Positions 1 to 64,000 of a stretch of 64,000 nt of DNA are shown piece by piece. How positions within the stretch are numbered: position 1 is the first letter of the stretch; each line of letters opens with the position of its first letter. The position numbers and the translations under genes were made by a program. A model generated the notes under the pieces. That model made no database searches, had not been told where the DNA came from, and saw only the letters and a program-made list of their open reading frames with translations. The DNA comes from Polaribacter litorisediminis. GTDB lineage: Bacteria > Bacteroidota > Bacteroidia > Flavobacteriales > Flavobacteriaceae. The DNA is taken from positions 3,957,501 to 4,021,500 of the forward strand of contig NZ_CP082966.1 of assembly GCF_019968605.1 (NCBI RefSeq), read 5' to 3'.

Positions 1-134
1 AGGAATTTTTAACAAAGTGGCCTAAGAAAATTAGTCACAAAATTACTAGGAAGTCCATTTTCAGTAATTAAAATGATAACAATTAACTCTTATATTATTT
101 ATTTTTTAAATTTGTTAAAAACCAAAAATAAAGT

Positions 135-1919
135 TTGATCAACAACAAATCCATAGCAGTTCTTCCTTTCGTCAATATGAGTAACAATATTGAAAACGAA
201 TACTTCTGCGATGGCTTAACAGAAGAAATCATTACTGCATTAGCAAAAATCAAACAACTTTCTGTTACTTCCCGTACTTCTTCATTTTTTTTTAAAAACA
301 AATCAGTTACAGCAAAAGAAATAAGAGAAAAATTAAAGGTAGCTACGTTTATTGAAGGAAGTATTAGAGTATCTAGAAATAAAATGCGTATTACAGTGCA
401 AATGATTGATACTGTAGATGACTTTCATTTCTGGTCAGAAACCTTTGATAGAAACCCTAAAAATATTTTTGAAATTCAAGATGAAATTAGTTTGTTTATA
501 GCTGAAAAATTACGTGAACATCTTGGGCATTTAGAAATAGAAAATAAGCTAGTTGAACCCATTGATGTGCCGGTAGCTATTTATAGAGAATACCTGAAAG
601 GAAGATATTACATCATGAAGTTAGATTATAAAAACTCTATTAAGGGAATCAATATTTTAACTGAAGTAATACATAAATCACCTAATTTTTCGAGCCCTTA
701 CCTAGATGTTAATTTAGCTTATGTTAACATGGGAACCATGGGACTTTTACCTGCATTCGAGGCCTACGAGAAGGCGCAGCCTTATTTGTCGAAGGCATTA
801 AAGCTAGATCCAAACTCATCAAGGTCACAATTAAATATGGCGTGGATAGAATGCTGGCAGAACTGGAATCTTAAGAAAGCGTATGAACACGCCAACAAAG
901 CTTTGGAAATTCAACAAGCAGACGATATTTACTTAACCATTTCTAATTTTTTGACTGTGGAAGGAAAATTAGATGCAGCAAGTAATTATCTAGACAAAGC
1001 ATTACAATTAGATCCTTATGCTGCTATCAATCATCATTATAAGGGGTTTTTATATTACTTAAAAGAAGAATACAATACGGCAATACCTTTCTTGAAAAAG
1101 GCTTTGGATCTAGACCCTAAGTTACCCTTTCCACCAATTTACATAGGCATATGTTTATTAATGTCGGATAAATCAAACGAAGCTTTGACATATTTCAATT
1201 CTCTTGAAGGTGTTTCTATAAAAGACCTCACAAAATTAGGTGGTAAAACTATGTGTTATGCAAAGCTCAATGAAAAGGAAAAATGCAATGATGGATTAAA
1301 AGAATTAGAAACCTATTTGACTTCTGCACTTGTAGATAAGGCATTTACGTTTTTGATATTGGTCAATGCTTTGTTGGGTAATGATGAAAAGGTAATCGAT
1401 TTAATAGAGCAAGCATACAACAAGCGCTTGCCATTAATTTTATTATTGAATCCATCACCAATTCTTAAACCAATAAAAAACAACAAAAGGTTTAAAGATA
1501 TTATGCTGAAAGCCATTCCAGATAATGTCAATTATAAAAGGAAGAAAAAATACAAACAGGCATTATTGGATACTAATGAAGTTAAAAAGTACAGCAAAGA
1601 GCTAGAGCAAATAATGTTAGACTACAAACTGTTTTTAAACCCAGACCTTTCCTTAAAAGATTTGGCATCTTATTTAGAGCTTCCTGCAAATTATGTGTCT
1701 CAATTAGTAAACCTAGGCTTTCAAAAAAACTTCTCTGAATACGTGAACACCTTTAGAGTTAATGAATTTAAAGAGCGTATTCTTCAAGAAGAAAATAATG
1801 GATTAACGATAATGGCTGTGGCTTACGATAGTGGTTTTAATTCTAAAACAGTGTTTAATACTTTCTTTAAAAAAATGGAAGGGATAACACCATACACCTA
1901 TCTTAAAAAGAATATTTAA
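135..1919 (+). CDS. TolB-like / TPR / AraC-type HTH regulator
   Basis: 594 residues. The first ~140 residues form the TolB/CyaE-like domain found in adenylate-cyclase-associated and flavobacterial regulators (KSIAVLPFVNMS, then a YFCDGLTEEI segment). Residues ~165-460 carry TPR-like helical repeats (for example LDPNSSRS, LDPYAAIN, LDPKLPFPP). Residues ~495-594 form an AraC-type helix-turn-helix ending GITPYTYLKKNI. It is probably a cytoplasmic transcription regulator with a protein- or ligand-sensing middle. The start is TTG: a TAA lies in frame two codons upstream, and the next ATG (codon 15) would cut into the conserved KSIAVLPF strand. No membrane segment is evident. The target genes are unknown. 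Confidence 0.85.
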   Translation: MINNKSIAVLPFVNMSNNIENEYFCDGLTEEIITALAKIKQLSVTSRTSSFFFKNKSVTAKEIREKLKVATFIEGSIRVSRNKMRITVQMIDTVDDFHFWSETFDRNPKNIFEIQDEISLFIAEKLREHLGHLEIENKLVEPIDVPVAIYREYLKGRYYIMKLDYKNSIKGINILTEVIHKSPNFSSPYLDVNLAYVNMGTMGLLPAFEAYEKAQPYLSKALKLDPNSSRSQLNMAWIECWQNWNLKKAYEHANKALEIQQADDIYLTISNFLTVEGKLDAASNYLDKALQLDPYAAINHHYKGFLYYLKEEYNTAIPFLKKALDLDPKLPFPPIYIGICLLMSDKSNEALTYFNSLEGVSIKDLTKLGGKTMCYAKLNEKEKCNDGLKELETYLTSALVDKAFTFLILVNALLGNDEKVIDLIEQAYNKRLPLILLLNPSPILKPIKNNKRFKDIMLKAIPDNVNYKRKKKYKQALLDTNEVKKYSKELEQIMLDYKLFLNPDLSLKDLASYLELPANYVSQLVNLGFQKNFSEYVNTFRVNEFKERILQEENNGLTIMAVAYDSGFNSKTVFNTFFKKMEGITPYTYLKKNI

Positions 1920-2097
1920 CAGTCAAAAATCCAAATAAAAAAATATATTTTTTTGCATTAATACAAGTACATATTTTTTTGACGAACCTCAAAATCATTT
2001 TTTGAGCACTTTAGAAGCTAGTATATTTTTCAAAAAATAATGAAAAGTTATCATCTTTATTACATACAGAAACAAAGATGATGGTATTAATAACCGC

Positions 2098-2397
2098 TTA
2101 TTTCTTTTCTGATATAAACACTTTTAAATCGGTAAAGGCTTTCTTTCGGTAAGGTATTAATTTTTTATAGTCTTCACTGTTAAATAATTTCTCCAAAGCT
2201 TCTTGGTTTGGAAATTCAACAACCATAATAAAGTCTGGTTTTTTTTCACCAATGACTCCATGTTTAATTGGGTATTTTACTGGTTTTGCACCAACCAATT
2301 CATATTTTGCTCTAATTTTAGACCTGTAATATTCAAAAGCTTCTTTCTCATTTAGATTCACAAAAGCTATAATAATGAGTATAATTTTAATATTCAT
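2098..2397 (-). CDS. DUF1330-like protein
   Basis: About 99 residues from the ATG at 2397 (MNIKIILIIIAFVNLNEKEA). A longer frame to 2442 exists, but its extra 15 residues are hydrophobic and unlike the family. The pattern EYYRSKIRAKYELVGAKPVK ... DFIMVVEFPNQEAL ... EDYKKLIPYRKK fits the small ferredoxin-fold DUF1330 family (dimeric alpha-beta barrel), whose function is not established. It is a lone gene on the minus strand between two + strand regulators. Confidence 0.7.
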   Translation of the reverse strand: MNIKIILIIIAFVNLNEKEAFEYYRSKIRAKYELVGAKPVKYPIKHGVIGEKKPDFIMVVEFPNQEALEKLFNSEDYKKLIPYRKKAFTDLKVFISEKK

Positions 2398-2549
2398 AAT
2401 GTATTGTTTCCCTATGAGTATATAGAACGTTAAAAAAATCACATTTTTTAATTTTAAAAAAAAAAAAAAATCACCGTAGTCAATTTAGTGTCTATTTGAA
2501 ATGTTGCATTTTCAGAAGTAGTCAGTGTGACTTTTTTTAATGCAATCGC

Positions 2550-2569
2550 ACTAATACTTTAGCATTAGT
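2550..2569. promoter_or_regulatory. Inverted repeat upstream of XRE gene
   Basis: ACTAAT and ATTAGT half-sites are separated by 8 bp, about 60 bp upstream of the XRE gene start. XRE regulators commonly bind such dyads near their own promoter, so autoregulation is a reasonable guess. The evidence is only the symmetry and the position. Confidence 0.3.
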
Positions 2570-2628
2570 ATGGTTTTACGGAAGTAAAGTTTTTTGCCAT
2601 CTATTGTCTTTACATAAAAAATGGACTT

Positions 2629-2829
2629 ATGAAAAATAAAATAAAAGAAGAACGTGCTATTTGTAAACTTACACAGGCAGAATTGGCAAGAAAAGTAGGG
2701 GTGTCTAGACAATCTATACATTTAATTGAAAAAAACAAGACGATTCCATCAACTGTATTAGCTTTAAAAATATCACGGATTTTCCAAAAACCAGTGAATG
2801 TTTTTTTTGAGCTCGATGAAAAGGAATAA
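2629..2829 (+). CDS. XRE-family helix-turn-helix regulator
   Basis: 66 residues, essentially one Cro/CI-type HTH: KLTQAELARKVGVSRQSIHL gives helices 2-3, followed by IEKNKTIPSTVLALKISRIF and a short acidic tail. The size and the VFFELDEKE tail match the small YgzD-like DNA-binding proteins common in Bacteroidetes and Firmicutes. It has no membrane partner next door. A dyad lies upstream and a good intrinsic terminator follows, so it is probably transcribed alone. Confidence 0.9.
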   Translation: MKNKIKEERAICKLTQAELARKVGVSRQSIHLIEKNKTIPSTVLALKISRIFQKPVNVFFELDEKE

Positions 2830-2865
2830 AAATCTTTTATTAGAGTTATAGCGGATAAAAAATTG

Positions 2866-2897
2866 GTTCTAATTTTTAAATTAGAACTTTCTTTTTA
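2866..2897 (+). terminator. Intrinsic terminator after XRE gene
   Basis: A perfect 10-bp stem (GTTCTAATTT / AAATTAGAAC) with a 2-nt loop, followed by the T-rich TTTCTTTTT, begins 37 bp after the XRE stop codon. Confidence 0.75.
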
Positions 2898-3078
2898 CTG
2901 TTTATAGTTAATTTTATGACATCACATTAGTAGCAGTTATAGACTGCTTGAGAGATTGTTTTACTTAAACAGCAATAATCTATGAATCAGTATCTTATGT
3001 TTATTTTAAAAAATAAATACAATTTTTTTGTGATTTTTTGAGTACTTCAAATACTAATAGCATGTAATTAATCTTTAA

Positions 3079-3564
3079 ATGCATACAAAAGAGGAATTTA
3101 TTCAACAAATAAAGGAGAACGAAGGTATTATTTATAAAGTTTCAAGGCTTTATACCAATAGTGCCGAAGATCAAAAAGATGTATATCAAGACATTGTATA
3201 TCAACTTTGGAAATCGTACCCTTCTTTTAAAAAGAATTCAAAAATGAGTACTTGGATGTATCGTGTTGCACTAAATACTGCCATCAGCAATTTGAAAAAA
3301 GAAAAAAGAAAAGGAACGCGAGTATCCATAGACCATGTTCTTTTTAATAAAATGGATCCAGTTGATACAGTAATGGAAGAGCGAATTACACTTTTATATG
3401 CGCATATAAAAAAACTAAGTATTGTAGAAAAAGGAATCATATTACTTTACTTAGAAGGAAAAAACTATGATGAAATTGCTGCAATTACAGGGTTTACAAC
3501 TACCAATGTTGGTACACGTTTAGCGCGAATTAAACAAAAATTAAAATCTCAAATAAAAAAATAA
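3079..3564 (+). CDS. ECF-type RNA polymerase sigma factor
   Basis: 161 residues. Region 2 is at ~20-85 (SAEDQKDVYQDIVYQLWKSY, then STWMYRVALNTAISNLKK) and region 4 at ~105-158 (LSIVEKGIILLYLEGKNYDE, then TNVGTRLARIKQKLK). It directs core polymerase to a specific promoter set. It lies 7 bp upstream of a four-helix membrane protein, which suggests a sigma/membrane-partner pair without the FecR architecture. A standard ATG start is used. Confidence 0.9.
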   Translation: MHTKEEFIQQIKENEGIIYKVSRLYTNSAEDQKDVYQDIVYQLWKSYPSFKKNSKMSTWMYRVALNTAISNLKKEKRKGTRVSIDHVLFNKMDPVDTVMEERITLLYAHIKKLSIVEKGIILLYLEGKNYDEIAAITGFTTTNVGTRLARIKQKLKSQIKK

Positions 3565-3571
3565 AATAAAC

Positions 3572-4168
3572 ATGGAACTTGAAGAAATGAAATCCCTTTG
3601 GGAAGATATGAGTCAAAAAGTAGATCAACAAAAAGTATTAACAGATCAGTTAATTCTAGAGATGTCTAAAGAACGTTATGAAAATAGTATACGCAGAATT
3701 TCTGTGCCAGAAACGCTAAGTGCTTTTATCTGTTTTGCAGCTGTTTTTTTCCTAATCAGTAACTTTAGTCTGCTAGATGTTTGGTATTTACAACTTACGG
3801 GATTGCTTACTATAGTCGCATGTGTGTTACTACCAATTCTTTCATTAAAATCTATTAAAAAATTGGAAGCTATAGATGTATCTAAAGGCACTTACAAAGA
3901 GTCCTTAGTGAATTATGCAAAAGCGAAAGTAAGGTTTATGAAATTACAAAAAATTAGCTTTTATACCAGCTTTATAGTATTAATACTTGCTGTGATTTCT
4001 TTTGGTAAAATCATGAAAGGCATAAATGTTTTTACAATGACTGAAAAACTGAATTGGCTAGTCCCTTCAGGAATTGGAGTCTTATTTATATTCTCACAAT
4101 GGGTTTTGAAAAAATATAAAAAGGCTTCAGATTCAGCTAACAAAATTCTAAAAGAATTAGAAGAGTAA
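3572..4168 (+). CDS. Membrane protein, putative sigma-factor partner
   Basis: 198 residues. A soluble, highly charged N-terminus (MELEEMKSLWEDMSQKVDQQ) precedes about four hydrophobic segments near residues 50-65, 75-95, 130-150 and 163-178, and the C-terminus is charged. In Bacteroidetes such proteins (often called YxaI/DUF-type) sit directly after small ECF sigma genes and are presumed to restrain them. That role is inferred from the 7-bp spacing and shared strand; no recognised anti-sigma motif is visible. Confidence 0.65.
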   Translation: MELEEMKSLWEDMSQKVDQQKVLTDQLILEMSKERYENSIRRISVPETLSAFICFAAVFFLISNFSLLDVWYLQLTGLLTIVACVLLPILSLKSIKKLEAIDVSKGTYKESLVNYAKAKVRFMKLQKISFYTSFIVLILAVISFGKIMKGINVFTMTEKLNWLVPSGIGVLFIFSQWVLKKYKKASDSANKILKELEE

Positions 4169-4212
4169 CTCAAATAAGATTTAAAAACAAACAAATTATT
4201 AATTTTTAAAAT

Positions 4213-4227
4213 TCGAATAGTATTCGA
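4213..4227. promoter_or_regulatory. 15-bp palindrome upstream of hydrolase
   Basis: TCGAATAGTATTCGA is perfectly symmetric around one central base and ends 21 bp before the start of the alpha/beta hydrolase. It could be an operator for a dimeric repressor. No other copy was recognised in the window. Confidence 0.3.
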
Positions 4228-4247
4228 CAGGAAAAACACATCCAAAA

Positions 4248-5645
4248 ATGAAAACAATTATATCAATTACATTAATACTTACACTATTTATAGCAAGCGC
4301 TTTTTCTCAAGATATGTCAGGAGATTGGAGCGGAAAAACTAAAAGGGGTGACAAGGAAATCACATTTATATTTAATATCAAACAGGAAAATGGGAAATAT
4401 TCGGCAATAATGAATGTACCTACATTTAGAGTTTCTGGAATTAAACCTACAGCAACAACGTTTACAAACGGAAAGTTGATAATTGACGGTTCAAACGTTG
4501 GGATGTCTTATATAGCAGACTTTAATAGTGAATTACAACAATTTGAAGGAAACTATAAAGAAGGTGGTATAGAAATGGCCTTGAATTTAAAAAGAGGGAG
4601 CGTAGAAATAGAAGACCAACGCAGACCTCAAGAACCAGTAAAACCGTATCCCTACTATGAAGAAGAAGTAGTGTTTAAAAATAACCAAGCAAATATAACT
4701 TTAGCTGGTACCTTAACGTTACCTAATAAAAACGGTATATTTCCAGTAGCAATTTTAATTAGCGGAAGTGGTCCACAAGACCGAGATGAAACCTTTATGG
4801 GACATAAGCCCTTTTTAGTTTTAGCAGATCATCTAACCAAACAAGGCATTGGAGTGTTGCGTTTCGATGATCGTGGTCAAGGAGCATCTACTGGAGATTT
4901 TGGTAGTGCAACCACAGAAGATTTTTCTAAAGATGTACTAAGCGCTATTTCTTACTTAAAAACTAGAAAAGAAATAGACCAAACGAATATTGGTTTAATA
5001 GGGCATAGCGAAGGTGGTATCATTGCACCATTAGCGGCTAATAATTCAAACGATGTTGCCTTTATGGTTTTATTGGCTTCTACTGGTATTTCTGGAACAG
5101 AATTATCGGTTATGCAATCTAAAACATTACGTCAGTTTCCTGTAAAGGATGAAAAAGCATTTGAGGAAAATTCAAGAAAGGCAATCGCTATAGTTACATC
5201 TGATAAAAGTGAAGATATAATTAAAACAGAATTAACAGCACACTATAACAATTTTTTAAGACCAATATTGAGTGGCTTAAATGTACCAGAGAAAAATATA
5301 GACGCGTTAATCAGTAACCAAGTAAATACAAGTGTCAAACCTTGGTCACGTTACTTTTTACAATACAATCCAGCTGATGAATTTGAAAAATTACAAATCC
5401 CTGTGCTGTCTTTAAATGGTAGTAAAGATACCCAAGTGAATGCCAAAATAAATCAAAATGGAATACGTCAAGCTTTGATTAAAGGAAAAAATAAAGATTA
5501 TAAAGTGATAAAATTAGAAGGCTTAAATCACTTTTTTCAAGAGTGTGAAACGGGTAAAATGGATGAGTATCGTAAAATTGAACAAACATTTTCCCCAATA
5601 GCATTGAAAGAAATATCAAATTGGATTTTAGGGCATATAAATTAA
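4248..5645 (+). CDS. Secreted alpha/beta hydrolase (S33-like)
   Basis: 465 residues with a signal peptide (MKTIISITLILTLFIASAFS). An N-terminal beta-rich domain (~21-120) starts DMSGDWSGKT. An alpha/beta-hydrolase domain (~140-465) has the oxyanion strand LISGSGPQDRD, the nucleophile elbow GHSEGG (Ser254), an acid region LSLNGSKDTQV and a terminal His in GLNHFF. This matches the secreted serine-aminopeptidase/esterase-like proteins common in Bacteroidetes. The substrate is unknown and could be an ester or a peptide. The enzyme is probably periplasmic. Confidence 0.85.
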   Translation: MKTIISITLILTLFIASAFSQDMSGDWSGKTKRGDKEITFIFNIKQENGKYSAIMNVPTFRVSGIKPTATTFTNGKLIIDGSNVGMSYIADFNSELQQFEGNYKEGGIEMALNLKRGSVEIEDQRRPQEPVKPYPYYEEEVVFKNNQANITLAGTLTLPNKNGIFPVAILISGSGPQDRDETFMGHKPFLVLADHLTKQGIGVLRFDDRGQGASTGDFGSATTEDFSKDVLSAISYLKTRKEIDQTNIGLIGHSEGGIIAPLAANNSNDVAFMVLLASTGISGTELSVMQSKTLRQFPVKDEKAFEENSRKAIAIVTSDKSEDIIKTELTAHYNNFLRPILSGLNVPEKNIDALISNQVNTSVKPWSRYFLQYNPADEFEKLQIPVLSLNGSKDTQVNAKINQNGIRQALIKGKNKDYKVIKLEGLNHFFQECETGKMDEYRKIEQTFSPIALKEISNWILGHIN

Positions 5646-5691
5646 TGAGTTCGGATGCTTTAATCAAAATAATTCAACAATAACCTTTACA

Positions 5692-5699
5692 TAGTTTTG
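5692..5699 (+). promoter_or_regulatory. Bacteroidetes-type -7 element
   Basis: TAGTTTTG matches the TAnnTTTG -7 consensus of Bacteroidetes housekeeping promoters and lies 21 bp before the DJ-1/PfpI start. The -33 element is not clear. Confidence 0.4.
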
Positions 5700-5720
5700 T
5701 AATAATAATACATTCAAATT

Positions 5721-6842
5721 ATGAAAAATTATATAACCTTATTACTGTTGCTCATAACTGCATCAACTTTTTCGCAATCAACTTCAAAAATTCAAAAGAG
5801 GGTTTTAATTGTACTAAGTAGTTATGGTAAAGATAATGGCAATGCAAGACCAGGTTTTGAGTTTGAGGAATTTGTGGATGCCTACAATATATTTACTCAA
5901 AATAATGTAAAGGTTATTATAGCAAGTCCCAAAGGAGGTAGCGTCACAGCAGATATATTCGACGCAACCAAAGAAAAAAATAAGGCGTTTTTAACCAATG
6001 AAAATACAGCTTACTTGTTGAAGCAAACAGTAGCTACTGCACAGGTAGATGCTGATAATTTTGATGCTATTTATATTATTGGTGGTAAGGGAGCTATGTT
6101 CGATATTCCATATGACCCTTCATTACAAGATATAATACTAAAACTATACAATCGAAAAGGTACAGTTTTGGCGTCTGTTTGTCATGGTACTTCTGCCTTT
6201 ATTCATGTGAAACACCAAAACAAATTTATTTTAGATAAGGAAAGGATTACGGGTTTTTCTAACGAAGAAGAAAATATTTTTAAGAGTCAATGGATTGATG
6301 AATTCCCTTTTTTATTAGAAGATGCTCTAAAGTCTAGAGGTGCAAAATATCAAAAAAGTAGTTTTATGTTAGAAAACGTGGTCATTTCAGGCAAGTTTAT
6401 AACAGGGCAAAATCCGGCTTCCACAAAAGTTTCGGCAGAAGCTGTAGTGCAGGCTTTGGGCAACAAGCTTGAGCACAGAAGCATTTCCAAGCAAGATGCA
6501 ACATTAGATTTTATAAAGAAATTCCTAAATAACCAACTTAATAAAAATGAATTATTTAAAGAAAGTAGTGAAGGTAGTTATCATTATAAACTCATAGCAA
6601 CCTATGGATTTATCCTTATCCAAAACACAAAAAATAATAAAGAGAACTTAGAAAATGGGATAGACTTAATCTCGTTTGCCAAACCATATTTTTTTAATAA
6701 AAACTTTCAATTGTTAGTTGCAAAATCACAAATAAAAATTGGCAAATTGAAACAGGCTAAACAAACTCTTGAAGAGTTAATTGAAAAAGATTTTTTAAAA
6801 AAGGAAGCGTTAGCATTGCTAAATGAAATAACGAAAAGTTAA
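5721..6842 (+). CDS. Secreted DJ-1/PfpI protein with C-terminal extension
   Basis: 373 residues with a signal peptide (MKNYITLLLLLITASTFSQS). Residues ~25-245 form a DJ-1/PfpI (Hsp31-like) fold: a conserved Glu in GFEFEEF (~47-50), FDAIYIIGGKGAMFD, and the nucleophile Cys154 in SVCHGTSAF. The family includes glyoxalase III, chaperone and amidotransferase-like proteins, and the real activity cannot be assigned. Residues ~260-373 are a helical extension ending KLKQAKQTLEELIEKDFLKK that looks like one or two TPR-type hairpins. The gene lies 3 bp upstream of the amidohydrolase gene, so they are co-transcribed. Confidence 0.8.
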   Translation: MKNYITLLLLLITASTFSQSTSKIQKRVLIVLSSYGKDNGNARPGFEFEEFVDAYNIFTQNNVKVIIASPKGGSVTADIFDATKEKNKAFLTNENTAYLLKQTVATAQVDADNFDAIYIIGGKGAMFDIPYDPSLQDIILKLYNRKGTVLASVCHGTSAFIHVKHQNKFILDKERITGFSNEEENIFKSQWIDEFPFLLEDALKSRGAKYQKSSFMLENVVISGKFITGQNPASTKVSAEAVVQALGNKLEHRSISKQDATLDFIKKFLNNQLNKNELFKESSEGSYHYKLIATYGFILIQNTKNNKENLENGIDLISFAKPYFFNKNFQLLVAKSQIKIGKLKQAKQTLEELIEKDFLKKEALALLNEITKS

Positions 6843-6845
6843 TTC

Positions 6846-8405
6846 ATGAAGAGAAAAGTTTTGTTTTTTTTAAAAGCTAGTGGCGCATTCATTTGTGTAA
6901 TACTTACAGTTTTTGCGATAGCTTATTTATGGCCGATGAGTACCTTACAGCCACCAAAATTATCAGAGCAGACCATCATTAAAAATGTAAATATTGTTGA
7001 TGTTGCAACAGGTGAAATTGCCAAGCATCGGTTTGTTTTAATAGAGCACTCTCGAATTACAAAAGTTGATACTACGAATATCACAGCTTCTGATGATGCA
7101 CTAATTATCGATGGTACGGACAAATTCCTCATTCCTGGATTATGGGACATGCACACCCATTCTAACCAACATTCAGCATGGTTGCATCACCCGCTTTACA
7201 TTGCGAATGGAATAACTGGTGTTAGAGACATGTCTGGTCAATTAAATGAAAGAGATAGTTATTGGGTGGGTAGTAAAGAACGTTTGCAATGGAATAAAGA
7301 TTTAGAAAATAACATAAGAGTCACACCAAGATACGTGTTACAGAGCAGTTACCAAATGGATGGTGAAAAAGCCATTCCTGAAGAGTCCCCCAACTTTTTT
7401 AAACTGCAAAAGCCATCTCAGGTTGATTCATTATTACAATTTTATAAAAATGAAAAGGTTGATTTTATTAAAGTTTACCAACAGTTACCAAAAGACACTT
7501 ACACAGAACTAGCTAAAAAAGCGCCTAATTACGGTTTGCATTTGGCAGGTCATAAACCGATGTTTTTAAGCTTAGAAGAAGCGGTTAATCTAGGTCAAAG
7601 AAGTTTTGAACATGGTCGTATTTTTATATACGAGTGTTTTCCGGAAGCTGATAGTTTAAAAAGCCCAACCAATTGGAAGCAATATTTCTCGAAATCAAAA
7701 GCAAAGATTGTACAAGAGTTTGACAGTATTCAAGCAAAAGCTTTAATGCGATTAATGCACAAAAAAAATACCTATTGGACCCCAACTTTGCAAACCTTAA
7801 AATTTGAAGCTAATGCACATAAGGAAGTCTTTACAAACAATAAAAATCTAAAATATATAACCAAAGTTAGAAAACAGTTATGGTGGAAATATGATACAAA
7901 CCATAACAAAGAGAAAAATCTCAAAAGTACTGGTAATATCGTAAGTGAACAATTTTTTGAGGCTTCAAAAAAACAAGTAGCGATGGCACATAAAATAGGT
8001 GTGCCCATTATGGCAGGTACCGATGTTACAGATTCTTATGTATTTGCGGGTTTTAGTTTACACGATGAATTATTTGAATTAACAACAAGTGGGATATCCA
8101 ATCTCGAGGCGTTACAATCTGCTACTTTAGTTCCTGCAAAATTTTCGAACATGGAAGAGCATTATGGCTCTGTTGAAATTGGTAAAAAAGCAGATCTGGT
8201 GTTATTAAATAAAAACCCATTAAGCGATATTAAAAACACAAAAGAAATTAATGGCGTCATAATAAATGGTATGTATTATGATGAAGAAAAACTCAATGAA
8301 CTTAAAGAGTTTACAGAAACAGCTGCTAGCAGCTTTCATATGAATGTAAAAACATTGATAAGCTTGGTTCATAGTCCATTAATTCGAGTGCAGTTTGCCG
8401 ATTAA
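6846..8405 (+). CDS. Amidohydrolase-family protein
   Basis: 519 residues. An N-terminal membrane anchor (~8-30) is followed by an amidohydrolase barrel. Metal ligands visible are His103 and His105 (DMHTHSN), later His residues in LHLAGHKP and SFEHG, and the Asp of AGTDVTD near residue 396. The C-terminal part KKADLVLLNKNPL is typical of imidazolonepropionase-like or secreted prolidase-like amidohydrolases. It is probably anchored in the envelope with a periplasmic active site. The substrate is unknown. It forms an operon with the DJ-1/PfpI gene. Confidence 0.85.
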   Translation: MKRKVLFFLKASGAFICVILTVFAIAYLWPMSTLQPPKLSEQTIIKNVNIVDVATGEIAKHRFVLIEHSRITKVDTTNITASDDALIIDGTDKFLIPGLWDMHTHSNQHSAWLHHPLYIANGITGVRDMSGQLNERDSYWVGSKERLQWNKDLENNIRVTPRYVLQSSYQMDGEKAIPEESPNFFKLQKPSQVDSLLQFYKNEKVDFIKVYQQLPKDTYTELAKKAPNYGLHLAGHKPMFLSLEEAVNLGQRSFEHGRIFIYECFPEADSLKSPTNWKQYFSKSKAKIVQEFDSIQAKALMRLMHKKNTYWTPTLQTLKFEANAHKEVFTNNKNLKYITKVRKQLWWKYDTNHNKEKNLKSTGNIVSEQFFEASKKQVAMAHKIGVPIMAGTDVTDSYVFAGFSLHDELFELTTSGISNLEALQSATLVPAKFSNMEEHYGSVEIGKKADLVLLNKNPLSDIKNTKEINGVIINGMYYDEEKLNELKEFTETAASSFHMNVKTLISLVHSPLIRVQFAD

Positions 8406-8489
8406 AAGATTTTGTTCTGATTCTTAAAGTAGAACTTTCTAGTTCAGAACACTATGTATTTTTATAATGAATTAGAAATTAAGGTAAAT

Positions 8490-8636
8490 ATGAAAACTAA
8501 AAAAGGAGTAAAATTAGGGATAGGGATTATACTAGGTTCTATAGTTGGCTACTTAACCTCAAATATGCAAATATGGTTTATTCTAGGAATTGCTATAGGT
8601 GCTGCGTTAGAATATAATGGCAAAAAAAAATCATAA
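8490..8636 (+). CDS. Small two-helix membrane protein
   Basis: 48 residues from the ATG at 8490 (MKTKKGVKLGIGIILGSIVG). The open frame reaches back to 8454, but the internal ATG gives a normal Lys-rich leader. There are two short hydrophobic stretches, then EYNGKKKS. It is 1 bp upstream of the serine hydrolase gene, so co-transcribed. Similar tiny GxxxG-rich proteins are frequent beside serine hydrolases in Flavobacteriia. The function is unknown. Confidence 0.55.
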   Translation: MKTKKGVKLGIGIILGSIVGYLTSNMQIWFILGIAIGAALEYNGKKKS

Positions 8637-8637
8637 A

Positions 8638-10116
8638 ATGAAATCATTTACTAAAACACTATTTTTTGTACTTATCACGCTTTCAACCTTCAGCGTTTTT
8701 GCTCAAAACAATCATAAGAAGCTCATTAACAAAATAGACGTTTATTTAGAGGCAAGCGAAACAAATGGATTTTCTGGAGTTGTTTTAGTTGCTAAAAAAG
8801 GGGAAGTTATGTTGTCTAAAGGATATGGATGGGCAGATCGAAAAAATAAAATACCCAATTCACCAGCAACCGTTTTTAATATTGGTTCTGTAACCAAACA
8901 ATTTACGGCATCTGCAATTTTAAAATTGGTAGAGCAAGGAAAAATTAAAACATCAGATAAAATAAGTTCCTATTTTACCCAAACACCTATGGATAAGAGC
9001 GATATAACGATTCATCAATTACTAACGCATACATCAGGAATTTCCAATAGAACAGGTGGTTTTAGGTATCATGAAGCTAGCAAAGATCAGTTTTTAAAAG
9101 AGTTTTTTGAATCAGAATTACACTCTAAACCTGGCACAACCTATCAATATGCAAATGCCAACTACATTATGTTAACGGTTATATTGGAGTCAGTTTCAGG
9201 ACAAACCTATAATGCTTTTCTAAAGGAACATCTATTTAAACCTGCTCAAATGAAAAGTACAGGGTATAAAAGTATCGATTTTAGTACAGAACGACTAGCA
9301 CATGGGTACTATTATAATAGAGATGATGAAGAATGGAAAGATTGGGGAACAACCCAACAACATCTACCTTACAATAACAATCATTGGTATAGCATAGGAA
9401 AAGGCGATATTCACTCTACTATTGAAGATTTATACAAGTGGCATGTCGCTTTAGAAAACAATATCATTTTAACTTATAATTCAAGAGAATCTCAAGAAAC
9501 ACCATATATAGCCGAGAACGAGAAAATGACTTCGTATTATGGGTATGGGTGGGCCGTGTCTAAAAGTAAAAGAGACACCAAAATTGTTGCTCATAATGGT
9601 AGTAATGGTTTGTACTTTTCAGATTTCGTGAGATATGTAGACGATGATGTAGTCGTGATATACATAACAAATGCGTTTTTAGGAAGTGAATCAGAATACG
9701 TTGCCAGAGAAATTGGGAAAATGATGTTTGATACAAGTTACAATGCTACACCAATTCCAAGAAATATTTATGAGTTAATACATGAGTTCATGAAAATCAA
9801 TCCAGCTACAAATGCAGAAAAATTACCAGATTTTTTAATGAAAGAACTTAAGTATGAATTTAACGACCATGCCATACTAAATCGATTAGGGTATAGTAGA
9901 TTGAAAAAAGAAGATCAACCTGGTTGGGCTTTAGCATTGTTTAAATTGAATGTGAAATTATTTCCTAAAGATGGTAATTTATGGGACTCACTGGGTGAAG
10001 CGTATTTAAAATACAATCAAAAAGAAGATGCCATAAAGAGTTACACAAAAGCGGTCGAATTAGGTAGTAAGGAGTCAAAAAAAACATTGTACAAATTGTT
10101 GAATGAAGACGAGTAA
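8638..10116 (+). CDS. Class C beta-lactamase-like serine hydrolase with TPR tail
   Basis: 492 residues from the ATG at 8638, which yields a clean signal peptide (MKSFTKTLFFVLITLSTFSV ending FAQ); an upstream ATG at 8617 would put extra charged residues before it. The penicillin-binding/beta-lactamase fold has Ser84-x-x-Lys87 (GSVTKQF), a Tyr-Ala-Asn motif in YQYANANY and a His-Asn-Gly (HNGSNG) C-terminal box. The last ~70 residues form a TPR hairpin (LWDSLGEAYLKYNQKEDAIK). Such enzymes are mostly peptidases or esterases rather than resistance enzymes. It is predicted to be periplasmic. Confidence 0.85.
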   Translation: MKSFTKTLFFVLITLSTFSVFAQNNHKKLINKIDVYLEASETNGFSGVVLVAKKGEVMLSKGYGWADRKNKIPNSPATVFNIGSVTKQFTASAILKLVEQGKIKTSDKISSYFTQTPMDKSDITIHQLLTHTSGISNRTGGFRYHEASKDQFLKEFFESELHSKPGTTYQYANANYIMLTVILESVSGQTYNAFLKEHLFKPAQMKSTGYKSIDFSTERLAHGYYYNRDDEEWKDWGTTQQHLPYNNNHWYSIGKGDIHSTIEDLYKWHVALENNIILTYNSRESQETPYIAENEKMTSYYGYGWAVSKSKRDTKIVAHNGSNGLYFSDFVRYVDDDVVVIYITNAFLGSESEYVAREIGKMMFDTSYNATPIPRNIYELIHEFMKINPATNAEKLPDFLMKELKYEFNDHAILNRLGYSRLKKEDQPGWALALFKLNVKLFPKDGNLWDSLGEAYLKYNQKEDAIKSYTKAVELGSKESKKTLYKLLNEDE

Positions 10117-10126
10117 TACATTTGAC

Positions 10127-10489
10127 ATGATAAACGTAAATGATCAAATTAAAAAAATACAATCCTATTATTCACCAAAAATAATAGCTGAAGTAAATAA
10201 TGAATATGTAAAAATCGCTAAAATTAAGGGAGAGAAAGTCCCATGGCATACCCATGAAAACGAAGATGAGTTATTCTACATTCTAAACGGATCACTGATT
10301 ATGGAAATAGAGCATCAACAGCCTTTTACCATGCAAAAAGGAGATTTATTTGTGGTTCCTAAGGGTGTAAACCATAAAGTATCATCTAAAAAGGAATGTA
10401 CCATCCTATTAATAGAAAGCAAAATAACTTTACATACAGGAAATGTAATTACTGAGATTACAAAATCAATCAACAAGCAAAAAGGGTGA
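10127..10489 (+). CDS. Cupin-domain protein
   Basis: About 120 residues from the ATG at 10127 (MINVNDQIKKIQ). An ATG at 10103 overlaps the preceding gene by 14 bp and is a possible alternative. Cupin motif 1 (WHTHENEDELFYILNG) supplies two His and a Glu for metal binding, and motif 2 follows at GDLFVVPKGVNHKV. It is a small single-cupin protein of the kind annotated as mannose-6-phosphate-isomerase-like. The reaction is unknown. It is likely the last gene of the serine hydrolase unit. Confidence 0.85.
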   Translation: MINVNDQIKKIQSYYSPKIIAEVNNEYVKIAKIKGEKVPWHTHENEDELFYILNGSLIMEIEHQQPFTMQKGDLFVVPKGVNHKVSSKKECTILLIESKITLHTGNVITEITKSINKQKG

Positions 10490-10694
10490 ACATGTTAACA
10501 TTAAATACAAGAAGCATTCAAAACATTCAATATTAGTAATGGCAACAGTATTATTTGAGTTGGCATTAGCTTTCTGTATTTTATGAAAAGGAGTTGGCTA
10601 CAATTTAAAAATCAAAGAATATAAAACATTTTGATAGTAAAAAAATTAAAGAGTATAGAATTTGATATAATCGCTGAATGCTTTTTAAAATCTT

Positions 10695-10928
10695 TTGAGA
10701 ATTACTATGTCAAAATTCCAACGCTACATTTCTTTTCGTCAAAAAGATAATTCTTGGGGGCTTGCAATCAATTTAGGTGATAAGATTAATACCGAATTTG
10801 AGGATGCTTATGGAAGTATTTCCCCAGATGGTAAGTATTTTTTCTTTCACAGATCTTATGGTGGTAATAAAGCAGATATTTTTTGGGTAGATGCAAAATT
10901 AATCTTTGACCTAAAAACGAAAGAGTGA
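10695..10928 (+). pseudogene. C-terminal remnant of a PD40 (TolB-type propeller) protein
   Basis: The 77-codon frame reads SWGLAINLGDKINTEFEDAY, then SISPDGKYFFFHR, then GNKADIFWVDAKLI. This is the usual final blade of secreted PD40/WD40-like beta-propeller proteins, which normally run to 300 residues or more. There is no signal peptide, and the 200 bp upstream (10490-10694) show no continuation in any frame that I recognise. It is most likely the surviving 3' end of a deleted gene. Confidence 0.6.
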
Positions 10929-11041
10929 TAAGATAAGGTTTGTTCCAATTTCAAAATACGAACATTTAACCGTAATACATTATTCAATTTTGCAGTAAAT
11001 AATAGTAAACATCAATTTTAATAATCAAAAAACGAACAATT

Positions 11042-11659
11042 ATGACATCAATTAAAATGAAAATAATCAAAAAACAAATTTTACTAAGAATGGCTTGTGT
11101 TGCCTTTGCATTATTGTCAGGTACAACGTATGCACAAAAAACAAACTCAGAAACAACAACCCAAAGAGAAGGATTCATATTTGAATTTACAGTAGGTGGT
11201 GGTATTATCAGTATAGAAGATAGTGCTGGTATTCAAACTTTTGATACATCTCAAGGAACCTTCGTTTTTCCAGATGTAAAGTTCGGTTATATGTTAAACG
11301 ATAAACTAGCCATTACCCTCTCTTTACCTGGAAATATATACGAATTTCAAGATAATGACAGGAACTTTGGTGGTTTTATTCCATCTGTTCAGTACTGGGT
11401 AAAAGATAGATGGTGGATTCATGGTGGAATTGGTTTAGCAATAGATTCGCCTGCATTATATGATATTAAAGACGATGTAAATGACGATTGGAATTTTGGT
11501 ACTGCTGTAATGGTAAGTTCAGGTTACGAAATGTATAAAAAGAAAAACTTCGCACTTAATGTGCAGTCTAAATTAGTTCTTGGCAGTGTGTCTTTAGATG
11601 GAAATGCAGATAGAGATGCAGTAATCTTTAATGTAGGCTTAGGGTTTAGCTGGTTATAA
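11042..11659 (+). CDS. Outer-membrane beta-barrel-like protein
   Basis: 205 residues. The signal peptide ends near TTYAQ. The mature chain alternates hydrophobic and polar residues in short strands (GFIFEFTVGGGIISI, VKFGYMLNDKLAITLSLPG, KDRWWIHGGIGLAI) and ends in VIFNVGLGFSWL, a typical aromatic C-terminal strand. An eight-strand barrel is plausible. A second ATG five codons in is an alternative start. The function is unknown. It pairs with the next gene, which is of similar type. Confidence 0.7.
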   Translation: MTSIKMKIIKKQILLRMACVAFALLSGTTYAQKTNSETTTQREGFIFEFTVGGGIISIEDSAGIQTFDTSQGTFVFPDVKFGYMLNDKLAITLSLPGNIYEFQDNDRNFGGFIPSVQYWVKDRWWIHGGIGLAIDSPALYDIKDDVNDDWNFGTAVMVSSGYEMYKKKNFALNVQSKLVLGSVSLDGNADRDAVIFNVGLGFSWL

Positions 11660-11699
11660 GGTTGAATTTACAAATTCACTTAAATCGAAAATTATTATC

Positions 11700-12269
11700 A
11701 TGAAAAAAACTTTAATAACCTTAATTTTTTGCGGACTAACATTAATCTCCAAATCTCAAAACACAAGTGTAGAAAAATCAATATTCGGACTACAAACTGG
11801 AGTTTTAGGAATCTGGGTATATAATGAAACAAAACTATCAAATACCATAGCACTGAGAACAGAAATCGGCTTTGATTTTGGTGTTTGGGAATCTACTTTT
11901 TATGATGATTATGATTCTCCATTTTTGCTAACACCTGTAATCGTTGTTGAACCAAGATTTTATTATAACCTCAAAAAACGCTCAGAGAACTCAAAACCAA
12001 TTGATGGTAATAGTGGCAATTTTTTTGCTTTAAAAATGGGTTATCATCCAGATTGGTTTGTTTTATTCAATCCTGACAATGCGCCTATAGTAAGTGATTT
12101 TTCCATTATACCTACTTGGGGAATTAGGCGATATTTAGGAAAGCATTTCAATTATGAAGCAGGTCTTGGCGCTGGATTTAGTTACACATTTGCAAAACGT
12201 GCTGGGTATTCAGAGGACAAAAGTGAAATAGAATTAAACATGCATTTACGAATAGGATATAGATTCTAG
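11700..12269 (+). CDS. Outer-membrane beta-barrel-like protein
   Basis: 189 residues. The signal peptide MKKTLITLIFCGLTLISKSQ is followed by strand-like segments (KLSNTIALRTEIGFDFGV, LLTPVIVVEPRFYYNL, FALKMGYHPDWFVLF) and the terminal strand IELNMHLRIGYRF. No enzyme motif is seen. It lies 40 bp downstream of another barrel-like gene on the same strand. The role is unknown. Confidence 0.7.
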   Translation: MKKTLITLIFCGLTLISKSQNTSVEKSIFGLQTGVLGIWVYNETKLSNTIALRTEIGFDFGVWESTFYDDYDSPFLLTPVIVVEPRFYYNLKKRSENSKPIDGNSGNFFALKMGYHPDWFVLFNPDNAPIVSDFSIIPTWGIRRYLGKHFNYEAGLGAGFSYTFAKRAGYSEDKSEIELNMHLRIGYRF

Positions 12270-12347
12270 TCTAGTTAAAAAACAATTAAAATAACAACGA
12301 AGTTTGAAAAAAATAGAATTAACGAAGTGTCAAAAACAAATAATAAA

Positions 12348-12932
12348 ATGAAAAAATACACCAAAACAATACCATTTGTAAAGTCAAAATTTATTGGTGT
12401 CTTATTTCTTTTGGCTTTTTTATTTTATGGTATTGGGCGCAGTTTATTCGAAAGCGAATTAGATACCTATAAATACTTTGGTGCTTTGCTAATGGTCATA
12501 AATTCAGTTGCTGTATTGTTAATTGGTTTTTTTCTAAGAAAAACCATAATCAAGTTTAATCTTTTAATAGGAAACACTTACTTTTTGTCAAGAGTAATCG
12601 AAGCATTTGCACTAAGTAGTATTCTTTTGAACTTAATTCCTGAGATTAGTATTTCTTTGGATTTTGGTTATTTTATTGCAATGCTTTTTTTAGGAATTGG
12701 TAGTATTCCAATGTGTTATATATGCTACAAACACAATCTTTTACCAAAATGGATGGCTTTGTGGGGTCTAATTGGATACACTTTAATGGGCTTTGGCTTT
12801 ATAGTGGAGTTATTTGGCAAAGAATCGAGTATGTACTTACTAATATTAGCAGGGTTCTGGGAAGTAGCTTTTGCTATTTGGTTAATTATTAGCAAACAAC
12901 AAAACAAAATAATAGAACCGACTTATTTATAA
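12348..12932 (+). CDS. DUF4386-type membrane protein
   Basis: About 194 residues from the ATG at 12348; a GTG at 12327 is an upstream alternative. Six hydrophobic helices alternate with short loops, and the pattern IPMCYICYKHNLLPKWMALW followed by GLIGYTLMGFG is characteristic of DUF4386 integral membrane proteins. The function is not established. There is no obvious operon partner. Confidence 0.75.
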   Translation: MKKYTKTIPFVKSKFIGVLFLLAFLFYGIGRSLFESELDTYKYFGALLMVINSVAVLLIGFFLRKTIIKFNLLIGNTYFLSRVIEAFALSSILLNLIPEISISLDFGYFIAMLFLGIGSIPMCYICYKHNLLPKWMALWGLIGYTLMGFGFIVELFGKESSMYLLILAGFWEVAFAIWLIISKQQNKIIEPTYL

Positions 12933-13098
12933 CTTTTAACTAAGATTATATGTTAGAAAAAAAGTTGAGAAAATAAAAATTTTAGAAGTCAAAAACCCAA
13001 TTATTGCAATAGCTGTTTTTTTCAGTAAATACAAATCATAATCGTTTACTCTAAAATTAAGGTATAACAATCAAAATAATCAATCAAAAAAATAATCT

Positions 13099-13956
13099 AT
13101 GTTTTTCAAATCAAAAGAAGGAAAAGAAAAAATCATAAGTCTTTACAATCAAAAGTTAAAAGAGCTAAATATTGAATATTCAGAAAAATTGATAGAAACA
13201 AAGTTTGGTGTCACAAATGTTATTACTACTGGAGATTGGAAAAATCCACCTTTAGTTCTGATACACGGCACAGGCGGTTGTGCACCACAAATTTTAGATT
13301 CTTTACCTGATTTATCATCAAGATATTGTGTCTATGCAATAGACGTTTTAGCGCAGCCCAATAAAAGTTCTGAGAATAGATTAGACATGAAGTCTCCAGA
13401 TTATGGTAAATGGCTTATTGAAATAATCATAAAACTTAGATTAAAAAATGTAACCCTAGTAGGCTTTTCCTTTGGTGGCTTCATAAGTTTAAAAGCACTA
13501 GAATTTAATGAAACACCCGTTAAGCAGGTTTTCTTAATCGCCCCAGTATATATTGTTAATGGTAACCCTTTTATAGGCGTATTCAAAATGTTTCTACCGC
13601 TCAAAAAATTTATTAAAACCAATAATTCAAAATATATAAAAAAAGTTATGGATGCGCTATTCTCTGAATATGATGATTTTGCATTAAATTTTATGTCAAA
13701 TACATTCCAATATTGCAATATGGATTTTTCGCCTTTACCAGTAATCTCTAAACAATCTACTAAAAATATTCAAAAACCAATTACAATTATTGCGGCTGAA
13801 AAAGACATTTTATTCCCCGGTAAAAAAATGATAAAACGAGCTAAGGATATTTTTCCTTCTTTAGAAGAAGTCATATTATTAGAAGGATCTAAACATGTAC
13901 CAACCAATAAAAATTTTAAAAGAATTGAAGATTTAATTTTAGATAAAAGTGAATAA
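13099..13956 (+). CDS. Alpha/beta hydrolase
   Basis: 285 residues with no signal peptide, so cytoplasmic. It has LIHGTGGCAPQ (oxyanion hole), the nucleophile elbow GFSFGG (Ser124), the acid-containing strand ITIIAAEKDILFPG and a catalytic His in GSKHVPTN near the end. This matches the general esterase/lipase-like fold. The substrate is unknown. Its stop codon lies inside the first codons of the broken lipoprotein gene that follows, so the two were probably co-translated. Confidence 0.85.
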   Translation: MFFKSKEGKEKIISLYNQKLKELNIEYSEKLIETKFGVTNVITTGDWKNPPLVLIHGTGGCAPQILDSLPDLSSRYCVYAIDVLAQPNKSSENRLDMKSPDYGKWLIEIIIKLRLKNVTLVGFSFGGFISLKALEFNETPVKQVFLIAPVYIVNGNPFIGVFKMFLPLKKFIKTNNSKYIKKVMDALFSEYDDFALNFMSNTFQYCNMDFSPLPVISKQSTKNIQKPITIIAAEKDILFPGKKMIKRAKDIFPSLEEVILLEGSKHVPTNKNFKRIEDLILDKSE

Positions 13957-14119
13957 AAATATAAAAGTACTTTAGGGGTTATTATTATTATTATTATCAA
14001 TCATCATGTTCTTTTCTTGTTCAAAAGATGATAATAATATGGACTCAATTTCTGATAAATTTTTAAGCATACCTGATACTAGCTTCGAGAAAATGGATGG
14101 ACATAACTCAAATTGTTAA
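13949..14119 (+). pseudogene. Lipoprotein gene with amber stop in its signal peptide
   Basis: From the GTG at 13949 the frame reads MNKNIKVL, then TAG at 13973-13975, then GLLLLLLSIIMFFSCSKDDN. Together these make a textbook Bacteroidetes lipoprotein signal (lipobox FFSC) interrupted by one stop codon. The frame ends at TAA 14117-14119 after only ~35 more codons. The start overlaps the stop of the upstream hydrolase. Either the gene died by a nonsense change and lost its 3' part, or a short lipoprotein starts at the ATG at 14006 without a complete signal. Confidence 0.55.
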
Positions 14120-14213
14120 CGTATTTTCTAACTTTTTAGCTCGAATCTAATGGCTCTAAAACCAGTAAATCCGTTGATTAGATTAAAATAAGACTTTTTT
14201 TGATAGTGATTCA

Positions 14214-14578
14214 ATGGCTAAACAGAAGTTATTAATCGGGTAATTAACAGTTTGAAGGTTTACGGGCAGACACAAATTAAAAACGAGTATAAAATCTTAG
14301 AAAAAAACTATCGATATTTAAAAGCAGAAGTAGATATTATTGCGAAAAAAGGAGCGGTTTTAGCTGTTGTTGAAGTAAAAACACGTTCCACAGATTATTT
14401 TGGAGATCCTCAAGATTTTATCACTCCCAAAAAAATAAAACTATTACTTTCTGCTGTAGATTATTATGTGGTGCAACTAGATTTAGATGTTGAGGTTCGT
14501 TTTGATATTATTGCTATTATTCATCAAAAAAACGAAACAAAAATAGAACACTTAAAAGATGCTTTTTTGCATTTTTAA
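14214..14578 (+). pseudogene. yraN: yraN (UPF0102) with frameshifted 5' end
   Basis: From about 14285 the frame is a near-complete YraN C-terminal part: KILEKNYRYLKAEVDIIAKK, then AVVEVKTRSTDYFGDP, then DVEVRFDIIAIIHQK. This is the UPF0102 Holliday-junction-resolvase-like nuclease fold, with the ExK-type residues present. The normal N-terminus is not in frame. An ATG GCT AAA at 14214 resembles the usual MAK start but runs into TAA after nine codons, and the spacing to the intact part (71 bp) implies a frameshift. Only a TTG at 14252 could restart translation. Confidence 0.7.
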
Positions 14579-14597
14579 AGCTTCTCTAAATATTATT

Positions 14598-15566
14598 TTA
14601 TTGAGGTCAGTAGTTAGGAACCTATAATTTTACTTTGATATAGTTTTTCAGCTTTCGCCATTCTTAATATCAAATTATTAAAAATGTTCTTTTTGCTATT
14701 TGAGCGATTAATTCGATAACAAAACTCATCAAGATATCTTTCGATGTTAAAATCGCTTACTGATGAAAAGGTAGTTCTTATCCATAATTTTACCTGATGA
14801 ATCATCGTGTGTATTGCCATAAAATTCTTTCCTTGATTACTTTCTATTTGAGTAATATTATATTCTTTAATTAAAGGACGATAACCTCTCCGCTTATCTG
14901 TGGTTATTTTTGCGTTTTTATCAATGTGTTTATCAAATATTGTTTTTAATTCTTTAGCTGAATAATTATCAATTTTCAGAGCATACATTCTTTTAATTTT
15001 ACCCTTATCCGTTAATTCTACTGCGGTTACAATCTTTTTCTTAACCGAAACTACGTTTCTCCTCTTAATATCAAATCTTTTTCCTTTCCTCCAATCACAA
15101 ATTCATCAATATGAACGTTCCTTTCATAGGATGATTTTTACTAGATTTCATTGCTTCTTTAACTTTATGCATAAATAATCTTGCTGTTTTTTCAGTAACT
15201 CCAAAACGAACTCCCATGTAGCTGGCTGATAAACTTTTTGTGGTGGTTGACATTTCAAAACACATAAAAAGGGCTTTTCGTAAACCAAACTTCACTTTAT
15301 GAAACAGCATGTTTGCTGATGCAGTTTCTGTATGACTGCATTTGTTACAAGTTCTTGAAAAGTCCTTTCGGATTTGACTCTTTGAATGCTTACATTTTAA
15401 GCAATTAAAGCCTAATTCCTATTTAAAATTTGCCAGATATTCTTTACAATTTTCATCTGTTTTAAACCGATCACTAAACTCTAGAAGGTTTTGCCCTGTA
15501 AATAAATTCATAATTTACCTATTTTATTGACTCCTAAGACATGAAATTATCTACTGACCTTAATAA
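14598..15566 (-). mobile_element. IS1595-family insertion sequence (degenerate)
   Basis: The ends form an inverted repeat: TTATTGAGGTCAGTAG at 14598-14613 and its complement at 15551-15566, with one mismatch. The element encloses a broken ISXO2-like transposase gene on the minus strand. No matching 8-bp target duplication is visible on the two flanks, which suggests that one flank was later rearranged. The element lies between the yraN remnant and the integrase tail and probably replaced most of that integrase. Confidence 0.7.
14614..15511 (-). pseudogene. ISXO2-like (IS1595 family) transposase, inactivated
   Basis: Reading from the ATG at 15511, the first part (MNLFTGQNLLEFSDRFKTDE) meets an amber codon where family members normally have Trp. 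It continues in frame through a zinc ribbon (CLKCKHS, then CNKCSHT) to a stop near 15095. After at least one frameshift the DDE-type domain continues at 14614-14988: KITTDKRRGYRPLIKEYNIT, AIHTMIHQVKLWIRTTFS, YLDEFCYRINRSN. Three reading frames are needed, so it is dead. Confidence 0.8.
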
Positions 15567-15664
15567 TGTTAATCACAGGGCATAGTTCCATGAGTGCTTT
15601 GGAGAAATATTTAAGACAAATTGATGCGGAATTACCTGAAGATTACTCAAAATTATTTAAATAA
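15566..15664 (+). pseudogene. 3' remnant of tyrosine integrase (module 1)
   Basis: Only the last 30 codons survive: ITGHSSMSALEKYLRQIDAE, then LPEDYSKLFK and a stop. They contain the final His and the catalytic Tyr of a tyrosine recombinase. The segment is nearly the same as the end of the intact integrase at 47091-48398 (ITGHSSMSALEKYLRDIDAE). The rest of the gene is missing; it abuts the right end of the IS1595 element. A partner gene starts 1 bp downstream of the stop. Confidence 0.8.
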
Positions 15665-15665
15665 C

Positions 15666-16331
15666 ATGAACAAGGAACCTAGAAAAGTACATGCGATTTT
15701 TGAAGAATTAAGAGACCGAGCTTCGTATCCATTTTTGTTTTATATACCAAAAAGTTATGTTGAAGTCTTTATGGAAGAAAAATTGCTCAATGAAATTGAT
15801 TGGGCATTTGATGTCTTAACTATGGCGAGGAAAAAAATGGATATTATTTTTATGGATGATAAAGACGAATCACAATAAGTATTCAAAAAGCAACGTGCTT
15901 TAAAGGAGAATTTATTTGATTTGGCTGAATATGAATCCGTCTTAAATCCAGCACAATTTTCAATTTTAATTAATAATTACAAAGAGCATTTATTTGTAAT
16001 GCATTATTTGGCTGAATTATTAGTCTTGGATGTTCATTCAAGTAAAGATGAAAGGTATAAAAAGTATTTAGGTCATTTTACGCTACAAAATGCGGCTTAT
16101 AGGTTGCATAAATCAGGTATTGATAAAGATTTTCCTGGTTTTAGAAAAACCCAAGCTGAAGAGGATTTTATGCGTGAATGCGTTATGATTCACTTAAATA
16201 TTCCAGAAATACTGCAAGAAGAAATTGCTCCACCGAAACAAAAAGTAAAGAAGAAAAAGCAACAGTATCTTACAGATGAAGAATCTCAAAAGTATTTGTT
16301 AGAAACCGTTTTTGATATAAAAATCGAATAA
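15666..16331 (+). pseudogene. Integrase-partner protein gene with one in-frame stop
   Basis: The frame from the ATG at 15666 runs 70 codons (YPFLFYIPKSYVEVFMEEKL, MDIIFMDDKDESQ), hits TAA at 15876-15878 and then stays open in the same frame to 16331 (VFKKQRALKENLFDLAEYES, then QYLTDEESQKYLLETVFDIK). The total is ~221 codons. It aligns along its length with the partner gene at 48391-49119: YPFLFYIPKS with SDFFFFIPRN, HLFVMHYLAE with CLFFMSYWMS, and LTDEESQKYLLETVFDIKI with ISESEAEKILLKAIFKLDI. One substitution explains the break. I do not recognise a named family. Confidence 0.7.
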
Positions 16332-16350
16332 AAGTTGCACTTTATTGCAA

Positions 16351-16384
16351 TTAAGTGTTAATTGTACATACAATTAACGCTTAA
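16351..16384. repeat. 34-bp palindrome after partner gene (module 1)
   Basis: The 16-bp arms TTAAGTGTTAATTGTA and TACAATTAACGCTTAA are complementary at 15 of 16 positions with a 2-bp centre. They include the core GTTAAT-N10-ATTAAC at 16357-16378, also found after the partner gene of module 2. It sits 19 bp after the partner stop and just before the zinc-ribbon ORF. It could be a terminator-like hairpin (no T tract follows), an operator or a recombination-protein site. Confidence 0.6.
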
Positions 16385-16396
16385 TACACAAAAAAT

Positions 16397-16483
16397 ATGG
16401 AAGAGCAATATTATTGCTGTCGATACTGTAAAAAGGATTTTGTACCAAAAAGAAGGAAAGAACGTAAAACAAGTAGTTATTAA
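16397..16483 (+). pseudogene. Truncated zinc-ribbon ORF (module 1)
   Basis: 28 codons: MEEQYYCCRYCKKDFVPKRR then KERKTSSY and a stop. The CxxC followed by an Arg/Lys-rich VPKRR matches the start of the zinc-ribbon protein of module 2 (CTHCNINYIPTRRR), but the second Cys pair and the whole C-terminal domain are absent. It therefore looks like the 5' stump of the same gene type. Confidence 0.5.
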
Positions 16484-16494
16484 CCCTTCTAGAA

Positions 16495-16630
16495 TTAACC
16501 CAACAGAATTAGTGGTATTAGAATTGCTATAGCTTTTAAACCACTAAAAACTAAATAAATAGAACCAATAATGCTAATACCGAAAATAGTAAACCAAAGA
16601 GCCGACAAAAGTAATAAATTGCATAGTTCC
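16495..16630 (-). pseudogene. Sodium:solute symporter fragment
   Basis: On the minus strand a frame reads ALWFTIFGISIIGSIYLVFS, then GLKAIA, then ILIPLILLG and a stop. The piece around GSIYxxFxGLKAIA is typical of one helix-loop-helix of SSS-family sodium:solute symporters, and the ILIP segment resembles the next helix after an internal deletion. Only ~40 residues are recognisable. It appears to be of a different SSS clade from the remnant at 45605-46556. It is a scrap left at the island edge. Confidence 0.4.
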
Positions 16631-16734
16631 TTCTTTGAATAAAAAAAATCGAATATAAAAATTTTAGAGGAGACAAATAGAAATTGAATAAACCATTTAT
16701 AAGGTGAAAAAAATGAAGACTTTGAGTTTTAGGT

Positions 16735-16795
16735 TATAATTACCCTTATTTGGTCTATAATTACCCTACCTTTTAATGAATGAAACATAATTTTG
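16735..16795 (+). promoter_or_regulatory. PUL1 operator A and promoter
   Basis: Two identical 12-mers TATAATTACCCT (16735-16746 and 16756-16767) are spaced exactly 21 bp apart, two helical turns, as expected for direct-repeat binding by AraC-type domains. A -7 element TAATTTTG (16788-16795) follows 25 bp after the second ACCC, and the sulfatase ATG is 24 bp further. Similar repeat pairs with the same promoter spacing lie before the two other PUL1 enzyme units. They are the likely binding sites of the HTCS regulator at 30279-34298. Confidence 0.6.
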
Positions 16796-16818
16796 TTATT
16801 CATTGAAAAAATAATTAA

Positions 16819-18222
16819 ATGAAGTTTATAAAAGCATTGCTAATCTTGTTCGCGTTTTTTCTGATAACAAACTACACAACAAGAGCACAAGAATCTAATA
16901 AACCCAACATCATTATTATATTAACTGATGATCAAGGTTATGGAGATGTTGGTTTCAATGGTAGCAAACAGATAAAGACGCCAAATATTGATCAACTGGC
17001 AAAAAATGGAGCTGTCTTCACAAATGGATATGTAAGTTATGCTGTTTGCGGGCCAAGTAGAGCGGGATTAATAACAGGAAGATATCAAGATCAATTTGGG
17101 TACAGTAGAAATCCGCTTTTTGGTCCTAAAGATGCTTCATTAGGTTTACCACTAGAAGAAGAAACTTTGGCAGAAGCACTTAAAAAAGCAGGGTATATAA
17201 ATATGGCAATTGGTAAATGGCATTTAGGTGCACACGCTACTTTACGACCTTTAAAAAGAGGTTTTGATGAGTTTTATGGTTTTTTATCTGGGGGGCACAA
17301 ATATTTTCCAGAGCAATTAATTCGTAAGGATTTATCCGAAGTTGGTTCGCAATTTGATGCCTATAATACCAAGCTTTTACGAAACGATACAAGAGTTGAA
17401 GAAACAGAATATCTAACGGATGCTTTTTCTAGAGAAGCCGTAAATTTTGTGGATAAAAATGCCGAAAAACCTTTCTTTTTGTACTTAGCTTACAATGCAC
17501 CCCATGCACCTTTACAAGCAACTGAAAAATATTTATCTAGATATCCAGATATAAAAAATAAGGATAGAAAAACGTACGCGGCTATGGTGAGTGCCGTAGA
17601 TGATGGTGTTGGATTATTATTGCAAAAATTAAAGGATTTAAATATTGATAAAAATACTATAGTTTTCTTTTTGTCAGACAATGGAGGTAATGAAAATAAA
17701 GGTTCTTTTAATGGTCCTCTAAAAAAAGGAAAAGGTTCTTTGTTTGAAGGCGGCATTAGAGTTCCTTTTGCAGTGCAATGGGAAGGTACAATTTTACCAA
17801 ACCAACAATTTGAATACCCAATAATATCACTAGATATTTTTGCAACAGCAGTAGCACAAGCCAACGTAACTCCTAGAAATAAAATTGATGGGAAAAATTT
17901 AATTCCGTATTTATCAGGTAAGAATAATGAAGCGCCTCATGAAACTTTGTACTGGAGAATGTATGATAAAAAATCAGCAGCAGTTAGAAAAAATAATTTC
18001 AAATACATCATTGAAAAAGAGGGTGAAGTTGGTTTGTACAATCTAGCCAATGATATTTCAGAAAAGAACAACATAAAGGATTCTTTGAAGATTAAAGAAT
18101 TAAAAAGTTTATATGAGATTTGGAACAAAAACAATATCAATCCTATTTTCTATGGATTGGGAGATAATAAAGAATACAATCAAAAAAACCCAAAAAGATT
18201 TAAAAATGTCGAAAAATATTAA
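16819..18222 (+). CDS. Secreted sulfatase (S1 family)
   Basis: 467 residues. The signal peptide ends at TTRAQ. The alkaline-phosphatase-like sulfatase fold has the metal-binding ILTDDQGYGDVG near the N-terminus, the formylglycine motif Cys77-Gly-Pro-Ser-Arg, GKWHLG, and FFLSDNGG. It hydrolyses sulfate esters on a glycan after its Cys is converted by a maturase not encoded in this window. It is the first gene after operator A. Its 3' end overlaps the next gene by 17 bp, so the two enzymes are translated together. Confidence 0.93.
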   Translation: MKFIKALLILFAFFLITNYTTRAQESNKPNIIIILTDDQGYGDVGFNGSKQIKTPNIDQLAKNGAVFTNGYVSYAVCGPSRAGLITGRYQDQFGYSRNPLFGPKDASLGLPLEEETLAEALKKAGYINMAIGKWHLGAHATLRPLKRGFDEFYGFLSGGHKYFPEQLIRKDLSEVGSQFDAYNTKLLRNDTRVEETEYLTDAFSREAVNFVDKNAEKPFFLYLAYNAPHAPLQATEKYLSRYPDIKNKDRKTYAAMVSAVDDGVGLLLQKLKDLNIDKNTIVFFLSDNGGNENKGSFNGPLKKGKGSLFEGGIRVPFAVQWEGTILPNQQFEYPIISLDIFATAVAQANVTPRNKIDGKNLIPYLSGKNNEAPHETLYWRMYDKKSAAVRKNNFKYIIEKEGEVGLYNLANDISEKNNIKDSLKIKELKSLYEIWNKNNINPIFYGLGDNKEYNQKNPKRFKNVEKY

Positions 18223-19867
18223 ATCCTCAATTTTATACAATTTTTTTTCATTACTTATATTGATTGGCTTTTTTGCTTGCGGGAAACAGCAACATAACAA
18301 TTATTATTTTCATCCCAATTCAGGAGATGATTCCAATGCAGGAACGTCTAAAGCTAGCCCTTTTCAATCGCTTTCAAAAATTAAAGAATTAAAAATTTCT
18401 GCTGGAGATACTTTGTTTTTATCATCTAATCAGATATTTACAGAAAGTTTAGAGTTGGTAGACATTAGCGGGTCTAAACAAAACCCGATTGTGATTACAG
18501 TTTATGATAACAAAAAAAAAGATGATAAAGCCATTATTAAAACAGCAGGTTTGCTAAATGCAATTTTGGTAGAAAATTCAAGTTTTATAGAAATCCATAA
18601 TTTAGAAGTATCTGCAAATCCAGATGAAAATCAACATAAACCTACTCAAAACCAAATGCGTTGTGGAGTTTTAGTAGAAACTACAAAACCAGGAACTTTT
18701 GAACATATCTACCTTAATAATTTACTAGTTAGCGATATTTTTTTCGAAAAAGAAGGAGTTTCAAGGTCTAAAAAAGAAACCAAATCTGCTAACGGAACGC
18801 AAAACTATGGTTGGGGAATTCGTTTTATCAATAGCCATAAAGATGCTATTTTAAAAGATGTAAAAGTAAGCGGAAGTAGTATAAAAAATGTTTCGCATAC
18901 GGGTATCAAACTTACCTCTGGAAAAAGCAAGTATGGTATTGTAGACTTTGAAATTTCAGGAAATCAAGTTTTAGAAACTGGAGGACCTGGCATTCAAATG
19001 TCTGGAGTAAAAAATGGACATATTTTTAACAATATTGTAGATAAATCTGGCAGTAATAACGACTCTAGAAAATGGGGCAGAGGTAGTGGTTTATGGACTT
19101 GGGGAGCATCAGACATCCTTATTGAAAAAAACCGATTTACAAATGCAAATGGCCCAGGAGATTCTGCCGGCGCACATATAGATTATAATTGTAATAACAT
19201 TGTATTGCAATATAATTTTAGCGGAAACAATGCTGGTGGATTTTGTGAAATACTAGGAAATAATCACAATTGTTCATACAGATACAACATTAGTGTGAAC
19301 GATGGTCATAGAGTAAAAGGTGAAAAGGATGCTTTTCAAGAAGGGAAAACCTTTTGGATTAGTGCGTACAGTGGTAAGAAAAGAATTGGTGCTAAAAACA
19401 GCTATTTTTACAACAATACCATTTATGTAAAAAAAGAAATTGATGCCAAGTTTGCTGTGGATAGAATTTCAAAAGGAGTACTCATTGCAAATAATATTTT
19501 TCACATAGAAGGCGATGCACAAGCTGTAAAGGGCGACCAATACAATCCTGAGTCTAAAGGCAAATGGTTGGTTACAGATGTGTTTTTTAAAAACAATCTT
19601 TTTCTACACACCTCTAGTTGGCCAAAACCACTGCCTCTACAGGATGAAGCACCTATTTTCGGGGATGCAAATTTTAAAAATTTAGGAGGATTTTCTATCG
19701 CTGACTACACACCAACCAATCAACAATTAATTAAAAACAAAGGGGTAAAAATTCAGAATTTACCTAAAGATACTATTGGTTTAAAATACGGCTTACACCT
19801 TGAAAAAGATATCTTGGGTAATAAAATCATTGGATTGCCAGATTTAGGTGCTATAGAAATGCAATAG
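18206..19867 (+). CDS. Right-handed beta-helix lipoprotein
   Basis: 554 residues from the ATG at 18206; the open frame extends back to 18113 within the sulfatase gene, but only the internal ATG gives a lipoprotein signal (LLILIGFFACGKQQ). The opening YYFHPNSGDDSNAGTSKASP is the common start of secreted parallel beta-helix proteins (DUF1565/pectate-lyase-like). Many helix rungs follow (GIKLTSGKSKYGIVDFEISG, GPGIQMSGVKNGHIFNNIVD) and the end is DLGAIEMQ. It could be a polysaccharide lyase, a glycoside hydrolase or an epimerase. No catalytic signature decides between them. It is surface- or periplasm-anchored. Confidence 0.75.
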   Translation: MSKNIKSSILYNFFSLLILIGFFACGKQQHNNYYFHPNSGDDSNAGTSKASPFQSLSKIKELKISAGDTLFLSSNQIFTESLELVDISGSKQNPIVITVYDNKKKDDKAIIKTAGLLNAILVENSSFIEIHNLEVSANPDENQHKPTQNQMRCGVLVETTKPGTFEHIYLNNLLVSDIFFEKEGVSRSKKETKSANGTQNYGWGIRFINSHKDAILKDVKVSGSSIKNVSHTGIKLTSGKSKYGIVDFEISGNQVLETGGPGIQMSGVKNGHIFNNIVDKSGSNNDSRKWGRGSGLWTWGASDILIEKNRFTNANGPGDSAGAHIDYNCNNIVLQYNFSGNNAGGFCEILGNNHNCSYRYNISVNDGHRVKGEKDAFQEGKTFWISAYSGKKRIGAKNSYFYNNTIYVKKEIDAKFAVDRISKGVLIANNIFHIEGDAQAVKGDQYNPESKGKWLVTDVFFKNNLFLHTSSWPKPLPLQDEAPIFGDANFKNLGGFSIADYTPTNQQLIKNKGVKIQNLPKDTIGLKYGLHLEKDILGNKIIGLPDLGAIEMQ

Positions 19868-20004
19868 TTTCTATAAAAGTGTTAGTGAACTGACATTACC
19901 AAAATTAGCACCCGTTGTTTATTTTATAAAATTAACACACGATAAAGGAATTTTTACAGAAAAAATAATGCTAGAATAACTATTCATACGATGATTGATT
20001 AAAG

Positions 20005-20059
20005 TCCCCAATTTTATTTTAAATTACCCTAAACTTATACAATTTAGCGTAATTTTTTG
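20005..20059 (+). promoter_or_regulatory. Orphan copy of PUL1 operator and promoter
   Basis: A TCCCC at 20005 and an ATTACCCT with its ACCC at 20026 are 21 bp apart. TAATTTTTTG at 20050-20059 begins 24 bp after the second, copying the layout of operators A and C, although the -7 element has two extra bases. It points rightward into a gap with no protein gene and converges on the end of the minus-strand sulfatase operon. It may be a leftover from a lost gene or the promoter of a short RNA. Confidence 0.35.
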
Positions 20060-20065
20060 CTTTCA

Positions 20066-20230
20066 TCAGTTACCAATAAATGTAAAAACTTCATTAGTTA
20101 ATGTTATTAAGTTGCGACAATTCTTTAAATCATTCTTCAACTTGTAAATAGATTTTAAAATAGGATATCTTTTGTTGAAACGATTCTTAAAATATCGGTC
20201 AAAAAAAAGCAGCCACAAAGACTGCTTTTT
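20066..20230 (+). ncRNA. Candidate short RNA between convergent units
   Basis: Hypothetical. A transcript starting just after the orphan promoter would run ~165 nt with no plausible reading frame and end at the symmetric hairpin at 20204-20230, which has a T run on this strand too. PUL-linked small RNAs are known in Bacteroides (for example DonS), which makes the idea reasonable. Nothing but layout supports it here. Confidence 0.2.
20204..20230. terminator. Bidirectional intrinsic terminator
   Basis: The 9-bp stem AAAAAGCAG / CTGCTTTTT with a 9-nt loop is flanked by an A8 run on the left and T5 on the right, so it can stop transcription on both strands. It ends 16 bp from the stop codon of the minus-strand sulfatase. 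Confidence 0.75.
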
Positions 20231-20246
20231 CAATTGATTTATTAAC

Positions 20247-21782
20247 TTATTTCGATAAAGCAACAATACTATCAATCTGTGCTTGCATCTTCGTTACTAA
20301 AGCTTCATTTTTTGAAGCAATGTTAGTTTGCTCTCCGAGATCTTTTGATAAATCATAAAGTTGAGGTTTTTCTGAAAATCCGCCTTCTACTTTTTTGTTT
20401 ACAATCCACTTTGGAAAATCTTTGTCGCTAATAGGTGCAATGTATTTATAGTTTTTATTTCTTATAGATAATGTGAACGATTCCTCTAACATCATTTCGC
20501 GAGCTTCACTACCTGAGTTTAACAAAGCATCTTTTACATTTTTGCTATCAATAGCTGTGTTAGTATCCATTTTTTGTGAGACCAAACTACTGAAAGAAGC
20601 ATAATAATCAATTTGAGAAATTAGAGCATTACTTTCTCCTTTTTTAATAGTTCCTGGCCAATAGGTAATCATTGGGACTCTTGTACCCGCTTCAAAAGCA
20701 CTGTATTTTCCGCCTCTAAAAGGACCTGCAGGTTTGTGATCTCCTAAATTTTCTTCTGCTCCATCTTCATAACCATCATTTAAAACAGGGCCATTATCAC
20801 TTGTAAAAATAACCAGCGTGTTTTTATCAAGTCCTAATTCTTCCAATTTATTGATAATTTGTCCTGTTGTCCAATCCATTTGCGCAATTGCATCACCTCT
20901 TAATCCCATAGAAGATGCTCCTTGAAACTTTTCGTTTGGTAGTCTTGGAACGTGAATATCGTGAAAAGAGAAAAACAAAAAGAAAGGATTTTCTTTGTTG
21001 TTTTCTATAAACTGATTTGCTTTTTCAGAGAACACAAAAGGAAAGTTTTCATCTTTCCAAAGTGCAGAAGTACCTCCTGTTTGATTTCCAATTCTACTGA
21101 TGCCATTTACGATGGCTTCACTATGTTGTTTGTCTGCAGGATATCGTAGCAATTCAGGATTGGTAATTCCTGTAGGCACACCTTTAAAAGGCTTTTGATA
21201 GCTGATTTTGATAGGGTCATTAGGGTCTAAATTTAATGCTTTATGGTTTTCTACATATACTGTAGGAACTCTATCTCCAGTTGCTGGCAATAAAAAACTA
21301 TAATCAAAACCAATTTCTAAAGGTCCGGGTTTTATTTCTTTGTTCCAATCTGTATTTCCATCACCTAAACCCAAATGCCATTTGCCAACAACCGCTGTTT
21401 TGTATCCTGCTTTTTTAAGCATGCTAGGTAAAGTTGATTTTGCTGGATTGATTAATAACGGAGCATCTCCAGGTAAAATTGCAGCATCGTTTCTAAAGGC
21501 GTATTCTCCTGTAAGAAGAGAGTATCTAGAAGGCGTACAAGTAGCAGCAGAGCTATGAGCATCTGTATATTTAATCCCATTATTTGCTAGCTTGTCTACG
21601 TTAGGCGTGGTAACTCCAAGAGCACCATAACTGCTTAAATCTCCATACCCTAAATCATCAACATAAAAGATAACGATATTTGGTTTTTGGGAAACTGTTT
21701 TGGTTACATCTGCTTCTTTTTTCTTGTTGTTGCAAGAAACTACTACTAGTAAAAAACTTATAATTAGAAGATTGTTTTTCAT
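20247..21782 (-). CDS. Lipoprotein sulfatase (S1 family)
   Basis: 511 residues. The lipobox is VVVSCNNK. Sulfatase hallmarks are YVDDLGYGDLS, Cys82-Thr-Pro-Ser-Arg (formylglycine site), GKWHLG, FTSDNGPV and an arylsulfatase-A-like FEAGTRVPMITYWPG. It is the last gene of the susCD operon, and its ATG overlaps the stop of the upstream sulfatase by 4 bp (ATGA), so the two sulfatases are translationally coupled. The target sulfate position is unknown. Confidence 0.93.
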   Translation of the reverse strand: MKNNLLIISFLLVVVSCNNKKKEADVTKTVSQKPNIVIFYVDDLGYGDLSSYGALGVTTPNVDKLANNGIKYTDAHSSAATCTPSRYSLLTGEYAFRNDAAILPGDAPLLINPAKSTLPSMLKKAGYKTAVVGKWHLGLGDGNTDWNKEIKPGPLEIGFDYSFLLPATGDRVPTVYVENHKALNLDPNDPIKISYQKPFKGVPTGITNPELLRYPADKQHSEAIVNGISRIGNQTGGTSALWKDENFPFVFSEKANQFIENNKENPFFLFFSFHDIHVPRLPNEKFQGASSMGLRGDAIAQMDWTTGQIINKLEELGLDKNTLVIFTSDNGPVLNDGYEDGAEENLGDHKPAGPFRGGKYSAFEAGTRVPMITYWPGTIKKGESNALISQIDYYASFSSLVSQKMDTNTAIDSKNVKDALLNSGSEAREMMLEESFTLSIRNKNYKYIAPISDKDFPKWIVNKKVEGGFSEKPQLYDLSKDLGEQTNIASKNEALVTKMQAQIDSIVALSK

Positions 21783-23260
21783 GGTCTTTTTTGTGAAATA
21801 TTCATGTTTTTAGTTGGCTCTTTGTAGAGCACTTCTTTATTCTGCATTAATCTTTTGTGAATGTGATACGTAACATCCATCCATTCTTTTTCTTCTTGCC
21901 AAAGAGGTGCTATCATTTTTGATTCCCAATTTTTAAGTTTGGAATTCATTAAATTTAATGTTGATGTATCGCTTTTCGATAAGTCTTTTGTTTCTCCAAT
22001 ATCATACTCTAAATTATAGAGTCTTTCTCCGTAATTTTTAAGTTTTATCAATTTGTAATCATTGTAACGCGCACCAGATTCTTCTAGTTTACGCCAATAT
22101 AAGTCTGTGTGCGGATTTCCCTTTTTAGCATTTTTTAGATAAGGGAGTAAATCTACGCCATCAATAGCTAAACCTTCGTTGTTAATTTTTGCAGCAGCAA
22201 TTGAGGTAGAAAAGATGTCTAAAGATGATGTTAAACCATCAAACTTTACACCTCCTTTTATTTGATTTGGCCAGCTCATTAAAAAAGGCACTCTATGTCC
22301 GCCTTCAAATTTGTTTCCTTTCCAACCTTTTAGGTATCCATTGTTTGCTGTGTTTGTTGTTGCACCACCATTATCACTTAAAAAGTAAATTAATGTATTG
22401 TCCAATAGGTTTAATTCTTTCAGTTTTTTCACAAGTTTCCCTACATTTTCATCTAAAGACCAAGTCATGGCAGCAAGCTTTTTACGCGAATGATTTTTGT
22501 ATTTTAGTAAATGCTCTTTTTTTGCGTGCATAGGCGTATGAACGGCATTGTAAGCTAAATACATAAAGAAAGGTTTCTCTTGATGTTCTTCTACAAATTT
22601 TACGGAGTAATCACCTAATACGTCTGTTAAGTATCCATCAAATTCTACCCTTTTATGATTGTGTTGTAGCATCAGTTCTTCAGAAGGGTTTTTTAAAGGA
22701 AAATAAGATCTACCACCTGCTAAAAAACCGTAAAAATCATCAAAACCTCTATTGTTTGGATGATCTGTTTTGGTAGCTCCTAAATGCCATTTTCCTAAGG
22801 CTACTGTTTGATAAGAATCTTTTTTTAAAACATCTGCAATGGTAATTACATCATCCGATAAGCCTATGTCTCCTGAGTTTCCATAGCCAGTTCCGTTGGC
22901 TTCAAATCCAAATCTTTGTTGATATTTTCCTGATATAATACCAGCTCTTGATGGAGCGCAAACTGTAGCACTTACATGAGCATCAGTAAAAATTACACCC
23001 TCTTTTGCTAACTTATCTATTTCAGGAGTTTCTAAATCTTTACTTCCCATAAAACCAAAATCTACATAGCCAGCATCATCTACCAAAATAACAATAATAT
23101 TTGGTTTTTTAGTAGGTTGATTTTTAGGTGTAATTTTATCAGAATTTACCTTTACTGTTACAAGCGTACTTCTTTTATTCTTGTCTGCACAAGAATTTAC
23201 TATTGAAAAAATACAACAAGCTAAAAATAGGTTTTTTATAGATTTTAAGTGTTTTAACAT
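21779..23260 (-). CDS. Lipoprotein sulfatase (S1 family)
   Basis: 493 residues. The lipobox is at IVNSCADK. Motifs are ILVDDAGYVDFG (note YVD where most have YGD), Cys101-Ala-Pro-Ser-Arg, GKWHLGA, and YFLSDNGGATT. The C-terminus extends past the usual end with a basic tail. It probably acts in the periplasm on oligosaccharides imported by the SusC/D pair. It follows the CBM/T9SS gene, separated by a stem-loop. Confidence 0.92.
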   Translation of the reverse strand: MLKHLKSIKNLFLACCIFSIVNSCADKNKRSTLVTVKVNSDKITPKNQPTKKPNIIVILVDDAGYVDFGFMGSKDLETPEIDKLAKEGVIFTDAHVSATVCAPSRAGIISGKYQQRFGFEANGTGYGNSGDIGLSDDVITIADVLKKDSYQTVALGKWHLGATKTDHPNNRGFDDFYGFLAGGRSYFPLKNPSEELMLQHNHKRVEFDGYLTDVLGDYSVKFVEEHQEKPFFMYLAYNAVHTPMHAKKEHLLKYKNHSRKKLAAMTWSLDENVGKLVKKLKELNLLDNTLIYFLSDNGGATTNTANNGYLKGWKGNKFEGGHRVPFLMSWPNQIKGGVKFDGLTSSLDIFSTSIAAAKINNEGLAIDGVDLLPYLKNAKKGNPHTDLYWRKLEESGARYNDYKLIKLKNYGERLYNLEYDIGETKDLSKSDTSTLNLMNSKLKNWESKMIAPLWQEEKEWMDVTYHIHKRLMQNKEVLYKEPTKNMNISQKRP

Positions 23261-23277
23261 ATTTTTATTTTAAAAAA

Positions 23278-23323
23278 AATAGTAGAGAAAAAGGTTTTTG
23301 GTTTCCGTTATTACTCTACTATT
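23278..23323 (-). terminator. Intra-operon stem-loop
   Basis: A perfect 10-bp stem, AATAGTAGAG / CTCTACTATT, with a 26-nt loop lies between the CBM/T9SS gene and the two sulfatases. On the minus strand a run of A/T bases follows. It may be a partial terminator or an RNA processing/stability element that sets lower sulfatase expression. Confidence 0.5.
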
Positions 23324-23349
23324 ACATTCAAACTAATACATGAAACTTT

Positions 23350-24117
23350 TTATTGTTTGATAAATTTAGAGGTCCCTTTTTTACCATTAATGGTTGCTCT
23401 TAACATATAAATACCACTACTTAGAGTTGCAACATCTAATTGAGTTTTACTACTATTTGGTAAAACATTGATAACTTTTTGACCCAAAACATTGAAGATT
23501 TCTACTTTTTCTACGTTTTCTGATGCAGAAATATGTAAGCTGTTATTTACCGGGTTTGGATAAGCACTAAAGTTAAATTGTTTTAAATTTTCTAGGGATG
23601 CTGTGGATGATTTTGTAAAAGAAACATCATCTAAGTTTACAGGTTTATTACCATTTGGTTTAAAAAATAAAAGTCTTATTTTGGTTACACCACTAGGTAT
23701 AGTTACACTAAAATCTGCTGTAAGCCATTCATCTAAATTGGTACTAAAAGTATAACCGTTAGAATTATCTGTAAAATCTAAATTTGGTCTTCCAGAGGCC
23801 AATTCATCTTTCACACGAGCAGTTAAAACAGCGTTGGCTGCGCTACCAGAACCTAACCATCTGTATTTAAAACTTACATCATACGTGTCTCCAGGAGTTA
23901 CATCTATCAAATGAAAAAGAGAACCGTCGCCATTTTCTACTTGACCAACATTAGAGGTGGTAATATCATCGACAGCAATTCTATTTTTAAATCCGCCCCA
24001 AGATTCTACAGGGTCTCCAATAGCACCAGTTTGAAAGTCTCCATTTACCACTAAGTTTTGGCTAAACCCAATAGAAGAGATTAATAAAGTAAGAAATAAT
24101 AAAGTAATTTTTTTCAT
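23350..24117 (-). CDS. Secreted carbohydrate-binding-module protein with T9SS tail
   Basis: 255 residues. The signal peptide (MKKITLLFLTLLISSIGFSQ) is followed by a jelly-roll CBM4/9-like domain at ~21-170 (LVVNGDFQTGAIGD, then DGSLFHLIDVTPGDTYDVSF, VNLDDVSF). Residues ~182-255 form a type IX secretion sorting domain (FSAYPNPVNNSLHI, VLGQKVINV, SSGIYMLRA). There is no catalytic domain. The CBM is a clear relative of the C-terminal domain of the adjacent GH128-like protein. It probably binds the PUL1 polysaccharide at the cell surface. Hairpins flank the gene on both sides. Confidence 0.8.
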   Translation of the reverse strand: MKKITLLFLTLLISSIGFSQNLVVNGDFQTGAIGDPVESWGGFKNRIAVDDITTSNVGQVENGDGSLFHLIDVTPGDTYDVSFKYRWLGSGSAANAVLTARVKDELASGRPNLDFTDNSNGYTFSTNLDEWLTADFSVTIPSGVTKIRLLFFKPNGNKPVNLDDVSFTKSSTASLENLKQFNFSAYPNPVNNSLHISASENVEKVEIFNVLGQKVINVLPNSSKTQLDVATLSSGIYMLRATINGKKGTSKFIKQ

Positions 24118-24146
24118 AATAGTATGCTTTAAGTAGGTTTATAATT

Positions 24147-24182
24147 AATGTTCAGTCTTAAAATGTTTTAAAACTGAACATT
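24147..24182 (-). terminator. Intra-operon near-perfect hairpin
   Basis: The 17-nt arms AATGTTCAGTCTTAAAA and TTTTAAAACTGAACATT pair with a single mismatch around a 2-nt centre, 12 bp after the GH128-like stop and 30 bp before the CBM gene start. There is no T tract, so RNA processing, stabilisation or attenuation is more likely than full termination. Confidence 0.55.
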
Positions 24183-24193
24183 TCGTGTTTGTA

Positions 24194-25549
24194 TTATTTT
24201 TCTTTTAGAGAAACATCATCTAAAAAGAATTGTGGGAAAGTTGGATTTACTTGTCCTTTATAGAAAACAATTCTAAGTTTTGTAACGCCATCAGGTACTT
24301 GGTATTCATACGTAGATTCTACCCATTGATCTGTTTTTGGTACTTCAGGAAGTCTTTCTAACAATCCTAAACCTCCTGCTACATCATCTCTTAACACAGG
24401 TGAGAACGAATTTGGAATATTTTCTATCCATTTAGATTGAAACTTTAAAATATAAGTTTTACCCGGAGTAACCTCTGCAACTGTGAATAATGAACCATCA
24501 TTACCTTCAATTCTTCCAGCAAAGTTTCCTGTAAAAGGATCAACTGTTGTTACGCCGTTTTTAAATCCAGCCCAAGGAGCTGGAGAACCGGTTTCAAATC
24601 CACCATTTACAATTAATTCGTTCGGATCTACTACTGGCGTGAAAGAAGTGTCTTGTCCTGGGCCGATTTCAGGATTTGGAGTATGGTTTGCGTATACTTC
24701 GCCCACAGTTGTAACATTTGCATCGTCATCAAACAAAGCAGACGTAAATAAAGGCGCTTGAGTTCCGCTAAACCAAGCATATCTTTCTATCCATTCAATT
24801 TCGTCTAAGGCTGTTAAACCTTGATTTATATACTCAATTACTTGTTCTTGAGAATATCTGTTTGCTGATGGGGACGTTGCACTCCAATCAGCAACTGCAA
24901 ATTCAGTAATCCAAAGAGGTCTGTTATAAGCAGCATAGGTTTCTTTCAGTTTATTGATAAGATTCAATACATTAGGACCACCATAATGATGTACCGCAAC
25001 AAAATCTATACGCAAATTATTTGCCTCAGCTTTTTGCATAAATTCAACCATCCATTCATTATTTGGACTTACAGTTGCTGGCGATCCAATAGGAACGCCT
25101 ATTTCTTCTAGTCTAGGCCACAATGCAATAGCTTCGTCTACACTCATGTTTGCTTGGGCAGCACCATCAGGTTCATTAAAACCTAAAATATAGTGTACTT
25201 TTCCTTCTGCAACAAGTTGTTTAATTCTGTTAATATTGTCATCCGTTACAGATCCTTTACCCCAAAACATGGGCACAAATTCAACATTTTCAGGAATTTC
25301 ATCTCTTAATTCGTTACCCCAACTGTACATCCAATGTGCACCCATGGCACTTGTTTTGTGAGACCAATCTTTAGCTCTGTTGGTAAAGGCAACTCCTTTT
25401 TTATTAACTCTAGTGTCTACAGCTACTTCTGGAAGTTCACTTGAATCAAAATCTCCTATAACGTTAGGTTCGCAACTAGTTATGGTTGTTACTAATATTG
25501 CTATTGATAGTATTTTTTTTATTGTTATTAATTTTTTATTTATTGCCAT
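24194..25549 (-). CDS. GH128-like glycoside hydrolase lipoprotein with CBM
   Basis: 451 residues. The lipobox is TITSCEPN (Cys26). Residues ~50-290 form the Asl1-like TIM-barrel catalytic core (Glyco_hydro_cc/GH128): GAHWMYSWGNE, acid/base Glu126 in GFNEPDG, VHHYGG, nucleophile Glu216 in PLWITEFAVADW, and RYAWFSG. Known GH128 members cut beta-1,3-glucan, but related clades may have other targets. Residues ~315-451 are a CBM4/9-like jelly roll ending FFLDDVSLKEK. The ATG overlaps the SusD stop by 10 bp, so it is made with the binding protein. Confidence 0.82.
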   Translation of the reverse strand: MAINKKLITIKKILSIAILVTTITSCEPNVIGDFDSSELPEVAVDTRVNKKGVAFTNRAKDWSHKTSAMGAHWMYSWGNELRDEIPENVEFVPMFWGKGSVTDDNINRIKQLVAEGKVHYILGFNEPDGAAQANMSVDEAIALWPRLEEIGVPIGSPATVSPNNEWMVEFMQKAEANNLRIDFVAVHHYGGPNVLNLINKLKETYAAYNRPLWITEFAVADWSATSPSANRYSQEQVIEYINQGLTALDEIEWIERYAWFSGTQAPLFTSALFDDDANVTTVGEVYANHTPNPEIGPGQDTSFTPVVDPNELIVNGGFETGSPAPWAGFKNGVTTVDPFTGNFAGRIEGNDGSLFTVAEVTPGKTYILKFQSKWIENIPNSFSPVLRDDVAGGLGLLERLPEVPKTDQWVESTYEYQVPDGVTKLRIVFYKGQVNPTFPQFFLDDVSLKEK

Positions 25550-27087
25550 GCTGGGTGTTGTTCTAACTGAGGATTAACATCTATTTCATTTTGAGGAATA
25601 GGAAAAACTTCAGATCTCTTACCTAAATAATTAGGATTATAAGGACCTACAGGATCAGATTCTGCTCTAAGAAAAGCTTCTTGAATGGTTCCCCATCTTT
25701 TTAAATCCATAAAACGTAAACCTTCCATAGCTAATTCTACTCTTCTTTCGTGTCTTACAATTTCTATCATTTCTTGTTGAGCTACACTACCTTGTAAACT
25801 TTGTACGCTGGGCATACCAACTCGTGCTCTCACTTGGTCCACCAAACTTGCTGCACCATTTACATCACCAGTTTCTGCTAATGCTTCTGCTCTCATTAAT
25901 AGAACATCTGCATATCTAATTACATGAAAGTCTTGTGAACCTTGACCAAAAACAGGGTTTCCTTCAGCATCAGGACCTTGTCTGATATATTTTCTTTGCC
26001 CAAATCGTGTAGGACCATTTCCTTGAAAAATTCTAACAGGATCATTCATATATTGATCACCTGTAAAGTATATCGTTGCATTGGCTCTTGGATCTCTATT
26101 AGCCCCTTTATTATTATCATCATATAGTGGAGATTGTGTAATAGGCAAGCCATCTATACAATGATAATCGTTTACCAAGTTTGGCATTGGTCTTACATCA
26201 CCTTTTGGAAAACCTAAGAAAGTTGCAGAAAACGTTTCACCACTTGATGATTCATCACCTCTTAAAAAACGAACTGCAAAAACAACTTCATTAGAAGTTT
26301 CACCTGCTTCTGTAAATAATTCTCCATAATTTGGATTCAAGCTGTAGCCTAAGCCCATTAATTGGCTTGTTAATTGTATAACACCAAATTGCCCTGTGTA
26401 TTCTTTGTTATATAATTGCACTCTTGCAAATAGACCTAAAGCAGCACCCTTTGTAGCATAACCGTATAAATTACTAGGATGACTTACTGGTAAGTTTTCT
26501 GAGGCAAATTTTAAATCTTCTACAATTTGTGCAGTTACTTCTGCCATTGTGTTTTTTGGCACAAACGCTTCCTCTAAGGTTTGTGGAGCTGTAATTAATG
26601 GAACATCCTCATAGAAAACGGTTAAGTTAAAATAGAGTAAACCACGTAAAAAATAAGCTTGACCTAATAATTGATCTTTAGTGGTTTGAGGGATTAAATC
26701 TGTAGAAATATTATTTACATTTTGAATTACTGCATTAACTCTAGCAATACCTCTATAATGATCGTTCCAAAATGTACTGATAGGACCTGATGCAGGGGTT
26801 AAAACGCCCTCCATAAAAATACCTGGACCTTCCCATTTAAAGTTGTTGAAACTGTTATCGCCTAAGCCATCAAAACCAGGAATTCCTTGAAATCCATTTA
26901 AGCTCCCTCCATAAATTGAATTACCTTGTAAAGCTGCATAGACTCCATTGAGTGCCAAGAAAGCATCTGATTCACTTTGCCAAAAGTTACCTTCTGCAAT
27001 TTGAGTTAGCGAGTTACGTGATACAAAATCATCACTACAACTCACCAAACTTAGTGATATAAAAATTGCTATTAATATTTTTTTCAT
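25540..27087 (-). CDS. susD: SusD-like glycan-binding lipoprotein (PUL1)
   Basis: 515 residues. The signal and lipobox are SLSLVSCSDDF. It has the RagB/SusD fold with helical TPR-like scaffold segments (QLLGQAYFLRGLLYFNLTVF, then RHERRVELAMEGLRFMDLKR) and the canonical end VFPIPQNEIDVNPQLEQHPA. It caps the SusC porin and selects the glycan. It lies 4 bp downstream of susC and overlaps the GH128-like gene, the usual tight susC-susD-enzyme order. Confidence 0.95.
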   Translation of the reverse strand: MKKILIAIFISLSLVSCSDDFVSRNSLTQIAEGNFWQSESDAFLALNGVYAALQGNSIYGGSLNGFQGIPGFDGLGDNSFNNFKWEGPGIFMEGVLTPASGPISTFWNDHYRGIARVNAVIQNVNNISTDLIPQTTKDQLLGQAYFLRGLLYFNLTVFYEDVPLITAPQTLEEAFVPKNTMAEVTAQIVEDLKFASENLPVSHPSNLYGYATKGAALGLFARVQLYNKEYTGQFGVIQLTSQLMGLGYSLNPNYGELFTEAGETSNEVVFAVRFLRGDESSSGETFSATFLGFPKGDVRPMPNLVNDYHCIDGLPITQSPLYDDNNKGANRDPRANATIYFTGDQYMNDPVRIFQGNGPTRFGQRKYIRQGPDAEGNPVFGQGSQDFHVIRYADVLLMRAEALAETGDVNGAASLVDQVRARVGMPSVQSLQGSVAQQEMIEIVRHERRVELAMEGLRFMDLKRWGTIQEAFLRAESDPVGPYNPNYLGKRSEVFPIPQNEIDVNPQLEQHPAWQ

Positions 27088-27091
27088 GATG

Positions 27092-30000
27092 TTATAATTT
27101 TAAATTTAAACCTAAAGTGATCGTTTTGTAAAGTGGTGCATTTCTGGTACTTTGACTTCCATTAGCTCCTTCTGGATCAAAATTCTCTAATCCAGTAAAT
27201 GTTAATAAGTTTTGTGCACCTACAAATACTCTTAATTTACTTACGTTGATTTTATCGGAAACAGCTTGTGGTAAAGAGTACCCAATTTCAAGGTTTTTAA
27301 GTCTTAAATACGAAGCATCTTGAACATAGAAAGAAGATACTAATGTGTTGTTTTGACCACCAATTCTTGGTAAACTAGTGCTGGGGTTTTCAGGAGTCCA
27401 TCTGTCTAACCAATACGTTAATACGTTACTTCTATTATCATTCATTGGTAAATTACCATTACCCATCAATAATCTATCGACACCATGAACACCTTGAAAT
27501 AATAAGTTTACGTCGAAATTATTGTATTCAAAAGAAGCGTTAAAGTTGTATAATAAATCTGGATTTGGATCACCAATAATAACCCTATCATCTTGATCTA
27601 CAACACCATCTTCATTTGTGTCTGCATATCTAATATCTCCGGGTCCAGTTGTTGAGTTCCCAAATTGGGTAGGCGAATTTGCAATTTCCTCGATACTTTG
27701 GAAAATGCCAACCGCTTGATACCCAAAGTAAGCTCTTAATGGCTCTCCAATTCTAATAATATTTGTGTTCGTTATAGTTTCTTCACCACCATCACCTAAG
27801 CCTGTTACTTCATTTCTAAGTAATTTTGTAAAGTTTCCACCAACATTGTATTTTACTTCGCCAATATTACCTCTAAAACTACCATTAAACTCAATACCTT
27901 CGTTAATCATTGAAGCTGCATTTGTGGCTCCTAAATTATTAACTCCGATTGTAGAAGGAACAGGGAAATTAGCGTATAAAATATCAGTACTATTTTTTCT
28001 AAAATAACCTAATTCTAGTTGAAGTTTGTTTTTAAACATTCCTGCATCTATCCCGATATCTAAAAGTTCAGATTGTTCCCATCTAATATTTGGATTTGCT
28101 AAACTTGTAATGGCAACACCACCTACAATAACATCGTTCCCTAAAACATAATCTAAACCAGGGTTGTAAGTTTGTTCAAAAACATATCTTCCTGCACCTC
28201 TGTCATTACCAACCAATCCATAACTAGCTCTTAGTTTTAAATTGTTAATAATCTTTATATCTTTCATAAATTTTTCATTAGAAATTCTCCATCCTAAGGA
28301 AGCAGAAGGAAAGGCACCATATAAATTATCGGGTCCAAAAGCACTACCTGATGCATCATACCTAAAGTTTACTTCAGCTAAATACCGATCATCATAATTG
28401 TATTTAAGTCTTCCAAAAAATGATTGTTTTACGTCTTCGTTTGCACCCCCTGAAACTGCAGGATCTACAACACCACCACCATTAAATTCTTCTATGTTGT
28501 CTGTTGGAAATCCGCTTAATTGTCCTGAGAAACCATCTGCTTTAGAATAGAATATAGAGTGACCTAATAAAACATCGAAACTATTTTTATCATTTAGTTT
28601 TCCGTTGTATCGTAAGATATTTTCGTTTAATAAAGTATAATCAAAATTTGTGGTGTTAGACAAACTATTTAAGTCGTTTTGAATTACAATATTGCCATCC
28701 CAATCTTCTAAAGTAGCTCTTGGTGTAAAGTTTGAAACGTTAGAATATACAATATTTGCACTCCCACTTGTTTCAAAACTTAAGTTATCAGACAATTTAA
28801 AGTTCAACCCAAATCGCTGACTCATATTAATTACATCACTTTCAAAATTACCAAAATAGCCTCTTCTTAACGGGTTTTGAGTTAAGAGTGATGCATTTGA
28901 ATTTAAGTATGCTCCATCAACAATACCATATTCACCATTTGAGTAAAAAGCAGGAATGGTTGGAGCTGCTCTTTGAAATGAATAGATAATTCCATTATCT
29001 CCACTAAACGCATTTTGCCCGCCAGAAGGTCCTGTGTTTCTTCTCCAAAAAGTATTGGAAACACTACTAATAGTTAACCAATCTTTTACTTTAGAATTGA
29101 TATTTAAACTCATATTATATCTTTCTGATCTAAATTTACTTCTTACAATAGCATCTTGCCCTAAGAAGCCTAAAGAAAGTCTGTATGTAGTTTTGCTGTT
29201 ACCGCCAGAAAAAGAAATATTATGATTCTGAATAGGCGCTAAAGTAAGCACTCTATCTGCCCAGTTTGTATCTCCAAATTGGTCTGGTAAAGAACCCGTT
29301 CTAATAGCTTCCATTTGTTCTGGAGTATATCTTGGTTGAAATCCAACACCATCTTCATTTCTAAATTTTTCGTTCATTAAGGTAGCATAATCCAAAGAAC
29401 CTAAAAACTCAGGTTTAATGGTAGCCTCTTGCATACCATAAAAGCTATTAATGCTTACTTCAAATTTATCTGATTTACCTTTTCTTGTAGTTACTAAAAC
29501 AACTCCGTTTGCTGCTCTAGCACCGTAAATTGCTAAGGATGATGCATCCTTTAAAACACTAATACTTTCAATATCTGAAGGAGCAAGACTGTTAAACGCT
29601 GCTAGACTTTCGTATTGAATATTATCGATTACTATTAAAGGTTGGCTACCTCCAAAAGTACCTATACCTCTAATTACAATTGAAGAAGCATCTGCACCAG
29701 GACTACCTGAAGACTGTGTTAATTGCACCCCAGAAAAACGACCATACAGCAGTTGACCTGAATTAGTAACTGGTTGATTTACTTCGTCTTTAAAAGTAAC
29801 GGTTTGGACAGCTCCTGTAACATTTACCTTTTTTTGAGTGCCATAACCTACCACAACAATTTCATCAAGTTGTGATGCACTTTCCATTAGCACTATTGTG
29901 TAAACTTTTTTAGAGTCTACCTTTACTATTTTCGTTTCATATCCAAGATAAGAAACTTCCAAAATTTCCCCAGAAGAGGCTTCAATTTTAAAAGCACCAT

Positions 30001-30163
30001 CAAAATCTGTTGTGGTTCCTTTTGCTGTTCCTTTTACAGTTATGGAGGCTCCTGGTAATAATAAACCATCTGAATCTGTTACTTTACCAGTAATTGTATT
30101 TTGTGATAAAATAACTCCCCCGAACGTAGAAAATAAAAGAAAATAAAAAATAAGTACTTTCAT
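27092..30163 (-). CDS. susC: SusC-like TonB-dependent transporter (PUL1)
   Basis: 1023 residues. A signal peptide, then a carboxypeptidase-regulatory-like domain at ~22-95 (ITGKVTDSDGLLLPGASITV), then the SusC signature region DEIVVVGYGTQKKVNVTGAV. A plug domain follows (VIRGIGTFGGSQPLIVIDN, then SISVLKDASSLAIYGARAAN) and a 22-strand barrel ends APLYKTITLGLNLKL. There is no STN domain, which fits control by the HTCS rather than an anti-sigma. It is the first gene of the minus-strand operon, with operator B upstream. Confidence 0.95.
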   Translation of the reverse strand: MKVLIFYFLLFSTFGGVILSQNTITGKVTDSDGLLLPGASITVKGTAKGTTTDFDGAFKIEASSGEILEVSYLGYETKIVKVDSKKVYTIVLMESASQLDEIVVVGYGTQKKVNVTGAVQTVTFKDEVNQPVTNSGQLLYGRFSGVQLTQSSGSPGADASSIVIRGIGTFGGSQPLIVIDNIQYESLAAFNSLAPSDIESISVLKDASSLAIYGARAANGVVLVTTRKGKSDKFEVSINSFYGMQEATIKPEFLGSLDYATLMNEKFRNEDGVGFQPRYTPEQMEAIRTGSLPDQFGDTNWADRVLTLAPIQNHNISFSGGNSKTTYRLSLGFLGQDAIVRSKFRSERYNMSLNINSKVKDWLTISSVSNTFWRRNTGPSGGQNAFSGDNGIIYSFQRAAPTIPAFYSNGEYGIVDGAYLNSNASLLTQNPLRRGYFGNFESDVINMSQRFGLNFKLSDNLSFETSGSANIVYSNVSNFTPRATLEDWDGNIVIQNDLNSLSNTTNFDYTLLNENILRYNGKLNDKNSFDVLLGHSIFYSKADGFSGQLSGFPTDNIEEFNGGGVVDPAVSGGANEDVKQSFFGRLKYNYDDRYLAEVNFRYDASGSAFGPDNLYGAFPSASLGWRISNEKFMKDIKIINNLKLRASYGLVGNDRGAGRYVFEQTYNPGLDYVLGNDVIVGGVAITSLANPNIRWEQSELLDIGIDAGMFKNKLQLELGYFRKNSTDILYANFPVPSTIGVNNLGATNAASMINEGIEFNGSFRGNIGEVKYNVGGNFTKLLRNEVTGLGDGGEETITNTNIIRIGEPLRAYFGYQAVGIFQSIEEIANSPTQFGNSTTGPGDIRYADTNEDGVVDQDDRVIIGDPNPDLLYNFNASFEYNNFDVNLLFQGVHGVDRLLMGNGNLPMNDNRSNVLTYWLDRWTPENPSTSLPRIGGQNNTLVSSFYVQDASYLRLKNLEIGYSLPQAVSDKINVSKLRVFVGAQNLLTFTGLENFDPEGANGSQSTRNAPLYKTITLGLNLKL

Positions 30164-30213
30164 ATTTAAGTTTTAGTGTTTAGTTAATAAAAGTCGTTAT
30201 AACTTTCATGAGC

Positions 30214-30274
30214 CAAAGTTCTAAACTTAAAGCGTTATTTAATAGGTTAAATTGACCATTTTTTGGGGTTAAAT
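30214..30274 (-). promoter_or_regulatory. PUL1 operator B and promoter (before susC)
   Basis: Read on the minus strand, TTTAACCCC and TTTAACCTA are direct repeats 22 bp apart (30245-30274 on +). About 25-27 bp downstream of the second lies TAGAACTTTG (30223-30214), an imperfect -7 element. The arrangement parallels operators A and C and has the same orientation toward its gene. Confidence 0.45.
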
Positions 30275-30278
30275 GAAT

Positions 30279-33200
30279 CTAAGAGGTGATTTCTTTGTCT
30301 CCTTTCTCATAAAGGCCACTGTATTTAGAGGGTAAACACTTAAATTGTTTTTTAAAAGAGGTTTTAAAATATTTATAATCATTAAAGCCAACTTCGTACG
30401 CAATTTGACTTAAATTTAAGTCTGATGTTAAGATTAAATGTGCCGCTTTTTTTAGTCTAATAGATCTTATAAAAGCAGATAATGAGAGTCCTGTTAATGA
30501 TTTTATTTTTCTAAACAAACTAGATCTACTCATATTTAATGCATCAACCATAGTTTCTATGCCAAAAGAATTATTTTCTAAATTATTTTCTACTAATAAA
30601 ATAGCTTTGTTAATAAAGGTGTTTTCTGTATCAGAATCAGATTCTACTTCTTTTGCAGTAGGCTCAAAACGAACTTTGTTTAGTAAGTGTAGTTTTAATT
30701 TGTCTTGATTTTCTATTAAGCTTTCTAATCTGGCTTTAATTATTTTTGCGTCGAAAGGTTTTGTAACATAATCATTAGCACCTGTTTTTAATCCTTCAAT
30801 TTCAAAAACGGTAGAGGTTCTTGCAGTTAATAGTATAATAGGTATGTGAGATGTTGTTATTTGAGATTTTAGTTCTTTACAAAGTGTAATACCATCTTTA
30901 CCAGGCATCATAACGTCACTTATGATAACATCTGGAACTTCAGAGGATGCTTTCTTAAAACCTACATCTCCGTTTTCTGCCTGAATTACATCGTAAGTTT
31001 CTGAAAGTATATCTTTTAGATAGCTTAAAATTTCTACATTATCATCTATGATTAAAATTTTATGTTTTTTAGGTTCAATTTTTAACGATTCTAATTGTTC
31101 TGAATCAGTATTTCTAACGTATCCTTTTATATTCTCTGATGTCATGAAATTTTCATTAATTTCACCAGCATATAAATTGGGGTCTAAGGTTAGTTTTATA
31201 ATAAACTCTGCACCTTCATTCACTGTACTTTTTGCTATAATGCTTCCATGATGTAGCTCTACAATTTTTTTTGAAAACGATAATCCTATTCCACTACCAA
31301 TCATTTTAACAGAATTAGCAGATTTTATTTGAAAAAATCTATCAAAAATCTTTTCTAAGTATTTAGCATTCATACCTATACCAGTATCTGTTATACTAAT
31401 TATACAGTACTCATCATCACTATCAATCTTCATTTTAATTTTATCGCCAGAGGAAGTATATTTTAAAGCATTTGACAAAATGTTGCACAAAACAATTTCC
31501 ATTTTATTTCTATCGAAAGGAAATTGTATCACTTCTTTATTGGTTTTAAAGCTATACTTTATGTTTTTTGATTTTGCAGCTTCTTTAAAATATAAAAATA
31601 CTTCACTAGAAAACCTAACAAAATTACCATTAGAAACATCTAATTTTAACAAACCATGGTCTGCTTTTCTAAAATCTAATAATTGATTTATTAAGTTTAA
31701 CAATCTACTTGTATTTCTATCAATATAACTTAAACTATTGTAGACTTTTGGTGGTAAGTTGTCATTTTCCATCAACTCTTTTAAAGGGCTGATTATGAGA
31801 GTTAGTGGCGTTCTAAATTCATGAGAAATATTGGTAAAAAAGTTTAGTTTAGCTTCTGATAATTCTACTTCTTTTTCTTTGTCTATCTTGGCAATTTCTA
31901 ATTTATTTTTAAGCCTTATCCTCGCATTATTATTACGAATTAAATATACAGCAATTAGTGATATAATTGAAATGTACATAAAAATGGCAAGATTACTTTT
32001 CCACGGAGAGCCAGATAATTTAATGGTAATAGATTTTGGTTGACTCCAGTTTTTATTATCCCTAGATGATTTTACTTCTAAAACATATTTTCCTGGAGAT
32101 AAACCTGCAAAATTTATTTCGTTTCTGTTTTGTAAATCAATCCATTGATTTTGATAATCATTTAATTTGTACTTGTATCTTAAATTTAAATCACCCAAAA
32201 AATCGTTGACAGCAAAACGTGTTGAAAAAAAATTTTCTTTGTATGATAAGTTTATTTCTTTGGCATAATTAAAGTTTTTTTCGAGAATAGAGTTCCCTTC
32301 TTGAAAGGTAATTAATTGGTTATTAACCCTTAGATTGGTATAAATTATTTCAGGTATATTTTCATAGTCTTTAATTTCTGAAGGATTAAAGCAAGTGACA
32401 TTATCTACGCCACCAAAAAAAATGGTTTCACCATTATAATTAAAGAAGCTGTTGTTGTTAAAAGAGGTAGATTGTATACCATTAATATCTCCATAACTTG
32501 TTATTGATTTCTTAATATAATCGTATTTTACAATTTCTGTATGGGTACTAAACCATAAATTTGATTGGTTATCAAAGGCAATTGCACAAATAAAATCGCT
32601 ATTTAAACCTTCTTTCTTTGTAAGAATTTCTTCTATAGTTAAATTGGTTTTGTTGTTGTTTAACTTAATCAGTCCATTAGGTGTTGCTAGCCAAATTTTA
32701 CCATCTCTAATTGCCATTGAGTTGATAATAACACTTGGTAATTTTTCTTTAAGCAAATTACTTTGATTGATGAACGTTTTCTCTTGTTTGTTGTAGCAAT
32801 GAATACCATTATAAGTGCCTACCCAAATTTTTCCGTTAGCATCTTCTACAATAGAGGTAACTCTATTACTCTCTATTCTATTTTCTCTAAAATCTTCACT
32901 ATAAAATACATAGGCGTTTGAGTCATTTATGTAATCAAGATTTACAATAGCCAAACCACTTTGTTGTGTTCCTATAAAAAGCGTATTGTCTTTGATTAAA
33001 AAACTTGTTGGTTTTTTAATTTCGGTGTTATAAAATAATGTTTTTTCAGTTGACAAATCAAAAATTGCAAAACCTTCTGCTGTAGCAATGTAAAGCTTGT
33101 TTTGGTGTTCGTAAAGTGCATTTATTTTTACATTGCCGAGACTTTCAATTTGTTTTAGATTCGAGAAATCATCACCAAAATAAACTCCTTTTAATAGGGT

Positions 33201-34298
33201 TCCTAAAAATACTTTCTGTTTGTTTTTATAAATACTCGTGCAATTGATAAACTCTTTAAAGTCACTTTTTAATAAGGCTTGATCTATATTTTTAAATCCA
33301 TTTCCTTCTAAAATCTTCACAATACCTCCACCAGCTGTAGATAGCCAAGTAACATTATTTTTATCATGATGAATATTTAATATAGTTGTATAGTTGCCTT
33401 TTAATATTCTAGAATTTTCTGAAACAAGTTGTACTTTTTTAAATTCACTGATATCATCGTTACTTCTAAAAACCCCATTTCTCCATGTACCAATCCAAAT
33501 TCTATTGTATTTATCAAGAGACATTTTTTTTGTAAAACTACTTTTAACATCAACTTTTACCGATTTAATACTTTCGTTTGCATAATCATAATTATAGATG
33601 TTTTGATCATTTTTACTGCTGGTTATCCAAACTTTATTTCTACTCTGATCGGGTAAAATATCACTTAGAGCATTGGGAAATTGATGAATTTTAATTTTTT
33701 TAGTTTCTGAAAAGTATTGAAAAAGCCTATTACCACTGCAAAACCACATGTTGTTTTTAAAGTCTTTTTTAATGCTATAAATAGGTTCGTAGTAGTTAAA
33801 ATGTTCTTTTAATTTATCGTTTTTAAAATCAATAACAAAAACACCACTTTTCCAAGTTCCAATCCAGATATTACTTTCAGAATCTTGAGAAATTGATGTA
33901 ATTCTAAGATTGCCTTGGTTGGCAATGTCTATTAAATGGTTAAAATCTCTTATGCTATTTTTTCTAATATCTAAATAAGAGATGCCTCCACTTTTAGTAC
34001 CAATCCATAAATTAGCCTCATTATCTAAAAAAAGAACTTCTATATTTTCATTGATTAAACCTTTGTATTTTTCATTGGGTTTAATGTATTCATAATCGTA
34101 ACCGTTAAATTTTGTGATGCCATTTTCGGTTCCGATCCATTTCATATTTAAATCATCACTAACTAAACTAGATACGTAGTTGTGAGATAAACCTTCTTTT
34201 GTGGTAATAAATTCTATTACATAATTTTCAGCATTGTTTTGAGAAAAGAAATTTGTTGAAAAAATAAAGGCAAAAAAGTATAAAAAATGTTTAAACAT
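30279..34298 (-). CDS. Hybrid two-component system (HTCS) PUL regulator
   Basis: 1339 residues from the ATG at 34298; a TTG six codons upstream is less likely. Order: signal peptide; many Reg_prop blades forming a periplasmic double propeller (~40-680; repeated WIGTxxGG); Y_Y_Y domain (~690-755; LSPGKYVLEVKSS); membrane helix (~770-795); HisKA with His826 (NISHEFRTPLT); HATPase (GSGIGLSFSKKIVELHHG); receiver with Asp1128 (IISDVMMPGKDG); AraC-type HTH at the C-terminus (LSQIAYEVGFNDYKYFKTSF). It senses an oligosaccharide in the periplasm and activates PUL1, probably through the ACCC repeat sites. The stop lies 115 bp before susC. Confidence 0.95.
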   Translation of the reverse strand: MFKHFLYFFAFIFSTNFFSQNNAENYVIEFITTKEGLSHNYVSSLVSDDLNMKWIGTENGITKFNGYDYEYIKPNEKYKGLINENIEVLFLDNEANLWIGTKSGGISYLDIRKNSIRDFNHLIDIANQGNLRITSISQDSESNIWIGTWKSGVFVIDFKNDKLKEHFNYYEPIYSIKKDFKNNMWFCSGNRLFQYFSETKKIKIHQFPNALSDILPDQSRNKVWITSSKNDQNIYNYDYANESIKSVKVDVKSSFTKKMSLDKYNRIWIGTWRNGVFRSNDDISEFKKVQLVSENSRILKGNYTTILNIHHDKNNVTWLSTAGGGIVKILEGNGFKNIDQALLKSDFKEFINCTSIYKNKQKVFLGTLLKGVYFGDDFSNLKQIESLGNVKINALYEHQNKLYIATAEGFAIFDLSTEKTLFYNTEIKKPTSFLIKDNTLFIGTQQSGLAIVNLDYINDSNAYVFYSEDFRENRIESNRVTSIVEDANGKIWVGTYNGIHCYNKQEKTFINQSNLLKEKLPSVIINSMAIRDGKIWLATPNGLIKLNNNKTNLTIEEILTKKEGLNSDFICAIAFDNQSNLWFSTHTEIVKYDYIKKSITSYGDINGIQSTSFNNNSFFNYNGETIFFGGVDNVTCFNPSEIKDYENIPEIIYTNLRVNNQLITFQEGNSILEKNFNYAKEINLSYKENFFSTRFAVNDFLGDLNLRYKYKLNDYQNQWIDLQNRNEINFAGLSPGKYVLEVKSSRDNKNWSQPKSITIKLSGSPWKSNLAIFMYISIISLIAVYLIRNNNARIRLKNKLEIAKIDKEKEVELSEAKLNFFTNISHEFRTPLTLIISPLKELMENDNLPPKVYNSLSYIDRNTSRLLNLINQLLDFRKADHGLLKLDVSNGNFVRFSSEVFLYFKEAAKSKNIKYSFKTNKEVIQFPFDRNKMEIVLCNILSNALKYTSSGDKIKMKIDSDDEYCIISITDTGIGMNAKYLEKIFDRFFQIKSANSVKMIGSGIGLSFSKKIVELHHGSIIAKSTVNEGAEFIIKLTLDPNLYAGEINENFMTSENIKGYVRNTDSEQLESLKIEPKKHKILIIDDNVEILSYLKDILSETYDVIQAENGDVGFKKASSEVPDVIISDVMMPGKDGITLCKELKSQITTSHIPIILLTARTSTVFEIEGLKTGANDYVTKPFDAKIIKARLESLIENQDKLKLHLLNKVRFEPTAKEVESDSDTENTFINKAILLVENNLENNSFGIETMVDALNMSRSSLFRKIKSLTGLSLSAFIRSIRLKKAAHLILTSDLNLSQIAYEVGFNDYKYFKTSFKKQFKCLPSKYSGLYEKGDKEITS

Positions 34299-34388
34299 CA
34301 GTAAATAGGATATCAATTTTTATTGAATTGTTAAATTACTTTAAGTCTTTTACATATGCAATGTTAAAAGACAATTTGACCACTTAGC

Positions 34389-34443
34389 ACCCATAAAAGA
34401 ATGGATATAACCCACTGCTTGATTAAGAGTTTAAATATTTTTG
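34389..34443 (+). promoter_or_regulatory. PUL1 operator C and promoter
   Basis: ACCCAT (34389) and ACCCAC (34410) are direct repeats spaced 21 bp. A -7 element TATTTTTG (34436-34443, matching TAnnTTTG) starts 26 bp after the second repeat, 24 bp before the ATG at 34460. It lies in the divergent gap between the HTCS gene and the right-hand enzyme operon. Confidence 0.5.
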
Positions 34444-34459
34444 AGGTAAAATTAAATAG

Positions 34460-36769
34460 ATGAGACTTAAATTTACTTTATGTACCTTTTTACTTATTTC
34501 TGTATACTCTTTTAGTCAAGAACTTATTTGGAGTGAAAGTGCTAAAGATACAGATTTTTTTAACGAACTAAATTGGAAAGATACAAATACGAACAATGCT
34601 CCTGAAACAGGAACTATAGATCCTAACAAACCAATTAATGTAAATTTAAAAATTGAAAACACCAATCAACTAATCATTGCAAACGGAATCATTAGCTTAG
34701 GAACAGGTTCTTTAACCTTAGCAAAAACATCGGTAAAAGCAAATGCAATCTCTGGTGGAAAACTGATCATTAATTCAGAAGGATATTTAGATTTAGAAAA
34801 TGAAAATCCATTACAAGACAATATACAAATCGAATTAAACGATGGAGTTGGTTGGGTGAGAACTAAAAAATTAGATGGGGATACTATAAATTCAAACCAT
34901 ATCAATCAAATTAAAATAAACTTACAACCTGCAATTCATAAAGATAATCTAAGATTAGATAATTATTATTTTGGAGGAACAGTGATTCGTAGCAATGATG
35001 CTTCAACATCTCCTGTAAGCATTTTTGATGCAACTAATTTAATCGGTACTGCTACAAATTTAACTACGGATATTATTTATTCAGGAAACAACATTCCCAA
35101 TAATTTTAATAATAAAACAACTTCTTTCTTATTGAGAAAAGGTTTTATGATTACGCTTGCTGTTGAAGAAGATGGTACAGGAAAAAGTAAAAACTATATG
35201 GCTGTTGAAGAAGATTTAAGCGTAAATCAATTACCTAATTATTTACTAAACAATATTTCGTTTATAAGAATTGTACCATGGAATTGGACTACAAAAAAAG
35301 GAATTGGAGGAAATGAGTTAGGGCTACACAATGGTTGGTTTTACAGATGGAATAACAATGGAGAAAGCACTTTAGACACAGAATATGTACCTATGTCTTG
35401 GGGTGCAGGTGGCGCAAATGATGATGGTGATATTGCCTTATATCAAGGTAAATATAAAGCAACAAACGTCTTAGCATTTAATGAAAGTGACAATTGTAAT
35501 GATCAATCTGGTCAATATAGTAATTTATGTCAAACAGATGTAGCCGTTGGGTTTTATAAGAATTTAATGAAAACAGGTTTGCGCTTGGTTTCGCCAAGTG
35601 GAAGAGAAAATGCGCCTTTCGGATGGTTAAAAGAATTTCATGAAAAAGCCACAGCACAAGATATAAGAATAGATGTTATTGGTGTGCACTGGTACGATTG
35701 GGGTTCTAACCCACAAAATAGTCCCAATGCAAATCCACAAACGGTTTTTAACCGATTTAAAAATTATTTACAAAGAGTGTATGATTTGTATAAATTGCCC
35801 ATTTGGATTACCGAATTCAATGCAAACCCCAACAGAACAACTTCAGTAAATCTGGAATTTATGAAATTGGCGTTACCTTATCTAGAAAGTTTAGATTATG
35901 TAGAGCGTTATGCTTGGTTTCAGCCAAATTCTGATGTTGCAGATTATTACGATACAAATGGTAATTTAACAGAAGTTGGTAATTTTTACAAAAACCAGAT
36001 CTCCAATCCAGCCATAGCATTAAATACATATACAGCTGATAATAATTTAGACATGTACTATACAGAGAATCCTTTTCAAATAGAAAATTTGCTAGAAAAT
36101 GGCAATTTTGAAACAGGAGATTTAACAGGTTGGGACGGTTCTAATCTTGGGATTTTAACAAACGCTAATGCTAATATTTATGCAGGAACAACTTCTGGAA
36201 GAATTCTAGCACAAGCAGGTACTATATTTCAAGAAGTTGCAATAGAAGCTTCATCAACATATGATTTATCACTGTATACAAAATGGTTTGTGAGTCCTAC
36301 TTCACCTATAGAAATTCAAATTTTGAACGCGGTTACTGATGAAAAAATAGCGAGTAAAATGATGACAACAGCAACAGATTGGAATTTAGTGGAACTGTCA
36401 TTTACAGTCCCAGAAAATGTAAGTTCTATTAAATTTTTTGTTGAAAAAGAAGCGTCAAGTCCTGGTTGGTTTATAGATAATGCCTTGTTAAAAAAGAGTT
36501 CATCTTCATTGAGTAATTCAGATTTTGAACTAGAATCAACACTAAATGTATATCCAAATCCTTCTAAAGGGCTTTTTACAATAAAGAGTAACAAACCAAT
36601 ACAATCGTATCAAGTTTATGATCTTCAAGGAAGATTGATTGCTCATAAAAAAAATATAAATACTTTAGATGTTACATTGCAGTTATCTAATAAGGCAAAA
36701 GGTATGTATACTTTACTAATTAAAGATGTGCAGAATCATCAATCGTTTCGAAAACTAATAATCCATTAA
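34460..36769 (+). CDS. Secreted GH128-like hydrolase with CBM and T9SS tail
   Basis: 769 residues. The signal peptide ends at YSFSQ. Residues ~20-250 are a beta-rich N-terminal domain I cannot name. Residues ~270-510 form an Asl1/GH128-type barrel with acid/base Glu342 (LAFNESDNC), GVHWYDWG, and nucleophile Glu452 (IWITEFNANP). Residues ~540-680 are a CBM4/9-like domain (NLLENGNFETGDLTGWDG). Residues ~695-769 are a T9SS sorting domain (VYPNPSKGLFTI). It is probably the secreted or surface endo-acting enzyme of PUL1, first in the right-hand operon. A substrate other than beta-1,3-glucan is possible. Confidence 0.8.
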   Translation: MRLKFTLCTFLLISVYSFSQELIWSESAKDTDFFNELNWKDTNTNNAPETGTIDPNKPINVNLKIENTNQLIIANGIISLGTGSLTLAKTSVKANAISGGKLIINSEGYLDLENENPLQDNIQIELNDGVGWVRTKKLDGDTINSNHINQIKINLQPAIHKDNLRLDNYYFGGTVIRSNDASTSPVSIFDATNLIGTATNLTTDIIYSGNNIPNNFNNKTTSFLLRKGFMITLAVEEDGTGKSKNYMAVEEDLSVNQLPNYLLNNISFIRIVPWNWTTKKGIGGNELGLHNGWFYRWNNNGESTLDTEYVPMSWGAGGANDDGDIALYQGKYKATNVLAFNESDNCNDQSGQYSNLCQTDVAVGFYKNLMKTGLRLVSPSGRENAPFGWLKEFHEKATAQDIRIDVIGVHWYDWGSNPQNSPNANPQTVFNRFKNYLQRVYDLYKLPIWITEFNANPNRTTSVNLEFMKLALPYLESLDYVERYAWFQPNSDVADYYDTNGNLTEVGNFYKNQISNPAIALNTYTADNNLDMYYTENPFQIENLLENGNFETGDLTGWDGSNLGILTNANANIYAGTTSGRILAQAGTIFQEVAIEASSTYDLSLYTKWFVSPTSPIEIQILNAVTDEKIASKMMTTATDWNLVELSFTVPENVSSIKFFVEKEASSPGWFIDNALLKKSSSSLSNSDFELESTLNVYPNPSKGLFTIKSNKPIQSYQVYDLQGRLIAHKKNINTLDVTLQLSNKAKGMYTLLIKDVQNHQSFRKLIIH

Positions 36770-36770
36770 A

Positions 36771-38183
36771 ATGAAAAAAAAACACTATTTATTTGGAAGT
36801 CTATTATTAGCAGTTTTTCTGCTAACATCCTGCAATAAAAAAACGAAAAATAATATAGTTAAAACAAAGCCAAACATCATTTATATTTTAGCAGATGATT
36901 TAGGCTATGGAGATTTAAGTTCTTACGGACAAACAAAATTTACGACGCCAAACATTGATAAGTTGGCAAAAGAAGGACTTTTATTTACACAACATTATGC
37001 AGGATCAACAGTTTGTGCGCCTTCAAGATCTGCTTTAATGACGGGTCTTCATACAGGACACACTCCAATTCGTGGAAATAAAAGATTAGAATTACCCAAA
37101 GAAAGTTTAACCATCGCAGAAGTGTTAAAAGAAAATGGCTACAAAACAGGTGCTTTTGGCAAATGGGGTTTAGGTTCTGCCAATCAAGAAGGTTCTCCTA
37201 TGCGACAAGGTTTTGATGCTTTTTATGGCTATTTAGATCAAAGATTAGCACATCATTATTATCCAAATCATCTTTGGGAAAATGATCAAAAAATAATTTT
37301 AGAAGAAAATCAAGGGTTAGAAAAAGGGCAATATGCACCCAATTTAATTCATAAAAAAGCCCTAACTTTTATAGAGAATCATAAAAGTGAACCTTTCTTT
37401 TTGTATTATCCATCTATAATTCCGCATGCAGAATTATTTGCGCCAGTCGCATATTTAAATCGTTTTAAAGGGAAATTTAATCCAGAAAAATCTTATAAAG
37501 GAGTTGATGATGGCGATTTATATAAAGAAGGAAGATATGGTTCTCAAGAAAATTCACATGCGGCTTTTGTAGCGATGATTACTTTGTTGGATGACCAAGT
37601 GGGTGAACTTGTACAAAAAGTAAAAGATCTTGGTCTGGAGGAAAATACCATTTTCATTTTCACTTCAGACAATGGTCCGCATAAAGAAGCAGGCGCAGAT
37701 CCTAACTATTTTGATAGCAATGGAATTTTAAAAGGAGTTAAAAGAGATTTGTTTGAAGGCGGAATTAGAGTACCTATGATTGCAAAATGGAAAGGAAAAA
37801 TTAAAGAAGGTACTACAACCGATCACATTTCTGCGTTTTGGGATGTTTTTTCAACATTCTCTGAAATTACTGAGAATAAAAAACCAATACAAGTTGACGG
37901 AATTTCATTTTTACCAACCTTATTGGGTGAAAATTTAAAGCAAGAAAAACACGATTATTTGTATTGGGAGTTTCACGAATTACAAGGTCGTCAAGCCATC
38001 AGAAAAGACAATTGGAAGTTGGTAAAATACAATGTAAAAACGAAAGAAAAATTCTTTTTGTATGATTTAAAATCAGATCCAAGTGAAAGTAATAACCTTG
38101 CTGATAAACAACCTGAAAAACTAAAAGAACTGAAAGAAATTTTAGAAAATACCAGAACAGCATCAGAAAATTTCAAATTTTAA
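36771..38183 (+). CDS. Lipoprotein sulfatase (S1 family)
   Basis: 470 residues. The lipobox is VFLLTSCNKK. Motifs are ILADDLGYGDLS, Cys82-Ala-Pro-Ser-Arg, an arylsulfatase-A-like GKWGLG in place of GKWHLG, HAEL, FTSDNGPHKEAG and LFEGGIRVPMIAKW. The His-to-Gly difference in the GKW motif is typical of one sulfatase subgroup. It follows the GH128-like gene by 1 bp. Confidence 0.92.
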   Translation: MKKKHYLFGSLLLAVFLLTSCNKKTKNNIVKTKPNIIYILADDLGYGDLSSYGQTKFTTPNIDKLAKEGLLFTQHYAGSTVCAPSRSALMTGLHTGHTPIRGNKRLELPKESLTIAEVLKENGYKTGAFGKWGLGSANQEGSPMRQGFDAFYGYLDQRLAHHYYPNHLWENDQKIILEENQGLEKGQYAPNLIHKKALTFIENHKSEPFFLYYPSIIPHAELFAPVAYLNRFKGKFNPEKSYKGVDDGDLYKEGRYGSQENSHAAFVAMITLLDDQVGELVQKVKDLGLEENTIFIFTSDNGPHKEAGADPNYFDSNGILKGVKRDLFEGGIRVPMIAKWKGKIKEGTTTDHISAFWDVFSTFSEITENKKPIQVDGISFLPTLLGENLKQEKHDYLYWEFHELQGRQAIRKDNWKLVKYNVKTKEKFFLYDLKSDPSESNNLADKQPEKLKELKEILENTRTASENFKF

Positions 38184-38186
38184 AAT

Positions 38187-39776
38187 ATGATGAATCTAAG
38201 GTACTTTTTAATATTATCAACCTCTTTGTTTTTCTCTTGTAAAGAGAAAAACAAAGAGGTTGAGGCTCCAATAAAACCAAATATTCTTTTTGTTCTAGTA
38301 GATGATTTAGGTATTAAAGACTTAGGTTTTACAGGAAGCACTTATTATGAAACACCAAACATCGACAATTTAGCATCAAAAAGCACCATTTTTACGCAAG
38401 GTTATGCAGGCAGTAGAGTTTGTAGTCCTTCAAGAGCTACCTTAATGACGGGTAAATTTACTGCCAGACATGGCATTACAGATTGGATTGGCGCTAAAAC
38501 TGGTGAGGACTGGAGAGATACAAAAAGGCAAGATAAAATGATGCCTGCCAACTATGTGTGGAGCTTGCCCAAAGAAGACACTACTATTGCAGAGTCTATG
38601 AAAGCGAATGGTTACAAAACTTTTTTTGCCGGCAAATGGCATTTAGGTGAAGAAGGTTCGTATCCAGAAGATCATGGTTTTGATATCAATATTGGTGGTT
38701 TTGAAAGTGGTAGTCCAAGAGGAGGTTATTTTTCACCGTTTAAAAATCCAAAACTAGAAAACAAACAAGATGGAGAGAATCTTTCTATGAGGTTAGCAAA
38801 AGAAACTTCAAATTTTATCAATCAAAATAAAGAAACTCCATTTTTTGCTTTTTTGTCCTTTTATGCAGTGCATGGCCCTATACAAACCAATCAACAAAAG
38901 TGGGAGAAATATAGAGATAAGGCAGAAAATCAAGGTATTCAAGAAAATGGTTTTAAGATGGAGCGAAAATTACCTATTCGTCAAATTCAAGACAATCCTA
39001 TTTATGGTGGTTTGGTAGAAAGTATGGATGATGCAGTTGGAATTGTTTTAAATCAATTAAAAGAATCAGGTTTAGATAAAAATACGATTGTCATTTTTAC
39101 ATCAGATAATGGAGGTGTTTCTTCTGGTGATAATTTTTCAACTTCAAATTTACCATTTAAAGGAGGAAAAGGCTATCAATGGGAAGGTGGTATCAGAGAG
39201 CCTTATTTGATTTATATTCCTTGGAGTACATCAAAACAAAAAACAATTGAGTATCCAGTTACAGGAGCTGATTTTTACCCGACTTTACTAGACTATGCAA
39301 ACATCAATTTAATTCCGAATCAACATCAAGATGGCATCAGTTTAAAACCAATATTAGAGGCAAACCAAACCCCTAAAGAAAGACCTTTATATTGGCATTA
39401 TCCACATTATGGGAATCAAGGAGGTGATCCTTCATCGATCATTAGAAAAGGCGATTGGAAACTTATTCATTATTATGAAGATGATAGCAATGAGTTGTAC
39501 AACTTAAAAAATGATCCTTATGAACAGCAAAATATTGCCACTCAAAATCAAGAAACTACAACAGAATTATACACCCAATTAAAAAATTGGCTTGTAAGTG
39601 TTGATGCAAAATATCCAGAAAAAGATCCCGAATTTGATTCTGAAAAAAGAGCCAACTATGAAAAAATGATTCGTGAAAAACGATTCGTAAATCTTGAAAA
39701 AGAACGAAAAAAAATGCTTTCAAAAGATTTTAGTCCTAATAAAGATTGGTGGGGAAGTAAAGTAACGAAAGAATGA
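38187..39776 (+). CDS. Lipoprotein sulfatase (S1 family)
   Basis: 529 residues. The lipobox is SLFFSCKEK. Motifs are LVDDLGIKDLGFTG, Cys79-Ser-Pro-Ser-Arg, GKWHLGEEG, and FTSDNGGVSSGD. A C-terminal extension rich in Lys and Glu (~465-529) is typical of iduronate-2-sulfatase-like members. It lies 3 bp after the previous sulfatase and overlaps the next gene by 4 bp. The different sulfatases in this PUL probably remove sulfate at different positions. Confidence 0.92.
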   Translation: MMNLRYFLILSTSLFFSCKEKNKEVEAPIKPNILFVLVDDLGIKDLGFTGSTYYETPNIDNLASKSTIFTQGYAGSRVCSPSRATLMTGKFTARHGITDWIGAKTGEDWRDTKRQDKMMPANYVWSLPKEDTTIAESMKANGYKTFFAGKWHLGEEGSYPEDHGFDINIGGFESGSPRGGYFSPFKNPKLENKQDGENLSMRLAKETSNFINQNKETPFFAFLSFYAVHGPIQTNQQKWEKYRDKAENQGIQENGFKMERKLPIRQIQDNPIYGGLVESMDDAVGIVLNQLKESGLDKNTIVIFTSDNGGVSSGDNFSTSNLPFKGGKGYQWEGGIREPYLIYIPWSTSKQKTIEYPVTGADFYPTLLDYANINLIPNQHQDGISLKPILEANQTPKERPLYWHYPHYGNQGGDPSSIIRKGDWKLIHYYEDDSNELYNLKNDPYEQQNIATQNQETTTELYTQLKNWLVSVDAKYPEKDPEFDSEKRANYEKMIREKRFVNLEKERKKMLSKDFSPNKDWWGSKVTKE

Positions 39777-40696
39777 AAATGAAAATAATAATAAATAGGC
39801 TGCTAATTTTAGTTGTAATGGGTTTACAAGGAAATATAAAAGCTCAAAACAAAGAAATAAAAATATGGGAATCAGGTGTTCCTAATACTATTGATGCTGT
39901 TGATTATAAAGAGATTCATGACATCAAACTAGACAGAATAAGTAAGGTAACCCAACCTACCCTTACGGTTTTTAAACCCAAAAATCCAAATGGAACTTCT
40001 ATAGTGATTTTTCCTGGTGGTGGTTATGCTTTTTTAGCTATTTCTAAAGCAGGTTATAAAGTTGCAGAATGGTTGAACTCTCTTGGTATTACAGCTTTTG
40101 TTTTAAAATACAGATTACCAAGCGATGCCATTATGGAAGATAAATCAATTGGGCCTTTGCAAGATGCACAGGAAGCCATACGATACATCAGGCGACATGC
40201 CGAAGAATGGAATTTGGACGCTGATAAAATAGGCGTGATTGGATTTTCAGCTGGGGGTCATTTGGCAGCCACTTTGTCAACGCGTTTTGATGATGAAGTT
40301 TATAAAGTTTCTGACAACACCAGTGCAAAACCTGACTTTTCAATGTTAATTTATCCTGTTATTTCTATGATAGATGACATCACTCATAAAGGTTCAAGAA
40401 ATAAGTTACTTGGGAAATCACCCACAGAAGAAACGAAAATCAAGTTTTCAACTGAAAAGCAAGTCAGTACCAAAACACCTCCAACTTTTTTAGCACATGC
40501 CATAGATGATAAAGGCGTGGTAGTTGAAAATAGTCTTCAATATTTACTAGCTTTAAAGCAAAACCAAATTCCTGCTGAGCTACATGTCTATCAAAATGGA
40601 GGACACGGATTTGGTTTGGGAAAAGTAGAAACTAGTGATACCTGGACAATACAATGCGAAGCTTGGCTTCGATTAAATACATTCATAAAACAATAA
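39773..40696 (+). CDS. Secreted carbohydrate esterase-like alpha/beta hydrolase
   Basis: 307 residues. A signal peptide ends near NIKAQ. The BD-FAE/acetyl-xylan-esterase-like fold has the oxyanion HGGG variant FPGGGYAFLA, the nucleophile elbow GFSAGG (Ser159), an Asp in LAHAIDDKGV and the catalytic His in NGGHGFGLG. It probably removes acetyl or other acyl groups from the glycan before hydrolysis. It overlaps the upstream sulfatase by 4 bp, part of the operon. Confidence 0.85.
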   Translation: MKMKIIINRLLILVVMGLQGNIKAQNKEIKIWESGVPNTIDAVDYKEIHDIKLDRISKVTQPTLTVFKPKNPNGTSIVIFPGGGYAFLAISKAGYKVAEWLNSLGITAFVLKYRLPSDAIMEDKSIGPLQDAQEAIRYIRRHAEEWNLDADKIGVIGFSAGGHLAATLSTRFDDEVYKVSDNTSAKPDFSMLIYPVISMIDDITHKGSRNKLLGKSPTEETKIKFSTEKQVSTKTPPTFLAHAIDDKGVVVENSLQYLLALKQNQIPAELHVYQNGGHGFGLGKVETSDTWTIQCEAWLRLNTFIKQ

Positions 40697-44829
<4,133 letters not shown>

Positions 44830-44837
<8 letters not shown>

Positions 44838-45546
44838 CTTACACAAACTCTTAAAATCGGGATTATTAATTTCATTGTTTATATTGGTTTCTTGCCAAGA
44901 AAAAGGAAAACACGTATTTATTCTTTCAGGACAATCTAATATGGTAAGGATGAATCCCAAATTGTCTTTTACTCCTAAGTTAGAAGCTGAGTTTGGAAAA
45001 GAAAATATTATTGTGGTTAAAGACGCTATGGGAGCACAACCAATTTCAAGATGGTATAAAAACTGGAAATCACCTAAAGGAGATTTGGCAAATATTACTG
45101 GTGATTTATATGATAGATTGATGACAAAGGTTTCAGATTCTATTAAAAATCAACAGATAGCATCTATTACATTTATTTGGATGCAAGGTGAACGTGATGC
45201 AAGAATGGAGTTTGCAAGTGTCTATGAAGAAAGTTTACTGGGTATTTATCAGCAATTATCAACCGATTTAAACAGAAGTGACATCAATTTTATCATAGGA
45301 CGATTGAGTGATTTTGACATGGAAAATAAGAAATGGCCTCATTGGACAAAAATTAGAGATATTCAAGAGAAAGTAGGTAATTCAAACTCAAATTTCAAGT
45401 GGGTAAATACGGATGATTTAAACACAGGATTAGACAATAATGGAAAAGAAGTTACAGACGATTTGCATTTATCAGCAGAAGGCTATAAGATTTTAGGAAC
45501 ACGTTTTGCTGAAGAATCTATCAACTTGATTAACAAAAAGGAGTAA
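44830..45546 (+). CDS. SGNH/SASA-type carbohydrate esterase lipoprotein
   Basis: 238 residues. The lipobox is ILVSCQEK. It has the sialate-O-acetylesterase-like SGNH fold: block I LSGQSNM (Ser36 nucleophile), WMQGERDA, and the Asp/His pair in DDLHLSAEGY near the C-terminus. It probably deacetylates the oligosaccharides released by GH16 and GH128-like enzymes. It is the last gene of the right-hand PUL1 operon and is followed by a strong terminator. Confidence 0.85.
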
Positions 45547-45586
45547 AAAAATACACTTTGCGTATCAATTAAACAAAGTGTATTTT
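45547..45586. terminator. Bidirectional intrinsic terminator at PUL1 end
   Basis: The 13-bp stem AAAATACACTTTG / CAAAGTGTATTTT with a 13-nt loop has A-rich and T-rich flanks on the two sides. It serves the + strand enzyme operon and the minus-strand symporter remnant that converge here. Confidence 0.8.
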
Positions 45587-45604
45587 AAATATTTTTTGAT
45601 TCGT

Positions 45605-46556
45605 TTAATTCCAAAATACACTATACAATACTACCAAAATCAGCATAATTGCAAACGAACCAATATTAAATAACGGACTTGTTTTAAACAAGGCTCTTGA
45701 TATGTCAATCCTTTTTTCGTCATCTGCTCCTTTATGTTGAAAGTAACTTACGAATGCAATCACAATCATTGTTAATATCAAAGTATAGCCCATTTGATCC
45801 ATAAACGGCACATCTACAAAAATTGAGCTAGTAGACCATCCTTTAGGTGAAACTTTAAAATACATCGCAATTGGAATAGAAACTAATGCTCCAACGATTG
45901 CTCCTTTGTTGGTTGTTTTCTTCCAGAACAATCCTAGCATAAACACTGCCCAAATTCCTGGACTTACCACACCCGTATATTCTTGAATAAATTGAAATAC
46001 TTGATCTAAATTTCCTAATAAAGGCGCCATAATACATGCGATTAACAAAGCGACACCCGCAGAAATTCTACCCATATTTACTGTGGCCTTATCACTTGCT
46101 GTTTTATTGATGTATTGTTTGTAAATATCCATGGTAAAAATGGTAGAGGTTGAGTTCAACATCGAAGCTAAAGAAGAAACAATAGCTGCGGCTAAAGCTG
46201 CAAACGCAACTCCTTTTAATCCTGTTAGTAAAAATTGTAATAACCATGGATATGCTTTATCGGCTTGTTCTGCACTTGGTAAATTCTCTAAACCAGCCAT
46301 CCCTAATCTTGCCATAATTTCTGGGTCATTGACCATCACATACGCTGCAATTCCAGGAATTACAACAATTAACGGAATTACTAATTTTAAACCAGCTACA
46401 AATAAAATTCCTTTTTGTGCTTCCTTTAAAGATTTTGCAGCTAAAGTTCTTTGAATGATGTATTGATTAAAAACCCCAGTAATATAAATTGGCAACCCAC
46501 ATTCCACCTACAAGAACTGCAATGTCTGGTAAGTTTTTGTATTCTGGATTTGATTT
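45605..46556 (-). pseudogene. Sodium:solute symporter, truncated and frameshifted
   Basis: The C-terminal ~300 residues of an SSS-family symporter (NQYIIQRTLAAKSLKEAQKG, SSLASMLNSTSTIFTMDIYK, PGIWAVFMLGLFWKK). The homology continues upstream in another frame, DIAVLVGGMWVANLYYWGF, and the two join if one base of the A5 run at 46469-46473 (T5 on the coding strand) is removed. Upstream of about 46556 the similarity stops, so roughly the first 250 residues of the protein are missing. A full-length relative would import a sugar with Na+; this one should be inactive. Confidence 0.8.
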
Positions 46557-46579
46557 ATATAACAATCTGTATTGCAAAA

Positions 46580-46729
46580 CGGAATTTTGTGGGTACATAC
46601 CATAAAATTAAAAAGAAGTATCTTCAACTATGCTTAAATGAATTTGTCTACAAACTTATCCGAAGATATTTTGGAGAAAAAATATTTGATAGGCTCGTTA
46701 TAACTAATATTACAGGTTATGACCAATAA
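46580..46729 (+). pseudogene. C-terminal scrap of an ISXO2/IS1595-type transposase
   Basis: The + strand frame reads GTYHKIKKKYLQLCLNEFVY, then KLIRRYFGEKIFDRLVITNI and a stop. This is the typical end of ISXO2-like transposases (HxxVSKKYLQxYLNEFCYKLNRRYFGE). Nothing of the remaining transposase is present. It abuts the broken symporter end, so this insertion probably caused the truncation. It is unlike the C-terminus of the IS at 14598-15566, so it is a separate element. Confidence 0.6.
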
Positions 46730-46992
46730 CGGGTATACAGATATATTATTTCACAAAAATTAGAAACCTCAAAAGTGTAAATTGAAAGCATTTAAAAAAG
46801 TCAGAGCAAACAAAAGAATCGAAAAATAGAAATGACTATTTTGTGTTATGCAATAATATTTTTTTTTCAATCGAAAAATCCCTAAATTGCAATTAGAAAA
46901 TTAAATAAATAATCCGATCTAAACTGAATACGATTTAGAACACGATTTTAAAATAAATAGGGTTGAAAAGGGCAAAAATGAGTGTTTTCCTC
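46730..46992. other. AT-rich spacer, no gene recognised
   Basis: Between the transposase scrap and the tRNA fragment I see no coding frame, strong hairpin or promoter. It is the left flank of the tRNA-derived attachment site. Confidence 0.6.
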
Positions 46993-47037
46993 GAGCTCAT
47001 AACCCAAAGGTCACTGGTTCGAGTCCAGTTCCCGCTA
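46993..47037 (+). tRNA. 3' part of initiator-type tRNA-Met (attachment site)
   Basis: The sequence from GCTCATAACCC to the acceptor end looks like the 3' half of tRNA-fMet: CAT anticodon followed by AACCC, variable region AAAGGTC, a perfect T arm (ACTGG TTCGAGT CCAGT), acceptor TCCCGCT and discriminator A at 47037; no CCA is encoded. The 5' half (acceptor, D arm, 5' side of the anticodon stem) is absent: upstream sequence shows no match. A terminator and an integrase gene follow, as expected for an island end inside a tRNA gene. Confidence 0.65.
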
Positions 47038-47060
47038 CAAGATATAAAGTATTAAAAAGT

Positions 47061-47090
47061 AACGGTTTAGTTTTCCTAAACCGTTTTTTT
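47061..47090 (+). terminator. Intrinsic terminator after tRNA fragment
   Basis: The 10-bp stem AACGGTTTAG / CTAAACCGTT with a 5-nt loop and a T7 tract ends directly at the integrase ATG. It is the natural terminator of the tRNA gene carried with the fragment, and it should insulate the integrase from upstream transcription. Confidence 0.8.
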
Positions 47091-48398
47091 ATGTCTACGT
47101 TAAAGGAATTAATTATCTTCGACGCACAAAGTGAATACGAAAGTGCATACGATTTGTCCAACAAAAGAAACTTTTCCAATCCAAAAATTTACTCAGCCCA
47201 AGGCGATTTAGAAAAACGCTGGTATGTTTATTTTTCATTTCGAGATCCAAATAGTGGAAAGATGAAACGGATTACTCCGTTTTACGGCAATGCCAATCAG
47301 TATAAAACCAAAGAGGACAGACTCTCTGTTTTAGTTACCTATAGAAAAGTGCTATTAAGACTTTTGAAACAAGGCTATAATCCATTTGTAGACAATACTG
47401 AACTTTATGCTCAAAGGACTTCGAAAAAATCGACTAAAAATTCAAAAGGACAAGTCCATAATTCATCAGCTAAGAAATCAAAACCCGGAATTAAAATTAA
47501 GGAAGCATTTGCATTTGGATTAAAGCAAAAAGAAAAGATTGTTAATGCTACTACAAAACGAAGTTATGACAGTCGCGTAAAGATTTTTTTAGAATGGTTA
47601 GATGAAAATTACCCTTTACTGACTGCAATAGAGGAATTAAACAAAAAAGTACTATCTGGTTTTTTAAATGATATTTTAGAAAAAACTAGTGCTCGAAATA
47701 GAAACAATTATCGCACAGATCTGAGCAGTATTATGCAAGTTTTGGAAGATAATGATATGATTCCCCAAAATTTCATTAAAAAAATCCCTGTTTTAAAATC
47801 AATCCCTGAGAGAAACAAAACGTACACAAAAAAAACTCAAGAAGAAATCTTTAAACACTTAGAAACGAAAGACCCCAAGCTGCTGTTATTTATTAAATTT
47901 ATTTCTTACAATTTTTTGCGTCCAATTGAAGTATGTAGATTGAGAGTAGGGGATATCAATTTAAAAGAAAGAACTATTCAATTTAAAGCAAAAAACAGTC
48001 CTTTAAAAACTAAAATTATCCCAGAAATACTATGGGGTGAATTACCAGATTTATCTCAATTAGACAAGGATTTATTATTGTTTACACCCGGTCAAATAGG
48101 AGGAATGTGGGAAACCGAGTTAAGTAACCGAAGAGACTATTTTACAAAGCGATTTAAAAAGGTGGTAAAAGAGCCTTTTGAGTTGGGTAAAGATTATGGA
48201 TTGTATAGCTTCAGGCATACCTATATCACAAAACTGTATAGAAGTTTGGTAAAAGAATCTTCACCCCATACAGCTAAGGGTAAGTTAATGCAAATCACTG
48301 GGCACTCCTCAATGTCAGCATTAGAGAAATACCTGAGAGATATCGATGCAGAATTACCAGAAGATTATTCAGAAATGTTAAAGAATAGCGATGAGTAA
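47091..48398 (+). CDS. Tyrosine-type site-specific integrase (module 2)
   Basis: 435 residues. The N-terminal arm-binding part carries the pattern IYSAQGDLEKRWYVYFSFRD. The SAM-like core-binding domain is at ~135-235 and the catalytic domain at ~245-425: Arg277 (FLRPIEVCRLRVGD), a Lys in the beta-hairpin (~299-307), box II YSFRHTY with Arg375 and Tyr at the usual first His position, His405 (ITGHSS), and nucleophile Tyr414 (LEKYLRDID). It lies directly after a tRNA-Met fragment, its probable target. It overlaps the partner gene by 8 bp. Confidence 0.9.
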   Translation: MSTLKELIIFDAQSEYESAYDLSNKRNFSNPKIYSAQGDLEKRWYVYFSFRDPNSGKMKRITPFYGNANQYKTKEDRLSVLVTYRKVLLRLLKQGYNPFVDNTELYAQRTSKKSTKNSKGQVHNSSAKKSKPGIKIKEAFAFGLKQKEKIVNATTKRSYDSRVKIFLEWLDENYPLLTAIEELNKKVLSGFLNDILEKTSARNRNNYRTDLSSIMQVLEDNDMIPQNFIKKIPVLKSIPERNKTYTKKTQEEIFKHLETKDPKLLLFIKFISYNFLRPIEVCRLRVGDINLKERTIQFKAKNSPLKTKIIPEILWGELPDLSQLDKDLLLFTPGQIGGMWETELSNRRDYFTKRFKKVVKEPFELGKDYGLYSFRHTYITKLYRSLVKESSPHTAKGKLMQITGHSSMSALEKYLRDIDAELPEDYSEMLKNSDE

Positions 48399-49119
48399 AG
48401 ACACTTTAAGGGATTATTATTTAGGCTTACTTCCAAACTTGACGTCAGACTTTTTTTTCTTTATCCCAAGAAACAAAATCACTCGAGAGATAATCGATAA
48501 AATGGATTTTCTACAGAACAAAAAGGTTTATAACAAAGCTCTTTTAATAGATTTTAACGAAGGATTTATTGAATATGTAAAAGGGGAGTCTAGTTCGAAC
48601 TTCATCTACAAAAAAAGTTGTTTAGATAAGAATATTTTTAGTTTGTTGGAAAAGAAGAACGAGGTTACAGACTATGAATTTGATTTTGTTTTAGAAAAAT
48701 ATTTTGAACTAGCAGAGTGTTTATTTTTCATGTCATATTGGATGAGTATTCACGTTGCTAAAATTGGATTTTACGATGAATATACTTGGAGTATATTCCG
48801 CATTCAGTCTCAAAATTATAAAAAACATTTTGAAGTCTTAGTGAAGAAATTTTATCCAAGTAGAGAAACTATTCCGAAAGGGGATTTTAATAGGCTAGAA
48901 TTGATAGACAAATATTTTCCAGATATTAAGAGTTTATTTGACAAACAAAAAAAGAAACCTGAGCTTATAAAAGACAAGAAAGAGGAAGACAAAAATGAAA
49001 ACAAAATAGACGGTTCAAAAAGAGAAAATATAAAAAAGAAAGCTCTAATTAGCGAATCCGAAGCAGAAAAGATATTATTGAAAGCCATATTTAAATTGGA
49101 TATCGATGGCATAAATTGA
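48391..49119 (+). CDS. Integrase-partner protein of unknown function (module 2)
   Basis: 242 residues with no signal peptide. The N-terminal part (YYLGLLPNLTSDFFFFIPRN) and central helices (YFELAECLFFMSYWMSIHVA) are followed by a highly charged Lys/Glu linker (~190-220) and a C-terminal ISESEAEKILLKAIFKLDID. The same three blocks occur in the broken gene after the integrase tail at 15666-16331. The 8-bp overlap with the integrase implies coupled translation. It might be a directionality or accessory factor. That is inference: I recognise no named family. Confidence 0.7.
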   Translation: MSKDTLRDYYLGLLPNLTSDFFFFIPRNKITREIIDKMDFLQNKKVYNKALLIDFNEGFIEYVKGESSSNFIYKKSCLDKNIFSLLEKKNEVTDYEFDFVLEKYFELAECLFFMSYWMSIHVAKIGFYDEYTWSIFRIQSQNYKKHFEVLVKKFYPSRETIPKGDFNRLELIDKYFPDIKSLFDKQKKKPELIKDKKEEDKNENKIDGSKRENIKKKALISESEAEKILLKAIFKLDIDGIN

Positions 49120-49122
49120 AAG

Positions 49123-49158
49123 ATTATGCGTTAATCATACGTTTAATTAACGTATAAT
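49123..49158. repeat. Palindrome after partner gene (module 2)
   Basis: The 13-bp arms ATTATGCGTTAAT and ATTAACGTATAAT (one mismatch) surround a 10-bp spacer. The core GTTAAT-N10-ATTAAC (49130-49151) matches the core of the palindrome at 16357-16378 in both sequence and spacing, at the same place relative to the partner gene. Confidence 0.6.
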
Positions 49159-49561
49159 CATCAAAAAAACAGAAATTTGCACCCATTGCAATATAAATTA
49201 CATCCCTACCAGACGAAGAGTCCAAAAGTTTTGTTCCAAATCGTGTAAGTCTCGATATTGGTATTTAAAACAGAATAATAAAACAAAGGAACTATCTTTA
49301 AGTAATCAAAATAAACCCAAAGAATCACAACACAATACAAAAATTGACACTATGAGTGCTGCAGGAGTTGGAAATGCAGCAGCAGGAACAGCATTAGTTG
49401 AGTTAGGTAAAAATGTATTTGGGATTGCAGCAGCGACTAAAAAAGATATCCAAGAGCTAAAATCATTTATAAAGGGACGTTATTTACCAATAAATAATCT
49501 AATGAAAGACTCAATGGGGAGATTTCCATATTATGATGTTGAAACTGGGCATGTGGTTTAA
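49154..49561 (+). CDS. Zinc-ribbon protein with non-canonical or lost start
   Basis: The frame is open from 49151 to the stop at 49559-49561 and encodes a Cys4 ribbon: CTHCNINYIPTRRRVQKFCS, then KSCKSRYWYLK. A polar linker, then a small domain MSAAGVGNAAAGTALVELGK ... TKKDIQELKSFIKGRYLPIN ... FPYYDVETGHVV follow. There is no ATG, GTG or TTG before 49352, so a conventional call would drop the zinc ribbon. An ATA/ATC/ATT start near 49154-49177 or a mutated start are the options. The stump at 16397-16483 is the equivalent gene of module 1. Confidence 0.5.
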   Translation: MIIKKTEICTHCNINYIPTRRRVQKFCSKSCKSRYWYLKQNNKTKELSLSNQNKPKESQHNTKIDTMSAAGVGNAAAGTALVELGKNVFGIAAATKKDIQELKSFIKGRYLPINNLMKDSMGRFPYYDVETGHVV

Positions 49562-49657
49562 TCATTTAAATAAAAATGTCTTGTTATATTTTGAAAAAGG
49601 AATTTTTTTGAAATTTTGAGAAATTTAGGGAGTGTAATTTAAACTCTGTCTGATAAT

Positions 49658-50260
49658 TTATTCCGTTTTAAAAATAGTTTGATTTTTTCTAAATAGTAAA
49701 AATAAGATACCATTAATTTTATCTCCAATAGATTTTCTTAAAATGGCATAAGCTTTTGTAATATGAGCCTCAACAGATTTTATAGAAACATTTAAATACT
49801 CTGCTATTTCAATATTGGTAAGACCTTCTTCTTTACTTAATAAAAAAGTCTGTTTGCATTTTGGAGGTAGTTTCTCTATTTCATTTTTTACTACTTTCAA
49901 TAATCTATCTAAAGATTTTTCATCCTCGTCCTCTAAAATATAGGTCAAAGCATCAATATATTTCTTTTCTAGAGTTAGCACTTTTTTTTGTTTTCTATAT
50001 TGATCTATAAATTCGTTGTAAACAGACTTGTACAAATAACTTTTAACCACAAAATCCTCTTTAAGTTTAAATCGATTTTTCCAAACGCTGATAAAAACAT
50101 TCTGAACAATATCTTCTGTCAAATCATGATCATTGGTCAAACTCAAAGCGTAAACACAAAGTTTTTTATGATAAAACGTAACCAAAAAAGAGTAAGCACT
50201 TTCATCTCCCTTTTTTAGAGCGTTTATTAAATCGGTCTGACTTGAAAATTTAGCTTTCAT
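49658..50260 (-). CDS. ECF (FecI-type) sigma factor
   Basis: 200 residues. Region 2 is NDHDLTEDIVQNVFISVWKN and region 4 is KQTFLLSKEEGLTNIEIAEY, then LNVSIKSVEAHITKAYAILR. This matches the Bacteroidetes sigma-70 family that works with FecR-like anti-sigmas and STN-containing SusC transporters to switch on glycan loci. It is transcribed away from fecR across a 110-bp gap. The common order is sigma-fecR-susC on one strand, so the divergence is notable. Confidence 0.92.
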   Translation of the reverse strand: MKAKFSSQTDLINALKKGDESAYSFLVTFYHKKLCVYALSLTNDHDLTEDIVQNVFISVWKNRFKLKEDFVVKSYLYKSVYNEFIDQYRKQKKVLTLEKKYIDALTYILEDEDEKSLDRLLKVVKNEIEKLPPKCKQTFLLSKEEGLTNIEIAEYLNVSIKSVEAHITKAYAILRKSIGDKINGILFLLFRKNQTIFKTE

Positions 50261-50370
50261 TTTAGATAATCATAAAATTTACTGTTATTTAATACGAATG
50301 TAGAAAAAAAGTTACTATAAAAGTTAGGGTTAAGCAAAATTTATACGTTTTAATAGTATATACATATAAA

Positions 50371-51534
50371 ATGATTTCAAAGAAAACACAAAATATAATT
50401 ATAAAATTCTTAAATAATCAGGCTACTTCTTCAGAGTTAGAAGAATTAGAAGAATGGTTAGAAAATGATGCCAATGAAAAAGAATTTATCAATTATGTAA
50501 AGATTAATTATTTAGTGGATATGAATATTAAAAAATTCAATACGCTCAAATCAGAAAGAAAACTATTAGATCTTATTGCCAAAGAGAAAAAGGTCTATAA
50601 ACTAAAGAATAGCAAAATCTTCTTTAAGTATGCTGCGGCAATAGCAATCTTGATTTCAACAGTATATTTCTATAACCAAAGTAATGTTTCACTTATAGAA
50701 CAAAATAGTGTTTCTTCAGAAAAAATTACTTTAAAAATGGATGATGGTAACATTAAAGTAATTGATGAGAAAGGAAATTTTAAGATTCAAGATTTCAAAG
50801 GAAATGTTATTGGAACTCAACAAGGAAATGAATTGGTATATGATGATAAAAAGGTTTTAGAAAAGTTAGTATACAATACATTAACGGTTCCTTATGGGAA
50901 GAGATTTTCTGTGAAATTATCTGATGGAACCAAAGTTCATTTGAATGCAGGCACTTCTTTGAGGTATCCCATTAAATTTTTAAAAGGTAAAGAAAGATTG
51001 GTTTTTGTAGAGACTGGAGAAGCTTATTTTGATGTAACAAAAGATGTTGAACATCCTTTTATCGTAAATAATGGAGATGTAAATATCAGAGTTTTAGGAA
51101 CTGAATTTAATGTAAGCTCTTATCCAGAAGATGCAACGATTAAAACGGTACTTGTTGAAGGTTCCGTTAGTTTATACGCAACGAATGAAAAGTACGATGT
51201 AAAAAATTCAACGGTTTTAAAACCCGGATTTAAGGCAGATTGGAACAAAAGTAATGATGTTGTTAAAGTAGATAAAGCGGATGTAGAAATGTATACTGCT
51301 TGGATTGATGGTAAAATTATTTTGAAACACATGAAATTCAGCAGTATCATCAAGAAAATTGAAAGGCATTACAACGTTTCTATACAAAATGAAGATAAAG
51401 TTTTAGGAGACGAATTTATCACGGCCACCTTTGAAGATGAATCCATAGAGCAAGTATTAGAGGTCATCAATAAATTACACCCTATAGAATATTCTGTGAA
51501 AGACAATAAAATAGTGATTTTAAAAAAAGAGTAA
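50371..51534 (+). CDS. FecR-family anti-sigma factor
   Basis: 387 residues. A cytoplasmic N-terminal part (~1-80; ATSSELEELEEWLENDANEK) is followed by one membrane helix (~86-103; YAAAIAILISTVYFYN). The periplasmic FecR domain is at ~170-275 (VPYGKRFSVKLSDGTKVHLN, then VNIRVLGTEFNVSSYPED) and a C-terminal DUF4974 domain at ~310-387 (IDGKIILKHMKFSSIIKKIE). It holds the sigma factor until the STN domain of the loaded SusC signals. The likely sigma partner is the divergent gene. Confidence 0.93.
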   Translation: MISKKTQNIIIKFLNNQATSSELEELEEWLENDANEKEFINYVKINYLVDMNIKKFNTLKSERKLLDLIAKEKKVYKLKNSKIFFKYAAAIAILISTVYFYNQSNVSLIEQNSVSSEKITLKMDDGNIKVIDEKGNFKIQDFKGNVIGTQQGNELVYDDKKVLEKLVYNTLTVPYGKRFSVKLSDGTKVHLNAGTSLRYPIKFLKGKERLVFVETGEAYFDVTKDVEHPFIVNNGDVNIRVLGTEFNVSSYPEDATIKTVLVEGSVSLYATNEKYDVKNSTVLKPGFKADWNKSNDVVKVDKADVEMYTAWIDGKIILKHMKFSSIIKKIERHYNVSIQNEDKVLGDEFITATFEDESIEQVLEVINKLHPIEYSVKDNKIVILKKE

Positions 51535-51553
51535 AATATGAAGTAAAAAAGAA

Positions 51554-51581
51554 ATCGAAAGATGCAGCAACATCTTTCGAT
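51554..51581 (+). terminator. Hairpin between fecR and susC
   Basis: A perfect 11-bp stem ATCGAAAGATG / CATCTTTCGAT with a 6-nt loop, not followed by a T run. It lies 20 bp after fecR and 50 bp before susC. It could be a partial terminator or an RNA-processing site separating low regulator expression from high transporter expression. Confidence 0.5.
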
Positions 51582-51631
51582 TAAATAAAAGTGACTAAAA
51601 TTAATCAACCACATAAATCAATCACAAAAAT

Positions 51632-54600
51632 ATGAAAAAAGTATTCAGGTTAGAGGGTACAACCCTTTTATCTATAAATCTAAAATTTAAAATGAGGTTT
51701 TCACTGTTTATATTAATATTATCCCTATTTCAGCTACAGGCTAATAATTCATTTTCTCAAAATAAAGAGATATCAATTGAATTTAAGAAAGTTAACTTAG
51801 AACAAGTATTAAATAAAATTGAAAGTTTAACTCAATTTAAGTTTATCTACAAAGACAAGGAGATTGATTATACCAAAGAGGTTTCAATAGTAGCCAAAAA
51901 AGAGAAGTTATCTTCTGTTTTAAACAGGTTATTTAGTAATACAAATGTCATCTTTGAATTTGTTGGTGAACAAATAATCTTAAAATTAAAAGAGGATCAA
52001 AAGAGTGATCCAATAATAACACCTAATAATACCAATAACATTCAAGATTATACTATTAAAGGAGTCATAAAAGATACAAGTGGTCTGACTTTACCTGGTG
52101 CAAGTGTATTAGAAAAAGGCACTTATAATGGCACACAATCAGATTTTGATGGAAAATTTTCACTAACAGTAAAAGATGAAAATGCCACCTTAATTATATC
52201 GTACTTAGGGTATAAAACCAAAGAAATTTTAGTTGATGGTCAAAAGAACTTCGTGATCACTTTAAAAACGGATACAGCAAGTCTCGATGAAATAGTTGTT
52301 GTAGGGTATGGTAAACAGAGAAAAGCTGACGTGGTTGGAGCGATTTCTTCAATTAGTAGTGAAAAAATAAAAGAAACTCAAACAGCTAATATCGGTAACA
52401 ATCTTACGGGTAGAATACCGGGTTTAGTGATTAACCAAAGAGGTGGTGAGCCTGGCGTGGATAATGTAGGTATTTTAATCAGGGGACTTTCTACATTGGG
52501 GAATAACTATCCTTTAATTGTTATTGATGGGATTGCCAACCGTGGCAGTTTTGAACGATTAAATCCTGATGATATTGAAAGTATCTCTGTACTTAAAGAT
52601 GCTTCTGCCGCCATATACGGAGCACAATCAGCCAACGGTGTTATTTTGGTAACGACCAAGAGAGGTAAGAATGGTGAAACAGTATTTAGCTTCGATAATA
52701 CCTACTCCTTTAGTCAACCAACTAGAAGACCAAATTATATGAATGCTTTACAATATTACACATGGATTGATGAATTGAATGTTAGAAATGGTAGTCCAAC
52801 CGAGTGGCAAGACATTGTAAGACAATATCGAGATGGCACAATTGATAGCAACCGATGGGGCGATACTGATTGGTGGGAAGAGGTCATAGAAAAATGGACA
52901 CCCCAAACACAAACCTCTATTAGTGCTAGAGGTGGGGGAGAAAAAGTTAAGTTTTTCCTTTCGGCTCAGATGCTAGATCAAAAAGCCATATATAAAGGGA
53001 ATAATTATGGCTACAAACAGTTCAATGCGAGATCTAATATAGATGCAAAACTCTCTGATAATTTAACAATTAGTTTTGATATAGCTGCAAGGATAGGACA
53101 ACTAAACAGGCCTACTACAGACCCAAGAGCAATAATAGGATCTGTAATTGCACAAAGTCCTTCTGATTTTCCATACTTTGAAAATGGATTATTAAGATCT
53201 AATGGTTCTGGCAATCCAATACCGCTTACAAACGGTCAAAGCGGCTATAAAGATACCTTTGATAGAAAATTTGACTCTAAATTTTCCTTTAGATGGGATC
53301 TGCCCTTTATTACGAAAGGCTTATATTTAGATGGCTATGCTGCTATTGACTATTACAATACTTTTAGAAAAGAATTATTTCAACCATTTGACATTTTTAC
53401 TTTTAATGAAGATACTGATGAATACACAAACTTAAAACTACAAAATAACCCAACAAGTTCGTTGTTCCAATCATACTATGAACAACTAAGCATTACACCT
53501 CACATTAAAATAGGGTATGATGCAACTTTTGATAAACACAAAATAAGCTCGTTTATAGCCTATGAACAATTTGAAAGACAAGGTGAGTCATTCTTTGGTT
53601 TTAGACAAGGTTTAGTTACCTCTGAGTTACCTTACTTTAATTTCGGTTCGGATGTCAATCAAAATTTAGGAGGTAGTGGTAATCAATCTGCAAGACAAAA
53701 TTATTTTGGAAGAATAAATTATAGCTACAATGATAAATACCTTGTTGACTTTACCTTACGCTATGATGGATCCGAGAATTTTGCAACAGGAAAACGTTTT
53801 GGTCTTTTTCCTGCAGTTTCTCTTGGTTGGAAAATTTCTAATGAATCTTTTTTTGATAGCAAATTAATAAGCAATTTAAAATTAAGAGCCTCTTGGGGTG
53901 TATTAGGAAATGACGCTGTTCCTAATTTTCAGTACTTCCAAACGTATGGCGTAAATAATAACTCTTACATATTTGGAGATCCTACCGTAAGAACAATCGG
54001 TTTAACTCCAAATAGATTTCCCAATCCAAATATTACTTGGGAAACTTCTCAAAAGACCAATATAGGGATAGATTTTGCAATGATAAATGGCTTACTTGAT
54101 GTAACTGTCGATGCTTTTTACGAATATAGATCAGATATCTTATTGGCAAGAAATGCATCCGTACCTACTTATTCTGGTATTGTTTTGCCAGATGAAAATC
54201 TAGGTGAAGTTGAAAATAGTGGTATAGAATTTCAAGTAAATCATCAAGGCTCTATAGGAAATGATTTTAAATACACACTTGGAAGTCAATTTTCATATTC
54301 AAGAAGCAAAATTATCTTTATTGATGAGCCCACAAATATTCCTGAATGGCAACGAAGAACTGGTAAACCCATAGATTATTTAATGGTATATGAGGCGGAT
54401 GGAATCTTTCAAAATCAAGAAGAAATTGATAATCACCCACATTGGCCTAATACACAACCTGGTGATGTTAGGTATAGAGATGTAAGTGGTGATGGGGTTA
54501 TTTCTCAAGAAGATCAAGTAATACTCGAAAATTCTCCTACTCCAAGGATGATTTATGGTATTAATATGGGGGCAGAATGGAAAAATATCTCCTTAAATCT

Positions 54601-55003
54601 ATTATTTCAAGGTCAAGCGCAAGCAAAAACGATCTACAGACAATGGGATGTGAACCAGCACGCCTATTTTTATAACAATAGATGGACATCCGAAGAAAGA
54701 ACACCAAATGCTATTTACCCAGCAGCATGGGGGCCAGGAGACACTGATTTTGATGAGATTTCAACGGTATGGATGAAAAATAATTCATTTGTTCGGTTAA
54801 AAAATGTTGAGTTGGCGTATCGTTTTGATGAAAAAATAGTAAAAAAATTAGGGGTATCTAGTTTGCGGTTTTTCGTGTCTGCTCATAATTTATTTATAAT
54901 TCACGATAACGTCAAATTTGATGACCCTGAAAGTAACGTTTCAGATGGACGTTATTACCCTCAACAACGTCTGTTATCAACAGGTATTAATTTAAAATTT
55001 TAA
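51632..55003 (+). CDS. susC: SusC-like TonB-dependent transporter with STN domain (PUL2)
   Basis: 1123 residues. A signal peptide ends near SFSQNK. The STN signalling domain is at ~45-115 (VNLEQVLNKIESLTQFKFIY, LSSVLNRLFSNTNVIF), followed by a carboxypeptidase-regulatory-like domain (~140-210), the SusC motif DEIVVVGYGKQRKADVVGAI, a plug (GLSTLGNNYPLIVIDGIAN) and a barrel to the C-terminal LLSTGINLKF. STN contacts FecR, so this transporter also reports substrate presence to the sigma/anti-sigma pair. It is 5 bp upstream of susD. Confidence 0.95.
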   Translation: MKKVFRLEGTTLLSINLKFKMRFSLFILILSLFQLQANNSFSQNKEISIEFKKVNLEQVLNKIESLTQFKFIYKDKEIDYTKEVSIVAKKEKLSSVLNRLFSNTNVIFEFVGEQIILKLKEDQKSDPIITPNNTNNIQDYTIKGVIKDTSGLTLPGASVLEKGTYNGTQSDFDGKFSLTVKDENATLIISYLGYKTKEILVDGQKNFVITLKTDTASLDEIVVVGYGKQRKADVVGAISSISSEKIKETQTANIGNNLTGRIPGLVINQRGGEPGVDNVGILIRGLSTLGNNYPLIVIDGIANRGSFERLNPDDIESISVLKDASAAIYGAQSANGVILVTTKRGKNGETVFSFDNTYSFSQPTRRPNYMNALQYYTWIDELNVRNGSPTEWQDIVRQYRDGTIDSNRWGDTDWWEEVIEKWTPQTQTSISARGGGEKVKFFLSAQMLDQKAIYKGNNYGYKQFNARSNIDAKLSDNLTISFDIAARIGQLNRPTTDPRAIIGSVIAQSPSDFPYFENGLLRSNGSGNPIPLTNGQSGYKDTFDRKFDSKFSFRWDLPFITKGLYLDGYAAIDYYNTFRKELFQPFDIFTFNEDTDEYTNLKLQNNPTSSLFQSYYEQLSITPHIKIGYDATFDKHKISSFIAYEQFERQGESFFGFRQGLVTSELPYFNFGSDVNQNLGGSGNQSARQNYFGRINYSYNDKYLVDFTLRYDGSENFATGKRFGLFPAVSLGWKISNESFFDSKLISNLKLRASWGVLGNDAVPNFQYFQTYGVNNNSYIFGDPTVRTIGLTPNRFPNPNITWETSQKTNIGIDFAMINGLLDVTVDAFYEYRSDILLARNASVPTYSGIVLPDENLGEVENSGIEFQVNHQGSIGNDFKYTLGSQFSYSRSKIIFIDEPTNIPEWQRRTGKPIDYLMVYEADGIFQNQEEIDNHPHWPNTQPGDVRYRDVSGDGVISQEDQVILENSPTPRMIYGINMGAEWKNISLNLLFQGQAQAKTIYRQWDVNQHAYFYNNRWTSEERTPNAIYPAAWGPGDTDFDEISTVWMKNNSFVRLKNVELAYRFDEKIVKKLGVSSLRFFVSAHNLFIIHDNVKFDDPESNVSDGRYYPQQRLLSTGINLKF

Positions 55004-55008
55004 AATCG

Positions 55009-56772
55009 ATGAAATATATTAAATCTTTTTTTATTGTATTAATTCTAATGGTATCCAACGGGTGTAGTGAAGATATTTTAGAATTATCCCCTTTGGACTC
55101 TGTCTCTGAAGCAGTGGTATGGAACGACTTAAATCTTATAGAACTTTATGTAAATGATCGTTATGACGAATTACCACATGGTTTTGTTTCTTGGTCTGGT
55201 GAGTTAAGAATGGCGAGTATTACTGATGAAAGCTATCATCAGTGGGAAGCCTATATATTAGACAAACATACCAGAGGAGGTCTCACTCCTACCAATATGC
55301 TGTTTTTTGGAGGTTACTGGCTTGATGCGTATACGGCTATTAGAAACCAAAATCTCTTTTTAGAAAAAATAGCAAATTACCAAGGTAATGAAGTTGAACG
55401 AGTAGCACAATTGACAGCAGAGATAAGATTTTTAAGAGCTTGGTTTCACTTGGGTTTAGCAACAAGATATGGCGCTATACCTTTAGCTACTCAAACTTTT
55501 AAAATTGATGGTAATTTAGATTTACCAAGAACATCTTTTCCTGAAATTATTGATTTTGTAGTATCAGAACTTGATGAAATTATAGACGATTTACCAAGCA
55601 ATGCTGAGGTGACAGGTGCAGATTTTGGGCGTGTAACAAAAGGTGCTGGTTTAGGACTAAAAATAAGAGCACTTATGTTTAACGCTAGTCCGTTATTTGA
55701 CGAAACAGGCAACGGACAAGATGCTTCAAAATGGCAATTAGTAGCAGATGCTTGTGAAGATTTGTTTGATTTAAACCAATACAGTTTGTCATCAGATTAC
55801 AAAGATATATTTAACAATGCCAAGAATCCTGAGGTCATTTTTGCTAAACAATTTATAGGCCAGTTTGGTACCACTCAATGGTATGGTATTGATGGCTTTT
55901 CACATTGGCGAGGTGGTCACGATATGAACCGTTGGCAATCTCCTAGTGGAGTCGATTTTTTAGGTTGGACTAGCGAAAATCCTAGACAAGGATTTGTAGA
56001 TCAATATGAAACCTTATCGGGCCATATTCCTGTTTTAGGATACACTTTAGGAAGTTATGATGACGAACTTGAAGCAAATTTAGCGATTCCTATATATAAT
56101 CCTGAAGCGAGAGATTTTAACCCTGACAACCCTTACCAAAACAGAGATCCAAGATTTGAATATTCTGTTCAGTTTGATGGGCAATTCTATAAAACCAGAG
56201 AATTAGAATTTTGGTTTGGCGGTCTTGATAGTAGAGATCCTATAAATAACCCAGATGGCTATTGGAACGGACCAAGAATTGGGTATGGTACTAAAAAGTT
56301 TTTACAAGAAACATGGTCGCCACAATCAACTGCTGGAAGTTTTCAACCATGGATATATATGCGTTTGGCAGAGTTCTATTTAACCTATGCAGAGGCTCAA
56401 TATCACATAGGCGGTGCAGGAATAGCGGTTGATTATATAAATTTAGTGAGGTCTAGACCTGGTGTAGAAATGCCATCAGTTGATGCCTCAGGAGATTTGC
56501 TAGAAAAAATTAAACACGAACGCAAAATAGAACTAGCATTTGAGAGCAATCGATATTTTGATGCAAAACGATGGTTAGATGCAGAAGAAGATTTTGGAAA
56601 AGACGTTATAGGGGTAAGAGTAGATAAAGTCCCTAATTCAAATAACAAATCTTATAAATATTATTATTTCGATCAAATAGGTACAAGGAGTTTTCCTAAA
56701 AGCCATTATTTCTGGCCAATACCTAACTATGAAATAGTAAAAACCAATTTGCAACAAAACCCAGGTTACTAA
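55009..56772 (+). CDS. susD: SusD-like glycan-binding lipoprotein (PUL2)
   Basis: 587 residues. The lipobox is MVSNGCSED. It has the SusD/RagB fold: AEIRFLRAWFHLGLATRYGA, WIYMRLAEFYLTYAEAQYHI, IKHERKIELAFESNRYFDAK, and the end HYFWPIPNYEIVKTNLQQNP. It has more aromatic residues than the PUL1 protein and an insertion around residues 280-400. It pairs with the preceding SusC to form the outer-membrane glycan importer. Confidence 0.95.
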   Translation: MKYIKSFFIVLILMVSNGCSEDILELSPLDSVSEAVVWNDLNLIELYVNDRYDELPHGFVSWSGELRMASITDESYHQWEAYILDKHTRGGLTPTNMLFFGGYWLDAYTAIRNQNLFLEKIANYQGNEVERVAQLTAEIRFLRAWFHLGLATRYGAIPLATQTFKIDGNLDLPRTSFPEIIDFVVSELDEIIDDLPSNAEVTGADFGRVTKGAGLGLKIRALMFNASPLFDETGNGQDASKWQLVADACEDLFDLNQYSLSSDYKDIFNNAKNPEVIFAKQFIGQFGTTQWYGIDGFSHWRGGHDMNRWQSPSGVDFLGWTSENPRQGFVDQYETLSGHIPVLGYTLGSYDDELEANLAIPIYNPEARDFNPDNPYQNRDPRFEYSVQFDGQFYKTRELEFWFGGLDSRDPINNPDGYWNGPRIGYGTKKFLQETWSPQSTAGSFQPWIYMRLAEFYLTYAEAQYHIGGAGIAVDYINLVRSRPGVEMPSVDASGDLLEKIKHERKIELAFESNRYFDAKRWLDAEEDFGKDVIGVRVDKVPNSNNKSYKYYYFDQIGTRSFPKSHYFWPIPNYEIVKTNLQQNPGY

Positions 56773-56794
56773 TAACTTTTAAAAACAATAAAAA

Positions 56795-58144
56795 ATGAAA
56801 ACATATTTAAGTAAAATGTATTTATTATTACCTATTGCTTTCATACTTATAGTAAGTAGTTGTGTTAATAATGATTATTATCCGGATGAAGTTGTATTTG
56901 ATCCGGATGTAAGTTCAAGACGGCTTGAAGTTGGAGATACCATTAAATTTACCGATTATTCGGCAGGTGTAGTCTCAAGATTATGGACTTTTAGTGGAGG
57001 TTTGCCAGCAACATCTTCAGAAAAAGAAGTAGATGTTACTTTTTTAGAAAAAGGAGAATATACAAGTAAAATTGAGACTACTTTTTCCGATGGTTTAACG
57101 CAAACCGAAGAGTTCTTAATTATTGTTGGTACTACCATTGAAATTTATGAAGGATATGCTGATGCCGATATCTTTTCATTTGAGGACGAAACAAGCGCTA
57201 TGGAGGTGTGGGGTAAATGGGAAAATGATGGCGTAGCAGATTTTTTAATAGATGCCACTCAAGGAGCTAATGGCACATCTCAATCAGCACTATTATCGTT
57301 CTCTACAGCTGGCGAGGTTCAAATTTTTACAAATGAAGCAGCCCCAAACATTAATGCTAAAATAGATAAGATAAAAACCTATGAATACAGTTTTTGGGCA
57401 AAAGCAAGTGAAAAAACAACAATCACAGCTGCTTTAGAAAACAGCTCAAATACTCAAGGTTTTCACAATTATTTGTGGCAAGACCAAGAAATTAATACCG
57501 AATGGACTAAATATACTTTTAACATTGATCCAAGTGGGCAATCTTATGATATAGCTAGTAATGTGTACATTAAGTTAAAAATGCTTCCGAACAATACTTC
57601 AACTTCAATTTGGTTTGATGAATTTTCTTTGAAAGAAATTGTTAGAGTAGAAGGTTTTGGTGATGCTGATATCTTTTCATTTGAAGATGAAACGAAAGCG
57701 ATGGAAGTTTGGTCAAAATGGGAAAGTGATGGTGCTGCAGATATCACAGTAGATACCTCAGAAGGTGCCAATGGTACTTCTCAATCAGGAAAAATATCTT
57801 TCACAACGGCTGGCGAGGTTCAAATTTTTACAAATGAAACCTCTTTAAGTGTGAATGCCACAATGGACAAGACCAAAACTTACGAATATAGTTTCTGGGC
57901 AAAAACTAGCGAAATCACAAGGATTACGGCCGCTTTAGAAAACAATACAGCAAACCAAGAATTCTATAATTATTTGTGGCAAGACCAAGAAATTGGTATT
58001 GAATGGACTAAATATACTTTTGATATTGACCCAAGTGGGCAACCTTATGATATAGCTAGTAAAGTGTATATAAAACTAAAAATGCAACCATCAAACAGTG
58101 CTGCAATTATTTGGTTTGATGAATTTAAATTAGAAGAAAAATAA
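56795..58144 (+). CDS. Surface lipoprotein with PKD domain and two CBM-like repeats
   Basis: 449 residues. The lipobox is LIVSSCVNND. A PKD-like domain is at ~35-115 (GDTIKFTDYSAGVVSRLWTF). Two tandem ~150-residue repeats, each beginning DADIFSFEDET and containing YNYLWQDQEI- or HNYLWQDQEI-type blocks and ending IWFDEF, occupy ~120-283 and ~287-449. They resemble CBM4/9-like jelly rolls. Its position after susD and lack of enzyme motifs make it the probable surface glycan-binding protein (SusE/F-like role) of PUL2. Confidence 0.75.
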   Translation: MKTYLSKMYLLLPIAFILIVSSCVNNDYYPDEVVFDPDVSSRRLEVGDTIKFTDYSAGVVSRLWTFSGGLPATSSEKEVDVTFLEKGEYTSKIETTFSDGLTQTEEFLIIVGTTIEIYEGYADADIFSFEDETSAMEVWGKWENDGVADFLIDATQGANGTSQSALLSFSTAGEVQIFTNEAAPNINAKIDKIKTYEYSFWAKASEKTTITAALENSSNTQGFHNYLWQDQEINTEWTKYTFNIDPSGQSYDIASNVYIKLKMLPNNTSTSIWFDEFSLKEIVRVEGFGDADIFSFEDETKAMEVWSKWESDGAADITVDTSEGANGTSQSGKISFTTAGEVQIFTNETSLSVNATMDKTKTYEYSFWAKTSEITRITAALENNTANQEFYNYLWQDQEIGIEWTKYTFDIDPSGQPYDIASKVYIKLKMQPSNSAAIIWFDEFKLEEK

Positions 58145-58160
58145 AGAAGATTTATGTATT

Positions 58161-58187
58161 GGGGATATATCAAATAGGTATATCCTC
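58161..58187 (+). terminator. Stem-loop after surface glycan-binding protein gene
   Basis: GGGGATATA pairs with TATATCCTC (one mismatch) over a 9-nt loop, starting 17 bp after the stop codon. No T run follows, so read-through to the next gene is likely. Confidence 0.4.
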
Positions 58188-58252
58188 ATCCATAAAATAA
58201 TCTTTAAAAATTGAATTTTGAACTTTTTATTAATCCTTTAAATACTTTTGTA

Positions 58253-59917
58253 ATGAATAAAAAAAATACTTTTTTTATATGGGCATTGTTATTGCTCATA
58301 TCTTTTGGAGCTAATGCTCAAACGTATGTTTACAACGATTCCACATCCTCAGGAGCTTGGTATCAATCATCCGATGGAGGTGAAGTAGCCAATCCTTTAT
58401 CAGATGCAGTGAACGCTAGTGCTACCTGTGCACAGAATGGAACTGATGGAACTTGGCAACAAATACAATATTTTCCTACGTACACACCTGTAAGTGGTGA
58501 TAAGTTGTTTTTCTCAATTTATAATCCAAATAATACGGGTCCAGGGCAAATACAATTTAGATACTCTTCTGATCAGTCTACATGGCAATTTGGTGCGAAT
58601 GTAACGTATACAACGGAATCTCAAACAGGCTGGGTAGAGTACACTGTGGATTTATCAAATCACGTAGGAAATGAAATAGACCAAGTTATTATCATGCCCT
58701 CTGGAGATAATTCTGCAGCTACATTTGTTGATAATATTTATTTTAACGATGTATCTGTAACTGCATCCACAGGACCTTTTGTGGTTTATGATGATAACAC
58801 ATCCTCTGGAGCTTGGTATCAATCATCTGACGGAGGTGAAGTAGCCAATCCATTATCAGACAGTGTAAACTCTAGTGCTACCTGCGCACAAAATGGAACT
58901 GATGGAACTTGGCAACAAATACAATATTTTTCTACGTATACGCCTGTAAGTGGTGATAAGTTGTTTTTTTCAATTTACAATCCCAATAATACGGGTCCAG
59001 GGCAAATACAATTTAGATACTCTTCTGATCAGTCTACATGGCAATTTGGTGCAAATGTAACATATACAGCGGAATCCCAAACAGGCTGGGTAGAGTACAG
59101 TGTAGATTTATCAGCTCACGTAGGAAACGAAATAGATCAAGTTATTATGATGCCATCTGGAGATAATTCGGCAGCTACATACGTTGATAATGTTTATTTT
59201 AACGATGCATCTGTAACTGGTGGTACTACCGGACCTGTTGTTATTTATGATGAAAGTACTAAATCTGGAGCATGGTATCAATCATCTGATGGAGGTGAAG
59301 TAGCCAATCCATTATCAGATGGTGTAAACTCTAGTGCTACTTGTGGACAGAACGGAACTGATGGTAATTGGCAACAAATACAATATTTTATTACGTATAC
59401 ACCTGTAAGTGGTGATAAGCTGTTTTTCTCAATTTATAATCCCAATAATACGGGTCCAGGACAAATACAATTTAGATACTCTTCTGATCAGTCTACATGG
59501 CAATATGGTGGAGATATCGCTTACACAGCAGCATCTCAAACGGGATGGGTTGAGTACAGTATCGATTTATCAAATCACGTAGGAAATCTCATAGACCAAG
59601 TTATTATGATGCCGTCTGGAGATAATTCTGCAACAACTTATATTGACAATGTTTATTTTGGGAACCAAACTGTGTTAAGTACAGATGTCACAAACTTCGT
59701 TGAAGAGGCAATGTTTATCAACTCAGAAGGAAGAGTTTCTTTTAAAAACGATCAAAATCAAACAAAATTGAATGTTTTTGACGTAGCTGGAAGGTTGATT
59801 TTTAAAGAAAACATAAATGGTAAATATTCAGAAAATACCTTACACAAAAAAGGTGTTTACATTTTAAGAATCGAAAAAGAAGGCAAAGTTTCTGTTAAAA
59901 AACTTTTACGCAGATAG
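58253..59917 (+). CDS. Secreted triple-repeat CBM-like protein with T9SS tail
   Basis: 554 residues from the ATG at 58253; the frame opens at a TTG at 58211, but the internal ATG gives the signal peptide MNKKNTFFIWALLLLISFGA ending NAQ. Three near-identical ~152-residue repeats follow, each starting with GAWYQSSDGGEVANPLSD and containing YNPNNTGPGQIQFRYSSDQS and VDNVYF. A T9SS sorting domain (~490-554; LNVFDVAGRLIFKENINGK) ends the chain. No catalytic motif is seen. The repeats are probably jelly-roll binding modules that act at the cell surface or as a secreted scaffold. Confidence 0.78.
   Translation: MNKKNTFFIWALLLLISFGANAQTYVYNDSTSSGAWYQSSDGGEVANPLSDAVNASATCAQNGTDGTWQQIQYFPTYTPVSGDKLFFSIYNPNNTGPGQIQFRYSSDQSTWQFGANVTYTTESQTGWVEYTVDLSNHVGNEIDQVIIMPSGDNSAATFVDNIYFNDVSVTASTGPFVVYDDNTSSGAWYQSSDGGEVANPLSDSVNSSATCAQNGTDGTWQQIQYFSTYTPVSGDKLFFSIYNPNNTGPGQIQFRYSSDQSTWQFGANVTYTAESQTGWVEYSVDLSAHVGNEIDQVIMMPSGDNSAATYVDNVYFNDASVTGGTTGPVVIYDESTKSGAWYQSSDGGEVANPLSDGVNSSATCGQNGTDGNWQQIQYFITYTPVSGDKLFFSIYNPNNTGPGQIQFRYSSDQSTWQYGGDIAYTAASQTGWVEYSIDLSNHVGNLIDQVIMMPSGDNSATTYIDNVYFGNQTVLSTDVTNFVEEAMFINSEGRVSFKNDQNQTKLNVFDVAGRLIFKENINGKYSENTLHKKGVYILRIEKEGKVSVKKLLRR
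58322..59680 (+). repeat. Three in-gene tandem repeats of ~456 bp
   Basis: The block GGAGC(T/A)TGGTATCAATCA recurs at 58352, 58808 and 59267, spacings of 456 and 459 bp. Long stretches between copies are identical or differ by a few bases, so the duplication is recent or kept alike by gene conversion. Confidence 0.9.
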
Positions 59918-59953
59918 GGTCAAACATACCTAAAAATTAAAATAGAGATATTG

Positions 59954-59988
59954 AATAAAGCTCATTCTTTTTCAGTTTGAGCTTTATT
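59954..59988 (+). terminator. Intrinsic terminator-like hairpin
   Basis: The 11-bp stem AATAAAGCTCA / TGAGCTTTATT with a 13-nt loop starts 36 bp after the triple-repeat gene. It is followed by TAAAATAA, a weak T tract. It separates the binding-protein genes from the enzyme genes. Confidence 0.6.
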
Positions 59989-60108
59989 TAAAATAATAGG
60001 CTACAAGTGTATTTCTTTTGAACGTATAATTTTATACACGTAAAAAAGAGAAGCATTGTATCGTCTTGCAATAATAAATCAAATTGAATTTACTAATAAT
60101 ACAGCAGA

Positions 60109-62004
60109 ATGAGACTAAAGCATTTAATTAATTACTGTTTAATTATATTTTTTAGTTCATTTTTATTGGTTCAATGTAAGGCAAAGCTCTTTAAAAAATC
60201 TGTAAAAGACGCAGCGATTATTGAAAGCGATTATGAGCTGGCATATATGGACTTTCCAAATCATGAAAGTGGCATAGCTTTGTTTACGGCTGACTGGGCA
60301 AGAAAAAACCGGACTGAACTAGGAACCGAATACGTAATTAAAAGTGACTCCTTAGTTAATCTATCAGAACAAATCATAAGAAATGGACTGAACTCAGCAT
60401 TGAAAATAAATTTTAACAATATGACAGCGCCTTCGGATGTTGTAGAGTTGTTAATGTCTGGTTTTAGTGCAATTAACAGTAAAAATGCATTTCCAAAAGA
60501 ATTACAAAAACAAATAAAGGGAATTAAATTTAATGCTGTAGCTTTTAGGCAACCCATCAATTTAGAGTTAGAAATACAAGACAAATACGGAAACGTGATT
60601 GAAAAACAAAATTTCAGTATCGGTAAAACTGAAATGGAAGAATACTCCCTGTTTTTTAATAGTTCCTCATTTAAAAATATATCCTTCAAAATTAAGCATG
60701 ACAATCAAAAATCTGACTTTGAGGGTTCTATACCAACATCCATTATTATAGATGATGTATATTATGTCAATGGCGATGACGCTGTTTTTACGCCTCCAGC
60801 TGATGATACAGAATTCTTAAAATGGATCCAAAAATCTGCAATCCGTTTTTTTCTTTGGAATTATCACGATTTAGAAAATGACAAAGGATTGGTGCAAGGA
60901 TCAACAGTTTGGTATAACACATTGTCTATTAGTGGCCAAGGATTTGGAATGGCGGCACATATTTTGGCAGAAAAAGAAGGGATGATTAGCACGCAGGAAG
61001 CGAAAAGACGGATTTTATCAATGTTAAAATGGATGCAAGATCAAGATTGGTATCAAGGAAAAGATGGATGGAAAGGATTTCCACATCATTGGTTTCATGT
61101 AGATGGCACTGAAGGTTATCCGGGTTGGGGTCCTGTTACAGTAGATTGGGCAATGGCAGCTGCCGGAATTAGAGTGGTTCGCCAATATTATTTAGAAGAT
61201 TCTGAAATTAATTCGATTTGTACAGAACTCCTTTCTAGACCCAATTGGAAAGATGTTTTTGATGAAAAAGGATTCATTGCAATGGGAATTGATTATAAAT
61301 CAGGAGAAATCAATCCATGGAGATGGGGAGGATCGTTCACTGAAGAAACTGAACTTACGTTTTTAGAAGCCAGAAATTCTAATCAAATGGACAAATCTAT
61401 TTTTGATGTTATGGTAAGGGAGAAATCTTCTGGTTTTTACCCTGGATGGTGGAGTACTGGATTTGAATTCAACTGGATGCAGTTATGGACAGGGCCCATA
61501 GAGCCCTACAAAACAAATAGTACCATTGCTTATCAAAACGACGCAACAACTTGTCAATCTGAATTTGGTCGTCCTATTATGGGGCTTACTGCAGCCGGAA
61601 TAATTACAGGAATAGACGATAATGGATTTGTTAAGGTTCAATATTTTGGTAATCAAGGTAGCTCACCGTCTCGCTCTAAAAGCAATAAAAAAATCGCCCC
61701 TGCACCCTATGGTGCGGCTTTAGCCTTGCCCTTTGTTCCCAACCAAGCCATAACAGGACTTAGAGAATTTGTAAAATTAGGTTATTACCACCCAATAATG
61801 GGGCTTCCTGGAACTGTAAGACTTATTCCTATTGAAGGAGGTGGGCCTGAAATGATGCCTCATTGGGGAATTGCAGATTTAGAACTTGGTCCTATGCTAA
61901 TTGCTATTGATCAGTACTTTGATAATAGTATTGGTCAATTGTATCAGAGTGACCCAGAGGTTAAAATTTCTCTTGAAGAACTCATAGAATCCATTAAAAA
62001 TTAA
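60109..62004 (+). CDS. PF10091/GH144-like glycoside hydrolase lipoprotein
   Basis: 631 residues. The lipobox is SFLLVQCKAK. The N-terminal ~210 residues are a beta-rich domain (FPNHESGIALFTADWARKNR). Residues ~235-620 form the glycoamylase-like (alpha/alpha)6 barrel of PF10091: IRFFLWNYHD, STVWYNTLSISGQGFGMAAH, GWGPVTVDWAMAAAGI, FGRPIMGLTAA and the final IADLELGPMLIAIDQYF. Characterised relatives (GH144) are endo-beta-1,2-glucanases. The exact clade cannot be decided here. It is probably periplasmic or surface-bound. Confidence 0.75.
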   Translation: MRLKHLINYCLIIFFSSFLLVQCKAKLFKKSVKDAAIIESDYELAYMDFPNHESGIALFTADWARKNRTELGTEYVIKSDSLVNLSEQIIRNGLNSALKINFNNMTAPSDVVELLMSGFSAINSKNAFPKELQKQIKGIKFNAVAFRQPINLELEIQDKYGNVIEKQNFSIGKTEMEEYSLFFNSSSFKNISFKIKHDNQKSDFEGSIPTSIIIDDVYYVNGDDAVFTPPADDTEFLKWIQKSAIRFFLWNYHDLENDKGLVQGSTVWYNTLSISGQGFGMAAHILAEKEGMISTQEAKRRILSMLKWMQDQDWYQGKDGWKGFPHHWFHVDGTEGYPGWGPVTVDWAMAAAGIRVVRQYYLEDSEINSICTELLSRPNWKDVFDEKGFIAMGIDYKSGEINPWRWGGSFTEETELTFLEARNSNQMDKSIFDVMVREKSSGFYPGWWSTGFEFNWMQLWTGPIEPYKTNSTIAYQNDATTCQSEFGRPIMGLTAAGIITGIDDNGFVKVQYFGNQGSSPSRSKSNKKIAPAPYGAALALPFVPNQAITGLREFVKLGYYHPIMGLPGTVRLIPIEGGGPEMMPHWGIADLELGPMLIAIDQYFDNSIGQLYQSDPEVKISLEELIESIKN

Positions 62005-62009
62005 TAAAA

Positions 62010-64000
62010 ATGAAAATTAGAATCATAATCTTTTTTGTAATAGCATTATTTAACGATATAGGTTCATTACATGCGCAAAATTTCAAACAGTCAAATCTAG
62101 AAACTAGAAGCGTTCAAAATTTCAATTTTGGATGGAAACATTTAAAAGATAAAACCTATGATACACACAGAGTAGGGTTGATAGACACAGATTGGGAAAT
62201 GGTAGACCTACCGCATGACGCAGCTATTTTTGAAGACGTAAAACAAGAAAACTCAGACGGAGCCAATGGGTATTTTCCGTATATGAAAGGTAGCTATCGT
62301 AAGCATTTTACTGTCTCTTCGGAAAACCAAGATAAATTGGTGTTTATAGAGTTTGAAGGTGTTTATAGAAATGCGAAAATTTGGATTAACGGACATTATT
62401 TAGGAAATCATTTGAATGGATATCTTGGTTTTGAACATGAAGTATCAAATTATATACGTTTCGATCAAGCCAACCTTATTGTTGTAAAATATGACAACAC
62501 AACCAAAGGTACCTCAAGATGGTATACTGGAGCTGGAATTTATAGAGATGTTTGGTTGAAAATTGTTGACCCCTTACATGTCCCTTTATACGGAACCTAT
62601 GTTACCACATCAAAAGTGAGTAAAGCACATAGTCTAGTCAATCTAGCAACAGAAGTAACCAATAACTACAAACAAACCAAACTTTGCAAATTGGTCAGTA
62701 AGATCCTAGATGCCAATAATAAGGTAGTTGAGCAACGGGAATCTATTGTGCCAATTCAAAGCGGAGAAACTTTTGTGTTTAATCAGGACATAGAGGTAAA
62801 CAAACCGAATTTGTGGTCTCCTAATAATCCTTATTTATATACATTAAAATCTGAAATTTATGATCAAGATAAATTGGTGGATGAATATATTACAACGTTT
62901 GGAATCCGAGAAATTAAAATGACTCCTGAAAAAGGATTGCTTATTAATGGAGAAAAAGTTGTTGCTGTTGGGGGGAATATTCACCATGACTTGATTAGTT
63001 TGGGAGCAGCAGCGTATAAAGCAGGCTATGAAAAACATATTGAAGATATGAAATCGATGGGAACCAATTCTGTTCGTTTAAGTCATAATCCACATGCAAC
63101 ACGACTTTTAGAAGTGTGTGATGAACAAGGTATTTTAGTGTATAACGAAGGTTTTGATAAATGGACAAGTCAGTTTTATGGAGGTGAAGCATCGTTTAAC
63201 AGTCAGTATAAAAAAGATATAGAAAATTGGATTAAAAGAGATCGAAACCATCCTTCAGTATATATCTGGAGTGCCGGAAATGAAGTAATGAAACAAGGGC
63301 AAATTGAAGATGAAAAATTTGAATCCCCTAAAGATGCTGAAGATTATGGCGTATCAACCTTTAAAAACATAAAAAAGGAGATTAATCGGTGGGATCCTTC
63401 AAGAAAAGTAACCGTAGGTTTATTCCCAACCAGAGAAAAAGTTTGGAATGGATATGACCCAAAACACCAGCCTAAATTCAACAAAGCTTTACCCGCTGAA
63501 ATGGCATGGTATTCAGATGTAGTAAGCTATAACTATACAGAGCAGATGTTTGCTAAAGACTATGAAAAATACCCACAAATGATGTTTATCAATTCTGAAG
63601 CAAATACTTCCTTAGGTATGGATTTCAAGGATGTATCTTGGTCTTATATCGATACAAATTATGTAATTGCTCATTACTATTGGACAGGATATGCTTATCT
63701 AGGGGAAGCGCCTTGGCCACGAATTGGGTGGAGTCGTGCCTTCTTTGATTTAGGCGGACAATTAACCAACCTCGGTTCTATGTACCAAAGCTACTATGAC
63801 CAAAAACCGATGAGTCATCTTTGGGTTTATGATGAAAGCGAAGCTGGCACTAAATTATACGAAGAACAATATGGCAATAATCGAACTTGGAGCTGGCATC
63901 CAATGACCAAAAATTGGAATTGGGAAAAAGATACAAAACTAAGACTGGCTGCTTTTTCCAATTGTGAAGAAGTAGAATTATTTCTAAATGGAAAATCACA
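62010..64000 (+). CDS. GH2 family glycoside hydrolase (5' part, runs off window)
   Basis: The frame from the ATG at 62010 stays open to the window end (663 codons seen). The signal peptide ends SLHAQN. GH2 domains: sugar-binding (~35-180; VDLPHDAAIFED), Ig-like (~190-300), TIM barrel (~305-590) with VGGNIHHDLISLGAAAY, acid/base Glu425 (SAGNEVM) and nucleophile Glu530 (FINSEANTS). A DUF4982-like region then begins (LAAFSNCEEVELFLNGK). The type covers beta-galactosidases, beta-glucuronidases and sophorose-acting enzymes. It lies 5 bp after the GH144-like gene, so they are one operon. Confidence 0.88.
   Translation, partial: MKIRIIIFFVIALFNDIGSLHAQNFKQSNLETRSVQNFNFGWKHLKDKTYDTHRVGLIDTDWEMVDLPHDAAIFEDVKQENSDGANGYFPYMKGSYRKHFTVSSENQDKLVFIEFEGVYRNAKIWINGHYLGNHLNGYLGFEHEVSNYIRFDQANLIVVKYDNTTKGTSRWYTGAGIYRDVWLKIVDPLHVPLYGTYVTTSKVSKAHSLVNLATEVTNNYKQTKLCKLVSKILDANNKVVEQRESIVPIQSGETFVFNQDIEVNKPNLWSPNNPYLYTLKSEIYDQDKLVDEYITTFGIREIKMTPEKGLLINGEKVVAVGGNIHHDLISLGAAAYKAGYEKHIEDMKSMGTNSVRLSHNPHATRLLEVCDEQGILVYNEGFDKWTSQFYGGEASFNSQYKKDIENWIKRDRNHPSVYIWSAGNEVMKQGQIEDEKFESPKDAEDYGVSTFKNIKKEINRWDPSRKVTVGLFPTREKVWNGYDPKHQPKFNKALPAEMAWYSDVVSYNYTEQMFAKDYEKYPQMMFINSEANTSLGMDFKDVSWSYIDTNYVIAHYYWTGYAYLGEAPWPRIGWSRAFFDLGGQLTNLGSMYQSYYDQKPMSHLWVYDESEAGTKLYEEQYGNNRTWSWHPMTKNWNWEKDTKLRLAAFSNCEEVELFLNGKS

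Follow-up and report, generated by a model that had tools for sequence, protein, structure and literature searches.

The two integrase modules in the window (the whole 64,000-nt stretch of Polaribacter litorisediminis DNA that was analysed) are very probably the left ends of one family of site-specific genomic islands, which insert at the tRNA-Met(CAT) gene and are stacked there in tandem. A tyrosine integrase would recombine the island copy of the tRNA-Met(CAT) 3′ half with the gene in the chromosome. The tRNA 3′ end would be rebuilt by the island end, which would also supply its own terminator, so that the essential tRNA gene remains intact; a new att copy would be left at the far island end. 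Later islands would insert at the same place, giving head-to-tail arrays of the order att-int-partner-palindrome-zinc ribbon-cargo-att-int. The window would then represent the border of two such islands, B0 with PUL 1 and B1 with PUL 2. What can be read directly in the DNA comprises the att copies, the gene order, the end repeats paired per island, the recurrence in other genera and an island largely common to Zobellia and Maribacter. The window is laid out as follows:

14092..14598, + strand: UPF0102 (yraN) fragment, 507 bp; a 97% identical repeat lies beyond array B on its right side (genome 4103638-4104144)
14599..15563, - strand: IS1595-type debris (PF12762 transposase, by profile match), severing the front of module 1
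about 15564..15667, + strand: module 1 integrase, C-terminal tail only; corresponds to residues 399-433 of the module 2 integrase, 77%
15666..16331, + strand: module 1 partner gene, interrupted, open in two parts; C-terminal tail recognised by the partner tail profile
16348..16387: module 1 palindrome; 16/20 arm positions symmetric
16397..16483, + strand: module 1 zinc-ribbon stump; 28 codons with the CxxC half of the ribbon
16819..46507: island B0 cargo (PUL); HTCS, SusC/SusD, sulfatases, GH2, Glyco_hydro_cc proteins, end of an SSS-type transporter
46910..46995: island B0 right end; repeats of type AACACGATTT, as in the modules nearest to module 1
46996..47039 (core 46996-47028), + strand: att site, the 3′ half of an initiator tRNA-Met gene (incomplete tRNA gene); right end of B0 and left end of B1
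47061..47090, + strand: terminator-like hairpin and T run, ending at the integrase start codon; one per att copy
47091..48398, + strand: module 2 integrase (tyrosine recombinase), 435 aa; PF00589 and PHROG matches
48391..49119, + strand: module 2 partner, 242 aa; C-terminal tail common to genes preceding the zinc-ribbon gene
49121..49160: module 2 palindrome; dyad scored against shuffles
49151..49561, + strand: module 2 zinc-ribbon frame, open; usual start codon absent where expected
49658..64000: island B1 cargo (PUL), continuing to genome 4035978; ECF sigma, FecR, SusC/SusD, further glycan and sugar genes

The IS1595-type debris, located between the yraN fragment and the module 1 integrase tail, was not mentioned in the initial annotation; a 270-bp part of it is found again just ahead of the window. 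Also overlooked was the key feature, the tRNA-Met 3′ half directly before module 2. Seven copies of its 33-bp core are present in the P. litorisediminis genome, six being fragments and one a complete tRNA gene; they fall in two arrays, A and B, of opposite orientation. Six of the copies are followed by an integrase of this family and the seventh by a remnant. Matching end repeats indicate that the att copy at 46996-47028 closes the module 1 island on the right as well, so that B0 and B1 abut there. Direct repeats of the tRNA 3′ end were observed at both island ends with the tRNA gene kept whole, save in array B; no complete tRNA gene is present in array B, hence a rearrangement has to be assumed. 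An inversion of ~0.9 Mb is one conceivable origin of the opposite arrays, which we do not claim. Several modules of this genome are broken, and array B is bordered by IS debris and the yraN repeat.

The left and right ends of one and the same island share 9-mers far above permuted pairings (sum 290 vs 72.7, with 0/20000 permutations as high, for 23 att-bounded stretches). Individual islands vary in this respect: the ends of B1 have almost no common repeats (two shared 9-mers, both strands counted), one Zobellia att-bounded stretch has zero, and many single islands find a better match in right ends belonging to other islands of their type than in their own. Comparison with relatives for an empty site showed a conserved left flank (era) and a gene after the last att copy that was different in every genome examined; no clean empty site was obtained from the right flanks.

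In the initial annotation the two modules were taken as related, with the same gene order and strand and with clear similarity in every part. The order and strand were borne out by ORFs and matches. The sole convincing DNA match is that of the integrase tails (97 nt at 73%, E 5e-12), the palindromes give a weak one (46 nt at 74%, E 0.002), and the partners share nothing beyond a C-terminal tail. A search of the genome with the 242-aa partner at E<=1 returned only the partner itself. With the DNA match limited to integrase tail and palindrome, we rejected the possibility that a single module was copied to give modules 1 and 2. Module 1 as a decayed copy of the module 2 type was rejected as well: it groups with A3/B2, and 895 nt of it match another module of the genome (4037417-4038311) at 97% identity.

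The suggested tandem insertion of related PUL-carrying islands, the first module having decayed, is supported and made more precise by the att copy separating the islands and by the further copies in the genome; a PUL does follow each module, and the regulation differs (HTCS after module 1, ECF sigma/FecR after module 2). The zinc-ribbon frame of module 2 has no ATG, GTG or TTG where expected, and the first in-frame start (49352) lies inside the gene, so that module 2 may itself be partly decayed. A limit to the tandem-island reading is that relatives of both window PULs were found free of modules in three related genomes, with integrase, zinc-ribbon gene and tRNA-Met core absent in the 27-60 kb examined.

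Elsewhere in this genome, modules A1 and B3 are 94% identical over 2 kb, A3 and B2 96-97%, and the B3 zinc-ribbon gene is mosaic, with A1-type and A2-type parts. Near-identical modules, the mosaic, the broken modules and the IS debris and yraN repeat flanking array B would all fit an origin of the arrays by duplication and homologous recombination among repeated modules within one genome, with the integrases being immobile relics. We regard this as very unlikely: cargo differs from island to island, three integrase types stand side by side in the genome's own array, end repeats pair within islands and one island is common to two genera.

The latter observation comes from Zobellia russellii, where 22 of the 33 one-kb windows of island 1 match Maribacter stanieri at 92-99.8%, against 74-80% for the host flank; nine other windows stay at 75-87% (host-flank level) and one is unmatched. 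More generally, a survey covered 30 zinc-ribbon loci from named genomes; L069 among them is a chance-like 28-residue match. The integrase of this family was directly upstream in 24/30 loci, consistent with the conserved module predicted from the window, and another tyrosine integrase in two more; L040, L055 and L057 lacked a tRNA or the integrase. Of the 24 loci with the family integrase, 23 were at tRNA-Met(CAT), 19 at complete genes and 4 at fragments. Conversely, among 35 exact core copies in the arrays of this genome and ten others, 22 were followed within ~100 bp by a family integrase; the remaining 13 were six terminal right ends, one right end preceding a second tRNA gene, one bare Zobellia copy and five copies with other elements in two Polaribacter genomes. 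Tandem arrays similar to those described here were seen in Polaribacter and Zobellia genomes; P. pectinis (G020) has four consecutive att-int-zinc-ribbon units with 31-36 kb spacing.

A Phage_integrase-family integrase at one end, as in other islands at tRNA genes, was found here; the module 2 enzyme scored 27.4 bits with PF00589 (cut-off 27.1) and 2.6e-29 with a PHROG integrase, and the family integrase is presumably the active recombinase, with the island-end repeats as putative arm-binding sites. Distances between integrases and between zinc-ribbon proteins are correlated (Mantel r 0.645, 0/5000 as high, 34 modules). The idea of one tRNA per integrase clade was rejected, as initiator and other CAT tRNAs alternate within clades (e.g. 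L062, L063); the tRNA label is hardly clustered (60 and 64 of 500 shuffles as low).

The partner proved not to be a constant part of the module: its size ranges from about 60 to 325 aa and only the C-terminal tail is common. Of 4204 ORFs searched with a profile of this tail, 43 scored E<0.5, all located between the integrase and the zinc-ribbon gene or its expected place; 20 of the 43 were neither in the training set nor copies of its members. The module 2 partner matched no family above cut-off in Pfam, PHROGs or NCBIfam and no excisionase, and its structure model (mean pLDDT 75) had no relative in the PDB library (best E 0.35). One of these 20, an HTH_17 protein in locus L052, matches the tail profile at E 0.23, and its L048 counterpart scores above the cut-off of an NCBIfam excisionase model; such HTH_17 excisionase matches are weak (E 0.23 and 1.1, with chance matches beginning at 0.58). 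An excisionase HTH domain was not found in the partner, the agreement being in position and C-terminal tail only. The variable partner may occupy the slot of an excisionase (directionality factor).

The zinc-ribbon protein could not be assigned to a known family: the best Pfam match, zf-FCS, was at or below the cut-off (20.8 vs 22.4 bits at best), PHROGs matches of HNH type were weak, no relevant solved structure was found and the structure model had a pTM of 0.31. A 38-40 bp palindrome is located ahead of most zinc-ribbon genes and, in this genome, beside them only. Both palindromes of the window were far better than shuffled sequences (z -5.4 and -4.9, 0/200 shuffles as good). That every zinc-ribbon gene has one was rejected, with no such site recognised in 7/37 modules. 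In the pair count, from which these seven were dropped beforehand, the paired-cell measure was above shuffles (80.6% vs 71.2%, 0/2000); further pair-type counts were no better than shuffles (79 and 244 of 2000). The palindrome may be an operator, and together with the zinc-ribbon protein it could form a regulatory pair controlling the module.

Cargo of the islands in this genome varies and includes PULs (three islands), a type III CRISPR system, other defence genes and what read as efflux genes. With a size of about 21-44 kb, an integrase at one end and defence cargo, the islands resemble phage satellites packaged by helper phages, and a Leeuwenhoekiella phage record contains one distant relative of the integrase (34% identity). 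Still, the zinc-ribbon protein was missing from 50,697 phage records and had no confirmed relative in viral contigs, and packaging or capsid genes were not noticed among the island ORFs read through, part of which were scanned against profile libraries. We regard satellites as an unlikely explanation. Rather unlikely, too, is that the islands are degenerate ICEs or IMEs which lost their transfer genes and kept the integration module. Three zinc-ribbon relatives (L048, L052, L054) do have a different setting, together with an Arm-DNA-bind_5 integrase and an excisionase-family protein, and DUF3987 in one contig, which is the layout of mobilizable elements. On the other hand, the same compact integrase-partner-zinc-ribbon layout, free of transfer genes, is kept from genus to genus, and a scan of eight genomes for the PF03432 relaxase gave no match in this genome and single matches in three (G020, G053, G057), all far from the arrays and none inside them. 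We favour site-specific tRNA-Met islands, which would move between cells by means of helpers, natural uptake or another carrier.

Both tandem islands at tRNA genes and mobile elements with PULs have been described before; the present family is a variant with its own small gene set and a conserved palindrome. The additive islands of Alteromonas and Methylophilaceae are similar in having a conserved tRNA target, serially added cassettes and tRNA 3′-end repeats (PMC4119200, PMC10872708); they belong to other phyla and sit at other tRNAs, and the integrase/partner/zinc-ribbon/palindrome set is absent from the descriptions of them available to us. Tycheposons of marine Prochlorococcus and others, 4-200 kb cargo elements at tRNA genes including tRNA-Met (PMC10872708), are counted among proposed phage-satellite families (PMC11389934); their tRNA target, tyrosine recombinase and variable cargo are found here as well, a likeness by description. 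Tandem integration of the mobilizable island SGI1 and restoration of a split tRNA gene with a displaced fragment (Islander) are established (PMC2297512, PMC4383910); unlike those cases as described, here several integrase types use one core and stack with unrelated cargo. Within Flavobacteriia, the tRNA-linked 10K genomic island of Riemerella anatipestifer has a tyrosine integrase with demonstrated integration and excision (PMC6764341); as described, it differs in its Arg-tRNA target and another, 53-bp repeat. Mobile elements of gut Bacteroidetes carry 47 PULs with SusC and SusD (PMC6907783); these are from gut species and of the ICE/IME class, and tRNA arrays do not figure in the description available. 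We found no matching named family in the open-licence literature, which cannot show that the family is undescribed.

It is conceivable, and we put it forward tentatively, that the zinc-ribbon protein, the 38-40 bp dyad and the variable tail-bearing partner make up a new mobility control module: the tail would dock the partner, acting as a substitute excisionase, to the zinc-ribbon protein or the integrase, the zinc-ribbon protein would bind the palindrome, and the module would allow several integrase types to stack at a single tRNA gene and swap cargo there. If true, the initiator tRNA-Met would be a shared trading post of marine flavobacteria for PULs and defence systems. In any case, palindrome, zinc-ribbon protein and tail-bearing partner are a small testable set without assigned function.

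Movement of PULs in marine Bacteroidota has so far been mostly inferred from gene trees. With vehicle, exact ends and landing site that can be named, the islands become searchable in any flavobacterial genome and their gains datable. That a single kind of vehicle brings both PULs and anti-phage systems to one essential tRNA gene ties the carbon niche to phage defence.

The initial annotation had placed two modules on one strand, each made of an integrase, a partner, a palindrome and a zinc-ribbon gene. The coordinates of module 2 (47091–49561) and of the remains of module 1 (15564–16483) were confirmed. Likeness in every part had also been claimed; the common gene order held, but the sequences proved close solely in the integrase tail and, weakly, in the palindrome. 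Upstream of module 2 we saw the 3′ half of a tRNA-Met gene (an att copy):

46996–47028, core CTCATAACCCAAAGGTCACTGGTTCGAGTCCAG
near 47039, 3′-end of the tRNA

As ARAGORN called no tRNA gene in the window, this stretch is a fragment; 3′ of it come a hairpin and its T run, which reach up to the integrase start codon.

Seven core occurrences, with up to three mismatches allowed, were found in the P. litorisediminis genome (the window is 3957501–4021500 of one 4.34-Mb contig). Such copies mark the ends of islands in two oppositely oriented rows, arrays A (islands A1–A3) and B (B0–B3).

Core copies in the genome
minus strand: 3128309, 3107403, 3069522, 3043251
plus strand: 4004496 (window copy), 4035979, 4068669

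Neighbouring copies are 20.9, 37.9 and 26.3 kb apart in array A and 31.5 and 32.7 kb apart in array B; an extra right end, where the core is broken off after 16 bases, is at 4103347. Among the seven copies, only the one at 3128309 is part of a complete tRNA-Met gene, which from its GGG/CCC anticodon stem we take to be the initiator. Behind every copy stands a separate terminator-like hairpin, and behind six an integrase ORF of the island family (at 3069 kb its C-terminal part is missing and the frame reads on into the partner); behind the seventh, at 3043 kb, is an integrase remnant. An integrase of this family (1064238–1065692; locus L036) also follows the genome's other tRNA-Met(CAT) gene, at 1065743–1065817, and family remnants occur at 1038 and 1673 kb.

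Short repeats that differ from island to island (GTAAACG, GTACAC, AACACGATT) are located past the att copy at the integrase start and reappear at the other end of that island. For 23 att-bounded stretches from P. litorisediminis and other genomes, near-copies kept in, true end pairs shared 9-mers to a sum of 290 versus 72.7 for permuted pairs (0 of 20000 as high); islands of one type also match the ends of one another. Island B1, with two 9-mers in common, and one stretch from Zobellia, with none, were exceptions. On the left side of the window att copy the repeats belong to the AACACGATT type, which A3 and B2 also have, and module 1 is 97% identical to the modules of these islands. Island B0 is thus bounded by module 1 and by the att copy at 46996, and module 2 heads the adjoining B1.

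Array B is flanked by a 507-bp repeat (97%; window 14092–14598, genome 4103638–4104144) carrying a yraN (UPF0102) fragment, which may be left from an earlier rearrangement. The transporter genes that end B0 and B1 match each other as an inverted repeat (87% over 978 bp; window 45604–46581; genome 4034796–4035768). The zinc-ribbon gene of B3 (genome 4070589–4070990; L032:6589–6990) is a mosaic with an A1-like front and an A2-like remainder, suggesting that cargo has been swapped by recombination within the gene. A1 has two consecutive zinc-ribbon genes, a palindrome before each (genome 3125215–3126392; L028).

In the protein database the zinc-ribbon profile matched 723 of 1700 candidates at E ≤ 0.001 (120 listed). 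It gave 30 loci in named genomes, 29 with long matches; all 28 long-match loci bearing a recognised family or genus name are from Bacteroidota. A Rokubacteria locus (L069), matching over just 28 residues, was dropped. The proposed association with integrases was borne out: an integrase of the island family is directly upstream of the zinc-ribbon gene in 24 of the 30 loci, preceded in 23 (L040 is the exception) by a tRNA-Met(CAT) gene, 19 complete and 4 fragments, 13 of initiator type and 10 of the other type. Integrase and zinc-ribbon distances are correlated (r 0.645; 34 of 35 modules used). L048 and L054 have a different tyrosine integrase, followed by an excisionase-family or HTH_17 protein and the zinc-ribbon gene; the L052 sequence begins too late to show an upstream integrase, and near the zinc-ribbon genes of L055 and L057 no tyrosine integrase was found. 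The zinc-ribbon relatives of L048, L052 and L054 belong to an element of a different kind, where they stand downstream of an HTH_17 excisionase-type gene; in L054 it lies downstream of a gene reading as mnmE.

The partners differ in both length and sequence. From the C-terminal tails of 19 of them a profile was built, which matched at E<0.5 only ORFs of partner position (43 among 4204 ORFs; 20 of the 43 are neither training sequences nor copies of them). The HTH_17 protein of L052 is among these matches (E 0.23); the like protein of L048 has E 1.1, amid chance matches, and scores above the NCBIfam excisionase cut-off (33.5 versus 28.8 bits). Taken together, the tail-profile matches and this NCBIfam match put the partner in the excisionase position, its role being putative.

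The palindrome (consensus AAATTATACGTAAATTAAACGTTTAATTTACGTATAATTA) is centred mostly 16–30 bp upstream of the zinc-ribbon start, with at least 14 of 20 positions symmetric in 26 of 37 modules and a score far beyond shuffles in 15 of 35. The pattern occurs at nine places in the genome, each adjoining a zinc-ribbon gene or its remains; a control pattern occurs at none. Because this two-fold site adjoins a start codon, we suggest that it is a putative operator; it may also be a transcript hairpin or a recombination site. The arms co-vary above chance by one measure (80.6% versus 71.2% paired cells, 0 of 2000) and no more than by chance in two further measures.

Cargo differs from island to island.

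Cargo of the islands
B0: PUL with HTCS, SusC/SusD, sulfatases, GH2
B1: PUL with ECF sigma factor, FecR, SusC/SusD
A3: SusD, GH3, GH16 (profile)
A2: Cas10, type III-D Cas7, Csx1-type CARF-HEPN, Cas1; repeat array of ~5 kb
A1: RecD-like and UvrD/RecB-like helicases (profile), RecC (reading only), WYL regulator
B2: seven large ORFs scanned, matching models of Dru/BrxH-type helicases, DpdE/DrmD, DrmMI, LeoA/LeoBC, TmtA, DpdF
B3: efflux and signalling genes (reading only)

The islands, 5.0% of the genome, hold 3 of its 10 SusD (PF07980) genes (binomial P 0.011, computed after the fact). At window 58328–59542, three repeats of ~457 bp (85–91% identical) lie within a 568-aa ORF with no Pfam match.

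Two or more exact core copies were present in 25 of 116 genomes of the genus, probably Polaribacter, counts that include some close pairs that are merely repeated tRNA genes; in 13, same-strand copies are 10–60 kb apart. Over all the genera examined, an integrase is located behind 22 of 35 exact copies. P. pectinis (G020) has four att–integrase–zinc-ribbon units, genome G053 six core copies, of which two are complete tRNA genes, with four integrases, and Zobellia russellii four copies with two integrases. Islands 2 and 3 of the latter carry PULs with SusC, SusD and HTCS, island 3 also a sulfatase (profile); a SusD gene lies inside a Lutibacter island. Between Zobellia island 1 and a Maribacter stanieri island the module is 95–99.8% identical and the host flank 74–80%; among 33 windows of 1 kb, 22 are at 92% or above, one at 88% and nine at 75–87%, with one unmatched. 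This pattern suggests a recent transfer, with mosaic exchange before or after it.

By reading of 30 tRNA loci of the genus, the gene before the tRNA is usually era. What follows is variable: an island-family integrase, serine-type recombinases (L081, L091), other integrases (L090, L096) or ordinary genes. Since genes that read as serine recombinases and other integrases also occupy the locus in related species, era–tRNA-fMet is a general hotspot. No right flank was common to the genomes compared, therefore no clean empty site was found.

As to the route of transfer, relaxase PF03432 was absent from the P. litorisediminis genome and gave three single matches in other genomes, all outside arrays; a Mob_Pre search, matching in no genome, is uninformative on presence. 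The zinc-ribbon protein had no match in phage records, none confirmed in viral contigs and a single weak plasmid match (Persicobacter, 30%); the integrase has one distant relative among phages.

Close relatives of the B0 SusD occur in 2 of 115 other genomes of the genus and of the B1 SusD in 1 of 115, with no family integrase, zinc-ribbon gene or tRNA-Met core around them in 60, 27 and 40 kb. This makes the window PULs uncommon in the genus and the module just one of several vehicles. The principle of insertion is already known and the module has no precedent in the libraries searched; the islands are a tRNA-Met family that stacks in tandem and has PULs and defence systems as cargo.
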